Assembly (NCBI GenBank): GCA_037951105.1
Contig: JBAMJV010003787.1
Span: 1-64,000 of the forward strand
Length of the DNA: 64,000 nt
Reading direction: 5' to 3'
DNA from: Echinarachnius parma
Taxonomy: Eukaryota; Echinodermata; Echinoidea; Clypeasteroida; Echinarachniidae
Shown here: positions 1 through 64,000 of the stretch, one piece after another
Position numbering within the stretch: the first letter of the stretch is position 1
Layout of the letters: each line of letters starts with the position of its first letter
Notes under the pieces: model-generated
Seen by the model: the letters and a program-made list of their open reading frames with translations, nothing else
Database searches by the model: none
Told to the model about the DNA's origin: nothing
Translations under genes and position numbers: made by a program

Positions 1-250
1 TATAAGGTTCGCTATTCATTAATAATGAAGAAGGGGCGCTATTGAAAACAATAAGAGTCCTAGGTGGCTAGCGACGCTTTCCTTACATTATGAATAGTGA
101 ACAGAGACCCTGTTCTTATAGATTCTGAATGAGCGACCCTTGATGACCCTTTAGAACTAGCGAACCATTTTGTTTCAAATTATGAATAGCAACAGAAAAA
201 CACTTATGAATAGCGATCCTTATGCGTATATAGCGAGCGGACCCTTAAGA
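1..250. repeat. Palindromic repeat built on a GAATAGCGA-like motif
   Basis: The motif around GAATAGCGA and its complement recurs several times. It appears inverted near 5-20 and direct near 95-110, 180-190 and 205-215. The left end is roughly the reverse complement of the piece near 205-220, which suggests a short foldback element. No coding content is seen. Confidence 0.4.
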
Positions 251-589
251 AGAATGTGGATTTTCCCCCCTTTACATTGATTAACATACAAAATAACAAA
301 TCTCAAAGCCATTCGAATCGGATAGAGGTCTATGATCAAAGGCACAAACACCATAACGTCAAGAAAGAATACCAACAATCCTTCCAAGGCTACTGAAAAA
401 AGAACTTCGTGCAGTTCTTTTCAGGACCATCCACTCCCTCTCGTTCATACATTGTACTACCACATGCCAAATCTACGTAACCATGGAAACCGATAATGAT
501 CATCAAACAATTCTTTACAAATTCAAGATTGGTCTGTATGGGCCGCTTTGATGCAAAATACTGCTGAAAACTGCTGAAATTGTTTGTGT

Positions 590-598
590 AAAATGTGT

Positions 599-644
<46 letters not shown>

Positions 645-645
645 A
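590..645. repeat. (GT)n followed by a long G run
   Basis: A short GT microsatellite is followed directly by about 30 G residues. The proline-rich reading frame on the - strand here is an artefact of this tract. The run length may be unreliable in the assembly. Confidence 0.8.
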
Positions 646-879
646 GTGCCCTCAATCCACCTCCCCGCTACGGTCCTGTGATGATGCATGCATGATAATG
701 ATAATAACAATGGTCAATGATAGTGATGATGATAATTATGGTCCTCTTTTTTCATGAAAAGGCGAACAAAGCATGTTCATGTGTGCTAATAAAGCCTAAT
801 TTATTCACTTCGTAAAATTTGGTAGGATTATGTTCTTGTTCTTCAAGATGTAAACTGATTATGGTGATAAGTATGAAGA

Positions 880-1330
880 ACGGTGGTGATGATGATCGCC
901 ACCACCATCAGCATAAACAACAATATTATTATCATCATCATCCTCATCGTCGTCGTCACCATCATCATCATCCTCCTCATGATCATTACTATATACCACT
1001 ATCTACTATCACTAACCACCAGACAACCACCACCATGCACCACTCCACCACCACCACCGCCACCTCCACCGCCTCAACCACAACCACCGCCATCGCCACA
1101 CCGCCACTACCACTGACCACAACCACCAACACCACCACCAACACAAAGTGACCACCATGATCTATACAACAATCATCGTCGTCCTCGTCATCACCATCAT
1201 CATCATCCTCCTCGTGATCATCATCATTACTAAATGCACCACTATCTATCACCACCACCACTACCGCCACCACCACCGCCGCGCGCCATGCACCACCACC
1301 ACCAGTCCACCACCACCACGACCATGCACC
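880..1330. repeat. CAC/CAT trinucleotide-rich low-complexity tract
   Basis: About 450 bases of imperfect CAC, CAT and ACC triplets are open in several frames on both strands (His/Thr/Pro-rich, Val-rich). The openness comes from the repeat, and no conserved domain or splice structure is seen. I do not call a gene here. Confidence 0.8.
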
Positions 1331-1639
1331 TCGGACATCCCCATAACTGTGAGTGCAAAATCAGTCACCAATTCACCATACGTCAATACCACGACGACCG
1401 TACGATGTGCATGCAGCACGCAATGGACGAGAGGCGAATTGTTTCTTGGTCGATAAAGGATGTAGATTTGGGACGATTCGTTTACGTGCTACTATCTCAA
1501 ATAGCTCAGTTCTGCCTGGATGTCCGAGCGAAACTCGTTTTAGCAACCCAAAGGAACCAGCATATTATCTGAAATTTGGAAACGTCTTGGATTCGCACAG
1601 TTACTTTATGAGCTAGGAATTGATCTTAATCATGTTTAG

Positions 1640-1976
1640 ATGACTTTTTGGTAACTGACAAAGAGCACATTTTCTACAGTGAATCTTTAAATCGACGCTT
1701 GTGCGACGCGACGCGAAGCCAATTCTTGCGGATGTTGACCTGCGACCATCCCTAGCGTAACTGATTCGTGACTGCCGCCGGGGACCAGCGGCGCGGGAGG
1801 AGATTGTGTGCACACCGCAGCTGCAGCTAGCTACCTGCTTGCTGCTTGACTGTGTCACTGTGTCACTGTCAGTGTGTGAACTTGTTTGAACTCAAATTAA
1901 GACGAGTAAATCCTCGGATTGAAGTGTCATACTTTATTGCTGAGTTACTGATTGCAACATTGACACAAGGATTAAG
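1640..1976 (+). promoter_or_regulatory. Candidate promoter and non-coding first exon of the NEK6/7 gene
   Basis: This is the only locally GC- and CpG-rich stretch upstream of the kinase gene. It ends in a good splice donor (AAG|GTGAGA, donor at 1977). The natural acceptors would be those of the leader exons at 12411, 12626 or 12800, giving an intron of more than 10 kb. The transcription start cannot be seen. The call is an inference from base composition, donor and orientation, and the region could belong to another transcript. Confidence 0.35.
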
Positions 1977-3608
1977 GTGAGATTCTGAAAATATAGATAA
2001 TTATAATATAAATTGTCATCATGGTCAAGAACTGAAGAAGTTAAAATAAATATCTGTCAAAACAAAGTTATGATCGAGAAAGAGTGCTCTTAAAAAAAAT
2101 ACTATCAATAAAAACAGAGGGAATCATTAAATTTATGTTTGTTGAAGTATAATAGTCGAAGCATATTACGTAATGTCAGTCTGGACATTTTACACTGCCT
2201 TAAATTAAGCCTAAAAAAAAAAAAACTTGAATGTATTTTTTCATTGAATCTTTGAGACTGGAATTTAGGATAAATTAAATTTAGCATTTCTTTGAAAATG
2301 CCCCTCTATTGTTATAAATGCTCCTCCAGTTAAAGCTGTCATATAAATCAGATATATATTATTTCCTGAAGTTGCTTTCCCAAAAATATGCAATAATTAA
2401 TATACAACTCTTGGCAAAAAGTAATGCTGTAACAGTTTACATGTACATTGTATTGTAAGTGACGTTGATGATTGGATTGTTGAGTGGATTGGAAAACTTT
2501 GATTTATAATTGAAATTGGATCGAAAATCAGACTGTTTTTCCCCTTTTCTGTGTGTGTAGCTGTAGTGATTTTTATTTGAAATAATAAATTTGTTTGTAC
2601 TTTTGTTCTTTCTCTTTGAACAGTCTTTTTAAAATTTTTTTATTAAATGATTCTTCATACTTGTACTTAGATGCGATATTCAGTGTAATTTGTTATGATA
2701 AAATGTTTCATTTTGTATAATTATTTTAAAACAAATTCTAATAAGTATTATAATTTGTAAACATAAAAAATATTGCATTATTGATGAAGAAAATAAAAAC
2801 ATCTATTCAAGTCAAGGCTAATCTGCATTTTGTTTTTAATGCTCAGATGAGGGGATTTTTTTCTTTCTTTCATAAACGTGTCAATCGTGGCATGATCGGA
2901 TTGTGATTGAATGCCGATCCGATGATTGGTTACACCATTAGCAAAAGCAAAATAAAAAAACTATTGGAAAAGGTTTTCGAACTCTGCCAGATAGGTATTC
3001 ATTCACATTGCAGCATTCTGTTTTACATTGATGGGCGACAGGTAGTATTTTGGGGGCATTTCTAGATTTATGTAGATAATGTGGCCCACCGTGTGAGATT
3101 CTGGACCACTACATTAAAATTAGTCAAACCTGTCTTATAGTGGCCACATGTCTATAGCAGCCAACCTGCCTATAGTCACAGTATACATTGCAAAAGTTTT
3201 TGTATGAATTCTTATTCAGAGAGTCAATAATTCATAGATCATAATGAATAACTTTGATATTTTTTCAATTTGTAAATAATTGTTAGAATAGTGTAGTGGT
3301 AACAGCAGCTACACCAGTAACGGATCACCCACCTGATGCATGAACAGGTTTATGATGTTCTAAACTTAAAATTTTCATCATTGGAAGAGGAATTTGCATC
3401 TAAGTTATTATATTTATCATCTTTTTGTGAAAACCTCAGAACAGAATTATATTGATGATTGAACAAAATGTTCAGATTTAAAGGGATAGTTGAGTTTTGG
3501 TTAAGTAAGTACAGTTTGGGTCAAACTGAATTTTAGTAACCAAAACCTGCATTAGTTACATTACAAACTAATAGTTATAACTCCACCATGCTTAAAAGGA
3601 ATAACAAA
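1977..3608. other. Intronic or intergenic AT-rich DNA, mostly featureless
   Basis: No coding exon is seen. A fragment of the TCAAACCTGT palindromic family lies at about 3118-3185, and a TTAA-AGGGATA motif at about 3478-3490 resembles the ends of TTAA-flanked elements elsewhere in the window. Confidence 0.5.
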
Positions 3609-3616
3609 TTACAAAC

Positions 3617-4924
3617 TAAGGCTCAGTCATGTCGGTAATTGTCGGAACCGGGTCCCGATAAACTTTTACCGGTCGGGAACCGGTATCCCGATAAATTTTT
3701 ACCGTCGAAACTCGGACCGGTAAAATCACGCAATCGTGCACGCATCGGCAAAATGCACTGTTTGGGGCTTATATTGCTCTTTTTATATGCAAATAACATA
3801 ATAAATACTGAGGCTTTAATGGATTTACATATCAATCTTTACGGGAAAATAGTTACAGTATCCAGAATTAACTCAGTTTCGCATGAAAAGTTTTTTTTTT
3901 TTCGAAGTAAATTCATCGTTTGTTCACCATTGCCCATCGCAACACGGTTCACAGAAACTTAGCCCGCTAGTCTGGGGGAAACATCACATGTACGATCGCT
4001 TGTGACTGTGAGCCACTGCATGCCCTTAAAAAGTGGCTATAAATTAGCCTTTTCGCAATCAACACCATTTTGATATTCTACTTACATGATTTCGAATGGC
4101 GTTTGACAGCCGAACAGAAAAAAAAAGAGCCCCGAAACAATGAAAACAACTACTCAAAACATCGATAAAAAACGACTACATCGCTCCAATTCGCTCGTAT
4201 ACCCTGTGTGCAAGTTACGGGGTCTCTTTTCTTGCGCAAGATCCATCCGCCGGGGACTTCCCCAATTCCTGGCGGATGGATCTTGCCGATAGAGGGCGGA
4301 CTGGAACATAGTTCCACCGGCCCAGCTTGCACCCGTAACTTGCACACAGGGTATACGAGCGAATGGGAGCGATGTACATGTAGTTGTTTTTTATCGATGT
4401 TTTGAGTAGTTGTTTTCATTGTTTTGGGGCTCATTTTTGTTTCTGTTCGGCTGTCAAACGCCATGAAATCATGTAAGTAGAATATCAAAACATTTTTAAA
4501 TGGTGCAAATGACCAAAAAACGTATTTTGAGCCACTTTTTGAATGCACTGGCTCATCAGCTGGATCATACAAAGATCCATCAGACAACTCCCCTGGAGTA
4601 TCGGACTAACATTGTGTGCACATCCGCCGACAATATCGTTCAAATGACTAGCAATTTTGCGCTTCCTGTTCAATTTCTGACTGTCAAACGAAGTAATGAA
4701 CCAAGAATTTCTCGAAAATAACCACTCTTTAAAGTACATGTAAATGATATCAATTGCCCCGTTTTTATTTGAATTCCGCTACATTATTGTGATAATCTTA
4801 ATTTCTTTTTTAACATTTTATTTTAAAATTTTTTTTTTCAGGGCACTGTTTCCCGATATACCGAACCGGGTCCCGATTGAAACGGTCGGTAACCGGTGTG
4901 ATCGACCGAACCGACTCAGCCTTA
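3617..4924. mobile_element. Foldback DNA transposon, non-autonomous, hAT-like
   Basis: The 1308-bp element is nearly palindromic over its whole length, with its centre near 4270. The ends are TAAGGCTCAGTC and its exact complement GACTCAGCCTTA. It is flanked on both sides by the 8-bp direct repeat TTACAAAC (3609-3616 and 4925-4932). An 8-bp target-site duplication and terminal bases fitting YARNG are typical of the hAT superfamily. Internal matching arms include 4201-4220 with 4333-4352. There is no transposase frame, so it would depend on a transposase encoded elsewhere. Confidence 0.8.
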
Positions 4925-5405
4925 TTACAAACGGCTCAGTAAAAAACCAGTTATCATTCAAAAAGAGCCGTTAAAACTCAAGAGTGTGCTCTCTACAAAC
5001 TCATTGGTTTCAACCATTTAAAATAAAATATTGTGCATGTGGGCAATTCCATGATTAGCCAACCAACCAAATTTAACAGAATTTTATGTTTTTATGTTTT
5101 TTTTTGTTTGGGGCTACCAGATTTAGGTTTCGGGCCATTCGAAGTTGAACAATCTTGTTTTTACTTGCCTGACTGGGCCACAAGGCAAAAAGGTTAATTT
5201 ATAGCATTGATGTACGTACATGCTGATTCCCAAAGTGAAATGCAAACTAAGCTTTGTGATAAATTATGTCACTTTATTTTCATTCTCAAATAAGCCAATA
5301 CACTTCTAGTTTGTAGTCCTGAAAAGCTATGGAATTGCCCAAAACTACATGTACATGTATTCTACTTTTAAAGCTCGGGTTTGTGAAATAAATGAGCATC
5401 TAGCC

Positions 5406-6285
5406 AATGCTCGAAATTAACTTTTTTTGCTGGTGGCCCGGTCGGGCCAGTAAAATTAGTATTTTTCCAAATTTGGTGGCCCGAAACCAAAAACTACTGG
5501 CCCGAAAAAAATAAGGAAAAACAAAAGTAAAATGAATACAATAACCATATGAATAGTTTCAGGCTACTAGGCAATACTTTATATTTTTCATTCCCCTTTG
5601 TTTCATTGTAAGATGAATTAAATAAACATGAATTAGGATGAATGTGTGTGTGTCATGTCTTTTTATTCGTTGTCTTCATCAAAAAGTCACAGCGATTGAC
5701 TACACACGAGTGACAATTTCACTTCCAGTCATACATAGTCAGGGTCTAGGTGACAAAACAAAAATGTTAGAAAAAGAGAAAATTCAATTTGACCTCAAAA
5801 TTCTGTGCAGTGTTGTCTGAACACCTTAGACAAAAGACATATTTTAAAATTGTGATAGTAGTAATATATGAATATTCATGAGCAGCATATATGAATATTC
5901 ATGATGCTCATTAGATATGCAAAATACCCAAAATAACTGAAATTACTAAAAACGATTTTTAATATGAAACTTTTTTTTATAACAACTGGTTAGAAAATGA
6001 GTACTGCTGCTCAAGAATGTATGAATATTCATTAGCAGCAGTGTTATTTGCACAATTAACTTGCAACTTTTTAACTAACCAATATTTTGTATGTGAGAAA
6101 AGGGTATAAGTTGCTGAATGCTACAATTAAAAGCAAGCTCTTGTCATGCCCTAGACAGGACTAAACTACAGGGTATTTTTGCTGGCCCGATCGGGCCACC
6201 AAACTTTGAAATATGAGTTTTTTACTGGCCCGACAGCAATTTTTGGTGGCCCCGGGCCATCGGGCCTATGCTAATTTCGAGCATT
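5406..6285. mobile_element. Inverted-repeat element with GGCCCG-rich arms
   Basis: The left end AATGCTCGAAATTA is the complement of the right end TAATTTCGAGCATT. Both arms carry motifs such as GGCCCGGTCGGGCCAG. The interior is AT-rich and non-coding. Related fragments lie near 11085-11345, 28705-28900, 39970-40200 and 40590-40850, so this is an interspersed family. Confidence 0.65.
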
Positions 6286-6289
6286 GATC

Positions 6290-8680
6290 TAGCTATAAAG
6301 AGAATCTTTAAATCAGGGCCCTGTTGAGAATGTTTAATAATTGAGGAAGGAATTATTTAGGCGAGACATAGTATTGAGAGTCATTGAGTGTTTTGTGGGG
6401 TAGTGGCTAAACTTTTGAACTTCGGTATTGACTATTAAAGATACATGTAGTAGGATACATTTATGATTCATCATGTATAGTGTTAAGTCATGCCAGTAAA
6501 ATCAGATTTTTACATCAACCTATTTGTCACATTCTATTATTGCTGTAATATTTGAATTATTTCCCAAAATGGCAACCTGTCACAAAAATGGGCCTGTGGT
6601 CATTAGTTAAACTCAGTGGTTCTTCATCTTATTTATGAACAATTTGCAGTACTAGTTGTGTTCTTGTATTTTTCATTGATAATGTAGTAAATGTACAATG
6701 AAGAATACATTTTCTTAATATTTCAGTCAATTATAATACAGATCTGGAAACAAGATTCTTTATGTATTTGTTCTAATTTTTTGTTGTGCATGCATTTAGA
6801 ACATTGACATTATTTCTCCTTTGATTAACAAAAGTGGTGAGATAAAACCTAGATAATCAAAAATGGTTTGGACACCTAGGCCCCTTAGAAGATAATTTAA
6901 CCAATAACCAACAATGGTTTTGACCCCCTAAATGGTCAGTTATATACTATGCACTAGCACTAAATTCTATACATGAAACCTTGTACATTGGAGAAAAGCA
7001 TGTCGGGTGAGACTACAGGCATTAGAGATTTCCGCGTTTCCGCGGAATTCCGCGTTTTTTTTTTATGTAAAAAAAAAGAAAAAAAAAAGAAGAAGATTTT
7101 TTTTAATTAAAAAAACAAACAAATTAATTTTATTAAATGTATAGAGACAACATTTAAACGTAAATCGGACCCAATCTTACCTAGTAATTTTGGAAGAACT
7201 ATGAAAAATGGGTCGAGAATACAAAAACGTCAAGGCCTGGACCCCAGCCGCAATGCTCAAGGGTCTAATAAATGGTTATCATGATGTGATCTATCCGATT
7301 ATGCCATGTCTGGTACGTTTCTGGCGCTTTCCGATCATGCAAAAAGATGTAAAACAAAATCGGGGGCGATTCCAAAGGTATCGGGGGCGAATCGCCCGTC
7401 GCCCCCGTGTATTTTTTGGGTTGGGTCGGACCCTCCTCTATGTGATGCAACATTTTCCGGGTAATTTTGTAGTCTAATTTAGGGAATATTGATCAAATAT
7501 TATATAAAACAGAGAGCTCGCAACATTTGGTTTCTACATGGCTATCAAACTTTAAACATACATTGTATGATTATCTCTGAAGTACAAAAAGTGTGTTAGC
7601 GCCCTTCTCTTTCTCAACCGATGATGTGATGCATGTTTTTAATATGTTCCATTGTTGCTTCATACACAGACTGGGATAAGTTAAATGGCTCTGACCTTTT
7701 GGACTGCCACAAGCCAAAAGATGATAATGATACCATGCACATGACATTCAATGTACCTGTACCTACCAGTACAAGCCACAGGGTATAATGTATTACACTT
7801 GACACTGACACTGACAGGCAGTATAGTATACATATTCTGTTCTTTATATTCAAGGCATTAAATTATGAAATGTATTCAGCAAAAAGAAAAGGAATATAAA
7901 ATCATAATATAGGGGATGGATCTTAAAATTAGATCCAACAAAGCTTTTAAATTCTAAAAACCTTTCATGCATTGTTCAAAGATCTATACAATTTACAAAC
8001 ATGTTCATACTTTTCTTTGCCTGCAAAATGTGTATTATTCTTTTGCATTTAATTATTGTTTTTTTTGGCCTGCAGAGGTTGTGAAGTAGAAGAGCTGTGT
8101 ACTTTATTGGGCTGGATTTGACAAGGCATGATGCTATTTTGGGCAGTCAAGAGCCCACGTAAACCAGTTTCCTGTTTTTTCCCCCTGTGTTAATGGCACC
8201 CGGAACTGGGAGTAAAAAAAATAAATTGTAGGCACCCCTGGGAGAATTCATACTCATTTTTCCTCCCTGTCATGTCACACATGTGATGTCTTAATTTAAT
8301 AACCAAGTGCTGACTATGAATATGAAACTTACTTTCAGTATATACATGTATACATTTTGTGAGAACTTTGAGAAAGAGAAGAGAACCAATTCACCTTTTG
8401 TATTTTCAAAATAATCATATTTGGGAGCCTTAGTTAGAGAAGCTCAATTGAGATGTAGCATTTGTATTATCTGAACAATTGGCAAGCATAGAAGGCTCCA
8501 ACCTGTATATTGAGCAAAGATTTGAATGATTGTCCTCCAGGAGCACTCTAGATGATTATGCTGGATATTCTAGTGAGAAAATAACACCGCGACTAAATAT
8601 GGGAGATTCAGCTGCCTGCATAAAGGGCACACAAATTATTAAAAATAATTTAATCCCCTGCCCACTCCGTTTGCCCTTCA
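6290..8680. other. Intron 1 DNA without recognisable genes
   Basis: AT-rich sequence. A short palindrome with CCGCG repeats (about 7025-7060) and a GGGGGCGA-rich repeat fragment (about 7340-7430, related to 31770-32060) are the only structured parts. The frame at 7208-7477 overlaps that repeat and shows no domain. Confidence 0.5.
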
Positions 8681-8689
8681 GCAAGGCAT

Positions 8690-8925
8690 TTAATCCACAT
8701 TGCTGCTCTCTACCCAGGAGTATAAATGGGTACTTGGTCCGGTGTTAATTAGCCTGGGCACTATCATATGGCTGCCATTTGCTAGTATGCTCCCCGGGGA
8801 GTTGAGATGGTGCGGGTTCGACCTGTACCTGATGACCAAGGGTAATAATAAAAGCGCATAGGGACATGCAATTGTGCTTATATGCGCTATATAAAAGTGT
8901 TTCATTATTATTATTATTATAAATG
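8690..8925 (+). mobile_element. SINE copy with (ATT)n tail
   Basis: About 235 bp. It contains the conserved core TATGCTCCCCGGGGAGTTGA, then a GGTTCGA-like box, a GCGCTATATAAA segment and a terminal ATT repeat. Related copies occur at 43379-43598 (+), 44826-45065 (-) and in part at 50303-50380 (+). The GGTTCGA motif recalls a tRNA B box, but no clear A box is seen, so the promoter origin is uncertain. Confidence 0.65.
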
Positions 8926-9033
8926 ATCATTAGAACTCAGTGCCAAACTATTTTTGGACTGCTTATTATTATATGCCAGTACTGGGTAACATGTTTTGAA
9001 GGACAAATGTCAAGTGTTGTGATACATGCATTT

Positions 9034-9214
9034 ACAGTCAAACCTGTGTAGAGTGGCCACCCAAGGGAGACAAGAAATGTGGCCACTGTAGTCAGGTGAC
9101 CTCTATAGGCAAGTTCTATTTCATTGAGTTCCTCTGCAGGGGATCACTCTTGGTGGCCAGTATAGACAGGTTGGCTGCTAATAGACAGGTGGCTACTAAG
9201 ACGGGTTTGACTGT
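9034..9214. mobile_element. Palindromic MITE, TCAAACCTGT family
   Basis: The ends ACAGTCAAACC and GGTTTGACTGT are inverted, and the interior repeats GGCCAC and CTATAG motifs on both arms. A second full copy is at 32253-32430. Fragments lie near 3118-3185, 11920-12070, 55825-55895 and 56105-56205. No open reading frame. Confidence 0.7.
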
Positions 9215-10152
9215 ACTATGTATTTGGATCTTTCTTTCTTTTGAAAACCCACCAATGAAAGGTAGATCACTTCAGTCATAATGTTTTGAAATATATTGTA
9301 GTTCAAGCAAAATCAACTTCTTAAAGCTAAAAGCTTCTCTGCCTTCTCCCTGTATTAAAACAGATCCTAGTACAATGTAATAACTGCACCTTATCTTCTT
9401 GCGTACAATTGTATTTGTTCAATTATCTGTGGTACGGTACAAATGAACTACGAGTTCTAACAAAGAGATAACAAACAATTAATTCTATTTTTAGGTCTGA
9501 CTGACTAATACTAGGAGAATCCTGTATTGGTGGTCAGGTTGGTTGACAATAAAATTGTTTATTTCTCTTTCACGATGTTTGCATTTCATTACACAAACAA
9601 TACTGTATACCGGGCATGCAAACACAAAGTAACACATGTGTGTACACATGTGACAGCCACTGTACTGTTCTTTTGTTTTTACGCAATGAGTTGTGAAATT
9701 AAATATAATATAATATTGGGTCTTCAAAATACATGTTGTTCACCAAATTGCACAGAGATAATCTGTCACTAGTGATCGTGTTTACTTTTGTGTTGGGGAC
9801 TCTGCCGATTTGTTTTTTTCTTCATTTATTAAAGCAATGTGTTTAATATAATACCCCCATTATACATTGCGCAAGGGGCATTATGGTTAAATGGGGAAAA
9901 ACGTTTTCGTAGTTCTGAGCAAACAAATACCACAAGAGGAAATACCATGTCACCCCAAAATGAGGTTATCTATTTTAGATCAGCTAATTCTAGTTTGTAC
10001 ATGTATAATTGGTCATATTGACATAGAAATGTTTAGGCTGTAGTTTATATACTATTAGTTTGTAATGCTATTGTGCAGATTTTGGTTAATAAAGCTCAGC
10101 CTTACCAAACCTGTTCCCTTTGAGATTATGAAATTCCCATAGACTTTGTACA

Positions 10153-11069
10153 TACTGTATAAGCCAATATTTTCGCGTACAGATATTTTCGCGAATGAGA
10201 GGGTAACAGACATTTTCGCGAGTTGTTGATTTCGCGTTCGGCACTATGTGGGTTTGCCACGGGACTGAAAATCAGTACATGTCAAAAATGCAGCGCCTTT
10301 ATGCTAACAAAACTGCTACTAAAATATAGTAAATTTGTAAATCAATATTTGTACCAGTATTTCTAATATTATTCTAACGGAAATATGACTACGCACTGTT
10401 CAGATTTACCTCGGTTATGGAATTTCTGTCAAAAATAGGACTTAGAAGACCTCGGTAGCTGACGCGATCGTTTCTTCTCCATACTTCGGCGAATCTAGCA
10501 GCTATAGCGCCGCTATTTTCGGCTATTTCTTGCCAGCTAGCGTCATATGTTTACATCTTAGCGATTATCATTGTGTTCGTGCAACAAAGCGATGACTCCG
10601 ATACAGTTTCATTTTCTAATAGGATATACATAGTTGAACTTCACATGCAAGCGAAGCAGCGAACTACATGTGTACAGTACATGTAGAAATGCACTGGTAC
10701 CTACGCAATCAATACAACTCGTATGCCCTCGTATGACGGCGGCGCATGTTTTTTCTTTGTTTTTGCGCCCATTTTTTCTTGTTTATTGATTCCAAATTCC
10801 ATGCAATCACGTAAGTAGACAATTTTAGATCTAGTTCAGGTTATATCTAGATAAAAATAGCTTCAGTATGCTTGTGTCCTTGCGTTAGCTACCATACCAC
10901 TACTCGATGTCTGCCGGGGGCCTGGCCGTCCAAGTGCATGTGAATGCCTGCTGACAAGATGGTATGAATGACTGACAATATTTTTGCGCGTTGTTAATTT
11001 CGCGACTGTATATCGATACGCGAAATTCGCGAAAATAAAACCCTCGCGAAATTAACAGCTTATACAGTA
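10153..11069. mobile_element. TA-flanked inverted-repeat element with TTTTCGCG arms
   Basis: The ends are exact inverted repeats, TACTGTATAAG and CTTATACAGTA. Just inside, both arms carry several TTTCGCG motifs. If the outer TA is the target duplication, the element is CTGTATAAG...CTTATACAG, as in TA-inserting transposons. There is no transposase frame in the roughly 0.9 kb. Confidence 0.65.
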
Positions 11070-12410
11070 GCTCACTAGGTTGATAAGTTCCTGAAGGCAA
11101 GGCCCGTTCGGGCAAGTCAAATCATAACTTTTCAAATTCTACTTGCCTGAACAGAAAGTTTACTTGCACGCTTATTTCTAGTCTCTGCAAAAGATTCAAA
11201 CCTAAGGAATCACATTATTCTCTAATAGTTGACCAATAATTTAGTTACCTGATTGGGCAACCTAACTAGGGCATTTATGATATTTTACTTGCCCGACACC
11301 AAATTTTACTTGCCCCGGGCAATAGGGCAAGTGCTAGTGCTGGACTTTATATTAAAGTTAATTTACTGTAACTGTAACGGTATATTGTAAATGAAGAAAC
11401 GCATGTTTGCTATGGACAATAACAGATATAAACAGAGTCACAGTGACCTCTGTCAAAACAGAGACCTATATTAATTCCGAAAGTGCTCTCTCCTTTCACA
11501 CACAGTGCATGGAACTCCATTCATACAGTGTATTGCACTTACCCTCCCTATAATTCAAATCCAGGTACCATTACATAGGCTTGAATGCCCTACATTGTAT
11601 TTGCATACAGATATACAGTGTACATGTATGCATGCAGCCATTGTGGGGCCGATTGGCTGGTATCTATGGAGACGACAAGCATTTCATTAGAATCTGAATC
11701 TCCCACTGAAAAAACAGCTGCATGCTTACAAGTGTGTTTACGTTTTTCACCAGTGTGTATTGAGCTACTGTACATGAATATAAAACGCCTTGTGTCCTAC
11801 TTGTACCATAAAAGCTATACACCTTTGAAATTGAATGATATTTTGCAACATAGTTTATCCTTTGTTTTAGGTCCTGTGTACAATTTACAATGAATACTGA
11901 ATGAAGTCTTACGCAGCCAAACCGGTGTTTAGTGACCACATATTTAGTAAATTTGGACTGATATCAATGTACATGCAATACATGTAGTATCAACCTTTCT
12001 ATAGAGGTCACCCCCCTAAAGTGGTATTTTTTTCTTTCCCTCTTACTAGTGTGGTCTCTATAGTCCAAAGACAGATTTGATACATGTATATTTTGTCAAA
12101 TTATATTTATTTATTGTACTTAAACATCTTTTTCAAAGATATATATTTAAAATTTGCACACTAGAGTAGAAGATGACAGATTTGTATGATTCTTTCAGTT
12201 TCGTGTGTTTTTGTTTTAATAAATGAATGAATGTTCATATAGGGACTTCTTTTGAATTACTGACACTGTACTTGCATAAAAAAAAACCTGATACATGTAG
12301 TCTTCATGACGGAATATCATGTTTCAGTTGTAGTGAGTATTCTTAGTTATCTATGTATTTGGAGATCAAAAATATACAATAGAAAACATTCCCTTTTCTT
12401 ACTTTAACAG

Positions 12411-12560
12411 GTTGGGTTACTTTTGTAAGAAATATCATCTACAAGATCCAGTTGTCACCAAGCTCTACTCTGTTCCACCGACAACATCTATGAAGTGGTG
12501 ATACAATCGGTGAACTTGTATTAATCTACACTGTTGTAGAAAATTGCTCATTATGATAAA
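12411..12560 (+). pseudogene. First copy of the tandem start-codon exon (no start codon)
   Basis: It follows an acceptor TTTAACAG. It shares with the real first coding exon the blocks AGTTGTCACCAA and ATGAAGTGGTGATACA and a stretch homologous to the start codon. Where the real exon has ATATGGCTGATTATGAT, this copy has AATTGCTCATTATGAT, so the ATG is absent. It may act as an alternative 5' leader exon. Confidence 0.55.
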
Positions 12561-12625
12561 TCTAGTATTCAAGTTGTTACCTAATGTAGTTCTAAGTTAT
12601 CCCCTTCTTTTGATGTTATGTGCAG

Positions 12626-12745
12626 GATGCAAAGAAAGCCTCCTCCATTGCACTTCTTCATCCATGAAGTGGTGATACCAATCATTAACTTGTATTGATC
12701 TACACTGTCGTCAAAATATTGCTAATTATGATAAATTTACTCTTC
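12626..12745 (+). pseudogene. Second copy of the tandem start-codon exon (no start codon)
   Basis: It follows the acceptor ATGTGCAG. It shares ATGAAGTGGTGATAC and a start-region homologue reading ATATTGCTAATTATGAT, one base away from carrying an ATG at the homologous place. Spacing from its neighbours is about 175-215 bp. It is probably a leader-exon variant or dead. Confidence 0.55.
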
Positions 12746-12799
12746 AAACATGATATCCAATATTTAGAGAAATCATCTTCTTTTCTTTCTCACCTGCAG

Positions 12800-12953
12800 G
12801 TTGCTTTCATCAAAGAAACATCTAGAGAATTTAGTTGTCACCAACCTCTACAACCATTCCACAACACCCATGAAGTGGTGATACAAATTATCAGTCCTGT
12901 ACTCACGTAGATGTAAACAAATATGGCTGATTATGATTATGATCAACCCAGCG
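12800..12953 (+). CDS. NEK6/7 exon 1 (coding part 12923-12953)
   Basis: Acceptor CACCTGCAG precedes 12800, and donor GTAAGT starts at 12954. The 5' leader is 12800-12922. The start ATG at 12923 has an in-frame TAA at 12914-12916, so no longer N-terminus is possible in this exon. It encodes [10 protein letters not shown] and ends in phase 1. The short acidic N-terminus is what is left of the variable NEK6/7 N-terminal extension. Confidence 0.85.
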
Positions 12954-15900
12954 GTAAGTACAAATCATTTCTTGTTTGCTTACAATGAAAAACGTGTGAA
13001 TAAACTGTTTTTACAATGATGATACTGATATTAAAAATATCCAGCTTATTTTGAAAATGTGAATACTTGCAATAATTACGCCTAACAGTATGTGACTTAC
13101 ATGTTTAGAAGAGCTGTACATGTATATAAGTTCTTTAGATTTGGTTTCTTTTTAGACGATGCCCTTTAATCATACAAAAATGATGTGATTGGAATGGCAA
13201 TATCAGTGTAATATTAATGAAATAAATGACACAATTTTCAACTCAACAACATGCTAATCCACATACTATAGTGCAATTTACTATGTTGCCAAACATTTAT
13301 TTAATATTTTCATTCAGAGCTAGCCCACGAGGACCCAGCCATCTATTCGGAGCTCGGCAACTTTGCGATTGAGAAGAAGATCGGCAAGGGGCAGTTCAGT
13401 GAGGTGTACAAGGCGAGATGCCTGCTCAACAACAGAGTCATAGCGCTCAAGAAAGTACAGGTAAGATCTATCAACTGTTGATATGTTTTTTATACTGTTT
13501 TTACAACATAGAGTTAATGAATCATGCAGTTTACTAATTGTAGACAACAGTTTATTTAAATAGGGGAGATTACTTGTGCACTGATGTCACTGTTAGATTT
13601 CTTTGCGATTGAGAAGAACGTTGGCAAAGGACAGTTCAGTGAGGTGTACAAGTGCCTGCTCAACAACAGGGTCATATCACTCAAGAAAGAACAGGTATGG
13701 TTCTGTGATACTGTTTTCATGAAGAGTTAAAGATTATTATTGTAGGCACTACTATAGGCAAGAAGTTAATTAAGAGAGATTAAATGTACCCTTACCTCAA
13801 TGTTAAAGTTCTTTGCAATTGAGAAAAAGATGCCTGCTCAACAACATGGTCATAGCACTCAAGAAACTGTGAGATACAAATTTAATTCAGTTATTTCTTT
13901 GATGCTGCTTTCCTAGGAGATTATAACAATGTTTGTTGGTATACTTGTGTATTTAAAAGGTCATAGCTATAGTGAAATGTGTCAGCAATTTACAAAAGAT
14001 GTGAAAATAAATTATTAACCCTAGCATTGCACTATATGTTGAATTTTTGTCTCCTTTTCTTTCTCAGATATTTGAGATGATGGATGCAAAAGCCAGAAAT
14101 GACTGCATCAAGGAGATTGATTTACTAAAGGTAAAGGGATTTCTACCACTTTTTTTTCACACCATCCATCATTATAAATGTCAATATATTTATGTAATTC
14201 TACCATTAACAACTTTCTAAATAAAATCTTGATTTGATTTTGTCCATGAATGATGTCCACCATCAACATATATCCAGCACACAATGTGCATTTTTCAACT
14301 CTCAAGGGAGCAATGCAGCCTTAAGGCGCCGTCAAACCAAACCCGACACGACACACGACACGACATTACGACACGACACACGACACGACACACGACACGA
14401 CATACGACACGACACACAACACGACACACGACAGTGCACCACGTGACACACGACAATCTCAATACTGTCGTGTTGGTCGTGTTTACTTCGTGCAGTGATA
14501 ATAGTCCTTTGAAAAGAAGCATTTAGCCCTTTAGAAATCAAATTCAACTTCAATAGATCTAGCAACTTTATGTTGACATATTATACAGTATATGAGCGAA
14601 ATGTTAAAATGTTATTTGCTAACTCATTGTAAAAGACTCGTATGTTTGTACAGATTAATCATAACTATATCATTAAGACAAATGACATAATATAAGGGGG
14701 GGGGGGTTCATACATTCGTACGAGGAAACACCAGGCATGATTCTGTAGCGCCTTTGAAATGGAATGGCTCTTTCTTCTTCTTTTTGTCTTTGTGGGGGAT
14801 GGAGGGGGCAGCAGCCCTCATCCCATTTCCGATGCCTATGTGTAATGGCCCCAAATATAGTATTATGTGAGTTTATATTTTATTCTACCCTCGCCCCCCC
14901 CCCCCCCCCCCCCCCCCCACTCCAAAAAAAAAAAGAAAGAAAGGAAAATGAAAGGGTCGGATGAATCCAGTATGCTCATACACCCTAGGACACTATTCAT
15001 TCACTTTTCCATACAATTTCAAAAACGCACATACACACATCACACACACGAACAAACATATTTTATACACGTATAGTGCATAAACAGACACACACACATA
15101 CACACACACACACACGCACGCACACACAAACAAACACGCACACACGAACGCATGAACACACATACACACACACATGAGCTTCCAAAAGGCGCTAAATCCA
15201 CTATTTTAACTTTGGAGACTGAAAAGCAGGTTTCTTTGACAAACTTTGCACACATAATCTATGACAAAACATGATTTAGCGCAATTTTAAACTAAGCTCT
15301 ACTAAACACACGATATATACATTTTATGCAAATTTATTAATGTCAGTTTGTTCAAAGATTATTCTGTTGGTTTCAAATAAAAAGTGTAATAGTATTATGA
15401 TAAGAAAATCATGAAGTAAACAGAAAATATTTGTATCAATCCTTTAATACATTAATCAAAAATACATTTTTAAAGAACAATTATGGGAAATCTCACTCTC
15501 TTGAAAGATAAACAAGTACGTACGATACATAATAATAACAATAATTTATTCACATTAATTATATACATGTATACTATTAATCATTGATTGAACAAATACT
15601 CTAAACTTATATGATTGTGTTCCATTGTGTCTGTTTGAAAGAATTCTTTGAAGAGAGTCAATATTATACAGTTGTTAACTGGTGGTGGAGGGAAAAGCAC
15701 GGAATGTTCCACTCCGAGGGATTTTAAATGCTATTGAGGGAAGAGTAAATAAGTCCCGAGACGTAGTCCAGAGACTTATTTTCTTCACGAAATAGCATTT
15801 TAAATCCCGATGGGAACATTCCATGATTTTCCCGACAGCAAAGTTAACAACTGTTTTATCATCTGAATTGGCCGGTTAGCAGTGCCATGTAACATCCAAA

Positions 15901-18900
15901 AATGTTACATGGCAGCTGATGTACTGTATTTACTAAATCAGGTGATAATATATAATATAATCAATATCATAGAGTTTGTTTCAAGTGCCTACTAGCAATC
16001 AACCAACGACACAACAGTGTATTGCAACGTGAAAATAAACATCAAACTGAGAATGCATTCATCCAGATACCTTTTCCCGTTTGTAACCAACCCAATGCAG
16101 AAAGCATTCATATTCTTAATTTTCTAAAGATAGTCGCACAAGGGGGTTTACACAGTATTTCTTCACCATGACTACTAGGCATTATTTCAACAGTTAAAGG
16201 CTTTAAAATCGTACATTAGCCTTTCAGCATGCAATCTGAACAAAATACCATACAACTAATGTTTTGGAAAATCCTCCTTCAATGTTCGATGACATTGAAA
16301 ACTAAAAAAAGGAGAGCTAACCTACTGAAATTCAAATGAAATATTAGTATCATAATGATATAATGTATATATAAAATATTGCAATTCAGGGGCTCTCTTA
16401 TTCAAGTCCAAAAGTGATCCATTAGTTTCTCCAAAACTTATATCTAAGACTTTAATCATTTAAATTCTATGTGATTAATTTAAGAAATTACAATTCTTAC
16501 ACACAAATAGCAAACCTGCTGTATTTAAAATACATTTACAATATATAAAATATGAATATAACAGAATGGTATGACATTTAGAAGAACATGCATTATTTAA
16601 AGGGATCTAGTAACTTTGTTGAAACGTTTTGTACATGGTTTTAATGGTCCAGTGGATAATTGAACATCTGAACACTTCAATCATAAATATCTTTTTAACG
16701 AAATGGAAATTTGAAAAACCAAAACCTGTCCCATGATTGTATTGTTAATACGAATACAACAAGGTATGAGGGTACCTCTAGAATTCCAATTGGAATTTGA
16801 GGATTTTGACAATATTACTAAGTCCCTTTAAAGTGAAACCAGTTAAGTGTCTAACTCCAAAAAAAATACTTGGAGCTTCCACATTTAACTGAATGACATT
16901 CTAAAAAGATTTATAACAATATGTTGGCAATATCACATTGGGTATATACCACTGTGGGACATTCCCATTCGAGTCCCCCTGAGAAACACACATCTCAATA
17001 GTTAGGCAGCTAAGGGCTTGAAATCATAACAATTGTGCACAAAGTGAAAGAAATGTGAAATTTTCACAGTTAATTCATATCATCATAACGTTTAATTTCC
17101 CCCGTGGAAGTAGTTATGACCTTGAGGGGCGTGAGAGGGTCTTGAAAAAAGGGGGGGGGGGTTTACACCATTGTATGGGTATATAACATGACTTGATGCT
17201 TTCAGGATAAAAGGTGACCTGAAAGAATCAAAATGTCTACCAATATATTGTGGGGTAAATGAGAGGGGGTGGGGACCCCCCCCCCCCCCCTCACTTTCCT
17301 CCTGTGTCAAAAGTTTCACTTACTGATTCTGTTTGCTAATATATTACTATATAAGTGTACTATGATGTTGTACATTTCATGGCAGGGATTGGGTAAACAG
17401 GGGGGGGGGGGGGGGTGGAATGGAGAAAAGGGGAACCCCCCCCCCCCCCCTCCCCCGGCCTCAATTTTTATTTTGTTGTTGAAAGAGTGTTCATAAACAA
17501 AAAAAAATGGTTTTGTATATTACTGTATGATGACTGTGTACATTTCATGGCAGGGGTTGGATAAAGGAGGGGGGGGGGGGGTAGAGGTGGAGCAGAAGGT
17601 CGGAGAACAGGGGAATACCCCCCTTAGATTTCTCCTTTTTTGTTTGAAGTTGTGCTCATTTTTGTGAGTTTCTAAATATAAAAGTGCGGTGAGTTTTTAC
17701 ATCTCATGGCTTTGGTTAGGAAAACCTGGGGGGAGGGGGGCGGGGGGCCGAGGGGGGGGGGGGGGGTGATCTACTCCCATACTGTTCTCCAAATAGGCCT
17801 TTGTAGTTCAAATTTGATAGTCCATTTGAAAACATGACCATTTCATTCTTTAAGCAAGAAATGTTAAAACGTGTGCACTCAAGGGCTCGATCTGATAATG
17901 CATTATTATCCGCCTTGATGATATAGTGGTTAACACTAAATGATATCATGCATTATTTACTTTATTTCTTGTTAAAGGGATAGGTGAGTCAAACTTAACT
18001 TTAGTAACCATCCTACATTATAGTTTACATACGTTTTATGATGCAAGACATACAAACTATGTTAATTTTACAAGGACAACTCAAGCTGCTTTAGATCTTG
18101 GTACATTGCTTACTTCTGACAGTCACCATACAATCCAGATCCTTAAACACAGCTGAAAAAAACGATAAAGAAAAAACACAGATAATTTGATATCATTTTT
18201 ATTTTAATGTTGCAAACATAAGTGGCGTAGCTCTGGCGGAACATTGCCCCCCCCCCCCCTTCACTGGAGGGAGGGGGGGGGGGGGTACGGTAAAATTAAA
18301 AAACAAAACAAATAAAATGTGTAGTGTGTCCTCAAATTATTTCAGTGCTCCAAATCAGTTGGACCATGCTACACCACTGTGCTATAAGTGCATCACCAAA
18401 CAGACACAAAGTATATAAAACTCCAATATTAGATATTAATTTGTACCCTGAATTATGCAGACCAAATTTGAATTTGAGTATTGAAATGTGCATAATGTTG
18501 CTGTAGTTTGTGAATTGATTACACAAATGACAAAAACATCTTCAAGGCAAGTGTCAACTATATCTACATGTTCTACCAAACTTACTGTATAGATTGTGAA
18601 TGGTTGGTCTAAGTGTTGTCCATGTAGTTAACTCCTCAAAGGTTTTCCTTGGTGTTCCTTCGTCAAGGCAGGCACTTGATGGAGGCTGTCCAGCTAGATT
18701 GTAACCTGTTGATAAAAGAAAGAAATGGACAGAGATGTAATGTATTACCCATGCTTTGCTAATGAAAAAATAAGTTGTATCAAGTACAAACTTAACATGG
18801 ACATTATTAAAACTATGTATACACATAATTCTTTAATCTGAGCCCATATTTAATTTATTAAAACACAAGAATTTGAATACCATGCAAGATTGCAAGGCAT

Positions 18901-20918
18901 GCATCTAAAACAAAAGAATCTGGAGAAAACTCACAAATTACATGCTGCATCAAAATTGTAGAGCCTCTTAACTTTAGCCTTAGTACTTCTACCTGATGAC
19001 TTGATGTTGAATTATTTGGCCCAGATAAGTTTGGCATGCATGACGCACAGAAATAAGGCCTTGCTAGGCGACCGAGTCCTGGCCGAACTAGGCCTGGTCT
19101 AGTCAGAACACATACGCATGTCTCGGTCGCGTGCCATGGTCTAGATTGATACATCTATCAAATGAACTAATGAAGTATCATTTTATTTTTAAACCATGAC
19201 TCGAGATGGTCTTAAATGATTGTTAGACCACGCTATCGTCAAGCCTAAAGCTATCGAGTACAAACACAGAGTCATAAACTCATATACTTCGACCTTCGTG
19301 ACTCGACCAGGACTAGAGTCTAGCTAGCCTAGGGCTAGGTCCAGGTTAGCCTAGCTAGGCTAGATCTTCAGTTCACCTAGCCCTTATATTCATTGTGATC
19401 TGTGTATCACTCAATCATGCCAAAGCCCGAGCCCAAGGCAAGGCCAAACTTAAAATATAAGTTATTACTTAGGCCAAATCATTCATAACTGAGAAATACA
19501 AATACCACTTATAATTATAATATCAATATCACTAGTCACTCGGTCTCTCAGACTAGGACTTCACTCTAGTTCAGGACACCAGTCTCACTCAAAGAATTCT
19601 CAGTTAGACTCACCGAGTTACTTACCCTTCCAGTGTCAGTGAACAACAAAGTCAAATAATGATTTGTCACAAGATCTCAAATATACGTAGAACTTTGTAA
19701 ATAATCACAGTTATGTTCCAAAAGAAGTGAAGTTAGAGTGAAAGAGTGAAGTAACAGTGCTGTGTTGACTGTGCAGTGTTTTTACAACATATTTGACAAC
19801 GCATGGGACTATGAAAATCCCGTTTATATTATTGTGGCAAATAACATAACTTCTTATCAATTTGGACGCCCAAATGAGTAATACATTTATAATATTTACT
19901 AGGATGGTCTATAATACACATGATATATTTCAATATTTACCTTCCATAGCAGCAAAATGGCTAACAAATGTCCAATCTTCATGTGGATTTGACAAGTCGT
20001 GCAACTGCTCATTTACCACGTAAAGTCCATAGACAATTCATCGCTGGTGGGAATTTCCTTGACATATTTTTGGCCAAAAGACAGACTTGCAAGAATACTC
20101 GACTCTGATTGGCCAAAAGTCCAAAGTGTCGTGTGTCGTGCTTGAAAAATCGCTCTGGGAGCGATTCGATGGTACGACAAAAAAATCCCATCCCATCACG
20201 ACACAGGCACGACACACGACACGAAGTCGTGTTCGGTGTGACAGGTCAATGGAGTTTGTACATTATCGATTTTTTTTGTGTCGTGAGGCATGTCGTTTTG
20301 TCGTGTCGTGGTGTCGTGTCGGACTTGGTTTGACGGCGCCTTTAGTCTCTGTGTATGTGCATGTTTTTTTAACTGTTCTTGGCTGGTCCTGAAAAATACC
20401 TGGACTGGGGTCTCTGGAAAATACAGAAATACCAAAATTAAAAAGTCTTCAATGGGAAAACAAATTCTTAACAAAAATATTGCATACATGTTACTACCCA
20501 TCTGTACCTTGACACAAGATCTTTGTTATCTTTATATTTTTTTGTAATTTTTTTGTATTTTTTTGTAAATTTTGTTGATTAACATTTTTGTCTTTGTTTT
20601 GTCCAATCACAGTCTCTGAATCATGACCATGTGATCAAGTACTTGGCTTCGTTCATTGAGAACAACGAGCTCAACATTGTACTAGAACTAGCCGACGCTG
20701 GGGACCTGTCGAGAATGATCAAGGTAATAAATTGATTATCAGTAAATAATTATAATTTGCAGTCAATTTTAATAAAAAAACGCATGATGGTGTCAAATGT
20801 AGTCTTTATTGTGTCACATCTCAATTCACCACTAGAAAGTCAATGGCTTTATTCATTGTGAGCAATGAGCTCAATAATAGAAGTAGCCGATCCAGAGGAT
20901 TTATTTTTTATTTTTATT

Positions 20919-20962
<44 letters not shown>

Positions 20963-23900
20963 CTTTGTGTTTTTATTGAACAAAATAACATATGTACAAC
21001 AAATGTTATGAACATATTTACATCAGAACAAAAACAAAAGGGTGCGGTCACTGAAACAAATACAGTATCGTAATATTATGTGCTGACCCGCAGGTATCGG
21101 GTATTGCAGTAATTATACCAATAAAGCAAGCGAGTGACACCTCGGGAGGCGTCTGTGGAGATCCTGCGGGCCAGGCTACAACAATGTAATAAATGCTTAT
21201 CATGTACAATGCATTTGCTATGAACTGGATCAAAGAACATTTTTAAATGAGAACTCTAATCCTAGCTTACTGGAAACATACACATTCTAACATCATAACT
21301 CAAATACAAACTTTTGAAAATGTTGTCTAATCTTATCCTTTTTGAGAGCAATCAGGTATTCTGATTTATATTTTAACTTAAAAAAAGAAAGAAGAGATTG
21401 AAATTTTGGTTTCTCCTTACTAAATTTACAACGATAAATATAGAATCGTGTGCATAAAAGATAGAAGTTAATACACACATAATTGTTTTGCTCTTTATTA
21501 AACCCAAACATTCTTTGAAAGAGTGAAAACTGTACTTGGATCCCCAATTTGGAACTCAAAAATTTCTCCAAACACTTCCAGAGTTGATTAACAACTGTAC
21601 ATTCAACCAAAAAATGTTGAATGGAGTCCTTTATTAAATTACAAAGACTACATAATTCTGTGTCAGACCTCTTAATTTTATACAAAAAATCATTAGTGGC
21701 TATAGCCTTATGGAAAGTCTTAACATAAAAGGACCTTAACTGAGTTTCAATTGTGCATCTAAAATTATTTCTATGAATCAAAGCCCAATCTTCGGCATTA
21801 ACATCTACATCAAATATATCATTCCACTTATTGCTTCTATCTTGGGGTAATAATTGGCCCTTAAAAATTAAATACGAAAATTTTGAAAGACTATTACAAG
21901 TGAATAACTTACTAACCACTAATTCATATGGGTCCCTTAAATCCATGGACCATACTCCAAATAAAGGGATAGCCTTAATAAGGAAAGAATACTTCCTTCT
22001 ATCTCTAAATGAAATATCAAATTCCAACACCAATTCAAAAAATTCCTTAAAGCGTTTACCATCAAGCAACAAATCCTGTATTGTTTTAATACCTTTATCA
22101 TACCACTCAGCATAATAAAAATATTTCTTTGTTTTCAAACAAACATTTCTATTAAACCACACAGGGTCCAGTTTATGCATATCACTTAAATTCATGCTAA
22201 CCAACAACTTACTTTTAAACACATACCAAACCTTAAGAGTTTCAGCAAGCTGGACATTTACATTCCTTAACAGTTTATCAGGAGGACTTGCTCTAAATAA
22301 AATAAAAGAATCTGTGTGAAATTCAGAGAGATTATTCATCTCAATTTGTTTCCAATCACTATTAAAATCTTCATTCAAAATGTGTTTTGACCAGACCAAC
22401 TTTTGAGCCAGAGCAAATGCCCTAATATCTACCATTTTCAAGCCACATTGATCATATTCATTGTATAAAAATTTTCGTTTTATCCTATCATTGCCGCCTG
22501 ACCAAATGAATTTAAAGAAAGAATGTTCCAGCCTTTTAAAAAACTGTTCAGGAATATGAATACACAGAGTAGTAAATAAAAACAATAGTTTGGGCAATAC
22601 TAAAGTCTTAACAACAGTTATTTTTCCTATAAGAGATAAGGATCGTGAACGCCAGCAATTCAAGATCTGTTCAATACCTCCCACTCTTTGATTATAATTC
22701 AATTCAAAAAGCAAATTTAAATCCAAAGAAAACTTTATCCCTAAACATGAAAAATTTAAATTATTCCAAACCAGTCCCTTTTCACTATAGGGTTTCTCTT
22801 GTGATTGTTTCAAAGAACCCAACCAAATCCCTTCACTTTTCAATACATTAACCTTACAACCAGAAAATGTCCCAAATTTCTCCAATGTATCAAAAAGATT
22901 CCTTATAGATTCCAATTCTCCATTTAAAAAACAAGTTGTGTCATCAGCATACATACTAAGTTTATATTCAACATCCCCAATTTGAATACCCTTTATACAA
23001 GGATTACTTCTGATTGAAATACCCAAAATTTCTATTGCTAAAAGAAATAAGTATGGGGATATTGGGCAACCTTGAAATATTCCTCTTTCCAAGTGAACTA
23101 TTGGTGACAAATAACCATTATTTAAAATATAGCTACTCCTATTATTATAAAAACTTTTAATCCAAGTTAAAAAATCATGACCAACATTAAAACGTTCCAG
23201 GACTTTATATAAATATTCATGTTCCACACTATCAAATGCTTTCTCTATATCTAACAATAATAAAGCACCGGGAACATCATGTGTATTAGTATAATCAATC
23301 AAATCAATAATTAAACGTATATTATGAGCTATATTCCTGCCTTTCAAAAAACCAGATTGATTATTATGAATAACATCTAACAAAAATGACTTTAATCTCA
23401 AAGCAAAGCATTTAGCAATTATTTTGTAATCAACATTCAATAATGAAATTGGCCTATAATTTTTAGCATACATTGGGTCCTTATCTTTCTTTGGCAAGAG
23501 AGAAATAATTCCATTCCTTTGAGACTGGGACATGAACCCCTTTTCAAATGAAAAATCATAAGAATTTATTAATAAATCATAAATATCATTAAAAAATACA
23601 ACATAAAATTCTTTAGGCAGACCATCCAGGCCAGGGCATTTATTACCTGGCATTGACTTAATTGCATTAAATATTTCAACTTTTGTTAATGGCTGATTAA
23701 GTTTGTCTTTTTGATCATTTGAAAATACTGGAATGTCTAATCCCTCAAAAAAAGTATCTGCTTCTTTTCTAGAGTCCTCAGACCAATGAGAAGAATATAA
23801 TGTAGAATAAAAACCATGTAATTCTTCCATAATATTCTTAGAGTTCACTATTAAAGAACCATGTACATCTTTTAACACATAAATATTCTTCTTTTCTGCA

Positions 23901-26900
23901 TGTCTCTTTTCTAAATTACAAAAAAATTTGGTGCTTTTCTCACCTTCCTCAGCCCACTTAACACGAGATCTAACTATAGCACCAGCTGTTTCAAAATCAT
24001 AAATATCTTCTAACTTTTTTTCTAAATTGCCTAATAATTCCATTACATCACTACACTCTACATCATTTTCTATCTTATTCAGCCTTTGTCTTAAAACTTC
24101 AATTTCACTTTCCAATTTAATTTTATCCTTCATTCTCTCTTTCTTTTTTCTAGCTGAGTATTCCATACAATAACCTACTATAGTACTCTTAAAAGAATCC
24201 CAAATGACATGGGGGTTACAAGTGGAGTTAGCATGGTCCTTTTTAAATTCCTCAATCTTAACTTTAATATACTTAATAAAATCTGCATCTCTCTGGAGTA
24301 AATAACAATTCAATTTCCAATATCCCCTGCCCCTCTTGGGAACTCCAATACATAAATCTATACTAGCAACTGAGTGGTCTGATGCCAAACCATGAGATAT
24401 TGTACTACTCGAAACATTTGCTAAAATATTGTTCAACACAAATAAATAATCAAGTCTTGAAAAAGCTAAAGGATTTTGTTGATGTCTCGTAAATCCCCTA
24501 TCTGTGGGGTGCATTAATCTCCAAGTATCATTCAAATTATATTCATCAATTAAAAAAGAAAAAATATTTCTTGATCTTGAATTACCATGTTGGGAACGAG
24601 AGCCCCGATAGTCCAAAGGACCCATGGCTAAATTCAAATCACCACCTAAAATAACATTTGATTGTTCGCTATCATCAATATTTACAAACAAATCTAAGAA
24701 AAAATCAGGGTCATCCTGATTGGGAGCATAAACATTTATTATCCTTAACTTTAATTTTTCTACTAAAACATCCAAAATAATAACTCTGCCGTTTACATCT
24801 GAGTATACATGAGATATCAAAGCATTTAATCCAGGTTTAAAGAGTATTGCAACACCTTTAGAGTTAGAGGTAGCACTATTAACATACATTGTTCCACCCC
24901 ACTCTGATGTCCACATTTGCAAATTTTCATTAATAGAGTGAGTTTCCTGGAGCAAAATTATATCATCCTTTCTATGGTGCAAAAACCTGAATATCTTCTT
25001 TCTTTTGAATCTATCTTGAAGCCCTCTACAGTTGAAAGTAGTTATTTTAAGAGACATTAAATACCATTCTTAAAATAAGACATGCTGTTTCCAAATGTAT
25101 AACTAATTGCTAAAAATGTTATGAATACCGCAAATGCAAAACAAATACCAAAGAACCATAGTGAGCACGTACATGTAAATAAGCTTTTGTACCAATGAAC
25201 AAACAAGGTAATGTGACAGTGACCAAAAAGAAGAATAAGGTAAAAAAACAGAAAAAGGTCGGCGAGGAAAACAAACTGGCAGTCAATGTTCAAAAAGGGT
25301 AGCATAGGTTAACCATGAGGTCCATTTAGTGGGATAAAGCTATCAAAATTAACTGAACACCTTACTAAATGTTACTCATAACCTGTACTCTGTTCAACGT
25401 CCTAAGACTAAGCCTCCATCTTGTCCATAGCATTCAACTCTGCGGGCTTGTCAGGCGACCGTTAGCATCTCTGATTCTAATGGTGGCGGGATAAACGAAG
25501 AAAGCTTTGATGCCTCTTGCTCTCAGCTCCTTCAGCTTGGGCAGATTGTCCCTTCTCATTTGCTGTATTCTTTTGCTGTAATCATCTGCGACGAACATCT
25601 TCACTCCTTCAGGTTTTTCCTTGAACACTTCGATCAGCTTTCTCCGGGCTGCTTCTTTCTCTCTGTATGACGCGAATCCAACATGAATTGGTCGGGGTTT
25701 CCCCCGACCATTGTCAGCGGCTGATGGTGGTCGACCAGAACGGTGGGCGCGCTGAACAGCTCCCGGGCCGACAGCATCGGCGAGGAGATCTTCCACGAAC
25801 TGCACGCAATCTCGAGCCCCCTTTTCAGATCCTTCTGGTGCACCCCAAATGACGACGTTGTTGCGGCGACTTCTGTTTTCGAGATCATCGATTTTGGCGT
25901 TTGCCTGCTCCAGCGCTGTTTTCAGCTTACCTATGTCATCTATTGCATTGTCCACATCGAACCGCAGCAACTGTTGGGCTTGTAGCAGCTCTGCGAACCT
26001 CGCCTCCTGCCGGTGTTCAAATTCTACGAACCACTGTGGTGCTGTGCTACTCGCCCCAGGCCCGGGGCCAGCCGGCGTACCCGCCATGGACAAGGGTGGT
26101 TGATTCGAGCTAGTTGGAGCGAGACGAGAAAGATCAATGTTTTTTGCTGTTTTTTTCTTTACAGGAGAGTTTTCCAGACTTGGCGGGTCACGAGACTTTT
26201 GACGGCTATTCATTGTTTACAAATGAGTAGAGTAACAAAATCAAAAGCTGAATTTAATCCGATGAAGGTTGAAAAATAAGCGAGCTCACCCACGACACAC
26301 TTTCCTTACATGTCCGCCATCTTGCCCGATCCAGAGGATTTATGTAGAATGGAAGGAAACGCTGGAATTTTCGCTATATGAAACGTCATCTGAGTGCATC
26401 TGAGCATGCACTATCAGTGAGTTGATGTAACCACTGTTGTGGAATCTGCTGCTATGTCAGTGGTTACGTAACACGATTTTGTTAGTGCATGCTCAGATGT
26501 GCTCAGATGACGTTTCATATGATACTGTTGGAAAACATGGCAGCCTCCAGTTTTCAGTCAAAATGGATAATGGTTTAAAAAACATTTATTATTTCAATTA
26601 TCAGCGATTCCCAAGAGGAAATATATGACTAGAAGTGACAGGAATTATGCACTTATCAGTAACAGTAAGTGAAAATGCCAACGTTTGGCTCCCCTTTAAT
26701 AAAGCCCCTTTGATATGTTTTAATAATGCCAGGAACAACCTTTGTTTGAATGATATGCATTTAAATTGATTACTTAGAATTAAATGGTTGATTCCTCTTT
26801 TATGCTTTTTAAATGTATCACTTTAGTCATAAACCATTATAATTGTTTTTACAAGTTTGCTGTTGAAAATGATTGACAGGTGATTACAAAATTGCTGTCC

Positions 26901-29900
26901 TTGCAAGGCACCAGTATTGTCTTTAGGGTCACAGCATTTATCATACTGTTCCTTAGAGACATGTCTGTAGCAATATAGAATTAGATTTTGCAAGTTTGAT
27001 CACTGTAAAGAAAATAAAGGATCAGTGATGATATGCATTTTATTAAAGGGATCTAGTAACTTTGTTGACATGTGCAAAAAGTGATGAAGAGTTGATGCAA
27101 TGTATAGTGTTGTTATCTCATATGTCAACAGGGTATTGTGTGAACATTTCAAGTCAAATGGACATTGCATGGCCAAGTAATGAGCGAAAATGCAAAGTGA
27201 TATTGGGTGATATTCACTAACTCACTGCATTCACTTTGTACAGGGATAAAAAACTCGCCCGGAGTTTTTCTTATCTGAATACTTCAATCGTACATATCTT
27301 TGTAACGAAAGGGAAATTTGAAAAACCGAAACCTGTCCCATGATTTTATTATTAATACGAATACAACAAGGTATGAGGGAACCGCTAGATCAAAAATTTT
27401 ATTTTGAGGATTTGGACAATGTTACTAAGTCCCTTTTAATGGTTGATTCCTCTTTTGTGCTTTTTCAATGTATCATTGCATTTTTTGTTAGCCATTATTT
27501 TTTTCTCACAAGTTTGCTGTGGAAAATGATTGACAGGTGATAACAAAATTGCCATCCTTGCAAGGCACCAGTATTGTTTTCGGGTCACAGAATTTATCAC
27601 ACTGTTCCTTAGAGACATCTGTAACAATACAGAATTTTATTTTGCAAGTTTGATGACCTGTAAAAAAAGGGAAAAAAAGAAAAGGATCAGTATCACTATC
27701 AAGTAGAAACTCCTTCTTATGGGTATATTTAAAAACTAGAGTCTGAATTTGCTTTCAGGCAATATATATTTTGTGTCACATCAGAATAGAAAATCAAATA
27801 GAAACCTCTACTTATAAGAGAATCAAAGCTTAATTTTATCTGAATGACAATCAGTTTCCGTCTATATTTTGTGTCATAAATATCAAAATAGAAAATCATG
27901 GACATTCCTTCTCAAAAGAGAGATACAGTTTCACTTTATCACAGTGACAATTGGCTTTAGGCTATGTTTTCTTGAAAGAAACCAATATCATAGCCAGACA
28001 AAGGTTACATTGAGAAAAGGCTATCAAATATTGGTTACATTGGGAAAAGGCAATCAAATATAATATCATTGTTTTTACTTTATTATGGGCCACTTTCACC
28101 TATTCCATACTAGATGTTTAATAGAAGACTCGCACGTGTTCATGTAGGCAGTGGGTTAAAAATAGTTCCTGGCCACCAATAAGTTTGATAAATATTGAAT
28201 TTTTACTTGCCAAGAAAATGTTATTAATGCATAGCCAGACTTACATGTTTAGGCAAGACATTGTGTCATCAATGAGTATCACCTCTTTGATTGATAGTAC
28301 TGAAAAGTGTTTCCAAATGTTCAATCTGCCTCCAATCGTGGCAGTTTTCCTTTTGTTGTTGTAATCATCACCGCAGCCGTCTCGTAGGAATTTTGGACGG
28401 TTGACTTTGGCTTGCTTAGGGTAATGTGATCCTTCCTAAGTTCCTAGAGACTGGGGAAGATTTCAAATAAAAGGAGGGAGTATTTTCTTGCAATAAGAAA
28501 CCACTAAAGTTCACTAGAAGGTTTACCATGAATCAGAAATGTTTTCTTTGGATGACTGGTTCAAGAAAAAAACAAATTAGTTTGGTGTCATTTCATGTTT
28601 ATTCTTTTTTTTAAAGTAGGTTTTCAGTTCTTATTTTTATTAAACTACATCAGGCACATTTGGCAATTTGGCATAGCTAAAGATTTGATGTAACTAATAT
28701 AGCAGGGCTGAAATTAGAATTTCCTCACTGGCCTGGGGCTACCACATTCTTGTGGACATCAACTTTTACTTGAATAATTAGGCAATCAAATGAAATGACT
28801 TCTTAATTTTCGTCTTTAGTTTTCACCCACCCTTTCCTGGTTTCGACAATCAAAATTTGATGAATCTCTATTTGATTTCCCCGATCGGGCCACGAGTGAA
28901 AACGTTCATTTTAGAATTAAATATAAGTGAGTCTTCATAGAGTTGTGAATACTGTGTTGGAAGGAAATAATAATAAATGAAGTTATATTCTTGAAAGTGG
29001 GTTTGGGATTCAGAGAAAAACAAATAGCATTTCCTTCGACGACTGATTTGGAACAGGTTTCCCTCTTCAACCCTTACCCTTGGGGTTGAAATTGCTAGGT
29101 TGAGGAAAGCTCAGCCGTTCTGTATTTAGGTGTATGAATTTTCTGTATTTGCACCAAAAAAATTTATTGCAAAAAAAAAGAAAAAGAGGAAGCATTTTCT
29201 CGAAACTGGAAACCACCAAGCTTCACAGGGAGTTCATTTTGAGCCAGTTATTTTAGTCCCAAGGTGATAGGATTCAGAGAAAAAGCAATTTGCATGTCTT
29301 TCAGTGACCCATTCTTATTGATATATCTTGTGGCTTTTGAGGTAGAGAAACTTCGGAACGAAAGGACAATCATGATCATTTTCTGATGTGTTTTTCTTCT
29401 AAGGAATGACTAAATAATTATTTAAGCGCAGTAGAGTATATATTTATAGTAGCTGCGCTTTATAAATGTTCATATTATTATTATTATTAAATGAAAAGAG
29501 GTTATGAACAATATTCATTTCTAGTAAATATATAATCCATTGCGGATATAGTATCGGAAATAATATCGCTAGTGATATTCGTTTGTCTCGCAATGTATGG
29601 TCAAACTAGGAATCTAAATATTCATTTCATTTCCTCTTTTCACTTTGACCTTTTTATGTATACATGTAATACCATTTGTGTCTTTAGTTTTCTGGTTGTG
29701 ATTTGCGTATTTGTTTATTATTTATTTTAATGTTTTATCAGTGTAAACAAATTCGAGAAAAGAATAAACTCAAATAAATATATATATATAATTGTCAATG
29801 ACTGTTGCATGTGATATTTATTTTACTACCTTATCATGTTTTCTTTTTTTTATGCAGCATTTTAAGAAGCAGAAGAGGCTTATTCCAGAGAAGACAATCT

Positions 29901-32900
29901 GGAAGTACTTTGTGCAACTTTGCAGTGCGCTGGAACATATGCACCAGAAAAGAGTTATGCATAGAGGTAAATTTCAGTTGAAACAAGGTTTTGATGTAGG
30001 ACATGATATGTTGTGTGAAGCAAAACAAATTTGATCCTAGAGAAGACAATCTGGAAGTATTTTGTGCAACTCTGTAGTGCGCTGGAACATATGCACCAGA
30101 AAAGAGTTATGCATAGAGGTAAATTTCAGTTGATACAAGTTTTTGATGTAGGACATGATATGTTGTGCGAAGCAGAACAAATTTGATCTTAGAGAAGACA
30201 ATCTGGAAGTATTTTGTGCAACTTTGCAGTGCGCTGGAACATATGCACCAGAAAAGAGTTATGCATAGAGGTAAATTTCAGTTGATACAAAGTATTTAAA
30301 GTATAACTTTGCAGTGTGCCGGAACATGCATGCACCAAAAGAGCTCCTTAAGTACTTTGTGCAGTTTTGTAGCGCACTGGAATGTATGGACCAGGAGAGA
30401 GTCATGCTAATTTGAAGTTAATGCTCATCAGAGTGAACTAGCCCTTGAATGTACAATGACTATTGCGACTGGCTGGAATACTCCTCAGGGAGTGGAAATT
30501 GTGCACTTTGTGTGCGGGAATGATAGAAGTGTGTATCCGTTGACCAGGGCAATACTAATAGCGCTTTAATAGAGGCTCGTTGCAATTTGCGCTCTATAAA
30601 TGTCTATTATTATTATTTATTATTATTGTACTCGTTTTCTTGAAATTGCAGATATCAAGCCTGCCAATGTATTCATCACAGCGAACGGAATGGTCAAACT
30701 CGGCGATCTCGGTCTGAGTCGGTTCTTCAGCTCGAAGACGACGGCTGCGCATTCCCTGGTGGGCACGCCGTATTACATGTCGCCGGAGCGTATCCATGAG
30801 ACCGGATATAACTTCAAATCGGACATCTGGTCGCTGGGCTGCCTACTCTATGAGGTGAGATATAAATCATGGATGTAATCATCCATATTATTAAATTCTA
30901 TGAACATAGATGAATAAGTAAGGAGAATCCAAGTCCATGTCTGCAGAAGTTAAAATATGAACTATCTAAATTTGATAATCACTCTCTGATATTGGCTGAT
31001 TGAAAGGGTGAGCAAAATGATGCATTCAAACATAATTTTAGATCAATGATATTTAACATGTATTTCACATGACTGAATTAATGCATTGCTGAATGATTAT
31101 TCAATCAACGATTCATATATTAAATGTATGACATGGTTGTTATTAAAGTAATAAGATTATGGTTTTTAAATTTTGTAACAAAACAACTTCAAACTTGAGA
31201 GTAGAAGGCCTCAAGCTTTTCATTTATAGTTGCATGTAATTGCAAGTCACATTATCATTATTTTTTCAATATTTGTGTGTTGTGATTCATGACAGCATTC
31301 ACTTAAAATGCATACATGGCATATAAGAATGTTAACAATTTGTTGAATTTGATTTTCCAATGTTGAGACAGATCAAGAAATTCCTTCCAGATATCATGGT
31401 TTTAATTTACCATGCATGGTTTCATTATTATAAGTTGCCAATTCCTTTAAAATTCCCACCCCCTGCTCATATAATGTTGATTTTGAACTTATCTTTATGT
31501 TCCCCATACCTGCATAAAATGACATGAATAAAAAAACATCTACTTTGTTTTAACTGCCAGTCTCCCCTGTATTAATTTCTTGACAATTTGTCCGATATCT
31601 TGTATGTTTTTTTTTTTTTTTTGGAAGTCTTTTTAAAAATGATTTCTTCACCCCTTTTCCTCTGCGGCTTGTTTACTTATTGCTCAACTCCTTGTAATTT
31701 ATTTCTCTAAATTTCCCCCCTCTTTCCAAGAATCCCACATGAAATTAAAAAAAAAAATCCATGGAGGGTAGAACCAGCGAAAAAAATACACGGGGGCGGC
31801 GGGCGAATTCGCCCCCGAAATGCCCAAAAGAGCCCCCGAAAAAAAAGTAGCCCCCCAATTTTTAAAAATGTTTTTTTTGATTTTGGGGATTTTTGTTGGA
31901 TTTTCTGTTTGGATCGTGATCAAATGCTTATAAGATGATCACTTACAGCATTAGAGCTTAATAGTAGCCCCTGAAATTCGAAAAAGAGCCCGGAAATTTG
32001 TAGCCCCCGAAAGTTGGAAAAGTAGCCCCCGATAAGGAGCCCCCAAAATAAAAATATTAATTTTGTCGCTGGGTAGAACAGTCCTGGATAAGTACTGCTG
32101 ATACAAATGAAAAAAACAAAACAAAACAAAAAAACACCTTTATATAATTTGATGAAGAAAGCTATTGTGCGCTTCTTGAATGTTTTTTTTTTTTTAATAG
32201 AAGAATGATGGTCCTGAAAATGACCCACTTGTCACTAATTGTATTGATTAGTACAGTCAAACTTGTATTAGCAGCCACCTGTCTATAGCAGCCAAGCTAT
32301 CTATAGTGGCCACCAAAAGGGTAAAGAAAAACAATGCTATGGAACCTGCCTATAGAGGTCACCTGTCTACAGTGACCACTTTTCTTGTTTCCCTAATAAC
32401 AGGTGGTCACTCTACACAGGTTTGACTGTATATTCTGTCTCCTGTCATTAAAATGAGTAGGGAGGACATCCTAACCTTGAGCAATGAGTATGTCACTTTT
32501 AATAGGATCACCACTCTTTGAAGAAGAATATTTCATGTAGTGTATGAAAAAAATTCCTTCAAGTTGCCTATCGCCATGGAAACTGTTAGAGACGACCCTT
32601 TTAAATAATGTTTCTTTGTCTGATTCCCCCAATCGTCCCATACTCCCCATACCCTTCCCCCCTACCCCGCCCCGTTCTCTCCCTTTGCGACCCTACCCCA
32701 ATCTTCCCCATTCAACTTTTTCCCCATTTCTTAATAATCCCGCCCTCCCCCTCTCCCCACTGCTACCCGGTCCCCTTCTCCTCCGCCCCATTCTCCTCCG
32801 CCCCCATTCTCCTCCGCCCCATTCTCCCCCGCCCCGTTCTCTCCCCCTTGCGACCCTACCCCAATCTTCCCCACTAGATGGCGGCCTTACAGTCCCCATT

Positions 32901-35900
32901 CTACGGTGACAAGATGAACCTTTACGCACTATGCAAGAAGATAGATAAGTGCGATTACCCACCCCTTCCCGCTGACCATTATTCGGACGAGGTAGGGTCG
33001 AGTGCATTGTGTTGCAAACAAACGCAATTAATAGTGGAAATGTACATGTGTAGCACCGCACTTGCATATAATAAATCATTAACAAATCGAGATGTTTTGT
33101 TGTTTTTGTTTGTGATGTGCATATTGGATTAACCCAACACTAATCTTATATTTAAAGAGTGCATTTGTTATTTATTTCTCCCTTTCTGTCTCTCTATTTC
33201 TCCCCCTTTCTCTCCACTGTTTTATATCTCTTTAATTGATGCGTGTGGCTCCCCCATCTTGTTATTACACCAACAAAAACAACAACACCCCTCCCCAAAA
33301 TGTGTGACTGCACAAACAAATATTCAAAATTATGATTATACTATATATGATGGAAAAATTATACTAATTATGTGTGGCACATATAATGAAACACTATAAA
33401 TGATCGATCAAAAAACAATGTCATATACTCCATGTGAATGATGTGATTGGTACACCAATATACAAATCATGAATTATGCTGACTAATTAAATAAAACAAA
33501 ATACAAACAATGTTGGGGTTTATCTTATGATCTTATGATGCATAAAAACAAATTAATTAATTAAAACCTTCTATGTGAACATTGTTTGGTGTGGCTTAAC
33601 AAATAATTTTTTGTGGGTTTGTTTGGCCTGATTTATGATGCAAAAAAAAAAACAAAACAAAAACCTGTCCCGTGGGATTCAATCGGTGCGATGGGAAAAC
33701 AATTTTATTTAAAAATATTTACAAATTGTTGGGTTTGTTTGGTGTGGTTGTTGCGTCATGTTTTACAATACTTTGTGGTGTGATGGCCCGTGTTGGTTGG
33801 TGTGGTACGCACAGATGGCGGCGCTACACTCGCCGTTCTACGCGGAGGGTTTGGATTTGTACTCGCTGTGTCAGAAGATTGACAAGTGTGAATTCCCGTC
33901 GTTGCCAACGCACTACACAGATGAGGTATGTATGCGGCAGGGTTCACACTGGGCCTGAAAAACCGGGGGTTGTATTCTGAAAACGATTTTGAGTTAAAAT
34001 TTATTGTATCTACGTCGTATCTACGTCTCTAAGATATATTTTAGCAAATCGCTATACCTAAAGTACAGTTTGATATTTTAGTGTCGCAGATATGACGTGG
34101 ATACAATCAATTTCAATACACCCCCTGGAAAGTCTTGGAATTTGCCTTTTTGGTTCTCCAGGCCTTGAAAGTCGGGAAAAATTTAAAAATTCTCTCATGG
34201 GTCATGGACAGTCATGGAATTTCATTTTGTTTGCATTTCTTCAGCACTTCAATACAAATAAAAATTTATTCAACTTGTTTTGGTACAAAAAGTTTTTAAA
34301 GAAGTCAAAGAACCGTGTTTGCGTACTCTGGTGAAAAGTCATGGAATTCTTGCTGTAAAGGTCATGGCAAGTCATGGACAATGATAATGTAGGCAAATGT
34401 TTGGCAAACAGGGGATGGGGATGGGGGGGGGGGGGGGGCGGGCAGGGACAAAAATGAAAAAAATAATTTTTCAGGGGCTACTTTTCAACCTTGCCTGCAT
34501 GAAAATACCACTCCAACACTCTATTCAATTTATTTATTTATTTTTAATTTTTTATTATTATTATTAATTTTTTTTGGGGGGGCTTTCTTATGATTTTCAG
34601 GTGCTCTTTTTGGCATTTCAAGCCACTGTGATTTGTTTACTCTGGGAGGGGGGGGGGGGGGGGGAGGGTGTGAAATCTCTTCCCTTATATGATTTGTAAT
34701 ATTTGCCTTACAACATCATATTTGATGCTTGAATGTTGGGCGATAATTTACCAAATAGGCTGAACATATTGCCTGAATAATGCCATTTCAAAGAGGGTGG
34801 TGTGGGGGAGGGTGAGCATCCCAGCCCTTGCTTTGTTTGCCAATGTGGGAGGAAGGGAGGAAGGAGACTAGGGGAGTACAACCAATACAACATTTTGAGG
34901 TCAAATACGAACAAGGTCAAGAATAAGGTGAAAACTGCATAATTGCTAATTTGGGATAATCTTTAAAATATCATGTGTTCCATCTTGTGACTTAGAATGT
35001 AATTTCTGAATCGACTCTTATCAAACAATTTGGTTGCTAGGAATGACAGTTTGATGTAGAAATCACTATTCTGATGGAGAGATTGCAGCCTGTAAAGAAT
35101 TTGTATACAAAAAGAGAGTTTAGAACAAGAAAGGGAAAACAAAGCTTTATAATACTGCATAAGTGCCTCAAAAGAATATTCAAGGCAGTTTGGGGGGTAA
35201 AAGTTATTTAAATGAACATTTGATGAAATACAGCTAGCACATCATTGCCTGGGATGTTTATTCTTCATGAATTATTCACATTCGTAATCCACTTTAATTA
35301 TGGTCAAAAGAAAAGGTGCAAATCCACGTGGGTAATTGAGGTAGACAGTTTTTGTGCAATATTAAAAAAAATCTACATTGTGTATTGGAGAATAGATTGG
35401 AAAGGTAAGTGGTACCGTAAACCGGGGTGACTTTGGCCGCCGGCGTGACTTTTGCCACTTTCGAGAAGGATGTATTTTCGTCAAGTCTCGCTCTTTAGAA
35501 CTAATTTCTAATTCTACACATTACGGTACCCTTTATGAATATATTTGAAACAATGAGAAATTTGTTCTAAAAAGTGAGGCTTGATGAAAGTACATTCATC
35601 TCAAAAAGTGGCCAAAGTCATCCCGGTCTACGGTAGTGCATGTTTAATGTAATGCATGCACGTCTGTATTAACCCTTGATTGCATTTTGGTGAGCTGGCA
35701 CAACTAACATGGGCAATGGCCAAAACTTTGTAACGATAGAGTTGATATGCAAATGTATATGGTACAGTATACGCATATTCACGTAATAATACAGTATGAT
35801 TATAAAGAAGCAGTTTTACGTTAATGAATTTGGAATTTATATCATACTGTACTTACTAGCCCCCGGCCCCTACCTGCAATTAACTCACATACATGTACTA

Positions 35901-38295
35901 TCTTTAGTATATTATTTATTATGATATGATGTGTTAGATTAATCAACTGTATGTACATATGTTCATGTTTTTTATGCAAATGTGAAATGAATTCAATTCA
36001 ATTCAATGGGCAAGGGATGTCATGTTCAAAATTAGAATGTAATCCTTTTACCTATTTGCATGGGGAATGTACACATATAATATATGCATTCTGCATGGCA
36101 TAATACATACTCATTGTTATAAATATTTAACATAGCACATTATGAATTGGTTCATACAAATATACATATCGTATGGGAAGTACATCATAAAGCACGATTT
36201 ATCCGCACCTATTTGCATGCTTTGAACTTCAGTGTGATGATCCTACCTTAAAGGACAATGAAATCCAGACAAATTGTTTGTACTATAAGACACTAAATAT
36301 AATGAATAGTCTCTGAAAATTTGAGCACAATCGGTCAAGAAATAGGAAAACTATGGCTCTTTGAAAAGAGCCATGTATTTCTTCGAGTGACTCAAATTGG
36401 CAATGCACTCTGGCAAAGTTGTGGACAACTCCCCATACATTTTGTACACAAAATTTCAGTTTTGTTCAATTTTCTCAAAATGTATGTTTACCCTTCGTTC
36501 GAGTTCAATATATGTTTTGTAGAATGCTTTTATACATAACATATCATGAGTTGGGGAATGGAAAAAATGTGACTATGAAGAAAACTGTAAAAATGGGAAC
36601 ATTTGTGTACAAAACATATGGGAAGTTGTCCACACACTTATCAGAGTGCGTTGCCAATTTGAGTTCCCCATAGGAATAAATGGACATCTTCAAAGAGCCG
36701 TAGTTTTCTTGTTTCTTACCCGATTATGCTCTAACTTTCAGAAATTATACTTCTTAATCTCTTCAAGACTATGAAAGCAACATTTTGCTTGGGTTTCATT
36801 GCCCTTTAAAGTGATCCATTAACTTTACCAAAATTCAACCAAAATCTCTTGGAGCTTCCACACTTCTCTTGTACCTCGTTGTTTGACTTATGGTAACAAA
36901 AAGAATGAATTGGGTTCTGGTTTTTCAAATGTCTCCCTAATTATGGGGATATTTAAGATTTTTATTTTTTTTTAGACACTTTCGACCGTAGTCAATAGTA
37001 TTTAATTTGGATACTAAATCCTCCCAAAGTATTCAAATTTTGATACTTCTCACGAACGATCGGGATAAAATCAGACATCCATTTACTTTTTTTTTCCCAC
37101 TAGGTATTTAGCATTATTCCTTTTATATGAAAATCTCACTTATCATTTTCAAGAATCTTACAATGATAATGGTATATGTTTGAAGTCTCAAATATCACCT
37201 TTTGGAAAAAATATAAAGTTAATGGATTACTTAAATTAGTTTTCTCTCTTTTTGGGGAGCTGGGCAGGGTGGTTGTGAGGTTGTGAGTTATAAAGAAGGC
37301 TTCACATTATTTGTATTGATAAGTGATGAGTATCAAATTTATTGAGTATGCATTCAATTGGAATGGTACAAATGAATCAAGAATTAGAGAGTGATTACTA
37401 GGCCCGGGGGGGGGGGGGGGGTACTCCCGTATATTGGGTATACGGGGATGTGCCGCTGGGAAGGGTGACTTTTTCAAGAAAGATCCTTGGACATGGGTCC
37501 CCTTTTCATAAACAAAATCCTTAGACATGGGTCCCTTTTTAAAAGTGCCTCTCTTTTATTTGCCGATGCGAAATTGCAAAAAATTTCAAGCTCGCTACGC
37601 TCGCCAAGAGAAACCACAAAATTTGCGGGAAATACACAGCGAACATGCGACGCCGGCAAAAAAAATTCCTTAGACATGGGTACCTATTTACAGCGAAAGG
37701 ACCCTTAGATGTGGGTATGGGTTCGGAGGTCTCAGCCGCACACCCCCGTCCGACTATAATCGGAGTTCCCCCCCCCCCCCCCCCCCCCCCGGGTTATTAG
37801 GAAGATTGGAAAGGGTTATAAATAGAATGACTGAGGGAATACAATTACTTTATATTTGTCCAAATAAGACAATTGCCTGATTTTGAGATGATAAAATTAA
37901 TTATGAAACTCTTTCACGTTTTCTCTGCCATAACAAATTGCACTATAATGTCAACATTGTTATGATTCCATGTATTGTATATTTTTGCATAAAATAATTT
38001 ACATTTTTCCATAATTCTATCACATTTGTTCTATTTCATAGATAAATAAATTGATGGTTAGTGAATTTACGCAGGAAAATATTGTCAATTTTGAAATCCT
38101 ATCTTTCATAATTACGTATATATATGTGTATATTTATACTATGCATTTCTTTTCCCCTTCATTCTTTCATTTCTTATTCAGCTGCGTAACTTGGTGGCCA
38201 TGTGCATTCATCCGGAACCCAACAACAGACCTGATGTCTCCTTCGTCCTCGATGTCGCCAAGCGAAATCACATGCAGAGTCTACAGTCCAGTTAG
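12923..38295 (+). CDS. NEK7: NEK6/7 serine/threonine kinase, complete spliced gene (8 coding exons, 295 aa)
   Basis: Joined exons: 12923-12953, 13318-13460, 14068-14130, 20613-20723, 29858-29966, 30652-30854, 32878-32991 (or 33815-33925), 38182-38295. The product is an almost bare kinase domain like vertebrate NEK6 and NEK7 (about 300 aa). Visible motifs are the glycine loop [10 protein letters not shown] (32-41), ATP-binding Lys in ALKK (53-56), HRDIKPAN (151-158, catalytic Asp153), DLG (171-173), the activation segment [12 protein letters not shown] with Ser187 at the position of the NEK7 activating serine, and the NEK6/7 signature [12 protein letters not shown]. Tyr89 matches the tyrosine known as autoinhibitory in NEK7. 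In animals this kinase is activated by NEK9 and acts in spindle assembly and cytokinesis; mammalian NEK7 also serves the NLRP3 inflammasome. One invertebrate gene corresponds to both vertebrate paralogues, so the symbol means the NEK6/7 class. Several exons have decayed tandem copies. Confidence 0.93.
13318..13460 (+). CDS. NEK7: NEK6/7 exon 2: N-lobe start and ATP-binding lysine
   Basis: Acceptor TTCAG before 13318, donor GTAAGA at 13461, entering in phase 1. It encodes residues 11-58, including the glycine-rich loop and the ALKK lysine. The high GC and codon use contrast with the surrounding AT-rich intron. Two further copies follow within 400 bp. Confidence 0.93.
13597..13694 (+). other. 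Duplicate of kinase exon 2, possibly still spliceable
   Basis: The copy keeps [17 protein letters not shown], a 2-codon deletion, then [14 protein letters not shown], and ends at a GTATGG donor. A TGTTAG acceptor before 13597 would join it to exon 1 in the correct phase (98 nt; the parent is 143 nt, and both leave remainder 2). The frame is fully open. It would replace exon 2 and drop about 13 N-terminal residues. The acceptor has a weak pyrimidine tract, so it may be dead. Confidence 0.5.
13811..13868 (+). pseudogene. Second, broken duplicate of kinase exon 2
   Basis: It matches the start and end of exon 2 (CTTTGCAATTGAGAAAAAGA, then CTGCTCAACAAC and CAAGAAACTG). The central part encoding most of the glycine loop is deleted, and no donor remains. 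Clearly decayed. Confidence 0.7.
14068..14130 (+). CDS. NEK7: NEK6/7 exon 3: helix C
   Basis: Acceptor TTTCTCAG, donor GTAAAG at 14131, phase 0 to 0, 63 nt. It encodes [20 protein letters not shown] plus K (59-79), the helix C region that carries the conserved Glu pairing with the ATP-binding Lys. Confidence 0.93.
14321..14470. repeat. CGACA/CACGA tandem repeat with a GGCGCCGTCAAACC end
   Basis: About 110 bp of imperfect ACACGACACG repeats follow the end motif AAGGCGCCGTCAAACC. The complement of this end, with similar repeats, closes the block at 20285-20345. They could be two copies of one MITE or the ends of one 6-kb element. Confidence 0.6.
14500..16596. other. Intron 3 DNA: simple repeats, no NEK exon
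   Basis: Contains G and C runs (14695-14706, 14887-14918) and a CA/CACACG microsatellite (15025-15175). The rest is AT-rich with small palindromes (for example around 15700-15910). No supported exon on either strand. Confidence 0.5.
16601..16827. mobile_element. TTAA-flanked MITE, AGGGATCTAGTAAC family (copy 1)
   Basis: Starts AGGGATCTAGTAACTTTG, ends TTACTAAGTCCCT, with TTAA on both sides (16597-16600 and 16828-16831). Related copies are at 27047-27435 and, inverted, at 38522-38903. The superfamily is not assigned: the target site matches piggyBac but the terminal bases do not. Confidence 0.7.
16911..16978 (-). CDS. Possible last exon of the nested antisense gene
   Basis: On the - strand the acceptor TGTGTTTCTCAG precedes 16978. 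In the phase left by the 18114-18152 exon it reads [20 protein letters not shown] plus two Leu and a TAA stop. It lies next to repetitive DNA and has no recognisable domain. Speculative. Confidence 0.2.
17370..17775. repeat. Tandem repeats of about 160 bp, each with a long G run
   Basis: A TTTCATGGCAGGG-like block recurs near 17376, 17543 and 17702, each followed by 12 or more G residues. Further G/C runs lie at 17150-17162 and 17277-17290. On the kinase pre-mRNA strand these are G-rich and could form quadruplexes. Exact run lengths may be unreliable. Confidence 0.65.
18114..18152 (-). CDS. Candidate exon of the nested antisense gene (helix 6 of a death-like domain)
   Basis: A 39-nt open segment sits between an acceptor with seven T residues then CAG and a GTAAGC donor. 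Entered in phase 1 from the exon at 18586-18705 it reads [13 protein letters not shown]. This completes a hydrophobic helix in the place expected for the last helix of a death domain. Confidence 0.35.
18586..18705 (-). CDS. Candidate exon of a nested antisense death-domain gene
   Basis: On the - strand a TTTTATCAACAG acceptor precedes 18705 and a GTAAGT donor follows 18586. The 120-nt exon keeps one open frame matching the phase of the exon ending at 19941. It reads (G)[20 protein letters not shown], then [19 protein letters not shown]. The pattern of a TPRKTFEEL helix, a Trp, and a T-I-x-N-L-Y helix resembles helices 4-6 of Pelle/IRAK or MyD88-like death domains. That resemblance is by eye, not by search. 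Composition is less AT-rich than the intron around it. Confidence 0.45.
18850..19800. other. Intron between candidate antisense exons, CTAG-rich
   Basis: Holds many CTAG, CTAGGC and GACTAG words (especially 19050-19390 and 19550-19620), possibly a degenerate short repeat. No supported exon. Confidence 0.4.
19941..20037 (-). CDS. Candidate exon of a nested antisense death-domain gene (5' part)
   Basis: Open frame on the - strand, ending in a GTAAAT donor at 19940 with phase 1. It reads [20 protein letters not shown], then HFAAMEG across the junction. The L-x-x-L-S-N-P-x-E-x-W block followed by an FAAM helix fits helices 1-2 of a death domain. The true 5' boundary is unclear: an in-frame TGA lies at 20038-20040 and the only ATG in frame is the late MEG. 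The upstream exon or start is therefore not identified, or the gene is broken. Confidence 0.4.
20285..20345. repeat. Inverted counterpart of the 14321 repeat end
   Basis: TTGGTTTGACGGCGCCTTT is the complement of the 14323 end, preceded by GTCGTGTCGTG repeats. Additional CACGACACA repeats lie at 20120-20235. Confidence 0.6.
20613..20723 (+). CDS. NEK7: NEK6/7 exon 4: beta 4-5 and hinge
   Basis: Acceptor AATCACAG, donor GTAATA at 20724, 111 nt, phase 0 to 0. It encodes residues 80-116 including [20 protein letters not shown]. It also includes [11 protein letters not shown], where Tyr89 aligns with the autoinhibitory NEK7 tyrosine and the next residue is Leu rather than Tyr. Confidence 0.93.
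20842..20904 (+). pseudogene. Decayed copy of kinase exon 4, 5' part (split by a LINE)
   Basis: Matches exon 4 with substitutions and indels (ATGGCTTTATTCATT, then GAGCAATGAGCTCAA, then AGTAGCCGATCC). The match resumes after the LINE at 26344-26362. Frame lost. Confidence 0.7.
20887..20904. repeat. LINE target-site duplication, left copy
   Basis: CCGATCCAGAGGATTTAT, 18 bp, identical to 26326-26343. It directly abuts the LINE poly(A) end, which appears as T-rich on the + strand. Confidence 0.9.
21293..25057 (-). CDS. LINE ORF2: endonuclease and reverse transcriptase, 1254 aa
   Basis: The protein nicks the target DNA and copies its RNA onto the broken end (target-primed reverse transcription). 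The N-terminal apurinic-type endonuclease shows ITTFNCRGL (5-13), LLQETHS (metal-binding Glu38), GGDLNL (near 137) and ASDHSV. The reverse transcriptase shows [39 protein letters not shown] and the catalytic YADD box (near 702). A C-terminal CX2CX8HX4C motif (CSLC...HFLVEC, near 1135) is the zinc-type motif of L1/Tx1 elements. Length is usual for the group. The start ATG is the first in frame, giving the standard [10 protein letters not shown] beginning. No stop or frameshift. Confidence 0.95.
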   Translation of the reverse strand: MSLKITTFNCRGLQDRFKRKKIFRFLHHRKDDIILLQETHSINENLQMWTSEWGGTMYVNSATSNSKGVAILFKPGLNALISHVYSDVNGRVIILDVLVEKLKLRIINVYAPNQDDPDFFLDLFVNIDDSEQSNVILGGDLNLAMGPLDYRGSRSQHGNSRSRNIFSFLIDEYNLNDTWRLMHPTDRGFTRHQQNPLAFSRLDYLFVLNNILANVSSSTISHGLASDHSVASIDLCIGVPKRGRGYWKLNCYLLQRDADFIKYIKVKIEEFKKDHANSTCNPHVIWDSFKSTIVGYCMEYSARKKKERMKDKIKLESEIEVLRQRLNKIENDVECSDVMELLGNLEKKLEDIYDFETAGAIVRSRVKWAEEGEKSTKFFCNLEKRHAEKKNIYVLKDVHGSLIVNSKNIMEELHGFYSTLYSSHWSEDSRKEADTFFEGLDIPVFSNDQKDKLNQPLTKVEIFNAIKSMPGNKCPGLDGLPKEFYVVFFNDIYDLLINSYDFSFEKGFMSQSQRNGIISLLPKKDKDPMYAKNYRPISLLNVDYKIIAKCFALRLKSFLLDVIHNNQSGFLKGRNIAHNIRLIIDLIDYTNTHDVPGALLLLDIEKAFDSVEHEYLYKVLERFNVGHDFLTWIKSFYNNRSSYILNNGYLSPIVHLERGIFQGCPISPYLFLLAIEILGISIRSNPCIKGIQIGDVEYKLSMYADDTTCFLNGELESIRNLFDTLEKFGTFSGCKVNVLKSEGIWLGSLKQSQEKPYSEKGLVWNNLNFSCLGIKFSLDLNLLFELNYNQRVGGIEQILNCWRSRSLSLIGKITVVKTLVLPKLLFLFTTLCIHIPEQFFKRLEHSFFKFIWSGGNDRIKRKFLYNEYDQCGLKMVDIRAFALAQKLVWSKHILNEDFNSDWKQIEMNNLSEFHTDSFILFRASPPDKLLRNVNVQLAETLKVWYVFKSKLLVSMNLSDMHKLDPVWFNRNVCLKTKKYFYYAEWYDKGIKTIQDLLLDGKRFKEFFELVLEFDISFRDRRKYSFLIKAIPLFGVWSMDLRDPYELVVSKLFTCNSLSKFSYLIFKGQLLPQDRSNKWNDIFDVDVNAEDWALIHRNNFRCTIETQLRSFYVKTFHKAIATNDFLYKIKRSDTELCSLCNLIKDSIQHFLVECTVVNQLWKCLEKFLSSKLGIQVQFSLFQRMFGFNKEQNNYVCINFYLLCTRFYIYRCKFSKEKPKFQSLLSFFKLKYKSEYLIALKKDKIRQHFQKFVFEL
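25434..26213 (-). CDS. LINE ORF1: RNA-binding chaperone, 259 aa
   Basis: An L1 ORF1p-type protein that coats element RNA. There is a Ser/Pro-rich N-terminus (1-60), a predicted coiled coil (about 62-114, ending [14 protein letters not shown]), an RRM-like domain from about 118, and a basic C-terminal domain ([18 protein letters not shown], then [19 protein letters not shown]). GC content is far higher than in ORF2. The frame is intact. It is separated from ORF2 by 376 bp, in which a separate 82-aa frame (25057-25305) has no recognisable domain. Confidence 0.9.
   Translation of the reverse strand: MNSRQKSRDPPSLENSPVKKKTAKNIDLSRLAPTSSNQPPLSMAGTPAGPGPGASSTAPQWFVEFEHRQEARFAELLQAQQLLRFDVDNAIDDIGKLKTALEQANAKIDDLENRSRRNNVVIWGAPEGSEKGARDCVQFVEDLLADAVGPGAVQRAHRSGRPPSAADNGRGKPRPIHVGFASYREKEAARRKLIEVFKEKPEGVKMFVADDYSKRIQQMRRDNLPKLKELRARGIKAFFVYPATIRIRDANGRLTSPQS
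26326..26343. repeat. LINE target-site duplication, right copy
   Basis: Identical to 20887-20904, defining the 5' end of the LINE at 26325. Confidence 0.9.
26344..26362 (+). pseudogene. Decayed copy of kinase exon 4, 3' part
   Basis: GTAGAATGGAAGGAAA follows the duplicated target and aligns with the exon 4 end CGAGAATGATCAAGG. The decayed exon was whole before the LINE split it. Confidence 0.6.
26371..26523. mobile_element. Palindromic MITE with ATATGAAACGTCATCTGAG ends
   Basis: The left arm ATATGAAACGTCATCTGAG is the complement of the right arm CTCAGATGACGTTTCATAT, with an inner pair GCATGCAC / GTGCATGC. No reading frame. Confidence 0.75.
26781..27030. repeat. Intronic tandem duplication, unit 1
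   Basis: About 250 bp (GGTTGATTCCTCTTTT near the start, AAATGATTGACAGGTGATTA, CTTGCAAGGCACCAGTATTG) recurs with small differences at 27437-27690. Non-coding. It shows tandem duplication of intron DNA without exons. Confidence 0.7.
27047..27435. mobile_element. TTAA-flanked MITE, AGGGATCTAGTAAC family (copy 2)
   Basis: Starts AGGGATCTAGTAACTTTG and ends GTTACTAAGTCCCT, flanked by TTAA (27043-27046 and 27436-27439). It sits exactly between the two units of the intronic duplication. Confidence 0.7.
27437..27690. repeat. Intronic tandem duplication, unit 2
   Basis: Second copy of 26781-27030, about 90 percent similar by eye. Confidence 0.7.
27700..28060. repeat. Diverged tandem repeats of about 100 bp
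   Basis: Three units share TATATTTTGTGTCA...ATAGAAAATCA and CTTTATC/ATTTTATCTGA...GACAAT blocks. No coding potential. Confidence 0.55.
28065..29857. other. End of intron 4: AT-rich DNA with repeat fragments
   Basis: Holds a GGCCxGGGG-type repeat fragment (28705-28900), loosely duplicated blocks (GATTCAGAGAAAAA near 29005 and 29272) and an ATT-tailed SINE-like end (29430-29490). No exon seen. Confidence 0.45.
29858..29966 (+). CDS. NEK7: NEK6/7 exon 5: helix E and HRD
   Basis: Acceptor TTATGCAG, donor GTAAAT at 29967, 109 nt, phase 0 to 1. It encodes residues 117-152 ([20 protein letters not shown], then [16 protein letters not shown]), so the catalytic HRD is split across the exon 5/6 junction. 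Confidence 0.93.
29887..30412 (+). repeat. Tandem array of kinase exon 5 copies, 152-bp period
   Basis: The 3' part of exon 5 plus flanking intron repeats at exactly 152-bp spacing (exon ends at 29966, 30118 and 30270), followed by a degraded fourth set at about 30300-30412. Copies 2 and 3 keep the open frame and the GTAAAT donor but lack the first codons and the original acceptor. An AG in CTAGAG before 30043 and 30195 would give the right phase, with almost no pyrimidine tract. Confidence 0.85.
30652..30854 (+). CDS. NEK7: NEK6/7 exon 6: catalytic loop and activation segment
   Basis: Acceptor AATTGCAG, donor GTGAGA at 30855, 203 nt, phase 1 to 0. It encodes [45 protein letters not shown] and [13 protein letters not shown] (residues 154-220). 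Single copy: no duplicate seen. GC-rich compared with other exons. Confidence 0.95.
30900..32250. other. Intron 6, repeat fragments only
   Basis: AT-rich. A GCCCCCGAAA-type interspersed repeat lies at 31770-32060 (related to 7340-7430). No exon supported. Confidence 0.45.
32253..32430. mobile_element. Palindromic MITE, TCAAACCTGT family (full copy 2)
   Basis: ACAGTCAAAC ... GTTTGACTGT ends with CTATAG and GGCCAC arms, like 9034-9214. Confidence 0.7.
32620..32877 (+). promoter_or_regulatory. Very long C-rich pyrimidine tract before exon 7a
   Basis: About 250 bases on the + strand are dominated by C with T and run into the exon 7a acceptor CCACTAG. Inside it, the block TTGCGACCCTACCCCAATCT is present twice (near 32678 and 32848), the second just upstream of the acceptor, so the acceptor region itself is duplicated. 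Also contains repeated TCTCCTCCGCCCC units. Such tracts bind poly(C)- or polypyrimidine-binding splice factors. A regulatory role is an inference. Confidence 0.5.
32878..32991 (+). CDS. NEK7: NEK6/7 exon 7a (38 codons), alternative exon
   Basis: Acceptor CCACTAG, donor GTAGGG at 32992, phase 0 to 0. It encodes [20 protein letters not shown], then [18 protein letters not shown], nearly identical to vertebrate NEK6/NEK7 at the alpha F to alpha G region of the C-lobe. It is the conserved form and presumably the default. Confidence 0.93.
33000..33814. other. Intron between the alternative exons 7a and 7b
   Basis: About 820 bp. The last 100 bases before 7b are rich in G and T (TTGGTGTGGTTG, TTGGTTGGTGTGG) and poor in pyrimidine tract, unlike the C-rich tract before 7a. 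Small open frames only. Confidence 0.5.
33815..33925 (+). CDS. NEK7: NEK6/7 exon 7b (37 codons), alternative exon
   Basis: Acceptor ACGCACAG, donor GTATGT at 33926, phase 0 to 0. It encodes [20 protein letters not shown], then [17 protein letters not shown]: about 24 of 37 residues match 7a, with a one-codon deletion and no stop. Differences cluster in the GDKMN / AEGLD loop and near PPLPAD / PSLPT, while the structural MAAL, SPFY and KIDKC stay. Including both exons would keep frame but repeat a structural segment, so mutually exclusive use is the sensible reading. Confidence 0.88.
33960..36250. other. Start of intron 7: repeats and simple sequence
   Basis: Contains an AGTCATGGA-type repeat (34120-34385), G runs (34420-34445 and 34646-34668) and one MITE listed separately. 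No exon supported. Confidence 0.45.
35412..35635. mobile_element. Palindromic MITE, ACCGTAAACCGGGGTGAC family (copy 1)
   Basis: ACCGTAAACCGGGGTGACTT at the left and an imperfect complement ending GGTCTACGGT at the right, with inverted TAGAACTAATTTCT blocks inside. A second copy is at 48203-48408 in POMT1 intron 2. Confidence 0.7.
36252..36805. mobile_element. TTAA-flanked palindromic element, AGGACAATGAAA family
   Basis: Starts AGGACAATGAAATCC and ends TTTCATTGCCCT between TTAA at 36248-36251 and 36806-36809. Long inner arms include GTTGTGGACAACTCCCCATA and its approximate complement near 36610-36635. Confidence 0.7.
36810..37230. mobile_element. TTAA-flanked element, AGTGATCCATTAAC family
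   Basis: Starts AGTGATCCATTAACTTTACC and ends AAAGTTAATGGATTAC, flanked by TTAA at 36806-36809 (shared with its left neighbour) and 37231-37234. Confidence 0.65.
37399..37791. mobile_element. Interspersed repeat with G/C-run ends and GACATGGGT repeats
   Basis: Bounded by a G run (37404-37421) and a C run (37769-37790). It contains TACTCCCGTATATTGGGTA and four CTTxGACATGGGT-like units on one strand. Small frames inside are not genes. Confidence 0.55.
38182..38295 (+). CDS. NEK7: NEK6/7 exon 8 (last coding exon)
   Basis: Acceptor TTATTCAG, 114 nt, ending in TAG at 38293-38295. It encodes [20 protein letters not shown], then [17 protein letters not shown] (residues 259-295). The NRPD motif is the conserved Arg of kinase subdomain XI. 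Confidence 0.93.
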   Translation: MRNLVAMCIHPEPNNRPDVSFVLDVAKRNHMQSLQSS

Positions 38296-38299
38296 TCAT

Positions 38300-39050
38300 C
38301 ATCGGTCCCATAAGTAGAAAATCATGTAGGGTTTCCCGCGGAATCTTGGTGGGTGGCTCATTTTCATTGTCATTTTCCGCATCAGTCCCATAAGTAGCAA
38401 ATCATGTAGGGTTCGTGTTGAGCCTGTATGGCAAATTTTTTATGGGCATATTTAATGACAAATATGATAATACAAATTTGACTTCAGAGAAAGTCATCAG
38501 TCCTGCAAGTAGCTGCTTTAAGGGACTTGGTAACATTGTCCAAATCCTCATAATACAATTGCAATTCTAGCGGTTCTCTCATACCTTGTTGTGTTTGTAT
38601 TAACACAAAAAGCATGGGACAGATTTTGGTTTTTCGAATTTCCTTTTCGTTAAAAGATATTTACGATTGAAGTGTTCAGATGTTAAAGGTGTTAAACTAT
38701 CCACTGGATCGTCAAAACCGTGTACAAAGTCAGTGCAATGAGTAAGTGAAAATCACTTTGCATTTTTGCTCATCACTCGGCCATATAACGTCCATTTAAT
38801 TTGAAATTTTCACACAATACCCAGTGGACATATCAGATAACAATATACATTGAATCAACCATTCATCACTTTTTGCACATGTCAACAAAGTTACTAGATC
38901 CCTTTAACCTGTGCAGAAAGTTACAGACATGTATGCTACACATCATTCAGAGTGAGCTATCCCCAGTCCCATATTTATAGGAAATCATGCATAGTGTTGT
39001 AATCCTTTAGTCACCTGTCCCATGTGTATTGAATCATGTAGGCCACCCAA
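38300..39050 (+). repeat. Decayed repeats of the sequence after the kinase stop codon
   Basis: The block TCCCATAAGTAGAAAATCATGTAGGG just after the stop (38308 on) recurs in worn form near 38387, 38500, 38968 and 39018. This suggests tandem duplication of the last-exon and 3' UTR junction. A TTAA element (38522-38903) lies among the copies. Confidence 0.55.
38522..38903. mobile_element. TTAA-flanked MITE, AGGGATCTAGTAAC family (copy 3, inverted)
   Basis: Starts GGGACTTGGTAACATTG and ends CAAAGTTACTAGATCCCT, with TTAA at both ends. Inverse orientation to the copies at 16601 and 27047. Confidence 0.7.
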
Positions 39051-39187
39051 GAATGAACTTTAATACAGATTGTTCAGTTCAGTGAATAGTCTCAACTTAT
39101 ATTTATATTTTGGTGCACCCGGTCAGAAAAGAGTTATTGTGCCAACTTTGAATGTCAGTTTTAAGGCAAGGCCTTATTTAAAAGCCC

Positions 39188-39491
39188 TGGGGGGTGTTTC
39201 ACAAAGATCCTAAGTTGAACTTAACTCTAAGTTGGACTATAAACAGTATGGAAAGCCTTTGAAAACAAAATTGTAAAAGTACTTTTAAAAGGCATAAAAC
39301 GTTGTTTCAATTCATTGATATTTTTCTGTTATGAAGGCGATTTTATGTTCTTGATGTAACATTTACGAAAGTTTAGAATACTTGCATTCTTGGTTTTGAA
39401 TATCTTTTATTCCAAGGCTACACATCCATAATAGTTAGGTCCAACTTAGAGTTAAGTTCAACTTAGAATATTTGTGAAACACCCCCCCCCC
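39188..39491. mobile_element. Palindromic MITE, GGTGTTTCACAAAGATCC family (copy 1)
   Basis: The arms GGGGTGTTTCACAAAGATCC...AAGTTGAACTTAACTC and their complement (ending TTTGTGAAACACCCC) bound about 300 bp. Copies also at 43779-44118 and 60549-60862. Confidence 0.75.
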
Positions 39492-39493
39492 TG

Positions 39494-39600
39494 GCCCTGT
39501 TTCATAAAACTTTCCAATTGTTGTACATGTCCAATTATTGTAACTGCTGCATCAACAGCCAATGGGCATGAAGCATTATAGCTGTTGCCATGGTAGTTAC
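39494..39600. mobile_element. Fragment of the TTTCATAAAACTTT repeat family
   Basis: Related to the palindromic element at 61184-61321 (shared CATAAAACTTT and GTCCAATTATTGTAACT). Confidence 0.5.
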
Positions 39601-39969
39601 AATATAAGAAAAAACACGGCTTATTCTGATTATTTCCAAACGAATCAGGTATCATGTCTCAGTTTTCAAGCCCTTGACTTATAGCCCAAATAAATGTACT
39701 GTATAACTTATAAAGTTCATGTAATTTTGTTAGTAATAGTATACTTGTAACATTCACCGCAGTATTTGAACAATTTCTAGAGCAGTATAGATTTACAGAT
39801 TCATTTAAGATCTTCTCAAGTGAGTCCGCTTTCATTATTATTTCAAATTTTGTTTGATTGGCTGTGAATTACCTAATTAATGTGAATTAAGATAAACTTA
39901 AGCTCATCCTGCAGCTCATCGTTGTACATGTAAATATTTATTTCTAATGAGTAATGACTGTCTGCATGC

Positions 39970-40850
39970 AATGCTAGAAATTAACCTTTTTGCCTCGTGG
40001 CCCAGTCGGGCAAGTAAAAACAACATTGTTTAATTTTGAGTGGCCCAAAACCTAAGTCTGGTGGTCCCAAACAAAGACAAATATAACAAATTCTGTAAAA
40101 TTTGGTTGCACGAATGGGCCAGTAGAATTTATGATCAATGAAATTTGGTGGCCCGGAGCTAATTTTGAGTGGCCATGGGCCAGCGGGCCTACGCTAATTT
40201 ATACATACTACTTGTCCAAAGATGGATGAGTCTTTCATTTTTGTTGTTCAGTTGATCAGTGAGTTCCCCAATTCTGTTAAGTTTGTTTGAAGTTTTTTTT
40301 GGTGATATGTACCTTTTTGATAGTTTGAAACAATAACTAGTTAGTTTTATTTTTTTCCGTCCAGGTTGTTTAGAAGGATAGAACTTTGTTTTGGACCTTT
40401 ACAATACCCGGTTAATTTACCGACCTTGTACACATTTATATTAAGGAACAAACTAGTATATTATGAGCGTGATTGTAAATTGTGTACAAAAATTAAACAG
40501 AAGCATATGTAAAATTGACACGCTCTAACCCATTCAGGACGGGTCCCGAAAAAATACTTGGGCTAGTGTCTATGGAGGGGGCATGTTAGCCAGGGCACTA
40601 GCACTTGCCCTTTTGCCCGGGGCAAGTCAAAAATTATGTCAGGCTAGTAACATTTCATAGATAGGTCTAGTTTGCTTGCCAGCTCGGTCAACTTAAATAT
40701 CTCTTCAAATACGAGAATAGAATGTAGTTCCTCACATGACAGTCTCATCTAGAAGTACATGTAAGCAGGCAAGTAAATTGTCTGTTTGGGCAAGTAAAAT
40801 TTGAACGTTTATGATTTTACTTGCCCGAATGGGCCAGTAGAGAAAAAAAA
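39970..40850. repeat. GGCCCG-arm repeat fragments
   Basis: Two partial copies (39970-40200, 40590-40850) of the family seen at 5406-6285, with TTGCCCGGGGCAAGT and GGCCAGCGGGCC motifs. Confidence 0.5.
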
Positions 40851-40859
40851 GTTGAGGTG

Positions 40860-43370
40860 TGGAGGCTTGTTACAAGCAACATCATTTCATCTTGAATGGG
40901 TTATTAGATGTATGGATAGGTAAGTTCAAATTTATGTACTTTACATTCTGAAGCACATGTGGACAGATATTTATCTTCTTTTACAAATATTTTTTATAAG
41001 AGTATGGTTAAAGTTTTGTCTTGTAAAATCAATCACCTTTCAGTTGTATATTTTCTGGCCTTGTCTTGGACTGTGAAAAAAAAAAAGTGGTTTTGATGAC
41101 ACTTAGTTATTACAGTTTACTCGTCATCTAGTAGTTGAGATATTTCATACATAGTAATTCAGATACTAAATGTACTGTCTGTGAAGGTTTTGTGGGAAAG
41201 CATTTTGTATCACTCAATGATGATGGTTCTTTGTATTGTGTTACAAATGTTGTATGCTGTTGACTGTATAAACACATGTGAAGATTTTCTAAGCACTAGA
41301 TTCATTTCATGCACTCTTAAAAATGCAAAAGCACACAAGTTTTTCTCCTGGAGAGTGAAATGATTACACAATACAGTCATGATTTCTACTACAGTAGTTA
41401 ATTGGCAAATTAGGGTGTTTTTGTGCCTTTCTCAGATTCTACTGCAGATTTTATATTACATTTTAGATGTGCCTTTTTATGGAAGTTCACATAATTCCTC
41501 TACCTTCAGCTGTTTGAAGGAAAACGATCTCAATAGATTAGAGTGACTAAGCCTTTTCACATAAAAATGTCAAAATATATAATCAATATTGTCTTTCACT
41601 CTCACTCTTTTGATTGATGTTTTGAGATCATCTTGATTTTTGTTCAAGAGCTTTTTTTTTTTTACAGCTGGTAAATATATCACTTCTCGTGAATATTTTG
41701 ATGTATGGATACTCTGTAGTAAAGACGAGTACATTGCATTTGTAGTCTACGTGTACGACGCAGTATGTGATATGTTGTGTCCTGTAAAAATAATATTGCA
41801 GTAAACTTGGTTCAGTCGTTGAATGTGTGCTTGCAAATTTCTGGACATTAGTCTTGGTTTAGGGTTAGACTCTTCTCAGCTCCTGCCATGGTATGTCAAC
41901 AAATGTACACACATAGCATTAGAGTCAACTTTCACTGTTTATTTAGATTGTCAGGAATATTGATTACTTGATATTATCCAGTGGATTCTAATGAGTTGTT
42001 CCCACATATACTTTGTTAGATATTATGAAAAATGACCGTCCCCTATCAATATATTGTTTTATTATCGCCTTTTTTCTGAACCCAAAGGACACTTTCCCAC
42101 TTGTATACATTTGATATCATAAAGCATGAATTGATTTCAGAGTATTTAAAGAAGGGAAGTAAACATGTTCATAATAAGAGCACTCTGTCCATGAGAAATG
42201 AAAAATACCAAAATGATTTTATTTTTACAACTTGTGTGTGGCTTGCTATACAATTTTTTCCAGAAGTCTTTTCATTGCATTTCCAGTGTTATTTGCCGAT
42301 TGAATAGTAACATTTTAGGTTTAGATTCGTGCAGGTAGGGAGACAAATTATATGTCATCCATGTTTGGGATTGAACATTTAGGTGATGAACTGTGCTTTT
42401 TACCAATGAAATTTGGATTTTCTAATGATTATATATCGACGACAATATTCAAACATTCCATTCCATAATTTTGTACAAGGATTTCAAACTGGCCATAGTT
42501 TTCTATTTTGATAAAAACCTTCATTTAGTTGATCCTCGTCAAATGAGTATGCTATCCTGGGATATGCTATAAATATTGTTATGAATATTTAAAACGTCAA
42601 CGGTATAAATAATTCTGTCCAGATTTGATATCTTGTTGTTATAATGTAACTTACAACAGATTTCAATGATTAGTTGCTAGCATAGTGTTTGATTGTGTTT
42701 TATACCCACCATCTGTTCTGGTATGTGTCCATAATTTGCTGACAATTTAACTGGATTGCGTTAAGAGAGAAAAAAATTATATTATTTGAATTTTTGTTGT
42801 GACAGTATTTTTGAATTGCGATAAATAATTAATGTATGATGTAATGTTTGCACGATGAGTGTAAATGTGTTACACACGTGAAGCATAAATTAAAAAAACA
42901 GAATTGTATTTTTGTAAATAGAGTATTTGCAGAATATATCTATTAGAAGAATTATAAAGATATGAAAGATCAGATATGGACGGGGGAGTAGTATGAGGAA
43001 GAAAGAGAGTTGTATTTTGTACTAAATGTGATCATAGCGAAGACAAATATATTATGCGAGGTTACATTTTTTTTCTTTTTCACTCCTTATCTGTGCTGTG
43101 CTGCAGTGAGTAGTGATTTTAGCTGTAACTTTATTTAAAACAAACGTCGCTCATTTCATTCTCTCGATGTGTGTACGTACTGTAGCTTCTTCTGCTAAAT
43201 TAAATTGCATATATATGAATTTAATATTTCAATGATATCAATAATGAAATTTCACCCCTCTCGGCTGTTATAAATGTAAAGAAAGAAATGTACAATGCAT
43301 GCAAATGCAATGTAAGACAGACATGCTGGTATCAATGAAAATGCTAGCCTTTTTTACAAGACCTCACTTC
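40860..43370 (+). other. Repeat-poor AT-rich DNA, possibly the kinase 3' UTR or downstream
   Basis: About 2.5 kb with few repeats, no domain-bearing frame and an AT-rich texture like a long 3' UTR. No single polyadenylation signal can be singled out, so the transcript end is not called. Confidence 0.35.
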
Positions 43371-43378
43371 TGAATGGC

Positions 43379-43598
43379 AGGAACAATTAGTGGGTACCTG
43401 GTCTTGTGAAAATTAGCTTGGTCTTGGTGCACCCATAGGGTTGCCTGCTAGTATGCTCCCCGGGGAGTTGAGAATGTGTACAATATCATTGTGCGGGTCT
43501 GAACTGTACCAAATGACCAGGGATAATAATAAGCGCTTTGGGCACCTTATATTAGGTGGATATTGCGCAATATAAATATCCTATATTATTATTATTTA
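43379..43598 (+). mobile_element. SINE copy with (ATT)n tail
   Basis: Core TATGCTCCCCGGGGAGTTGA near 43452, then AATAATAATAAGCGCTTTGG and an ATT tail, as at 8690-8925. Confidence 0.65.
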
Positions 43599-43778
43599 TA
43601 ACAACTATCACACAAACAGCTTAGCCTTTCTGTCAGGGGGCTAGCTAGTCCGACACATCAGATAGACTCCCACCGTAGACCTGTGCGTTGTAGATCCTAA
43701 TTCGTTGGTGGCCAATACTGGGAGTTTACAAGAGTTTCCAGAGGCCCAATGATATTTATGGTGGCCATTAGCACTACA

Positions 43779-44118
43779 GGGGGGTGTTTCACAAAGATCC
43801 TAAGTTGATCTTAGCACTAAGATGGTCTTAAATATTATGGAAAGCCACTAGTGTCTTGAAACAGTTTTGTAAAAGTTATGTTGAAATGCATAACATATTG
43901 ATTCAATTCATACCATATCAAAGAGATTCATGATCTTCACATAAAATTCATGAAATCTCTTTGATAATTAGAAAATATATATAATTTGAATCAACATTTT
44001 ATGCATTTCAACATAACTTTTACAATAATGTTTCAAGACACTAATGGCTTTCCATAATATTTAAGACCATCTTAGTGCTAAGATCAACTTAGGATCTCTG
44101 TGAAACCCCCCCCCCCCC
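43779..44118. mobile_element. Palindromic MITE, GGTGTTTCACAAAGATCC family (copy 2)
   Basis: Long, nearly perfect arms (GATCCTAAGTTGATCTTAGC and complement) and an inner pair around ATGAATTTTATGTGAAGATC. Confidence 0.75.
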
Positions 44119-44825
44119 AGTTCATTCTGTATGCCCTGTATTCTTTCAACAGACATTCAGACGTGTGGCCTTGTCAAAAGGCTAATGAAATGCCAGTATT
44201 ACCGGTCATATATTACATGTAAATAAACAAAGAATTAGTAAAACCATTCTTCATTTATGTTTCCAACATTCCACGATTACTTAGTTAAAATTTGTGATGT
44301 AACTGTATTATTAAAAAAAGGTGTCTGCATGCATTGGAACTTCTGTACCAAAATTCATATCTTGCGACTAGGCCTAATTTTGCCCCCAAGATCCACGGAC
44401 GTGCTTCAGTAAGGAAAAATGGCCAGTACCAAAATACATTGTAGTTGTCAAATTGTCTTTTCTGTTTATAGTATCTCTTGCTTATGAAGTTCCTTTTATG
44501 GAGGTTAAAATTGAATTATCACAATTATGTCATTATTTTTTGGAGTGTATTTTTTTCTGTTTCTATTTGTACTTCAGGAAAGTAATTGTGATTTAATAAT
44601 TTCTTTGTTGTTTTTTCTTTCTTTTTGTGATACATGTCTAAATGAATTCTTGGTGTGCATTAAAAACTTGTTTATATCATTCTATAAACTGTATTTTACT
44701 TATTATCTATTTTTCTTTTGTGTTTGACATTTGTGTTTATGGTTGGTTGTTCGATTGTTAGCATTTGAGTGTTCTGATGCGAGTAACAGTCGACTATTAG
44801 ATATACAGAATACTGACAACATCTT

Positions 44826-45065
44826 AACAATAATAATAATGGCCACTTAAAAGTGTGCAGTCATGTCTTTCACCATGTGACACTCCTGGGGCTATTATTA
44901 CCCATGGTCATCAAGTACAATTCAAACCCACACAATGAGATTGCATACTTTCTCAAGTCTCAACTCCCCAGGGAGCATATACAATTTGCTGCCAATAGCA
45001 CAAGACTAATTAACACCCGACCAATGGTACCCATTTATACACCTGGGTAGAGATCGAGCAGCAAT
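44826..45065 (-). mobile_element. SINE copy, reverse orientation
   Basis: Complement of the same SINE: AATAATAATAATGGCCAC at the tail end, CTCAACTCCCCAGGGAGCAT core, and CCATTTATACACCTGGGTAG at the head. Confidence 0.65.
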
Positions 45066-45069
45066 TTCA

Positions 45070-45960
45070 TTTCAGTTTATTCAACCATAAAAAAACAGGT
45101 AATACAGAAATATTACATTACAAATTACAAATCAAACATACAATATTTTATGGTTTGGACTATTAAAAAAGCAAAGCTTGTGAGTAAATAGCCCAGTAAT
45201 ATACATTTAAACAGTTAAAATGCACAATTAAAAGTATAAAACACGACAAGCACACACAAGTAATTTCACTCACAGTCACACACATACACACATACACACA
45301 AGTGGAATATTTGCAAGGATGTATCTACACCTATGTTTATAATAATGTATAAACAATATAAGTACATGATAACGTAATACAAATTATAATACAAATAATT
45401 TCAATGTGTATAACAAAATTCATAAAAAAAAAAAACTTTCATAAATGTGGCATGTAATTCAAAAGGTACTCGCGACAGAGTTTTTTAAATTTGGTAATTG
45501 TAGTACTTAATTTTATAGATTCTTTGAGCATATTCCATTCCTTAACACCAATATAACTTACAGAGTTTAGAGAGGAAGTTAATCGAACTTTTGGTTGATG
45601 AAAATGATTGCGTTGTGTACAATACGAGTGAAAATTTGAGTTAACAAAAAACATATTGCAATATTTAGCTGGTAATAATCTAAATTGTATACTATACATA
45701 AATATTAATGTATTAAAAGCAATTAATTCATAAATGGGTAGAATGCGCAACTGTCTAAAGAGAGGGGTGCTAGGACAAGACCATGCAGATTTAGAAATAA
45801 TTCTTACTGCTTTCTTCTGGAGAATATATAATTTAGTGAGTTGAGTTTTATATGTATTCCCCCAAATATAATTACAGTAATTCAAATGTGGCATAACAAT
45901 ACTATTATATAACATATATAACATATTGTAAACAAAATAGTGGACTAAATTTATAAATTT
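45070..45960 (-). mobile_element. 5'-truncated LINE with a reverse transcriptase C-terminal fragment
   Basis: A - strand frame at 45439-45924 (161 aa) reads LYNSIVMPHLNYCNYIWGNT, then LYILQKKAVRIISKSAW and further PLFRQLRILPIYEL. This is the typical region downstream of the polymerase core in Jockey/CR1-like non-LTR elements. The core with YxDD is missing. The 3' UTR runs to about 45070, where an AATAAA is seen on the - strand. No intact element. Confidence 0.75.
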
Positions 45961-45964
45961 CTCC

Positions 45965-47281
45965 TAAAAATGATATTGGTACAAGGAATTAATTTGCATG
46001 GTGAATATTATGGTAGTTATATAGTTCTAAAAAGGAAGAGAGAAAGAGGTATGACGTGGTGTGGTGAGATTGGTAGAGCGCGTGCCTTCCAATCGTTTTT
46101 GTTGTTGAAAAAAAAAGGAATACATACTACACTACTGCACAGTACCGATATCTTGATGTAATGAATTCATGGGCTAAATACCATGTTATTTGATGTTAAT
46201 ATAAATGGGAATGGAAGTGCTTGGCCAACCCTATGTTGGTGCATGATAATGAATTGACATCAACTTCAAATTTATGTTATTGTTAGAAAGATGATAACAT
46301 ATAGTAAATCATATTTATTATAACCCTCACTGTTAATTGTGACACAACTATGGGGCATGGCAAACAAATTTAACAAAATTAATTACACAACAATAACAAA
46401 TGTAATGAACTACCTAATGCTCCCCCCCCACCAAAATAAGGTTGGTCAGTATTATATGTGTCCTTACACCACAAAACGACCAGTAAGTCTGGAAAAATGA
46501 TTATGCTGAATTAAAGTAGAAGTCATTACCTTCGAAATAGTATATAATTTGTGACGTTTGGACTATGCATGCAAACCCTCTCAAAATGAGTGCCCAAGAT
46601 TTGGAACATGGATGAAACAGTTGTAAAGTTAGGGAGAAAACGGCCCGCTTCAAAGATCGGCCTCCATTCAAGCGCTGTAATATGATCACGCTATATGGGC
46701 TATATCACGCTCTAATGAGAAATTCACCCTAGATTCAATGTTTAATAGTACATATATTTTTTTGGCTTGTATAATTGCTAGACTGTGACTTGCTGATTTG
46801 TGATATGCAGATCAAAATTGAACAATAATTAAAACATACACAAACAACAACATTGTGATTATGCAGGGAAATTCCCCTCTCAGACACATATAGTCTTTGA
46901 TCAATGCTTCATTGAAACAAATACTCGAGCAATAGAGAAAATCGTACATAGGAAAATGTTAGTTTATTGAATATTATATCAATATTGTCATTTTTGTGAG
47001 GCAACTAAAATATCTAGAAAACAATAAAATAATATACAACATGAGCAGCGCAGTAGCTAGCCTGCAAATATGTGTAGATAGGTCACCGTGTACCAGATAC
47101 AAAGCTAAGGGCTTTTAATCAAGACTACAATAGGAGACCAATTGCTGAAGCTGAATCATAAGTCTTTTTCAACAATTCTATTAATTGTGATAGAAGTTAG
47201 AACTTAATCGTCTGTTATAGTTTTAGCATGCACATGCTACTGATATTTATTGCAATACTTCAATGAACAAACGTGACGGAC
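45965..47281. other. Intergenic DNA upstream of POMT1
   Basis: AT-rich, with no supported gene. A tRNA-Gly-like half (46061-46096) and the presumed POMT1 promoter lie here, but no TATA box or other motif can be assigned. Confidence 0.45.
46061..46096 (+). other. tRNA-Gly(TCC)-like 5' half
   Basis: GTGGTGAGATTGGTAGAGCG followed by CGTGCCTTCCAATCG resembles the D arm and anticodon arm of a glycine tRNA. The T arm is missing, replaced by T-rich sequence. Probably a tRNA-derived relic rather than a working gene. Confidence 0.3.
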
Positions 47282-47293
47282 TAAATTTGTCAG

Positions 47294-47535
47294 ATGAAGA
47301 GAGAAATGGGACCGAATCGTGACGAAAATGTGCAGCAGAAGCAAGCAAAAAGTGAGCGGACCGTTACCGAGTCTCCAGCCGAGTCTGCTGGGGAGGTTTC
47401 CGCTCCGAATGGTGTCTTCTTCGCTGTTTCTCGCCCTCTCACTTTTACTGTAAAAGTCAATGTTTTGCTGACCGTGCTTACATTTTTGTCTTTTATTACT
47501 CACTTTTGGAGATTAGAAGAACCAAGAGGTGTTGT
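47294..47535 (+). CDS. POMT1: POMT1 exon 1
   Basis: Start ATG at 47294, donor GTAAGT at 47536, phase 2 out. A polar N-terminus (1-46) is followed by a first membrane segment ([20 protein letters not shown]) and [12 protein letters not shown]. Confidence 0.9.
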
Positions 47536-50500
47536 GTAAGTACTTTAAGTTTAACTACTTTTCTATTATCAATTTTGTTCAAATTTTGAAATTTAATCAC
47601 CTCTCAGTCTCAAGTACATTTGATCAATCAATAACCATGGTAACTATCTTTCATTTGTCTTTGCAATTTTATGATATTATTGATGAATCAAACATTATAT
47701 TTTAGATAAAGAAGACAAATCATATTTATATTCAGTCATATTAATCATTACTTTTGTTTGATAAGGTGTGATGATCGATGAGGCTCTCTTCGACTTCAGC
47801 CCGGGGTGTTTTCTTTGATGTGAAACATCCCTCTTTGATAATTAATGATGGCTGTCTATTTAGAAAAAAAAAGATATATTACAAATAATATTTGTGTCTA
47901 TGTGTAAGTTGGTTCTAGTGTCCAGAAATCAAATTGGTTATTTTAGATTTCATTTGACTATCAAAGTATTATATGAAGTGGTATATAAATATCAAATGAT
48001 TCAGAACTTCCTTATTTCTAAAATATCCAGGTTTGATGAGACTCACTTTGGCCTGTTCACAAGTTTCTACCTCCAGAGACTGTTCTTCTTTGATGTGCAC
48101 CCTCCCCTCGGGAAGATGTTGCTGGCGGCATTTGCCTACTCCGCAGGATTCAAGGGAGACTTCACGTTTGAAAATATTGGACAAGGTATAAACTGAACTA
48201 AGTACCGTAAACCGGGGTGACTTTGGCCACCGGGGTGACTTTGGCCACTTTTTTAGATGAATGTATTTTCATCAATCCTCACTTTTTAGAACAAATTTCT
48301 TATTTTCAAATACATTCCTATAGAAACAGAAATTAGTTCTAAAGAGTGAACATTGATGAAAATACATCCTTCTCAAAAAGTGGCCAAAGTCACCCCGGTT
48401 TACGGTAGTACAACATTTATAATTTTAAACAATCTTTATCACCCAGTGTGTCATGTAGACCAAAATCAAGATCCTAGTCCATGATGGAATTGATACAAAG
48501 AAAAAATGTTGAAAAGTTCTGTTCTTATATTGGGAAGTTATATACGGCCCAAAGCCACCAAACCCCAGACAACTTTGAACCCCGATTTCATGGAAATAAA
48601 GTAGCTTTATGAATGTAGAAAGAATTCATACCACATGTCAGAACACATCAAATAATACAAGCTTCTGTTCGTACATTTTCACAAAAATCAGTATTTTAAA
48701 CCATAGATAAGAAAATAAAGTAAAAATATAAATCTTTGTAATTTGTACCCCTGTACCCCTGTAGACTGCCAATATGGAAGCTGCGCTGCCCGCCTGCCTT
48801 GTGTAGAGTCTAAGTTGACTCCTCTCAGCTACCTGAAAGGGTTAGGTTCTGTCATACATTTACACAACTGTGTACTTTTTGAATAACCATGAGAGTGCAA
48901 TAACTAATTTTTTTTTTCTCTCTGTCCCAGAGTATCCATGTGAGCTGCCCATATGGCACCTGCGCTTCCTGCCTGCCCTGTGTGGGGCCCTGCTGACCCC
49001 CCTCAGCTACCTGATCTTAGAAGGGATGGGCTTTGGCCAGTGGACCTCAGCATTGGGTGCCCTACTTGTTCTCTGTGGTGAGTGTAGTTTAAAGATATCC
49101 TAGTCTGGGACTGAGATGAGACCAATACAGGAGGATCCTACACCTGGACTACCTGGTTCTAAAACGGTTTGGTTTTGGCCATTGGACTTCAGCTTCTGAT
49201 GAGATCGAGACAAGACCAGTACCAATACCAAGAAACATGGGCAGGAACTTGACGATGATTCCTTGCACTGCTCAAGTTATACAACCCAAAACCTTTCAAA
49301 ATATTAAAAATACCACCCCTTATGAGCTTATTATGTACAATTTTAGTAATTGTAAATTGTCTGATTTACGTTTGTGGTATTATCAAGTCATATGTGACTG
49401 GATATACCAAAATCCACCACTTGTCAGTCAAAATCAAAATTTAGATTGGCAAGCCATGAAAAAGGCCTCATCACAAGCTTTCATTTGATGCCTTCTTCTA
49501 AAATAACGGACAATATTTGGCAAAGATATGATTGTTTCAACTATACAAACATAAGTCTTTTACAGGTAAATTATGTGAACTTAAAATGCACATTTCTTAA
49601 AAACATGAATTACTGACAAGTGCAGGGTTTTGCTCTTTCCAGTCACATATTCTACTAGGATCGAAAATTTAGGCCCTATATTGACTCACATATATGTTTG
49701 CTATTATTCTTGATAGATAACTCCCTGCTGACCCAGTCCCGATACATCCTACTGGACACAATGCTTCTGTGCTTCGTTCTGCTGGCATCCCTTGCACTCC
49801 TCAAGTTCAGACAACACAAGGACAGGTCAGTATTATAATAACAATGAAGTGTGATTTCAAACATGAGAAATGTGTAAGCTTAGAAATGTGGTCTGTTTTT
49901 TGTTTCGTTTGTTGCTTTTCTATGTCAAGGAGAAATCATACTTTTACATAAATACATAGGATGGTGGTTTATGACTTTAATAATACCGATGTCAGTCTGT
50001 CACTGTGAATTTAAAGACCGAATGAAATGTAAATATGAATATAAAGTCATATCTATTTATTTTTCATAGGATGTGTTGTATGTATTTGTTTTAGGTGCAA
50101 GATACTAGAAAAAAGTAAATACAGATATTCTGTGCATTCATTTTGATTTTCTTCAATTATTTGTTATACTTATTCTGCATTCTGAAGGCCTTTCAGCAGA
50201 GAATGGTGGAGTTGGCTTGTATGTCTGGGAATCTTCATGACCTGTTTTTGCAGGTAAGTATTGTAAATTTGTAAACTATCCTGTAGCACTCTTGTAGAGC
50301 AGACCAGGCTAGTATGCTTCCCAGGAAGTTGAGATGATGCACAAGATAATTGTGTGGGGTTGAACTATTATTATTATTAAATTCCAATTAAAGCTTGTCA
50401 TTAATTACAGGTAATACCCACATTGTGCTTTAGTCAGAAGGATACATATATGTATACTGTTCATCAACTACTTGTGATGGCTCAAAATTTAGAATAGCCA

Positions 50501-53500
50501 ACCATTAGGGAAATAGTCTCCAATGGGAAGGAGGCATAACATTATTGAATACAATATTGGGATGAAAATAGATTTGATTACAGTATTATTTTATAAATAG
50601 ACGACATTCAGTAGTGTTTTAATGAGGCTTAACAGTTTAAACTTTTATAGGGCATACATTTTCGAAGATTTCATATATATATATATATGTGTTTGATAAA
50701 TGTAAAACATCATTCTAACTGTATTTCTTTCATTCTATGTAACAGCATCAAATACTCTGGGATCTTCACAGCACTTGTCATTATGGGGATTGTTCTAGCA
50801 GATTTCTGGCAGATAATTGGTGACAAAACTGTGTCAAATGTAAGTAAGAAATTCATCAAACTTTCATGCGTTAGATTTTGTTTTTGATTGGATTAAATGA
50901 TTTTGTTATTGTTGGAAGTAATTGATGAAGAATATGCAGTATTTTGGACAAATATTGCCATTCACTAACCTAGGATTTAGACAGAAATTGGAGTTGCTGT
51001 ATTTAAATGAAAACAAAACATACAAAGGCAGACTGTAAAGATTTAATCCATTATATGACAGGCATCATACTAAACCAATGAAAGGTAGATCATGATATCG
51101 AAATCCGGAATTGAATTGGACTGCATAATACAAAACATGAATTCTCCTTTCTGATTCTGATATGAGATATCTAGGCAAGTCTTTTCAAACACACGTTGCT
51201 GAAAGTGCTATTTCTTTCAGATCTTTGTTTGTTTGTGTTTATATACATGTGCCACAGCTTAGTATTCATCTCTCTGTTATCTTTCTAAGTAGACATTTGA
51301 GAAACAAGTACATTTTGACACTATTCTTTCTTCGTCCAGTCCCAACTATTTAAACAAACGTTGTTGTTCCTAGTTTGTCTTAAATAACCTGTTCTCTATT
51401 TCCAGTCTCATCTATTCAAACACACGATGGCAAGATTGCTACTCCTAGCTGGTCTTTCAGTGGTCCTATACACCTCAATCTTCTACATTCATCTGTTGAT
51501 ACTACATAAACGTTTTTCTGCTTGAAATATACTGTAGTATAGCGGACAGCACAATGAAAAAAAAAAAGAAGTTAAATGACATGTTACTCTCTATATTCAT
51601 TTTTTCCAGCCCGATCTGTTCAAACACACGTTGGCAAGATTGCTACTCCTAGCTGGTCTTCCGGTGGTCCTGTACACATCAATCTTCTACGTTCATCTGT
51701 CCATCCTTCATCGGAGTGGACCGCACAATAACCGTATGACCAGTGCCTTCCAGGCTTCTCTTGAAGGTGGTCTGTCTCAAGTCATACAGGGACAGCCTTT
51801 GGAAGTAGCTTATGGATCGCAGGTCAGTATAAGTCCCTATTAGATCATAATCAAACTCCCCTATTATAATAATTCTTGTCATCAAGTCTAGACTCGAGTC
51901 TATCTATTTTTACAAGTTATTTTGATGACTAGCATCTTCTAGGCTTCACGTGAAGATGGTCGTGTCTAAAGTCATACAGGGGCAACCCTTGGAAGTAGCT
52001 TATGGCTCGCAGGTCAGTATAATTCCCTATTAAATCATAATCGTAACTCCCTAATTATAATCATTGTATTAATCAAGTCTAGACCCAAGTCCATCTAGAT
52101 TACCCTACGACACACACACCTCATGGTTTGCTGGCTTCACTGGCATGCCAATACATACCCTCTGAGATACGCGTAAAACACAGGGAGCAGCCTACAGCAG
52201 CATTATGTCATACAAGTCACATACAAGCAATCTTTAGATAGGCAAATTATGAATTAATTAATTTATTTCATTTTCTTATCGTGTCTAGATCACCCTGCGA
52301 CACACACACATCATGGACTGCTGGCTCCATTCACATCCCAACACATACCCACTGAGATACTCAGAAGACAGGGGGAGCAGCCTACAGCAGCATTATGTCA
52401 TACAAGTCACATTCAAGCAATCTTTAGATACGCAAATTACGAATTAATTTATATTTCATTTTCTTATCGTGTCTAGATCACCCTGCGACACACACACGTC
52501 ATGGACTGCTGGCTCCATTCACATGCCAATACATACCCACTGAGATACTCGGAAGACAGGGGGAGCAGCCTACAGCAGCAGGTCACCTGCTACTCATTCA
52601 AGGTAACTCATTTTCATTTGTTTATTTGTGACGGGATATAGCAAAACTCTGCACTTGTCAGTAAAAATCACATTTCCATTTTGAAGCCTATAGAAAGGCC
52701 TCATCACAAGCTTTCATTTGATGATTTGTTTGAAAAAAGTGGACAATATTTCGGCAAAGATGTGATTGTTTCAATTTTACTATTACATTGTACATAAGCC
52801 TTTTACATACATTATGTGAACTTATAATGCCAATTTCTTCAAAATAAAAATTACAGACAAGAGCAGGGTTTTGCTTTATCCAGTCATATTTGTTGTATTA
52901 TTGTAAATAGTGTTACTTTATTTCATATCAATGGCATTCACTTATTGCTTCTTTTATTTTCGTGTTGCATTATAAACCTTCATGAGGTAACATTCTATAT
53001 TCACGTGTAAAAATCTTTCTGAATGCCATTTACAAAGTCTTTATTTCATTTATCATCTAACTCTGAATGAGTGTCGTTTGTTGCACTACATTTTCCTTAC
53101 GTTGTTAACAGTGGCATAGCATGGTCAGACTGATTTAGGGGTACACACCTTACGTATTTATTTATTTTTCCCACAGATTTTCCCCTTGTGGTTCTCATTT
53201 TTTTGGTCGAATTATTATTATTATTATTATTATTATTGTTATTTTATTGTTGTTGGGGGGGGGGGGGGGGGGCGGGCGGCGGCACGTGCCCCCTGTACCC
53301 CTCTGTGCACTTCCCCACCACCGTAGCTTCGCCACTGATTGTAATGAATAAATGTAATTTGACTAGTTGTGTACCTTTGATCACCTTTCTCGTCATATTT
53401 TGCATTTTTCGTTGTCTAGTTGGTGTTCAAAGCATATTTCTTGTAATTTCTTTTATCCGTAGGACATCAACAACTGGTGGGTAGTGAAAGATCCAGAGAA

Positions 53501-53877
53501 AGATGTGCTAGGTATTGATAGTCCCCCTAGGCCTGTGCGGCATGGAGACATCATACAACTCATACATGGTACTACAGGCAGAAGACTAAACAGGTAAATA
53601 TAATTATAATTCATCATTATCATGATATCACTCATTGGTTGGTAGCGAAAGATCCAGAAAAGGATGTGCTAGGTATTGACAGTCCCCCTAGACCTGTGAG
53701 GCATGGAGACATCATACAACTTTATGGTACTACGGGCAGAAGGCTCAACAGGTAATACACCAATTCATGAATAATTCCTCTTCCCAGTTGTTAGAGTTAT
53801 CATCGTCATCTCCTTCGTCTTAGTCATCATCATCATCGTCATCATCGTCATCATCATCTTCACCATCTTCATCTTAG

Positions 53878-53933
<56 letters not shown>

Positions 53934-56900
53934 TTCATATTCATCTTTATCATCATTATCATCATCATCATCATCGTCATGATTGTCATCATTGTCATTC
54001 TCGTCATCAGCGTCATCAACGTCATCATCGTCATCATCATCATCATCATCGTCACCGCCACCATCATCAGTGTCATTATCCTCATAACACATTTCATTTA
54101 AAAACATTATCATCTGACCGGTCTTTATCACCATTATTTACTTTTGTTTTATCCGAAAATATTAATTGTTCTTGATTGTTATTTCTTCTGTGCAGTCATG
54201 ATGTGGCTGCCCCAATGTCCCCTAAATTCATGGAGGTTGCCTGCTACATAGACTACAACATCTCTTTTCCAGCACAAGATCTTTGGAGAGTGGTAAGTTA
54301 AAAACAAATATTTCTACATATAAGTCAGAGATAATTTTCATTTGACAGAGGGATGGAAAATAATTGAATTGTTATCTTAAAAGGCTACTTGCATGTTACT
54401 CAAGCTTAAGTACATACAAAGAGCACAGAATCATTAAAAATAGAGTGTTATCTAGAATGTATACTTTTGATTTTTGAAATAATGATGTTGACTTTGAATA
54501 ATAAACTGTGACATACTTCTTAATTTTCAGGAAATAGTTAATGGGGAGAATGACGGAGACGTATGGAAAGCCATTCATTCACAGATCAGACTGGTACACG
54601 TCAACACCTCACAAGCTATCAAGGTAAAACAAAATATGATAACTTTTTTTGTCTTAGAACATTGTATAACCAAATGATGAAGTCCCAGAATAAGTGGCCC
54701 GTATTCACAAAGGAGGTTTGTAGGAGGTTTGTACAAACCATGGTTTGACAATGGTTTACATCTATGGAATGCTGCTCGCATACCATAAATTGTAAATCAA
54801 CATTGTTAACAAGTATGGAGTTTACATTCCTTCTCCATCAGTTTACAAATGGCATTCCATAGATGTAAACCTTGTTCAAACCATGGTTTGTACAAACCTC
54901 CTACAAACCTCCTTTGTGAATACTAGCCAGTGATTTTGCAATAAAATGCATTCGCCCTAGACCATAGCCCAAGTAATTTTTAGGACCAGTGAAAATCAGG
55001 TTAATTTCGTACCAGGCCACTGAGTACGATTCCATCATGCACAATTTCTACTCCCCAGGGAGCATAAATGTATGGAAAGCCATCCTCTCCCAGATCATGC
55101 AGGCTGGTTCTGGCTCCATTCCTAAAATGTTTAAGGTGTGTGGAAAAGGTAGGAAGATACATGTAGAATGTATATATTCATGGCTACATAATTTTAACTC
55201 CTTGGCCCCGTTGCAGAAAGGGATACAATCGATTGTATGTTACAATTAATTGTAAGTCAGATCATGTTTTCTAAATGAGCAAATCTGATTGGTTGAAACA
55301 CGCACATTTTCGGACTTTCTTTCTGCAACACGGCCCAGGAGTATAATGTCGCATATTTGCACTACACACACATGCCATAGAGCTGTAAAATCCCTGCCAT
55401 TCAATCTGTTCATGCTGTGTGAGTGTGATTATTGATGTTAGCATTTTGTTTTGTTTTGCAGACCATGTATGATACACAGCAACCTGAATGGGTTTATATA
55501 CATATGAATTGGCCGCCAATAGGATCATTGATTACACTGCATTTCTTGCAGATATGATACTTTTAAAAATAATGTATTTGTTCTTTTGATTGATACTGTC
55601 CTTTACTTTGTAATTGATATTATGATTTTATTACACTGCAGACCACAGGAACACAGCTGCCAGACTGGGGTTTCTACCAGTATGAAATTGCCACTGATAG
55701 AATCATTGGGCAAGATGCCACCATCTGGAATGTGGAGGAGAACAAGTATTCAAGTGGTTTGTTACCAAATTAATTATTTCTAAGCTCATGCATGTATCTA
55801 AATAAATGCTGTCAATCTTGTGAATAGTGAGCACCTGAGTGAAACAAGAAAAGTAGCCACTGTAGACAGATGGCCACTATTAAAGGGTACCACCACCCAA
55901 AAATAATATTCTTATTAAATAAAGGTAACATCTTTAGTATTCCATTCCATCAACAAGTTCACAAAAATAAGTTTCCAGAAAAAAAAGAAAACAAATTGGA
56001 AACACATCACCATTCTAAAGCATGCGTTCATGCGTTCAAAAACATTTAAGTGTGTGTTGTTCTTTGCCTGGTGGTCCCCTTTAATTATTTCTAAGCTCAT
56101 GTTTCTAAATAACTGCCGTCAATCTTGTGAATAGTGACCACCTGAGTGAAACAAGAGAAGTAGCCACTGTAGACAGATGGCCACTATTAAGAGGTTTGAC
56201 TTTAGTAAATGACGAGCCAGAACAATTTGCCTGTAGAGATTGGAACATGTGACCCCTTGGTCAGTCTGGGATGTGGGATGTAGAAGAGAACATCTATTCA
56301 ATAACTTGCCGCTCGGTCTACTTGTTCGGTTTGAATCTAGAGGCTTAGGCTTGGGATCAGAATGAGGATTAGGGGTTGCCCGGGTTACAATTTAGGATTA
56401 GGTTTAGGGTTAATGGTCCAGTTGGGGTTGGGAAGTTTGAGACATCGTGTAGTAGACCAAGAGATGTAGACCAATAAGCGACCATAGTCCAGAACATCTA
56501 TTGGTATGATGTCAATTGAGATGTTTCTCCTACTGCTCAGTTTATCTACTTTCACAGTATCAATGTTTTGCTGGACTGAAAAGTGTTTCTACCAGTATGA
56601 AGTGGCCACCTATAGAATGTTTTCTCTCAGTGCCACATCTAGAATGTGGAAACGAAAAACTTTTCAAGGAATACATTTATTGAATAAACTATTTCTTTAG
56701 TTCAATTGATTTATCTTGAATAGTGAGCAAAGATAACTTGGCGTGAAAATCTTCATATTGATAACTAGATTTACATAAAGAATCCCCCGTATTATTATAG
56801 ATTACAATGTGATAACGGATGTTAATTTCCTCCTCATTTTCTCTTTCAGACCAAGAGGATGAGACGTGGGATCGCAATCAGAAAATGGGCTTCTTCAGCA

Positions 56901-59900
56901 AGTTCTGGGAATTACAAGTATGTTAACCCATCAAGGACGAGAGCTATTTTAAGGCAAAATTGATCATTGTTTTCCTCTACAAATTGGCAACTCCTAAATT
57001 TTGTTGACCGATCAATGATATAAAAATAGGTGGAAAATATTAAGTAATGACCATTTAAGACAAATATGAAGTGACTTTGCCACAAAGTTGCCAATTTGAA
57101 CGCCAATATCCGTTTTAAAAATATCACAATGTGTTGCCAATTTAAGGATTTTTCTAAATGATAGTGATTTACGCCATAATAAAAATCATTAAAAAATAAG
57201 TAAAGCAGGTAGAGTAACAAAATAGGGCTCTAAAAATAGAGGAATTTATGCTCTTTCTTCCTGTACACTTCACATAACTAGTCTTCTTCTTGTTTAAGTG
57301 TAGGACTACCAAACCACACATATGTGGGCCTTAGGCACTGATGGGAACATATACTTCTGTTAGTTCTGTATTTCCATGTGAAGAATATTGTAAAGCTTTT
57401 GTTCTCAACATAACATATTGAGCTTTTGTTTTCAACATAAAATATTGAGCTTTTGATCTCAACATAAAATAGTCTTAAGTTTTCGTTCTCACCATGACAT
57501 ATCAAGCTCCTAATCTGTTTACTTTCACCAACAGTCCTTATCAGGGGTGTGAATTGACTTAACATTTATTTCATAACAATAAGTCATTGGGTCTAAAACA
57601 TTTGGAAGAGCATTGCACCCATTCCCCTCTTGAGTGAAAGTTTAAAGGCAGGTAACTATCTTCAGCCACATTCACTTGTTACATAAAGCGAGAGGAAGTC
57701 AGTTCGCAAATTTAGAAATAATTTCTTTTAAATATTTGCTTGTGTCAATCATATTTGCTCATTTGAATATACCTGTATACATATACCTTTAGTATAATTT
57801 GGAAACAAAATTATATCCAGATTTACTTTTAAAATGCCTGATTTAAAAGCAGAACACATTTATTAAAGGTGTGTCCTTTCAAATGTGTCTTGGTCGCCTT
57901 TAATTGGTTAACTGGATTGATTTATTTTTGTTAATGTAGTGGAAGATGCTTGCTGCCAATAAGCAGGTGGTGGAGGATCACATATATCGCTCTGATCCAA
58001 TCGAGTGGCCTTTCATGGAGAGGGGGATTGCCTATTGGATGAGCAGTACTTCAAATGTAAGTTGTTGGTTGACTTAGTTATTGGAATCACCATCAGACTA
58101 TGTGTCGGAAATAATGTCATTTTATTTTTCTAAGAGGCACTTGGATATCGATTACCCCCTTTGATACCAAACTTTGAACCCCCCACAAACACATGAATGA
58201 AATTGAAAATTGTATTTTATGTAACAATATTATGTGAACGATTAATGTAAAGATGCCTTTTAATAGTGCCATTATTTCTGATTTATAATATGATATGCAA
58301 ACTTTTGCAAATAAACTATAAACAATTAAGGTTTTTCCATGACTCCATATAAAAAGATGTATTTGTGCCAAACCAGACAAGATACAATTATGGTATTCTA
58401 TTCTATTTTTATACAATTTAATATTAAGTTCATGAATGGTATTTTTTTATTTTCCCTTTTTTGTTATGCTAGGCCCAAGTGTATCAACTTGGCAACCCTG
58501 TTATCTGGTGGTCGGCTGACATTGCCATAATTGTGTACCTGGTTGTCATGGTGATCTACATGATGCGCTACCAGAGGGCCTGCAAGGACCTTACTGCAGG
58601 TAAATAATTCATCATTGCTTTTGTGATCAATTAATTTTGGCTCAGTCTAATATATCAGTGGTGCATATTACAAACGGTGACAAAACAACATAAAAACAAC
58701 TAATAAATGAAGGCTACTTTAAATTGATGATGATGATGATGACAATAGTGGTGATGATGATGTTGTTGATGATTATGATGATGATGATGTTGTTGATGAT
58801 TATGATGATGATGATGATGATTATGATGACGATGATGACGATTAAGTTGATTATCATAATAAAAGATGTTGATTATGGAGAATATAATAACATAGCTGCC
58901 AAGTCTCCCTGATTTTGCAAGAAACTCCCTCAAAATAGACCAAGAGTAATGTAATCTCCCTGATTATTCCAATATTATTGTCATATAGGTAGTATGCATT
59001 TTCTGGATTTCTGATGACATTTTCCTAAATCTTCCCGATTGTTGAATTTCAATGTTAGTAGCCCTGTAAATTTGACTGTGACAATGTGGATTTGTTTTAA
59101 TTGTGATTGTAGATGAATGGACGCGGCTGCTCCTCACCGGTTCCCTATTCGTAGCCTGGCTTGCAAACTACCTCCCTTATTTCTTCATGGATCGGACGCT
59201 CTTCATACATCACTACTTCTCGGCGCTGCTTTTCAAGATACTTTTATTAGCTGCAACAACTGAGATAATATACTCTCATGTATTAAAGTAAGAATTGTCA
59301 AATGCTAATATTAGAGCACCACTAACAGTACATTTTGTTGTCATTGCACATCTGTAATTGTAGTTAAATGATGTTTTTAACAAATCTACTCCCTAATATC
59401 TTTCAATTTATATTGTTACTTTTGAATGAGATAAGTCTCTTTCCTAGCATTGTAAATTTTGAGTCAAAATGTTTGATAAAGTATATTACTTTTTTATGAT
59501 ATAAATGGTAATAATAATATTTCAATCAACTGTTCAAACACTAATGTTGCTTATATTTCCCCCTAACAATGGATTTGGAAACTTATTGATTTTCGTCCAG
59601 AATCAATTATTTACCAATTTTTGTTACTTTTAATTTTGTTTTGTATTGATTGACATTGCCATTGTTCAGTTCAGCTACGTGAATGTATATTCCCTTTAGG
59701 ATTTTGATATCATAATTTACAGATTAATTTCTTTATATAATATTTATGTACCTTTGTGACAGAGCACTCATTAATATATTTTAATGTTACTCTTCTCATT
59801 TGTTTTCTTTTCGAACAGAACATCAACTCAGCGTAGCCTCTTCACAAGTCTTTTAGTCGTGTGGGTCACATCTGTAGTCTTCACCTTCAGGAGTTTCTTG

Positions 59901-60002
59901 CCCTTCTGTTGTGGAATTACATCTTTGACGGGAGAAGAAATCGAGTCGCTGCGATGGATGGAAAGCTGGGGTTTCCTGGTCCAAGGAAAAATGATAAGCT
60001 AG
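47294..60002 (+). CDS. POMT1: POMT1, protein O-mannosyltransferase 1, complete spliced gene (17 coding exons, 752 aa)
   Basis: Joined exons: 47294-47535, 48031-48185, 48931-49077, 49717-49825, 50188-50253, 50746-50839, 51610-51822, 52477-52602, 53463-53593, 54196-54292, 54531-54623, 55642-55756, 56850-56917, 57940-58056, 58473-58599, 59113-59287, 59819-60002. The enzyme moves mannose from dolichyl-phosphate-mannose to Ser/Thr of proteins such as dystroglycan in the ER membrane, working as a heteromer with POMT2. Seen are the luminal catalytic FDETHFG (82-88, Asp83-Glu84) and HPPLGK, multiple membrane segments, three MIR repeats (about 325-530, including [11 protein letters not shown] and [15 protein letters not shown]) and the C-terminal membrane block with [36 protein letters not shown] and the [11 protein letters not shown] segment fit POMT1 better than POMT2. 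Length matches human POMT1. An in-frame TAA at 47282-47284 fixes the start. Confidence 0.95.
48031..48185 (+). CDS. POMT1: POMT1 exon 2: catalytic DE loop
   Basis: Acceptor ATATCCAG, donor GTATAA. It encodes [20 protein letters not shown] and [20 protein letters not shown], the first luminal loop with the Asp-Glu pair needed in the PMT family. Confidence 0.93.
48203..48408. mobile_element. Palindromic MITE, ACCGTAAACCGGGGTGAC family (copy 2)
   Basis: It starts 18 bp after the exon 2 donor. ACCGTAAACCGGGGTGAC at the left, GTCACCCCGGTTTACGGT at the right. Confidence 0.8.
48771..48842 (+). pseudogene. Decayed copy of the 5' half of POMT1 exon 3
   Basis: CTGCCAATATGGAAGCTGCG, CCCGCCTGCCTTGTGTAG and CTCAGCTACCTGAA align with exon 3 (CTGCCCATATGGCACCTGCG and on). 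It lies 160 bp upstream of the true exon, with stops and no acceptor. Confidence 0.75.
48931..49077 (+). CDS. POMT1: POMT1 exon 3
   Basis: Acceptor CTGTCCCAG, donor GTGAGT, phase 1 to 1. It encodes [20 protein letters not shown] and two membrane segments ending GALLVLC. Confidence 0.92.
49135..49205 (+). pseudogene. Decayed copy of the 3' half of POMT1 exon 3
   Basis: CTACCTGGTTCTAAAACGG and TTTGGCCATTGGACTTCAGC align with the end of exon 3. A possible trace of exon 4 (CCTTGCACTGCTCAAGTT) follows at 49260-49278. Confidence 0.6.
49375..49660. mobile_element. MITE with ATGTGACTGGATAT ends (copy 1)
   Basis: About 285 bp, from ATATGTGACTGGATAT to TCCAGTCACATAT, with GGCCTCATCACAAGCTTTCA inside. 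A second copy lies at 52625-52890 in intron 8. Confidence 0.65.
49717..49825 (+). CDS. POMT1: POMT1 exon 4
   Basis: Acceptor CTTGATAG, donor GTCAGT. It encodes [20 protein letters not shown] and on, the conserved loop after which the family has the xTQSRxILLD motif. Confidence 0.92.
50188..50253 (+). CDS. POMT1: POMT1 exon 5
   Basis: Acceptor TTCTGAAG, donor GTAAGT, 66 nt. It encodes [20 protein letters not shown]. Confidence 0.9.
50303..50380 (+). mobile_element. SINE fragment with (ATT)n tail
   Basis: GCTAGTATGCTTCCCAGGAA...GTTGAGATGATGC then an ATT tail: the 3' part of the SINE seen at 8690-8925. Confidence 0.55.
50746..50839 (+). CDS. POMT1: POMT1 exon 6
   Basis: Acceptor ATGTAACAG, donor GTAAGT, ends in phase 0. 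It encodes [20 protein letters not shown], then [12 protein letters not shown]. Confidence 0.92.
51340..51528 (+). pseudogene. Two decayed copies of the 5' half of POMT1 exon 7
   Basis: Copy A (51340-51381) follows TCGTCCAG and reads TCCCAACTATTTAAACAAAC before breaking down. Copy B (51406-51528) follows ATTTCCAG and keeps frame for [20 protein letters not shown] plus [10 protein letters not shown], then runs into a stop with no donor. The real exon starts 204 bp after copy B. Confidence 0.8.
51610..51822 (+). CDS. POMT1: POMT1 exon 7
   Basis: Acceptor TTTTCCAG, donor GTCAGT, 213 nt, phase 0 to 0. It encodes a membrane segment, [20 protein letters not shown], then [18 protein letters not shown] entering the first MIR repeat. 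Confidence 0.93.
51935..52030 (+). pseudogene. Decayed copy of the 3' half of POMT1 exon 7
   Basis: GGCTTCACGTGAAGATGGTC, then AGTCATACAGGGGCAACCC and GCTTATGGCTCGCAGGTCAG match the exon 7 end and donor. A TAA interrupts the frame. Confidence 0.8.
52099..52476 (+). pseudogene. Two decayed upstream copies of POMT1 exon 8 (about 189-bp tandem array)
   Basis: Copies start at 52099 and 52289, each after CTAG, and the real exon starts at 52477: spacing 190 and 188 bp. Copy 1 has an in-frame TAA. Copy 2 is open through GSSLQQ but then diverges (CATTATGTCATACAAGTC) and has lost the donor. Confidence 0.85.
52477..52602 (+). CDS. POMT1: POMT1 exon 8: first MIR repeat
   Basis: Acceptor GTGTCTAG, donor GTAACT, 126 nt, phase 0 to 0. 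It encodes [20 protein letters not shown], then [20 protein letters not shown] and FK. The last of three tandem copies is the intact one. Confidence 0.92.
52625..52890. mobile_element. MITE with ATGTGACTGGATAT ends (copy 2)
   Basis: Similar over its length to 49375-49660, including GGCCTCATCACAAGCTTTCA. Confidence 0.6.
53463..53593 (+). CDS. POMT1: POMT1 exon 9: second MIR repeat
   Basis: Acceptor TTATCCGTAG, donor GTAAAT, phase 0 to 2. It encodes [20 protein letters not shown], then [20 protein letters not shown] and RLN. Confidence 0.92.
53624..53751 (+). pseudogene. Duplicate of POMT1 exon 9, open frame but no acceptor
   Basis: 128 nt (parent 131), open throughout ([20 protein letters not shown], then [20 protein letters not shown]), with an intact GTAATA donor. 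The base pair at the acceptor is AT instead of AG and no pyrimidine tract precedes it, so it should not be spliced in. Confidence 0.8.
53815..54090. repeat. CAT/ATC microsatellite, about 270 bp
   Basis: Imperfect ATC triplets in POMT1 intron 9. Met-rich and Asp-rich frames on the - strand are artefacts. Confidence 0.9.
54196..54292 (+). CDS. POMT1: POMT1 exon 10
   Basis: Acceptor TGTGCAG, donor GTAAGT. It encodes [20 protein letters not shown], then [13 protein letters not shown]. Confidence 0.92.
54531..54623 (+). CDS. POMT1: POMT1 exon 11: third MIR repeat
   Basis: Acceptor ATTTTCAG, donor GTAAAA, 93 nt, phase 0 to 0. It encodes [20 protein letters not shown], then [12 protein letters not shown] possible worn copy (GTATGGAAAGCCATCCTCTC near 55070) lies downstream. 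Confidence 0.92.
54701..54923. mobile_element. Long palindromic MITE with GTATTCACAAAGGAGG ends
   Basis: The left arm GTATTCACAAAGGAGGTTTG is the complement of the right arm CAAACCTCCTTTGTGAATAC. Arms extend about 80 bp each with few mismatches. Confidence 0.85.
55205..55340. mobile_element. MITE with CCGTTGCAGAAAG ends (copy 1, partial)
   Basis: GTTGCAGAAAGGGATACAAT...TACAATTAATTGTAAGTCAG and a right end CTTTCTTTCTGCAACACGG. A fuller copy is at 62047-62211. Confidence 0.7.
55462..55545 (+). pseudogene. Decayed copy of POMT1 exon 12, upstream
   Basis: Follows an intact TTTTGCAG and aligns with exon 12 (ACCATGTATGATACACAGCA, then AATTGGCCGCCAATAGGATC), with indels and stops. 180 bp before the real exon. 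Confidence 0.75.
55642..55756 (+). CDS. POMT1: POMT1 exon 12
   Basis: Acceptor CACTGCAG, donor GTTTGT (a weaker donor), phase 0 to 1. It encodes [20 protein letters not shown], then [18 protein letters not shown]. Confidence 0.9.
56105..56310 (+). pseudogene. Partial decayed copy of the POMT1 exon 12 end plus MITE fragment
   Basis: GGGATGTAGAAGAGAACATC (near 56275) aligns with TGGAATGTGGAGGAGAACAA in exon 12. The preceding DNA (56105-56205) is a fragment of the TCAAACCTGT family also seen at 55825-55895. Confidence 0.5.
56575..56670 (+). pseudogene. Another decayed copy of POMT1 exon 12
   Basis: GTTTCTACCAGTATGAAGTG, GCCACCTATAGAATG and GCCACATCTAGAATGTGGAA align with the middle of exon 12. 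Frame lost, no splice sites. Confidence 0.7.
56850..56917 (+). CDS. POMT1: POMT1 exon 13
   Basis: Acceptor CTCTTTCAG, donor GTATGT, 68 nt, phase 1 to 0. It encodes [20 protein letters not shown], then ELQ. Confidence 0.9.
56925..57939. other. POMT1 intron 13, with a small tandem repeat
   Basis: A roughly 30-bp unit (AACATAAAATATTGAGCTTT) repeats about four times at 57385-57480. The rest is AT-rich with no exon seen. Confidence 0.6.
57940..58056 (+). CDS. POMT1: POMT1 exon 14
   Basis: Acceptor TTAATGTAG, donor GTAAGT, 117 nt, phase 0 to 0. It encodes [20 protein letters not shown], then [19 protein letters not shown], the SDP-EWP block typical of the family. Confidence 0.93.
58473..58599 (+). 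CDS. POMT1: POMT1 exon 15
   Basis: Acceptor TATGCTAG, donor GTAAAT. It encodes [20 protein letters not shown], then [20 protein letters not shown]: a GNPVIWW motif and a membrane segment. Confidence 0.93.
58715..58850. repeat. GAT/ATG microsatellite
   Basis: Imperfect GAT triplets in intron 15. His-rich and Met-rich frames here are artefacts. Confidence 0.9.
59113..59287 (+). CDS. POMT1: POMT1 exon 16
   Basis: Acceptor GATTGTAG, donor GTAAGA, phase 1 to 2. It encodes [40 protein letters not shown] and on: the C-terminal membrane region with the conserved FxHHY motif. Confidence 0.93.
59290..59818. other. POMT1 intron 16
   Basis: AT-rich. Nothing recognised. Confidence 0.5.
59819..60002 (+). 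CDS. POMT1: POMT1 exon 17 (last coding exon)
   Basis: Acceptor TCGAACAG, stop TAG at 60000-60002. It encodes [20 protein letters not shown], then a final loop and [20 protein letters not shown]. The LxWxxSW ending matches the POMT1 C-terminus. Confidence 0.93.
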
Positions 60003-60548
60003 CATTTTAGACCACTTATACATAGTCTACAACTTTGTTTGTAGCCCTGGACTACCACTTGCATTTTGCTACAGCTCTACATTTATGACTGAAAGAGAAA
60101 TCGAGCAGCTGCGATGGATAGAAAGCTGTTTTTTTTTGTACAAGTAAAAATGACAAGCTAGCAGGAAATAAGTCCTTCATTAGGAATGTTAGTATGACTC
60201 TGAGCGGAGATTTTCTGTTGCGGAATTACATCTTTGATGGGAAAAGAAATTGAGTCGCAGAGATGGATGGAAAGCTAGGATTTTCTGGTTCAGGGAAGGA
60301 TGATAAGCTCTGTTCGTTCATAAATGATGTTTATAAAGGTCAATAACTAGACTTTTAGACTTACTTTGCAGAACATAATACTAAGCAGATGCCTTCTGGT
60401 ATTTAAACAGAATGGACCTTCTGATGTGGAAGAGGAATTTAAGATGCTGCGATGGATAGAGAGCTGGGATTCCCTTCTTCAGGGAGAAATGATAAATTAG
60501 CTAGCATCAAGCAAGTCCTTCATATTCAAAGCAGTAATATAAGGACCA

Positions 60549-60862
60549 GGGGGGTGTTTCACAAAGATCCGAAGTTCAACTTAACTCTAAGTTGGACTTT
60601 ATAGAAAGTATGGAAAGTCGATAGTCTCGTTGAAACAATTTTGTAAAATTTATTTTAAAAACTACTTAATGTTGATTCCAATCATTGATATTTTCTATTA
60701 TCAAGGGGATTTCATGTCTTTGATGTCTAATTTATGAAAAGTCTAAAATACACCCATTTTTTGCATTTGAATATATTTTATTCCAAGGCTACAAATGGCT
60801 TTCCATAATTTTAAAGTCCAATTTAGAGTTAAGTTCAACTTAGGATCTTTGTGACACCCCCC
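60549..60862. mobile_element. Palindromic MITE, GGTGTTTCACAAAGATCC family (copy 3)
   Basis: GGGGTGTTTCACAAAGATCC at the left, GGATCTTTGTGACACCCC at the right, inner arms AAGTTCAACTTAACTCTAAG and complement. It sits between two exon 17 copies. Confidence 0.75.
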
Positions 60863-61183
60863 TGGAACTGAACATTTAGACTTATTTCACAGTTCTATCT
60901 CTCCAAGAGGATGCTTTCTGGTACTTCAACGGAATGGACCTTCTGTCGTGATATTACCTCTTTGACGGAAGAAGAAATGAAGTCCCTTCGATGGATGGAA
61001 AGCTGGGGTTTTCTGGTCCAATGAAAAATGATAAGCTAGCATTAATAATAATAATATACTTGATTTATATAGCGCCTAAAGGAGGTTTTTAAAGGACAGG
61101 ACTTGGACTTTTTATAGACTTTTGTCACAGTACTATTTCTCTGAGCTGATGCTTTCTGGTATTTAAAGGGAATAGACCAGGGC

Positions 61184-61321
61184 CCCATTTCATAAAACTT
61201 TTCGTATTGTTGTAAGTGTCCAATTATTGTAACTACCGTGGCAACAGCTAAAATGCTTGATGGTGATTGGCTGTTGCTATAGTAGTAACCATAATTGGAC
61301 ACTTACAATTTGAAAAGGGGT
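61184..61321. mobile_element. Palindromic MITE, AAGTGTCCAATTATTG family
   Basis: Left GTAAGTGTCCAATTATTGTA, right ATAATTGGACACTTAC, about 138 bp, with GGCAACAGC / GCTGTTGC inside. Confidence 0.65.
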
Positions 61322-61569
61322 CCAGATGTTGAATTATGTTTTTTGAAGGAAGAAGAAATTGAATCTTTGAATTGGGGGTTTTCTGGTCCAAGGAAATATG
61401 ATAAAATAGCATTTTTTTTACCAGTCTGTAGTCTACAAACTTGTAACCCAGGATCTAATCACTGGACTATTCAAAATCCTTAGTTTTCTATTGCAGTTCT
61501 ACATCTCTGATGAAAAGGGAAAATTTGTAGCTGCTTTGGGTAGAAAGCTGGGTGCTTTTTAAGCAAAAA

Positions 61570-62046
61570 TTTGTGTGATAAATTTTGTTTTTTGTGAAAG
61601 GTTGCTGTTTTTGTATTTATGCGTACTACAATAATTGTTATTTAATGCATGATATTCAGTAGAATTTGAGCAGAATATGGTGCTATTTTTTTTCAGGACA
61701 TTTTCATCTTAACAAGATGTTGGTACATGACTATTCTGAATGAATTTTAGATCAAGATGCCAGATAATTATGTTTACACAGTGAACAATTCATACCCCAG
61801 TTTTTAGTGAATAATTGAACAAGAGCCACTTGTTAAGTATAGAGACGGAAATTGTAAATGCAGAAAGTGGCTTTTATTTTGCAAATAATTGATTTCATTA
61901 TGTGGGATTTATTGAAAAGTACAGGTTCAATTACTTTTAATTACAGTAAAATCTCACAATGACATCTCCATTTTATAACTTTGCTGATCTAAGCTCAAAT
62001 ATATTCCCAGGTGTATTTTTACCCTGATATTACAAGATACTTACTG
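61570..62046. other. POMT1 3' UTR or downstream DNA
   Basis: AT-rich with no supported feature. Confidence 0.4.
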
Positions 62047-62211
62047 GGCCCCCGTTGTAGAAAGATATACAATCGATTGTAAGTTACAATTAATTGTAAG
62101 TCAGATCATGTGTTCTAAATGCGCGAATCTGATTGGCTGAAATGTGCAAAGTTTCTGACTTACAGTCACTTGTAACTTACAATTGATTGTATCTCTTTCT
62201 GCAACGGGGTC
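62047..62211. mobile_element. MITE with CCCGTTGxAGAAAG ends (copy 2)
   Basis: CCCCGTTGTAGAAAGATATA at the left, TCTCTTTCTGCAACGGGG at the right. Inner arms CAATCGATTGTAAGTTACAA and complement. Confidence 0.8.
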
Positions 62212-62493
62212 ATGATGTAAGTTTCCCTGATCCATAGGTTCTCGTTATAGAACTACAAGGTTCCACTGTATTTGCATGTATTTCATGACATAGTTTAGAG
62301 GGTGTGAATCCCTTCTAAGAAAGGGTGCTGAAATATTAAATGCAGCATTAATTTATTTAAACAAAATAATGTATTGATATTTTATTTTGGTTGTGCAGGT
62401 TTTTTGCTATGGGGAGGTTGAAATGGATGAAATCGGGGGTGTGAACACGGTTGCTACATAATAAGACTGTCATTAGGTATTAAGAAAACGGCA

Positions 62494-62499
62494 AATAAA
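62494..62499 (+). terminator. Possible polyadenylation signal AATAAA
   Basis: An AATAAA lies 2.5 kb after the POMT1 stop in a repeat-free stretch. The complement of the same kind of signal (TTTATT near 62533) could end a convergent transcript from the right. Weak evidence, since AATAAA is common in AT-rich DNA. Confidence 0.2.
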
Positions 62500-62519
62500 G
62501 AGGGCATAATTCAGTGTGT

Positions 62520-63540
62520 AAAAGTGACTTCTTTTATTCCATATCTTTTGGAAATGAATATTTACATAACAATAGAAACAAAACATTTATTAAAAACAAA
62601 GGTTGACACAAGTGAATGAATATCTATCATAAGTACAACTACACATTAATCTGGGTCTTGATATCATGATACTAAGACACTAAGTACATGTATAACATTG
62701 GTATGGTTTGAAGGGGGTGGGCTCAACTTGTGTAGTGCTGATATTTATTACACATACACACTATATCCCAAATTCACATCAGTAGGGTTAAGTTAAACCC
62801 CAGGTTATATTAGTCTATGATAGCACATGGTGGGTTATATACCAAATTGAATCCCTAGGTAACAACAATTATTACATATGATGCAATTTAACTGGGGTGA
62901 ATTTAATGGGGGACTATTAAAAGGACATTTTCTTACATTAATAACCAAATACAATAAAATCAAATTAACTTCACATTTACTAAGGTATGAATGAACATCT
63001 CTTAGATTATACAAAAAGGGAGAGAGAATGCATACATTTCCAGTTGCATGTTTTGAACATTTTACGATAAACTTGCATATTTACATTTTTCATTACAAAC
63101 ATGAAGTAAATTATTTTAATTGCCAAATAAATATGTTTTGATTTGAAACGTACAGAATAGCCTTGAAATGCATTTCTTTTAAGAAATATTCAAATACCTT
63201 TAAAAAAACCCCTCAATTCAATCATAAATCACAACTTTGCCTTTTTTTCTAGGTTTTGATATTGGGATCAGTCTTATTCATATTTGGCACTCACACAATA
63301 TTTAGAACTTCTGAATCAACTGCAACGAATTGGAGGTTTCGTATCTGTACTGAGGTATAATGTGAAACAGCACCTTCTCAAAATGTTAATAAAATCCTAA
63401 TCATTGAAAATAGCATCAAAGACTATATGAGATAGCTTTTCATAAAATCTGCCAATAACAACTATTTAAATTCAATATATGGTATTTGAGTCCTGTTACA
63501 TGTAAAACTTTATTTTATACCTACAACTTTACTTCACTCA
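62520..63540. other. AT-rich DNA with no recognised gene
   Basis: No domain-bearing frame or exon seen. It could hold the 3' UTR of a - strand gene outside the window. Confidence 0.4.
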
Positions 63541-63555
63541 GAGATGAAAGGGCAT

Positions 63556-63726
63556 ATTTCATGAAAGGGTCTTAGCTACATGTACGTTGTCGGGTGCAGA
63601 GCTAGGGTGCCTGTATTCAGACCCTAAAGATTATGAATTTCCAACGGCTATCGAGGCTCTGGGCGAAACGCACCCTAGCTCCACGCCTGAAAACATTCAT
63701 AGCTAAGACCGACCCTTTCATGAAAA
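63556..63726. mobile_element. Palindromic MITE with TTTCATGAAAGGGTC ends
   Basis: Left TTTCATGAAAGGGTCTTAGC, right GCTAAGACCGACCCTTTCAT. Inner arms GAGCTAGGGTGC and GCACCCTAGCTC. Confidence 0.75.
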
Positions 63727-64000
63727 AAGCCCTGGGGGGCCCAGGATCAATTATTGTTATTCTCCAATAATAAATGAAATATTCCACATGTATACATAAC
63801 AAGTGCTTGGTACAGACGTCAGTATACACACACAGTGAACCACAAATGTATTACTTTTGTTGGCACTTTGTATTAAAAAACAAATGTGGAAGATGTGATA
63901 AAGAACAGTGTGACAGAGAACAAGAAGTATTGCATCAGATACATCACAACATACATAAACCAAGGATACGACTAATTAAAAAGTCATAAAAAACAAGGAT

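Follow-up and report, generated by a model that had tools for sequence, protein, structure and literature searches.

How do two neighbouring genes come to be strewn with extra copies of their own exons, and what becomes of such copies? The question is raised by a single window of DNA from Echinarachnius parma, namely positions 1-64,000 of the forward strand of contig JBAMJV010003787.1 (assembly GCA_037951105.1). The answer we favour, with considerable confidence, is that short tandem duplications are decaying in introns, through a process that probably acts on DNA and that has left one copy, kinase exon 7b, likely to be spliced. The gene models on which this answer rests are as follows.

13318..38295, forward strand: NEK6/7-type kinase gene, coding exons 2-8, built from GT-AG exons and reading frame
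13318-13460, 14068-14130, 20613-20723, 29858-29966 and 30652-30854, forward strand: kinase exons 2-6
32878-32991, 33815-33925 and 38182-38295, forward strand: kinase exons 7a, 7b and 8
47294..60002, forward strand: POMT1 gene, 17 coding exons in a continuous frame of 752 codons plus stop

The kinase form with exon 7b matches the Pfam Pkinase domain (1.3e-63), the form with exon 7a matches Nek7 chains in the PDB (E 5e-157), and the POMT1 product carries Pfam domains PMT, MIR and PMT_4TMC. Exon 1 and the start of the kinase were not found for the gene model in the window. Exon numbers are those of an earlier first-pass annotation of this DNA, which agree with the models built here. Both are ordinary animal genes and lie next to each other; one encodes a kinase of the cell cycle, the other an enzyme that adds sugars. 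Scans of the window for Rfam families (gathering thresholds) and tRNAs yielded no match.

Extra exon copies in the kinase and POMT1 genes

Translations of 25 exons were compared with the window by tblastn, using a reversed decoy as control. At E<=0.01 there are 20 extra matches, which correspond to 19 copies because exons 7a and 7b match each other, and all 20 lie on the same strand as the parent exon and <3 kb from it, with none elsewhere. Local same-strand matches number 22 versus 2 others at E<=0.03, and 26 versus 16 at E<=0.15, whereas the decoy gives 0, 0 and 6 matches in all at the three thresholds. A DNA self-search of the 12.4-61.6 kb region recovered 41 direct local matches; none of 30 block-wise dinucleotide shuffles produced even one. 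It also recovered 15 inverted local matches, of which 0/15 fall within a coding exon. A more permissive self-alignment (+5/-4) was discarded; it joined unrelated segments and masked nested copies.

The many extra exon copies that the first-pass annotation had reported in both genes, all in direct orientation, are therefore real, and the matches persist under proper alignment. Its statement that copies lie within about 1.5 kb is right in that all are local, although the largest parent distance is 1661 bp. No coding exon intervenes between parent and copy, which share gene and orientation. In total, 12 exon loci have copies, one of them (kinase exon 4) weak. Kinase exons 3 and 6 and POMT1 exons 13-16 had been described as free of copies, and no local match is listed for them below E 0.5; POMT1 exon 16 has one at E 0.66 among matches to E 1. 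POMT1 exon 11, which had gone unnamed, has a doubtful copy at 55067 (E 0.14). The following features were examined in and near the kinase gene.

12427..12937, forward strand: three tandem units upstream of the kinase, spacings 174, 206 and 386, 75-84% identity
13601..13866, forward strand: two decayed copies of the 3' part of exon 2 (tblastn 3.8e-14 and 2.7e-4)
20844..20890, forward strand: weak partial copy of exon 4 (40/52 bp, d=200)
30039..30407, forward strand: three copies of the 3' part of exon 5 (tandem array score 752)
33815..33925, forward strand: exon 7b, candidate alternative exon, whole and open, AG and GT intact
38300..38413, forward strand: 34-bp repeat with spacing 80 (32/34 bp, copies at 38300 and 38380)

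The two copies of exon 2 (85/100 exon columns at d=240 and 36/39 at d=412), the three of exon 5 (77/80, 79/80 and 47/58 exon columns, with a period of 152 for the first two and the third decayed) and the single one of exon 7 all stand as originally proposed. The one copy assigned to exon 4 is weak, with E 1.4e-5 as DNA but only 0.37 as protein. Two copies of exon 1 had been placed at 12427-12937, where the DNA repeats are genuine but their status as exons is not supported, and inspection by eye revealed no splice site joining these repeats in frame to exon 2. What had been taken for a copy of the 3' end of exon 8 is the 34-bp repeat, which lies directly past the kinase stop codon and is noncoding. 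POMT1 carries a longer series.

48753..48836, forward strand: 5' part of exon 3, upstream of parent (64/83 exon columns, d=179, E 2.4e-6)
49144..49194, forward strand: 3' part of exon 3, downstream of parent (35/45, d=142, E 1.5e-4)
51399..51507, forward strand: 5' part of exon 7, upstream of parent (88/102 exon columns, d=204, E 9.9e-16)
51925..52097, forward strand: 3' part of exon 7 plus intron (74/87 exon columns, d=189)
52094..52471, forward strand: exon 8 in two copies with a spacing of 190, both preceding the working exon at 52477
53624..53755, forward strand: copy of exon 9 (104/119 exon columns, d=161)
56585..56668, forward strand: decayed copy of exon 12 (64/85, d=915, E 0.003)
60078..61551, forward strand: 3' part of exon 17, the last, repeated about six times beyond the stop codon

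Here the earlier counts hold for exon 3 (two partial copies), exon 8 (two, with 89/104 and 100/104 exon columns), exon 9 (one) and exon 17 (about six, five of them at E<=0.01 together with short fragments near 61343-61403, with 75-90% DNA identity where aligned). Two 5' copies and one 3' copy had been claimed for exon 7; one of each is strong, but the second 5' copy (51181) is weak at E 0.024. Similarly, only one of three proposed exon 12 copies is well supported, whereas those near 55491 and 56256 are weak (E 0.029 and 0.076).

Copy geometry, co-copied intron and decay

Partial copies that lie upstream of the parent carry the 5' part of the exon and those downstream carry the 3' part at 7/7 loci (tabulated by hand), as in-place tandem duplication predicts. 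The breakpoint falls inside the exon at 7 of the 12 exon loci: kinase exons 2 and 5, POMT1 exons 3 and 7 twice each, and POMT1 exon 17. Such copies lack one exon end and its splice site from the outset and could hardly have been cassette exons from birth, and so the notion of a supply of alternative exons, as first put forward, is too strong. Intron sequence was copied along with the exon, as had been noted, in the kinase exon 5 units (67/72 intron columns), the POMT1 exon 7 3' unit (71/85) and the tails of the two POMT1 exon 8 copies (53/60), when these columns are counted apart from copy-versus-copy columns lying outside working exons. This speaks against copying from spliced RNA. Origin as transposable elements or retroposed copies was rejected, given the co-copied introns and the lack of any exon match at E<=0.01 beyond the parent's neighbourhood in the window.

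The copies are at many stages of decay. In-frame stops occur in 5/18 copy segments and indels in 7/18, and most copies are truncated, interrupted by stops or devoid of a splice site; only exon 7b looks alive, in keeping with the first description. It alone is a full-exon duplication with both splice sites, and all other copies are partial or degenerate tandem duplications. Judged by segments listed by hand, copies make up 44% of kinase intron 2, 54% of kinase intron 5 and 71% of POMT1 intron 7, whereas elsewhere in POMT1 they account for just 14% of intron 6 and 22% of intron 9. Microhomology at the junctions, judged by eye, amounts to a few bases at most, and the junctions are too old to judge.

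These features are best explained by a course of events in which short stretches of DNA at or near exons, mostly of 140-240 bp, were duplicated in place, head to tail, again and again. On this account, a breakpoint within the exon leaves the working exon intact, with an exon fragment and some intron alongside; if a unit spans a whole exon, one copy remains in use and its twin loses a splice site or acquires stops. Such remnants then decay almost neutrally in introns or behind the gene, and the introns lengthen.

Exons duplicated in tandem are already known from the genes of animals (Letunic et al. 2002, cited by PMC12343006 and PMC9013439); what is unusual here is their density. In the known cases, as here, the copy adjoins its exon in the same gene and orientation, and some copies lie unannotated in introns; degenerate exons and intronic matches are named detection targets of Exonize (PMC12343006). 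By contrast, the present window combines 12 affected exon loci, over half of them yielding fragments, with a graded series of decay, all within one pair of ordinary neighbouring genes. The published frequencies, about 10% of animal genes with tandem exon duplication (PMC9013439, excerpt) and about 4-7% of vertebrate genes with full-exon duplication plus many more with partial or intronic matches (PMC12343006), use other criteria and compare only loosely with our 12 loci. A text search of PMC9741552 found no mention of pseudoexons, decay, remnants, degenerate copies or pseudogenes.

Unit length and exon preference

Two further patterns, noticed post hoc in this one window, are suggestive. The founding unit is 140-210 bp long in 12/17 cases (P 6.7e-5 to 3.5e-8 under three null length models), an interval picked after the data had been seen, with the 17 periods hand-picked at one per locus. 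For kinase exon 2 and the 12.4-kb units, both of which have further spacings, the list enters 240 and 174, respectively; it leaves out the 162-bp pair at 32662 and pairs linked to transposable elements. The second pattern concerns position. The first-pass annotation had staked its reading on how often intron segments are duplicated; in a check run inside the window, intron-only duplications are fewer than random placement predicts. Among younger units, with ages entered by hand from exon identities, 7 of 11-16 overlap an exon versus 15-21% expected by random placement (P 0.0004-0.04). The CT-rich 32662 and G-rich 17348 units are counted in the set of 13 and not in that of 11, and the count omits the T-rich pair 31588/32165, the older or weak exon loci (POMT1 exon 3 twice, POMT1 exon 12, kinase exon 4), kinase exon 7, and tandem runs of units <60 bp.

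In-place duplication followed by decay does not by itself account for an exon preference, but the preference may be only apparent. Duplication could affect all parts of the sequence, whether its rate is ordinary or elevated, with exon copies remaining visible since selection holds the parent still while intron pairs drift apart, and we give this reading nearly an even chance. In simulations at 0.22 divergence per lineage, the search recovered 3-15% of intron-only pairs but 42-68% of exon pairs. The excess also shrinks under other ways of counting: to 7/16 (P 0.006-0.036) if the long-distance pair 28465/29177 and the transposable element-linked pairs 26780/27435 and 55770/56081 are added as intron events, and to P 0.02-0.07 if fewer exon loci are counted (4/8), as neighbouring loci are perhaps dependent. 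Furthermore, the tail of the exon 2 unit (32/45) suggests a locus older than the age assigned. Against this reading, the narrower younger sets have 7 of 11-13 units overlapping an exon versus 15-17% expected (P 0.0004-0.002), even though intron-only pairs with ages up to about 0.12 per lineage were detectable in 94-99% of simulations; with an older bound of 0.12-0.15, power is 64-91% and P is 0.0006-0.007.

If both patterns are genuine, a mechanism with a preference for exon-rich DNA of nucleosome length could lie behind them, for example the return of germline circles of about 180 bp to the locus they came from, or the unequal exchange of pieces the size of a nucleosome; the lengths of the units and the exon excess in the younger class would fit this idea. 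According to the excerpted text of PMC10581685, circles in the mouse and human germline are about 180 bp, GC-rich and derived from gene-rich regions, above all 5'UTRs. The resemblance lies in unit size and gene-rich origin, but the copies here are chromosomal and tandem, and any link is hypothetical. In addition to the post hoc interval and hand-picked periods, it counts against such a mechanism that duplicated exons hardly differ from the others in GC content (0.493 versus 0.465) or length (139 bp versus 123 bp), with no clear difference, and that the same excerpt of PMC10581685 reports next to no association between germline circles and new deletions in the germline. We consider it unlikely. 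Slightly less likely still is the broader proposal that nucleosome-length DNA at exons is preferentially duplicated in place, that introns grow largely from exon fragments, and that alternative exons are seeded in this way.

Exon 7b and the fate of the copies

Exon 7b shares 63% protein identity with exon 7a (E 1e-14). The two are homologous and of the same phase, with intact splice sites and open frames. In a codon-by-codon alignment, 22.3 of 39.0 changes are silent and 16.7 are replacements, and 1/1000 null runs were as low; a plain DNA alignment with frame-breaking gaps had given 0/400. To judge from these features, decay has passed 7b by, and it probably serves as an alternative exon to 7a. 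The two resemble mutually exclusive exons, such as those of Dscam (PMC9013439, excerpt), in lying side by side, in being homologous, in sharing a phase and in keeping their splice sites. On the other hand, the lengths of 7a (114 nt) and 7b (111 nt) are both multiples of three, so that a transcript with both would stay in frame, and the 823 nt of intron separating them seem more than simple steric exclusion would allow. They constitute a candidate mutually exclusive pair. Searches for papers on NEK7 with mutually exclusive exons and on POMT1 with exon duplication returned none on point by title and start of abstract.

It is quite improbable that the copies in general are kept by selection as alternative exons. 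Besides 7b, the strongest single case for selection is the POMT1 exon 9 copy, which has an open frame, a retained donor and one 3-bp indel, with 8 silent versus 3 replacement changes (P 0.02, one of 19 tests), but its acceptor is gone. The pooled nonsynonymous fraction is 0.53, below the 0.63 that a dead copy should show next to a conserved parent (P 0.002); some copies may once have been constrained, or the simple null, in which the parent undergoes only silent changes at the same rate, may be off. On the other side stand the fragments left at 7/12 loci, the stops, and the POMT1 exon 8 copies, which retain the acceptor but have an altered 3' exon end and no recognisable donor by eye, the first containing a stop. 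End-to-end placement of two haplotypes is a common error in heterozygous invertebrate assemblies, but it is a most improbable source of these copies, as it should yield long, near-identical duplications that include neighbouring exons rather than units of mostly 142-240 bp in up to about six extra copies, with 1-25% exon-column divergence, stops, indels and breakpoints inside exons.

Alternative exons are normally noticed only once they have succeeded. Where a working exon, a fresh copy and a ruin stand at one locus, both the birth rate of exons and their failure rate become measurable, and short head-to-tail copies show how introns can enlarge and alternative exons begin. If the preferences for length and for exons hold genome-wide, they would point to a mutational process tied to chromatin and to a source of part of intron sequence.

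Host genes and mobile elements

The AT-rich sequence (GC 0.357), which its genes suggest is of animal origin, carries on its plus strand a NEK6/7-type kinase gene, followed about 9 kb downstream by a POMT1 gene. Kinase exons 2 to 8, including two versions of exon 7 (7a and 7b), could be rebuilt with GT-AG splice sites, and no exon 1 carrying the start was located in the window during this reconstruction. The 7a form of the kinase matches Nek7 chains in PDB (E 5e-157), and the 7b form matches the Pfam kinase domain (1.3e-63). The 17 exons of POMT1, likewise bounded by GT-AG splice sites, join to give a continuous 752-codon frame with the Pfam domains PMT, MIR and PMT_4TMC. The following repeat elements are also present.

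21296-26216, minus strand: LINE-type retrotransposon in kinase intron 4, with an open 1258-codon frame (endonuclease and reverse transcriptase domains)
39186-39487, 43777-44113 and 60546-60865: three sites of a MITE-like family of about 300 bp with inverted ends
49390/52624 and 35412/48202: further inverted-end pairs
26780-27668: two 234-bp direct repeats (85%) flanking a repeat element with further occurrences near 16628 and 38520

A second LINE frame, located upstream and spanning 260 codons, has no Pfam matches and is also open; because both frames are open, the element looks like a recent insertion. A 174-codon open frame at 45442-45963 (minus strand) yielded no Pfam match at E 0.001, and by eye it seems to resemble the end of a LINE reverse transcriptase frame.

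Extra exon copies and their geometry

Tandem duplication of exons has been described before and affects about 10% of animal genes (a 2002 study, as cited in an excerpt of PMC9013439). Full-exon duplications occur in about 4-7% of vertebrate genes, with partial or intronic matches in more (PMC12343006, excerpt), and a duplicated exon serves as an alternative exon in an oyster oxidase (PMC5589949, excerpt). In the portions of the open-access literature consulted, we found no published description of a comparable copy density in a NEK6/7-type kinase gene and POMT1.

The first-pass annotation had claimed extra exon copies in both genes, and this was confirmed when 25 exon translations were each searched against the whole window, with the reversed window as a decoy. 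All 20 additional rows at E<=0.01 share the strand of the parent exon and lie no more than 3 kb from it (hereafter 'local'), and these represent 19 copies because 7a and 7b match each other. Local matches numbered 22 versus 2 elsewhere at E<=0.03, and 26 versus 16 at E<=0.15, while the decoy gave 0, 0 and 6 matches at the three thresholds. The copies fall into twelve exon loci, namely kinase exons 2, 4 (weak), 5 and 7, and POMT1 exons 3 (two), 7 (two), 8, 9, 12 and 17. The earlier exon-by-exon list of copies held on most points, with some exceptions. The main claim of that annotation extends this behaviour, as a proposal, to the entire genome. DNA self-comparison across 12.4-61.6 kb gave 41 direct local matches versus 0 in each of 30 shuffles. 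None of the 15 inverted local matches in this interval falls in a coding exon, and several are probably members of small-element families with inverted ends.

If a segment is tandemly duplicated in place and one breakpoint falls within an exon, the working exon must stay whole, and the copy must carry the exon's 5' part when it lies upstream or the 3' part when it lies downstream. This geometry was observed at all seven partial loci (hand-tabulated). Intron sequence was copied as well in the first two units of kinase exon 5 (67/72 columns identical), the 3' unit of POMT1 exon 7 (71/85 columns) and the tails of both POMT1 exon 8 copies (53/60 columns). At their 3' ends the two exon 8 copies agree with each other and depart from the working exon, and therefore one copy is probably derived from the other, which had already changed. 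Coverage by copies, estimated from segments listed by hand, reaches 71% in POMT1 intron 7, 54% in kinase intron 5 and 44% in kinase intron 2, with lower shares in POMT1 introns 6 (14%) and 9 (22%).

Founding periods, counted as one unit spacing per locus, fall within 140-210 bp at 12 of 17 loci. For this interval, which was picked after the data were seen, the clustering has a probability of 3.5e-8 under a log-uniform model, 8.2e-6 under an exponential model, and 6.7e-5 under a flat model (12 of 15 loci with periods up to 300 bp). Nucleosome-length circles of about 180 bp, derived from gene-rich DNA, have been described in the germ cells of mouse and human (PMC10581685, excerpt); they offer a lead to mechanism, rather than evidence of action in these genes. 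Units of this size class also occur as an intronic tandem duplication at 17348-17740, where three G-rich units are spaced 168 and about 160 bp apart.

Exon overlap and detection bias

Both members of an intron pair diverge, but only one member of an exon pair, and exon copies therefore remain detectable for longer. This bias was simulated with ages that were assigned manually on the basis of exon identity. For the younger class (up to about 0.12 divergence per lineage), 94-99% of intron-only duplications were detected, and 15-17% of detected duplications were expected to touch an exon; at the older bound (0.12-0.15), the corresponding values were 64-91% and 16-20%. Exon-touching duplications were observed in 7 of 11 cases in complex sequence only, in 7 of 13 once two low-complexity cases were included, and in 7 of 16 when repeat-linked and long-distance pairs were taken as intron events, giving P = 0.0004 to 0.036 across age and count settings. 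The excess is weaker if some neighbouring exon loci are not independent (5/9, P 0.006-0.025; 4/8, P 0.02-0.07), and POMT1 by itself is exon-rich (32% expected). An intron-based check agrees with the set age for the POMT1 exon 7 3' unit (71/85), whereas the kinase exon 2 units (32/45) appear older than was set. Younger duplications are thus likely, though not securely, to overlap exons more than random ones would, a pattern that was sought after it had been seen.

Fate of the copies

Among 18 aligned copy segments (7b left out), five carry an in-frame stop and seven carry indels. Their pooled changes (86.3 synonymous, 97.7 nonsynonymous) give a nonsynonymous fraction of 0.53, compared with 0.63 expected for a dead copy beside a conserved parent (P 0.002), which points to nearly neutral decay with a hint of earlier constraint. 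The strongest single case, at P 0.02 as one of 19 tests, is the POMT1 exon 9 copy (53624-53755), with 8 synonymous to 3 nonsynonymous changes. Its frame is open and its donor is present, its acceptor is lost, and its changes are mostly silent, which marks it as a candidate alternative exon whose loss would be recent. Copies of the last POMT1 exon (60078-61551) sit downstream of the gene, with an early stop in two of the five examined; in principle, such copies could be used as alternative last exons. Exon 7b retains an open frame and canonical splice sites, and differs from 7a by 22.3 synonymous and 16.7 nonsynonymous changes over 37 codons, a balance as low in only 1 of 1000 null runs. Judged from these sequence features, 7b is the sole copy that we would call alive.
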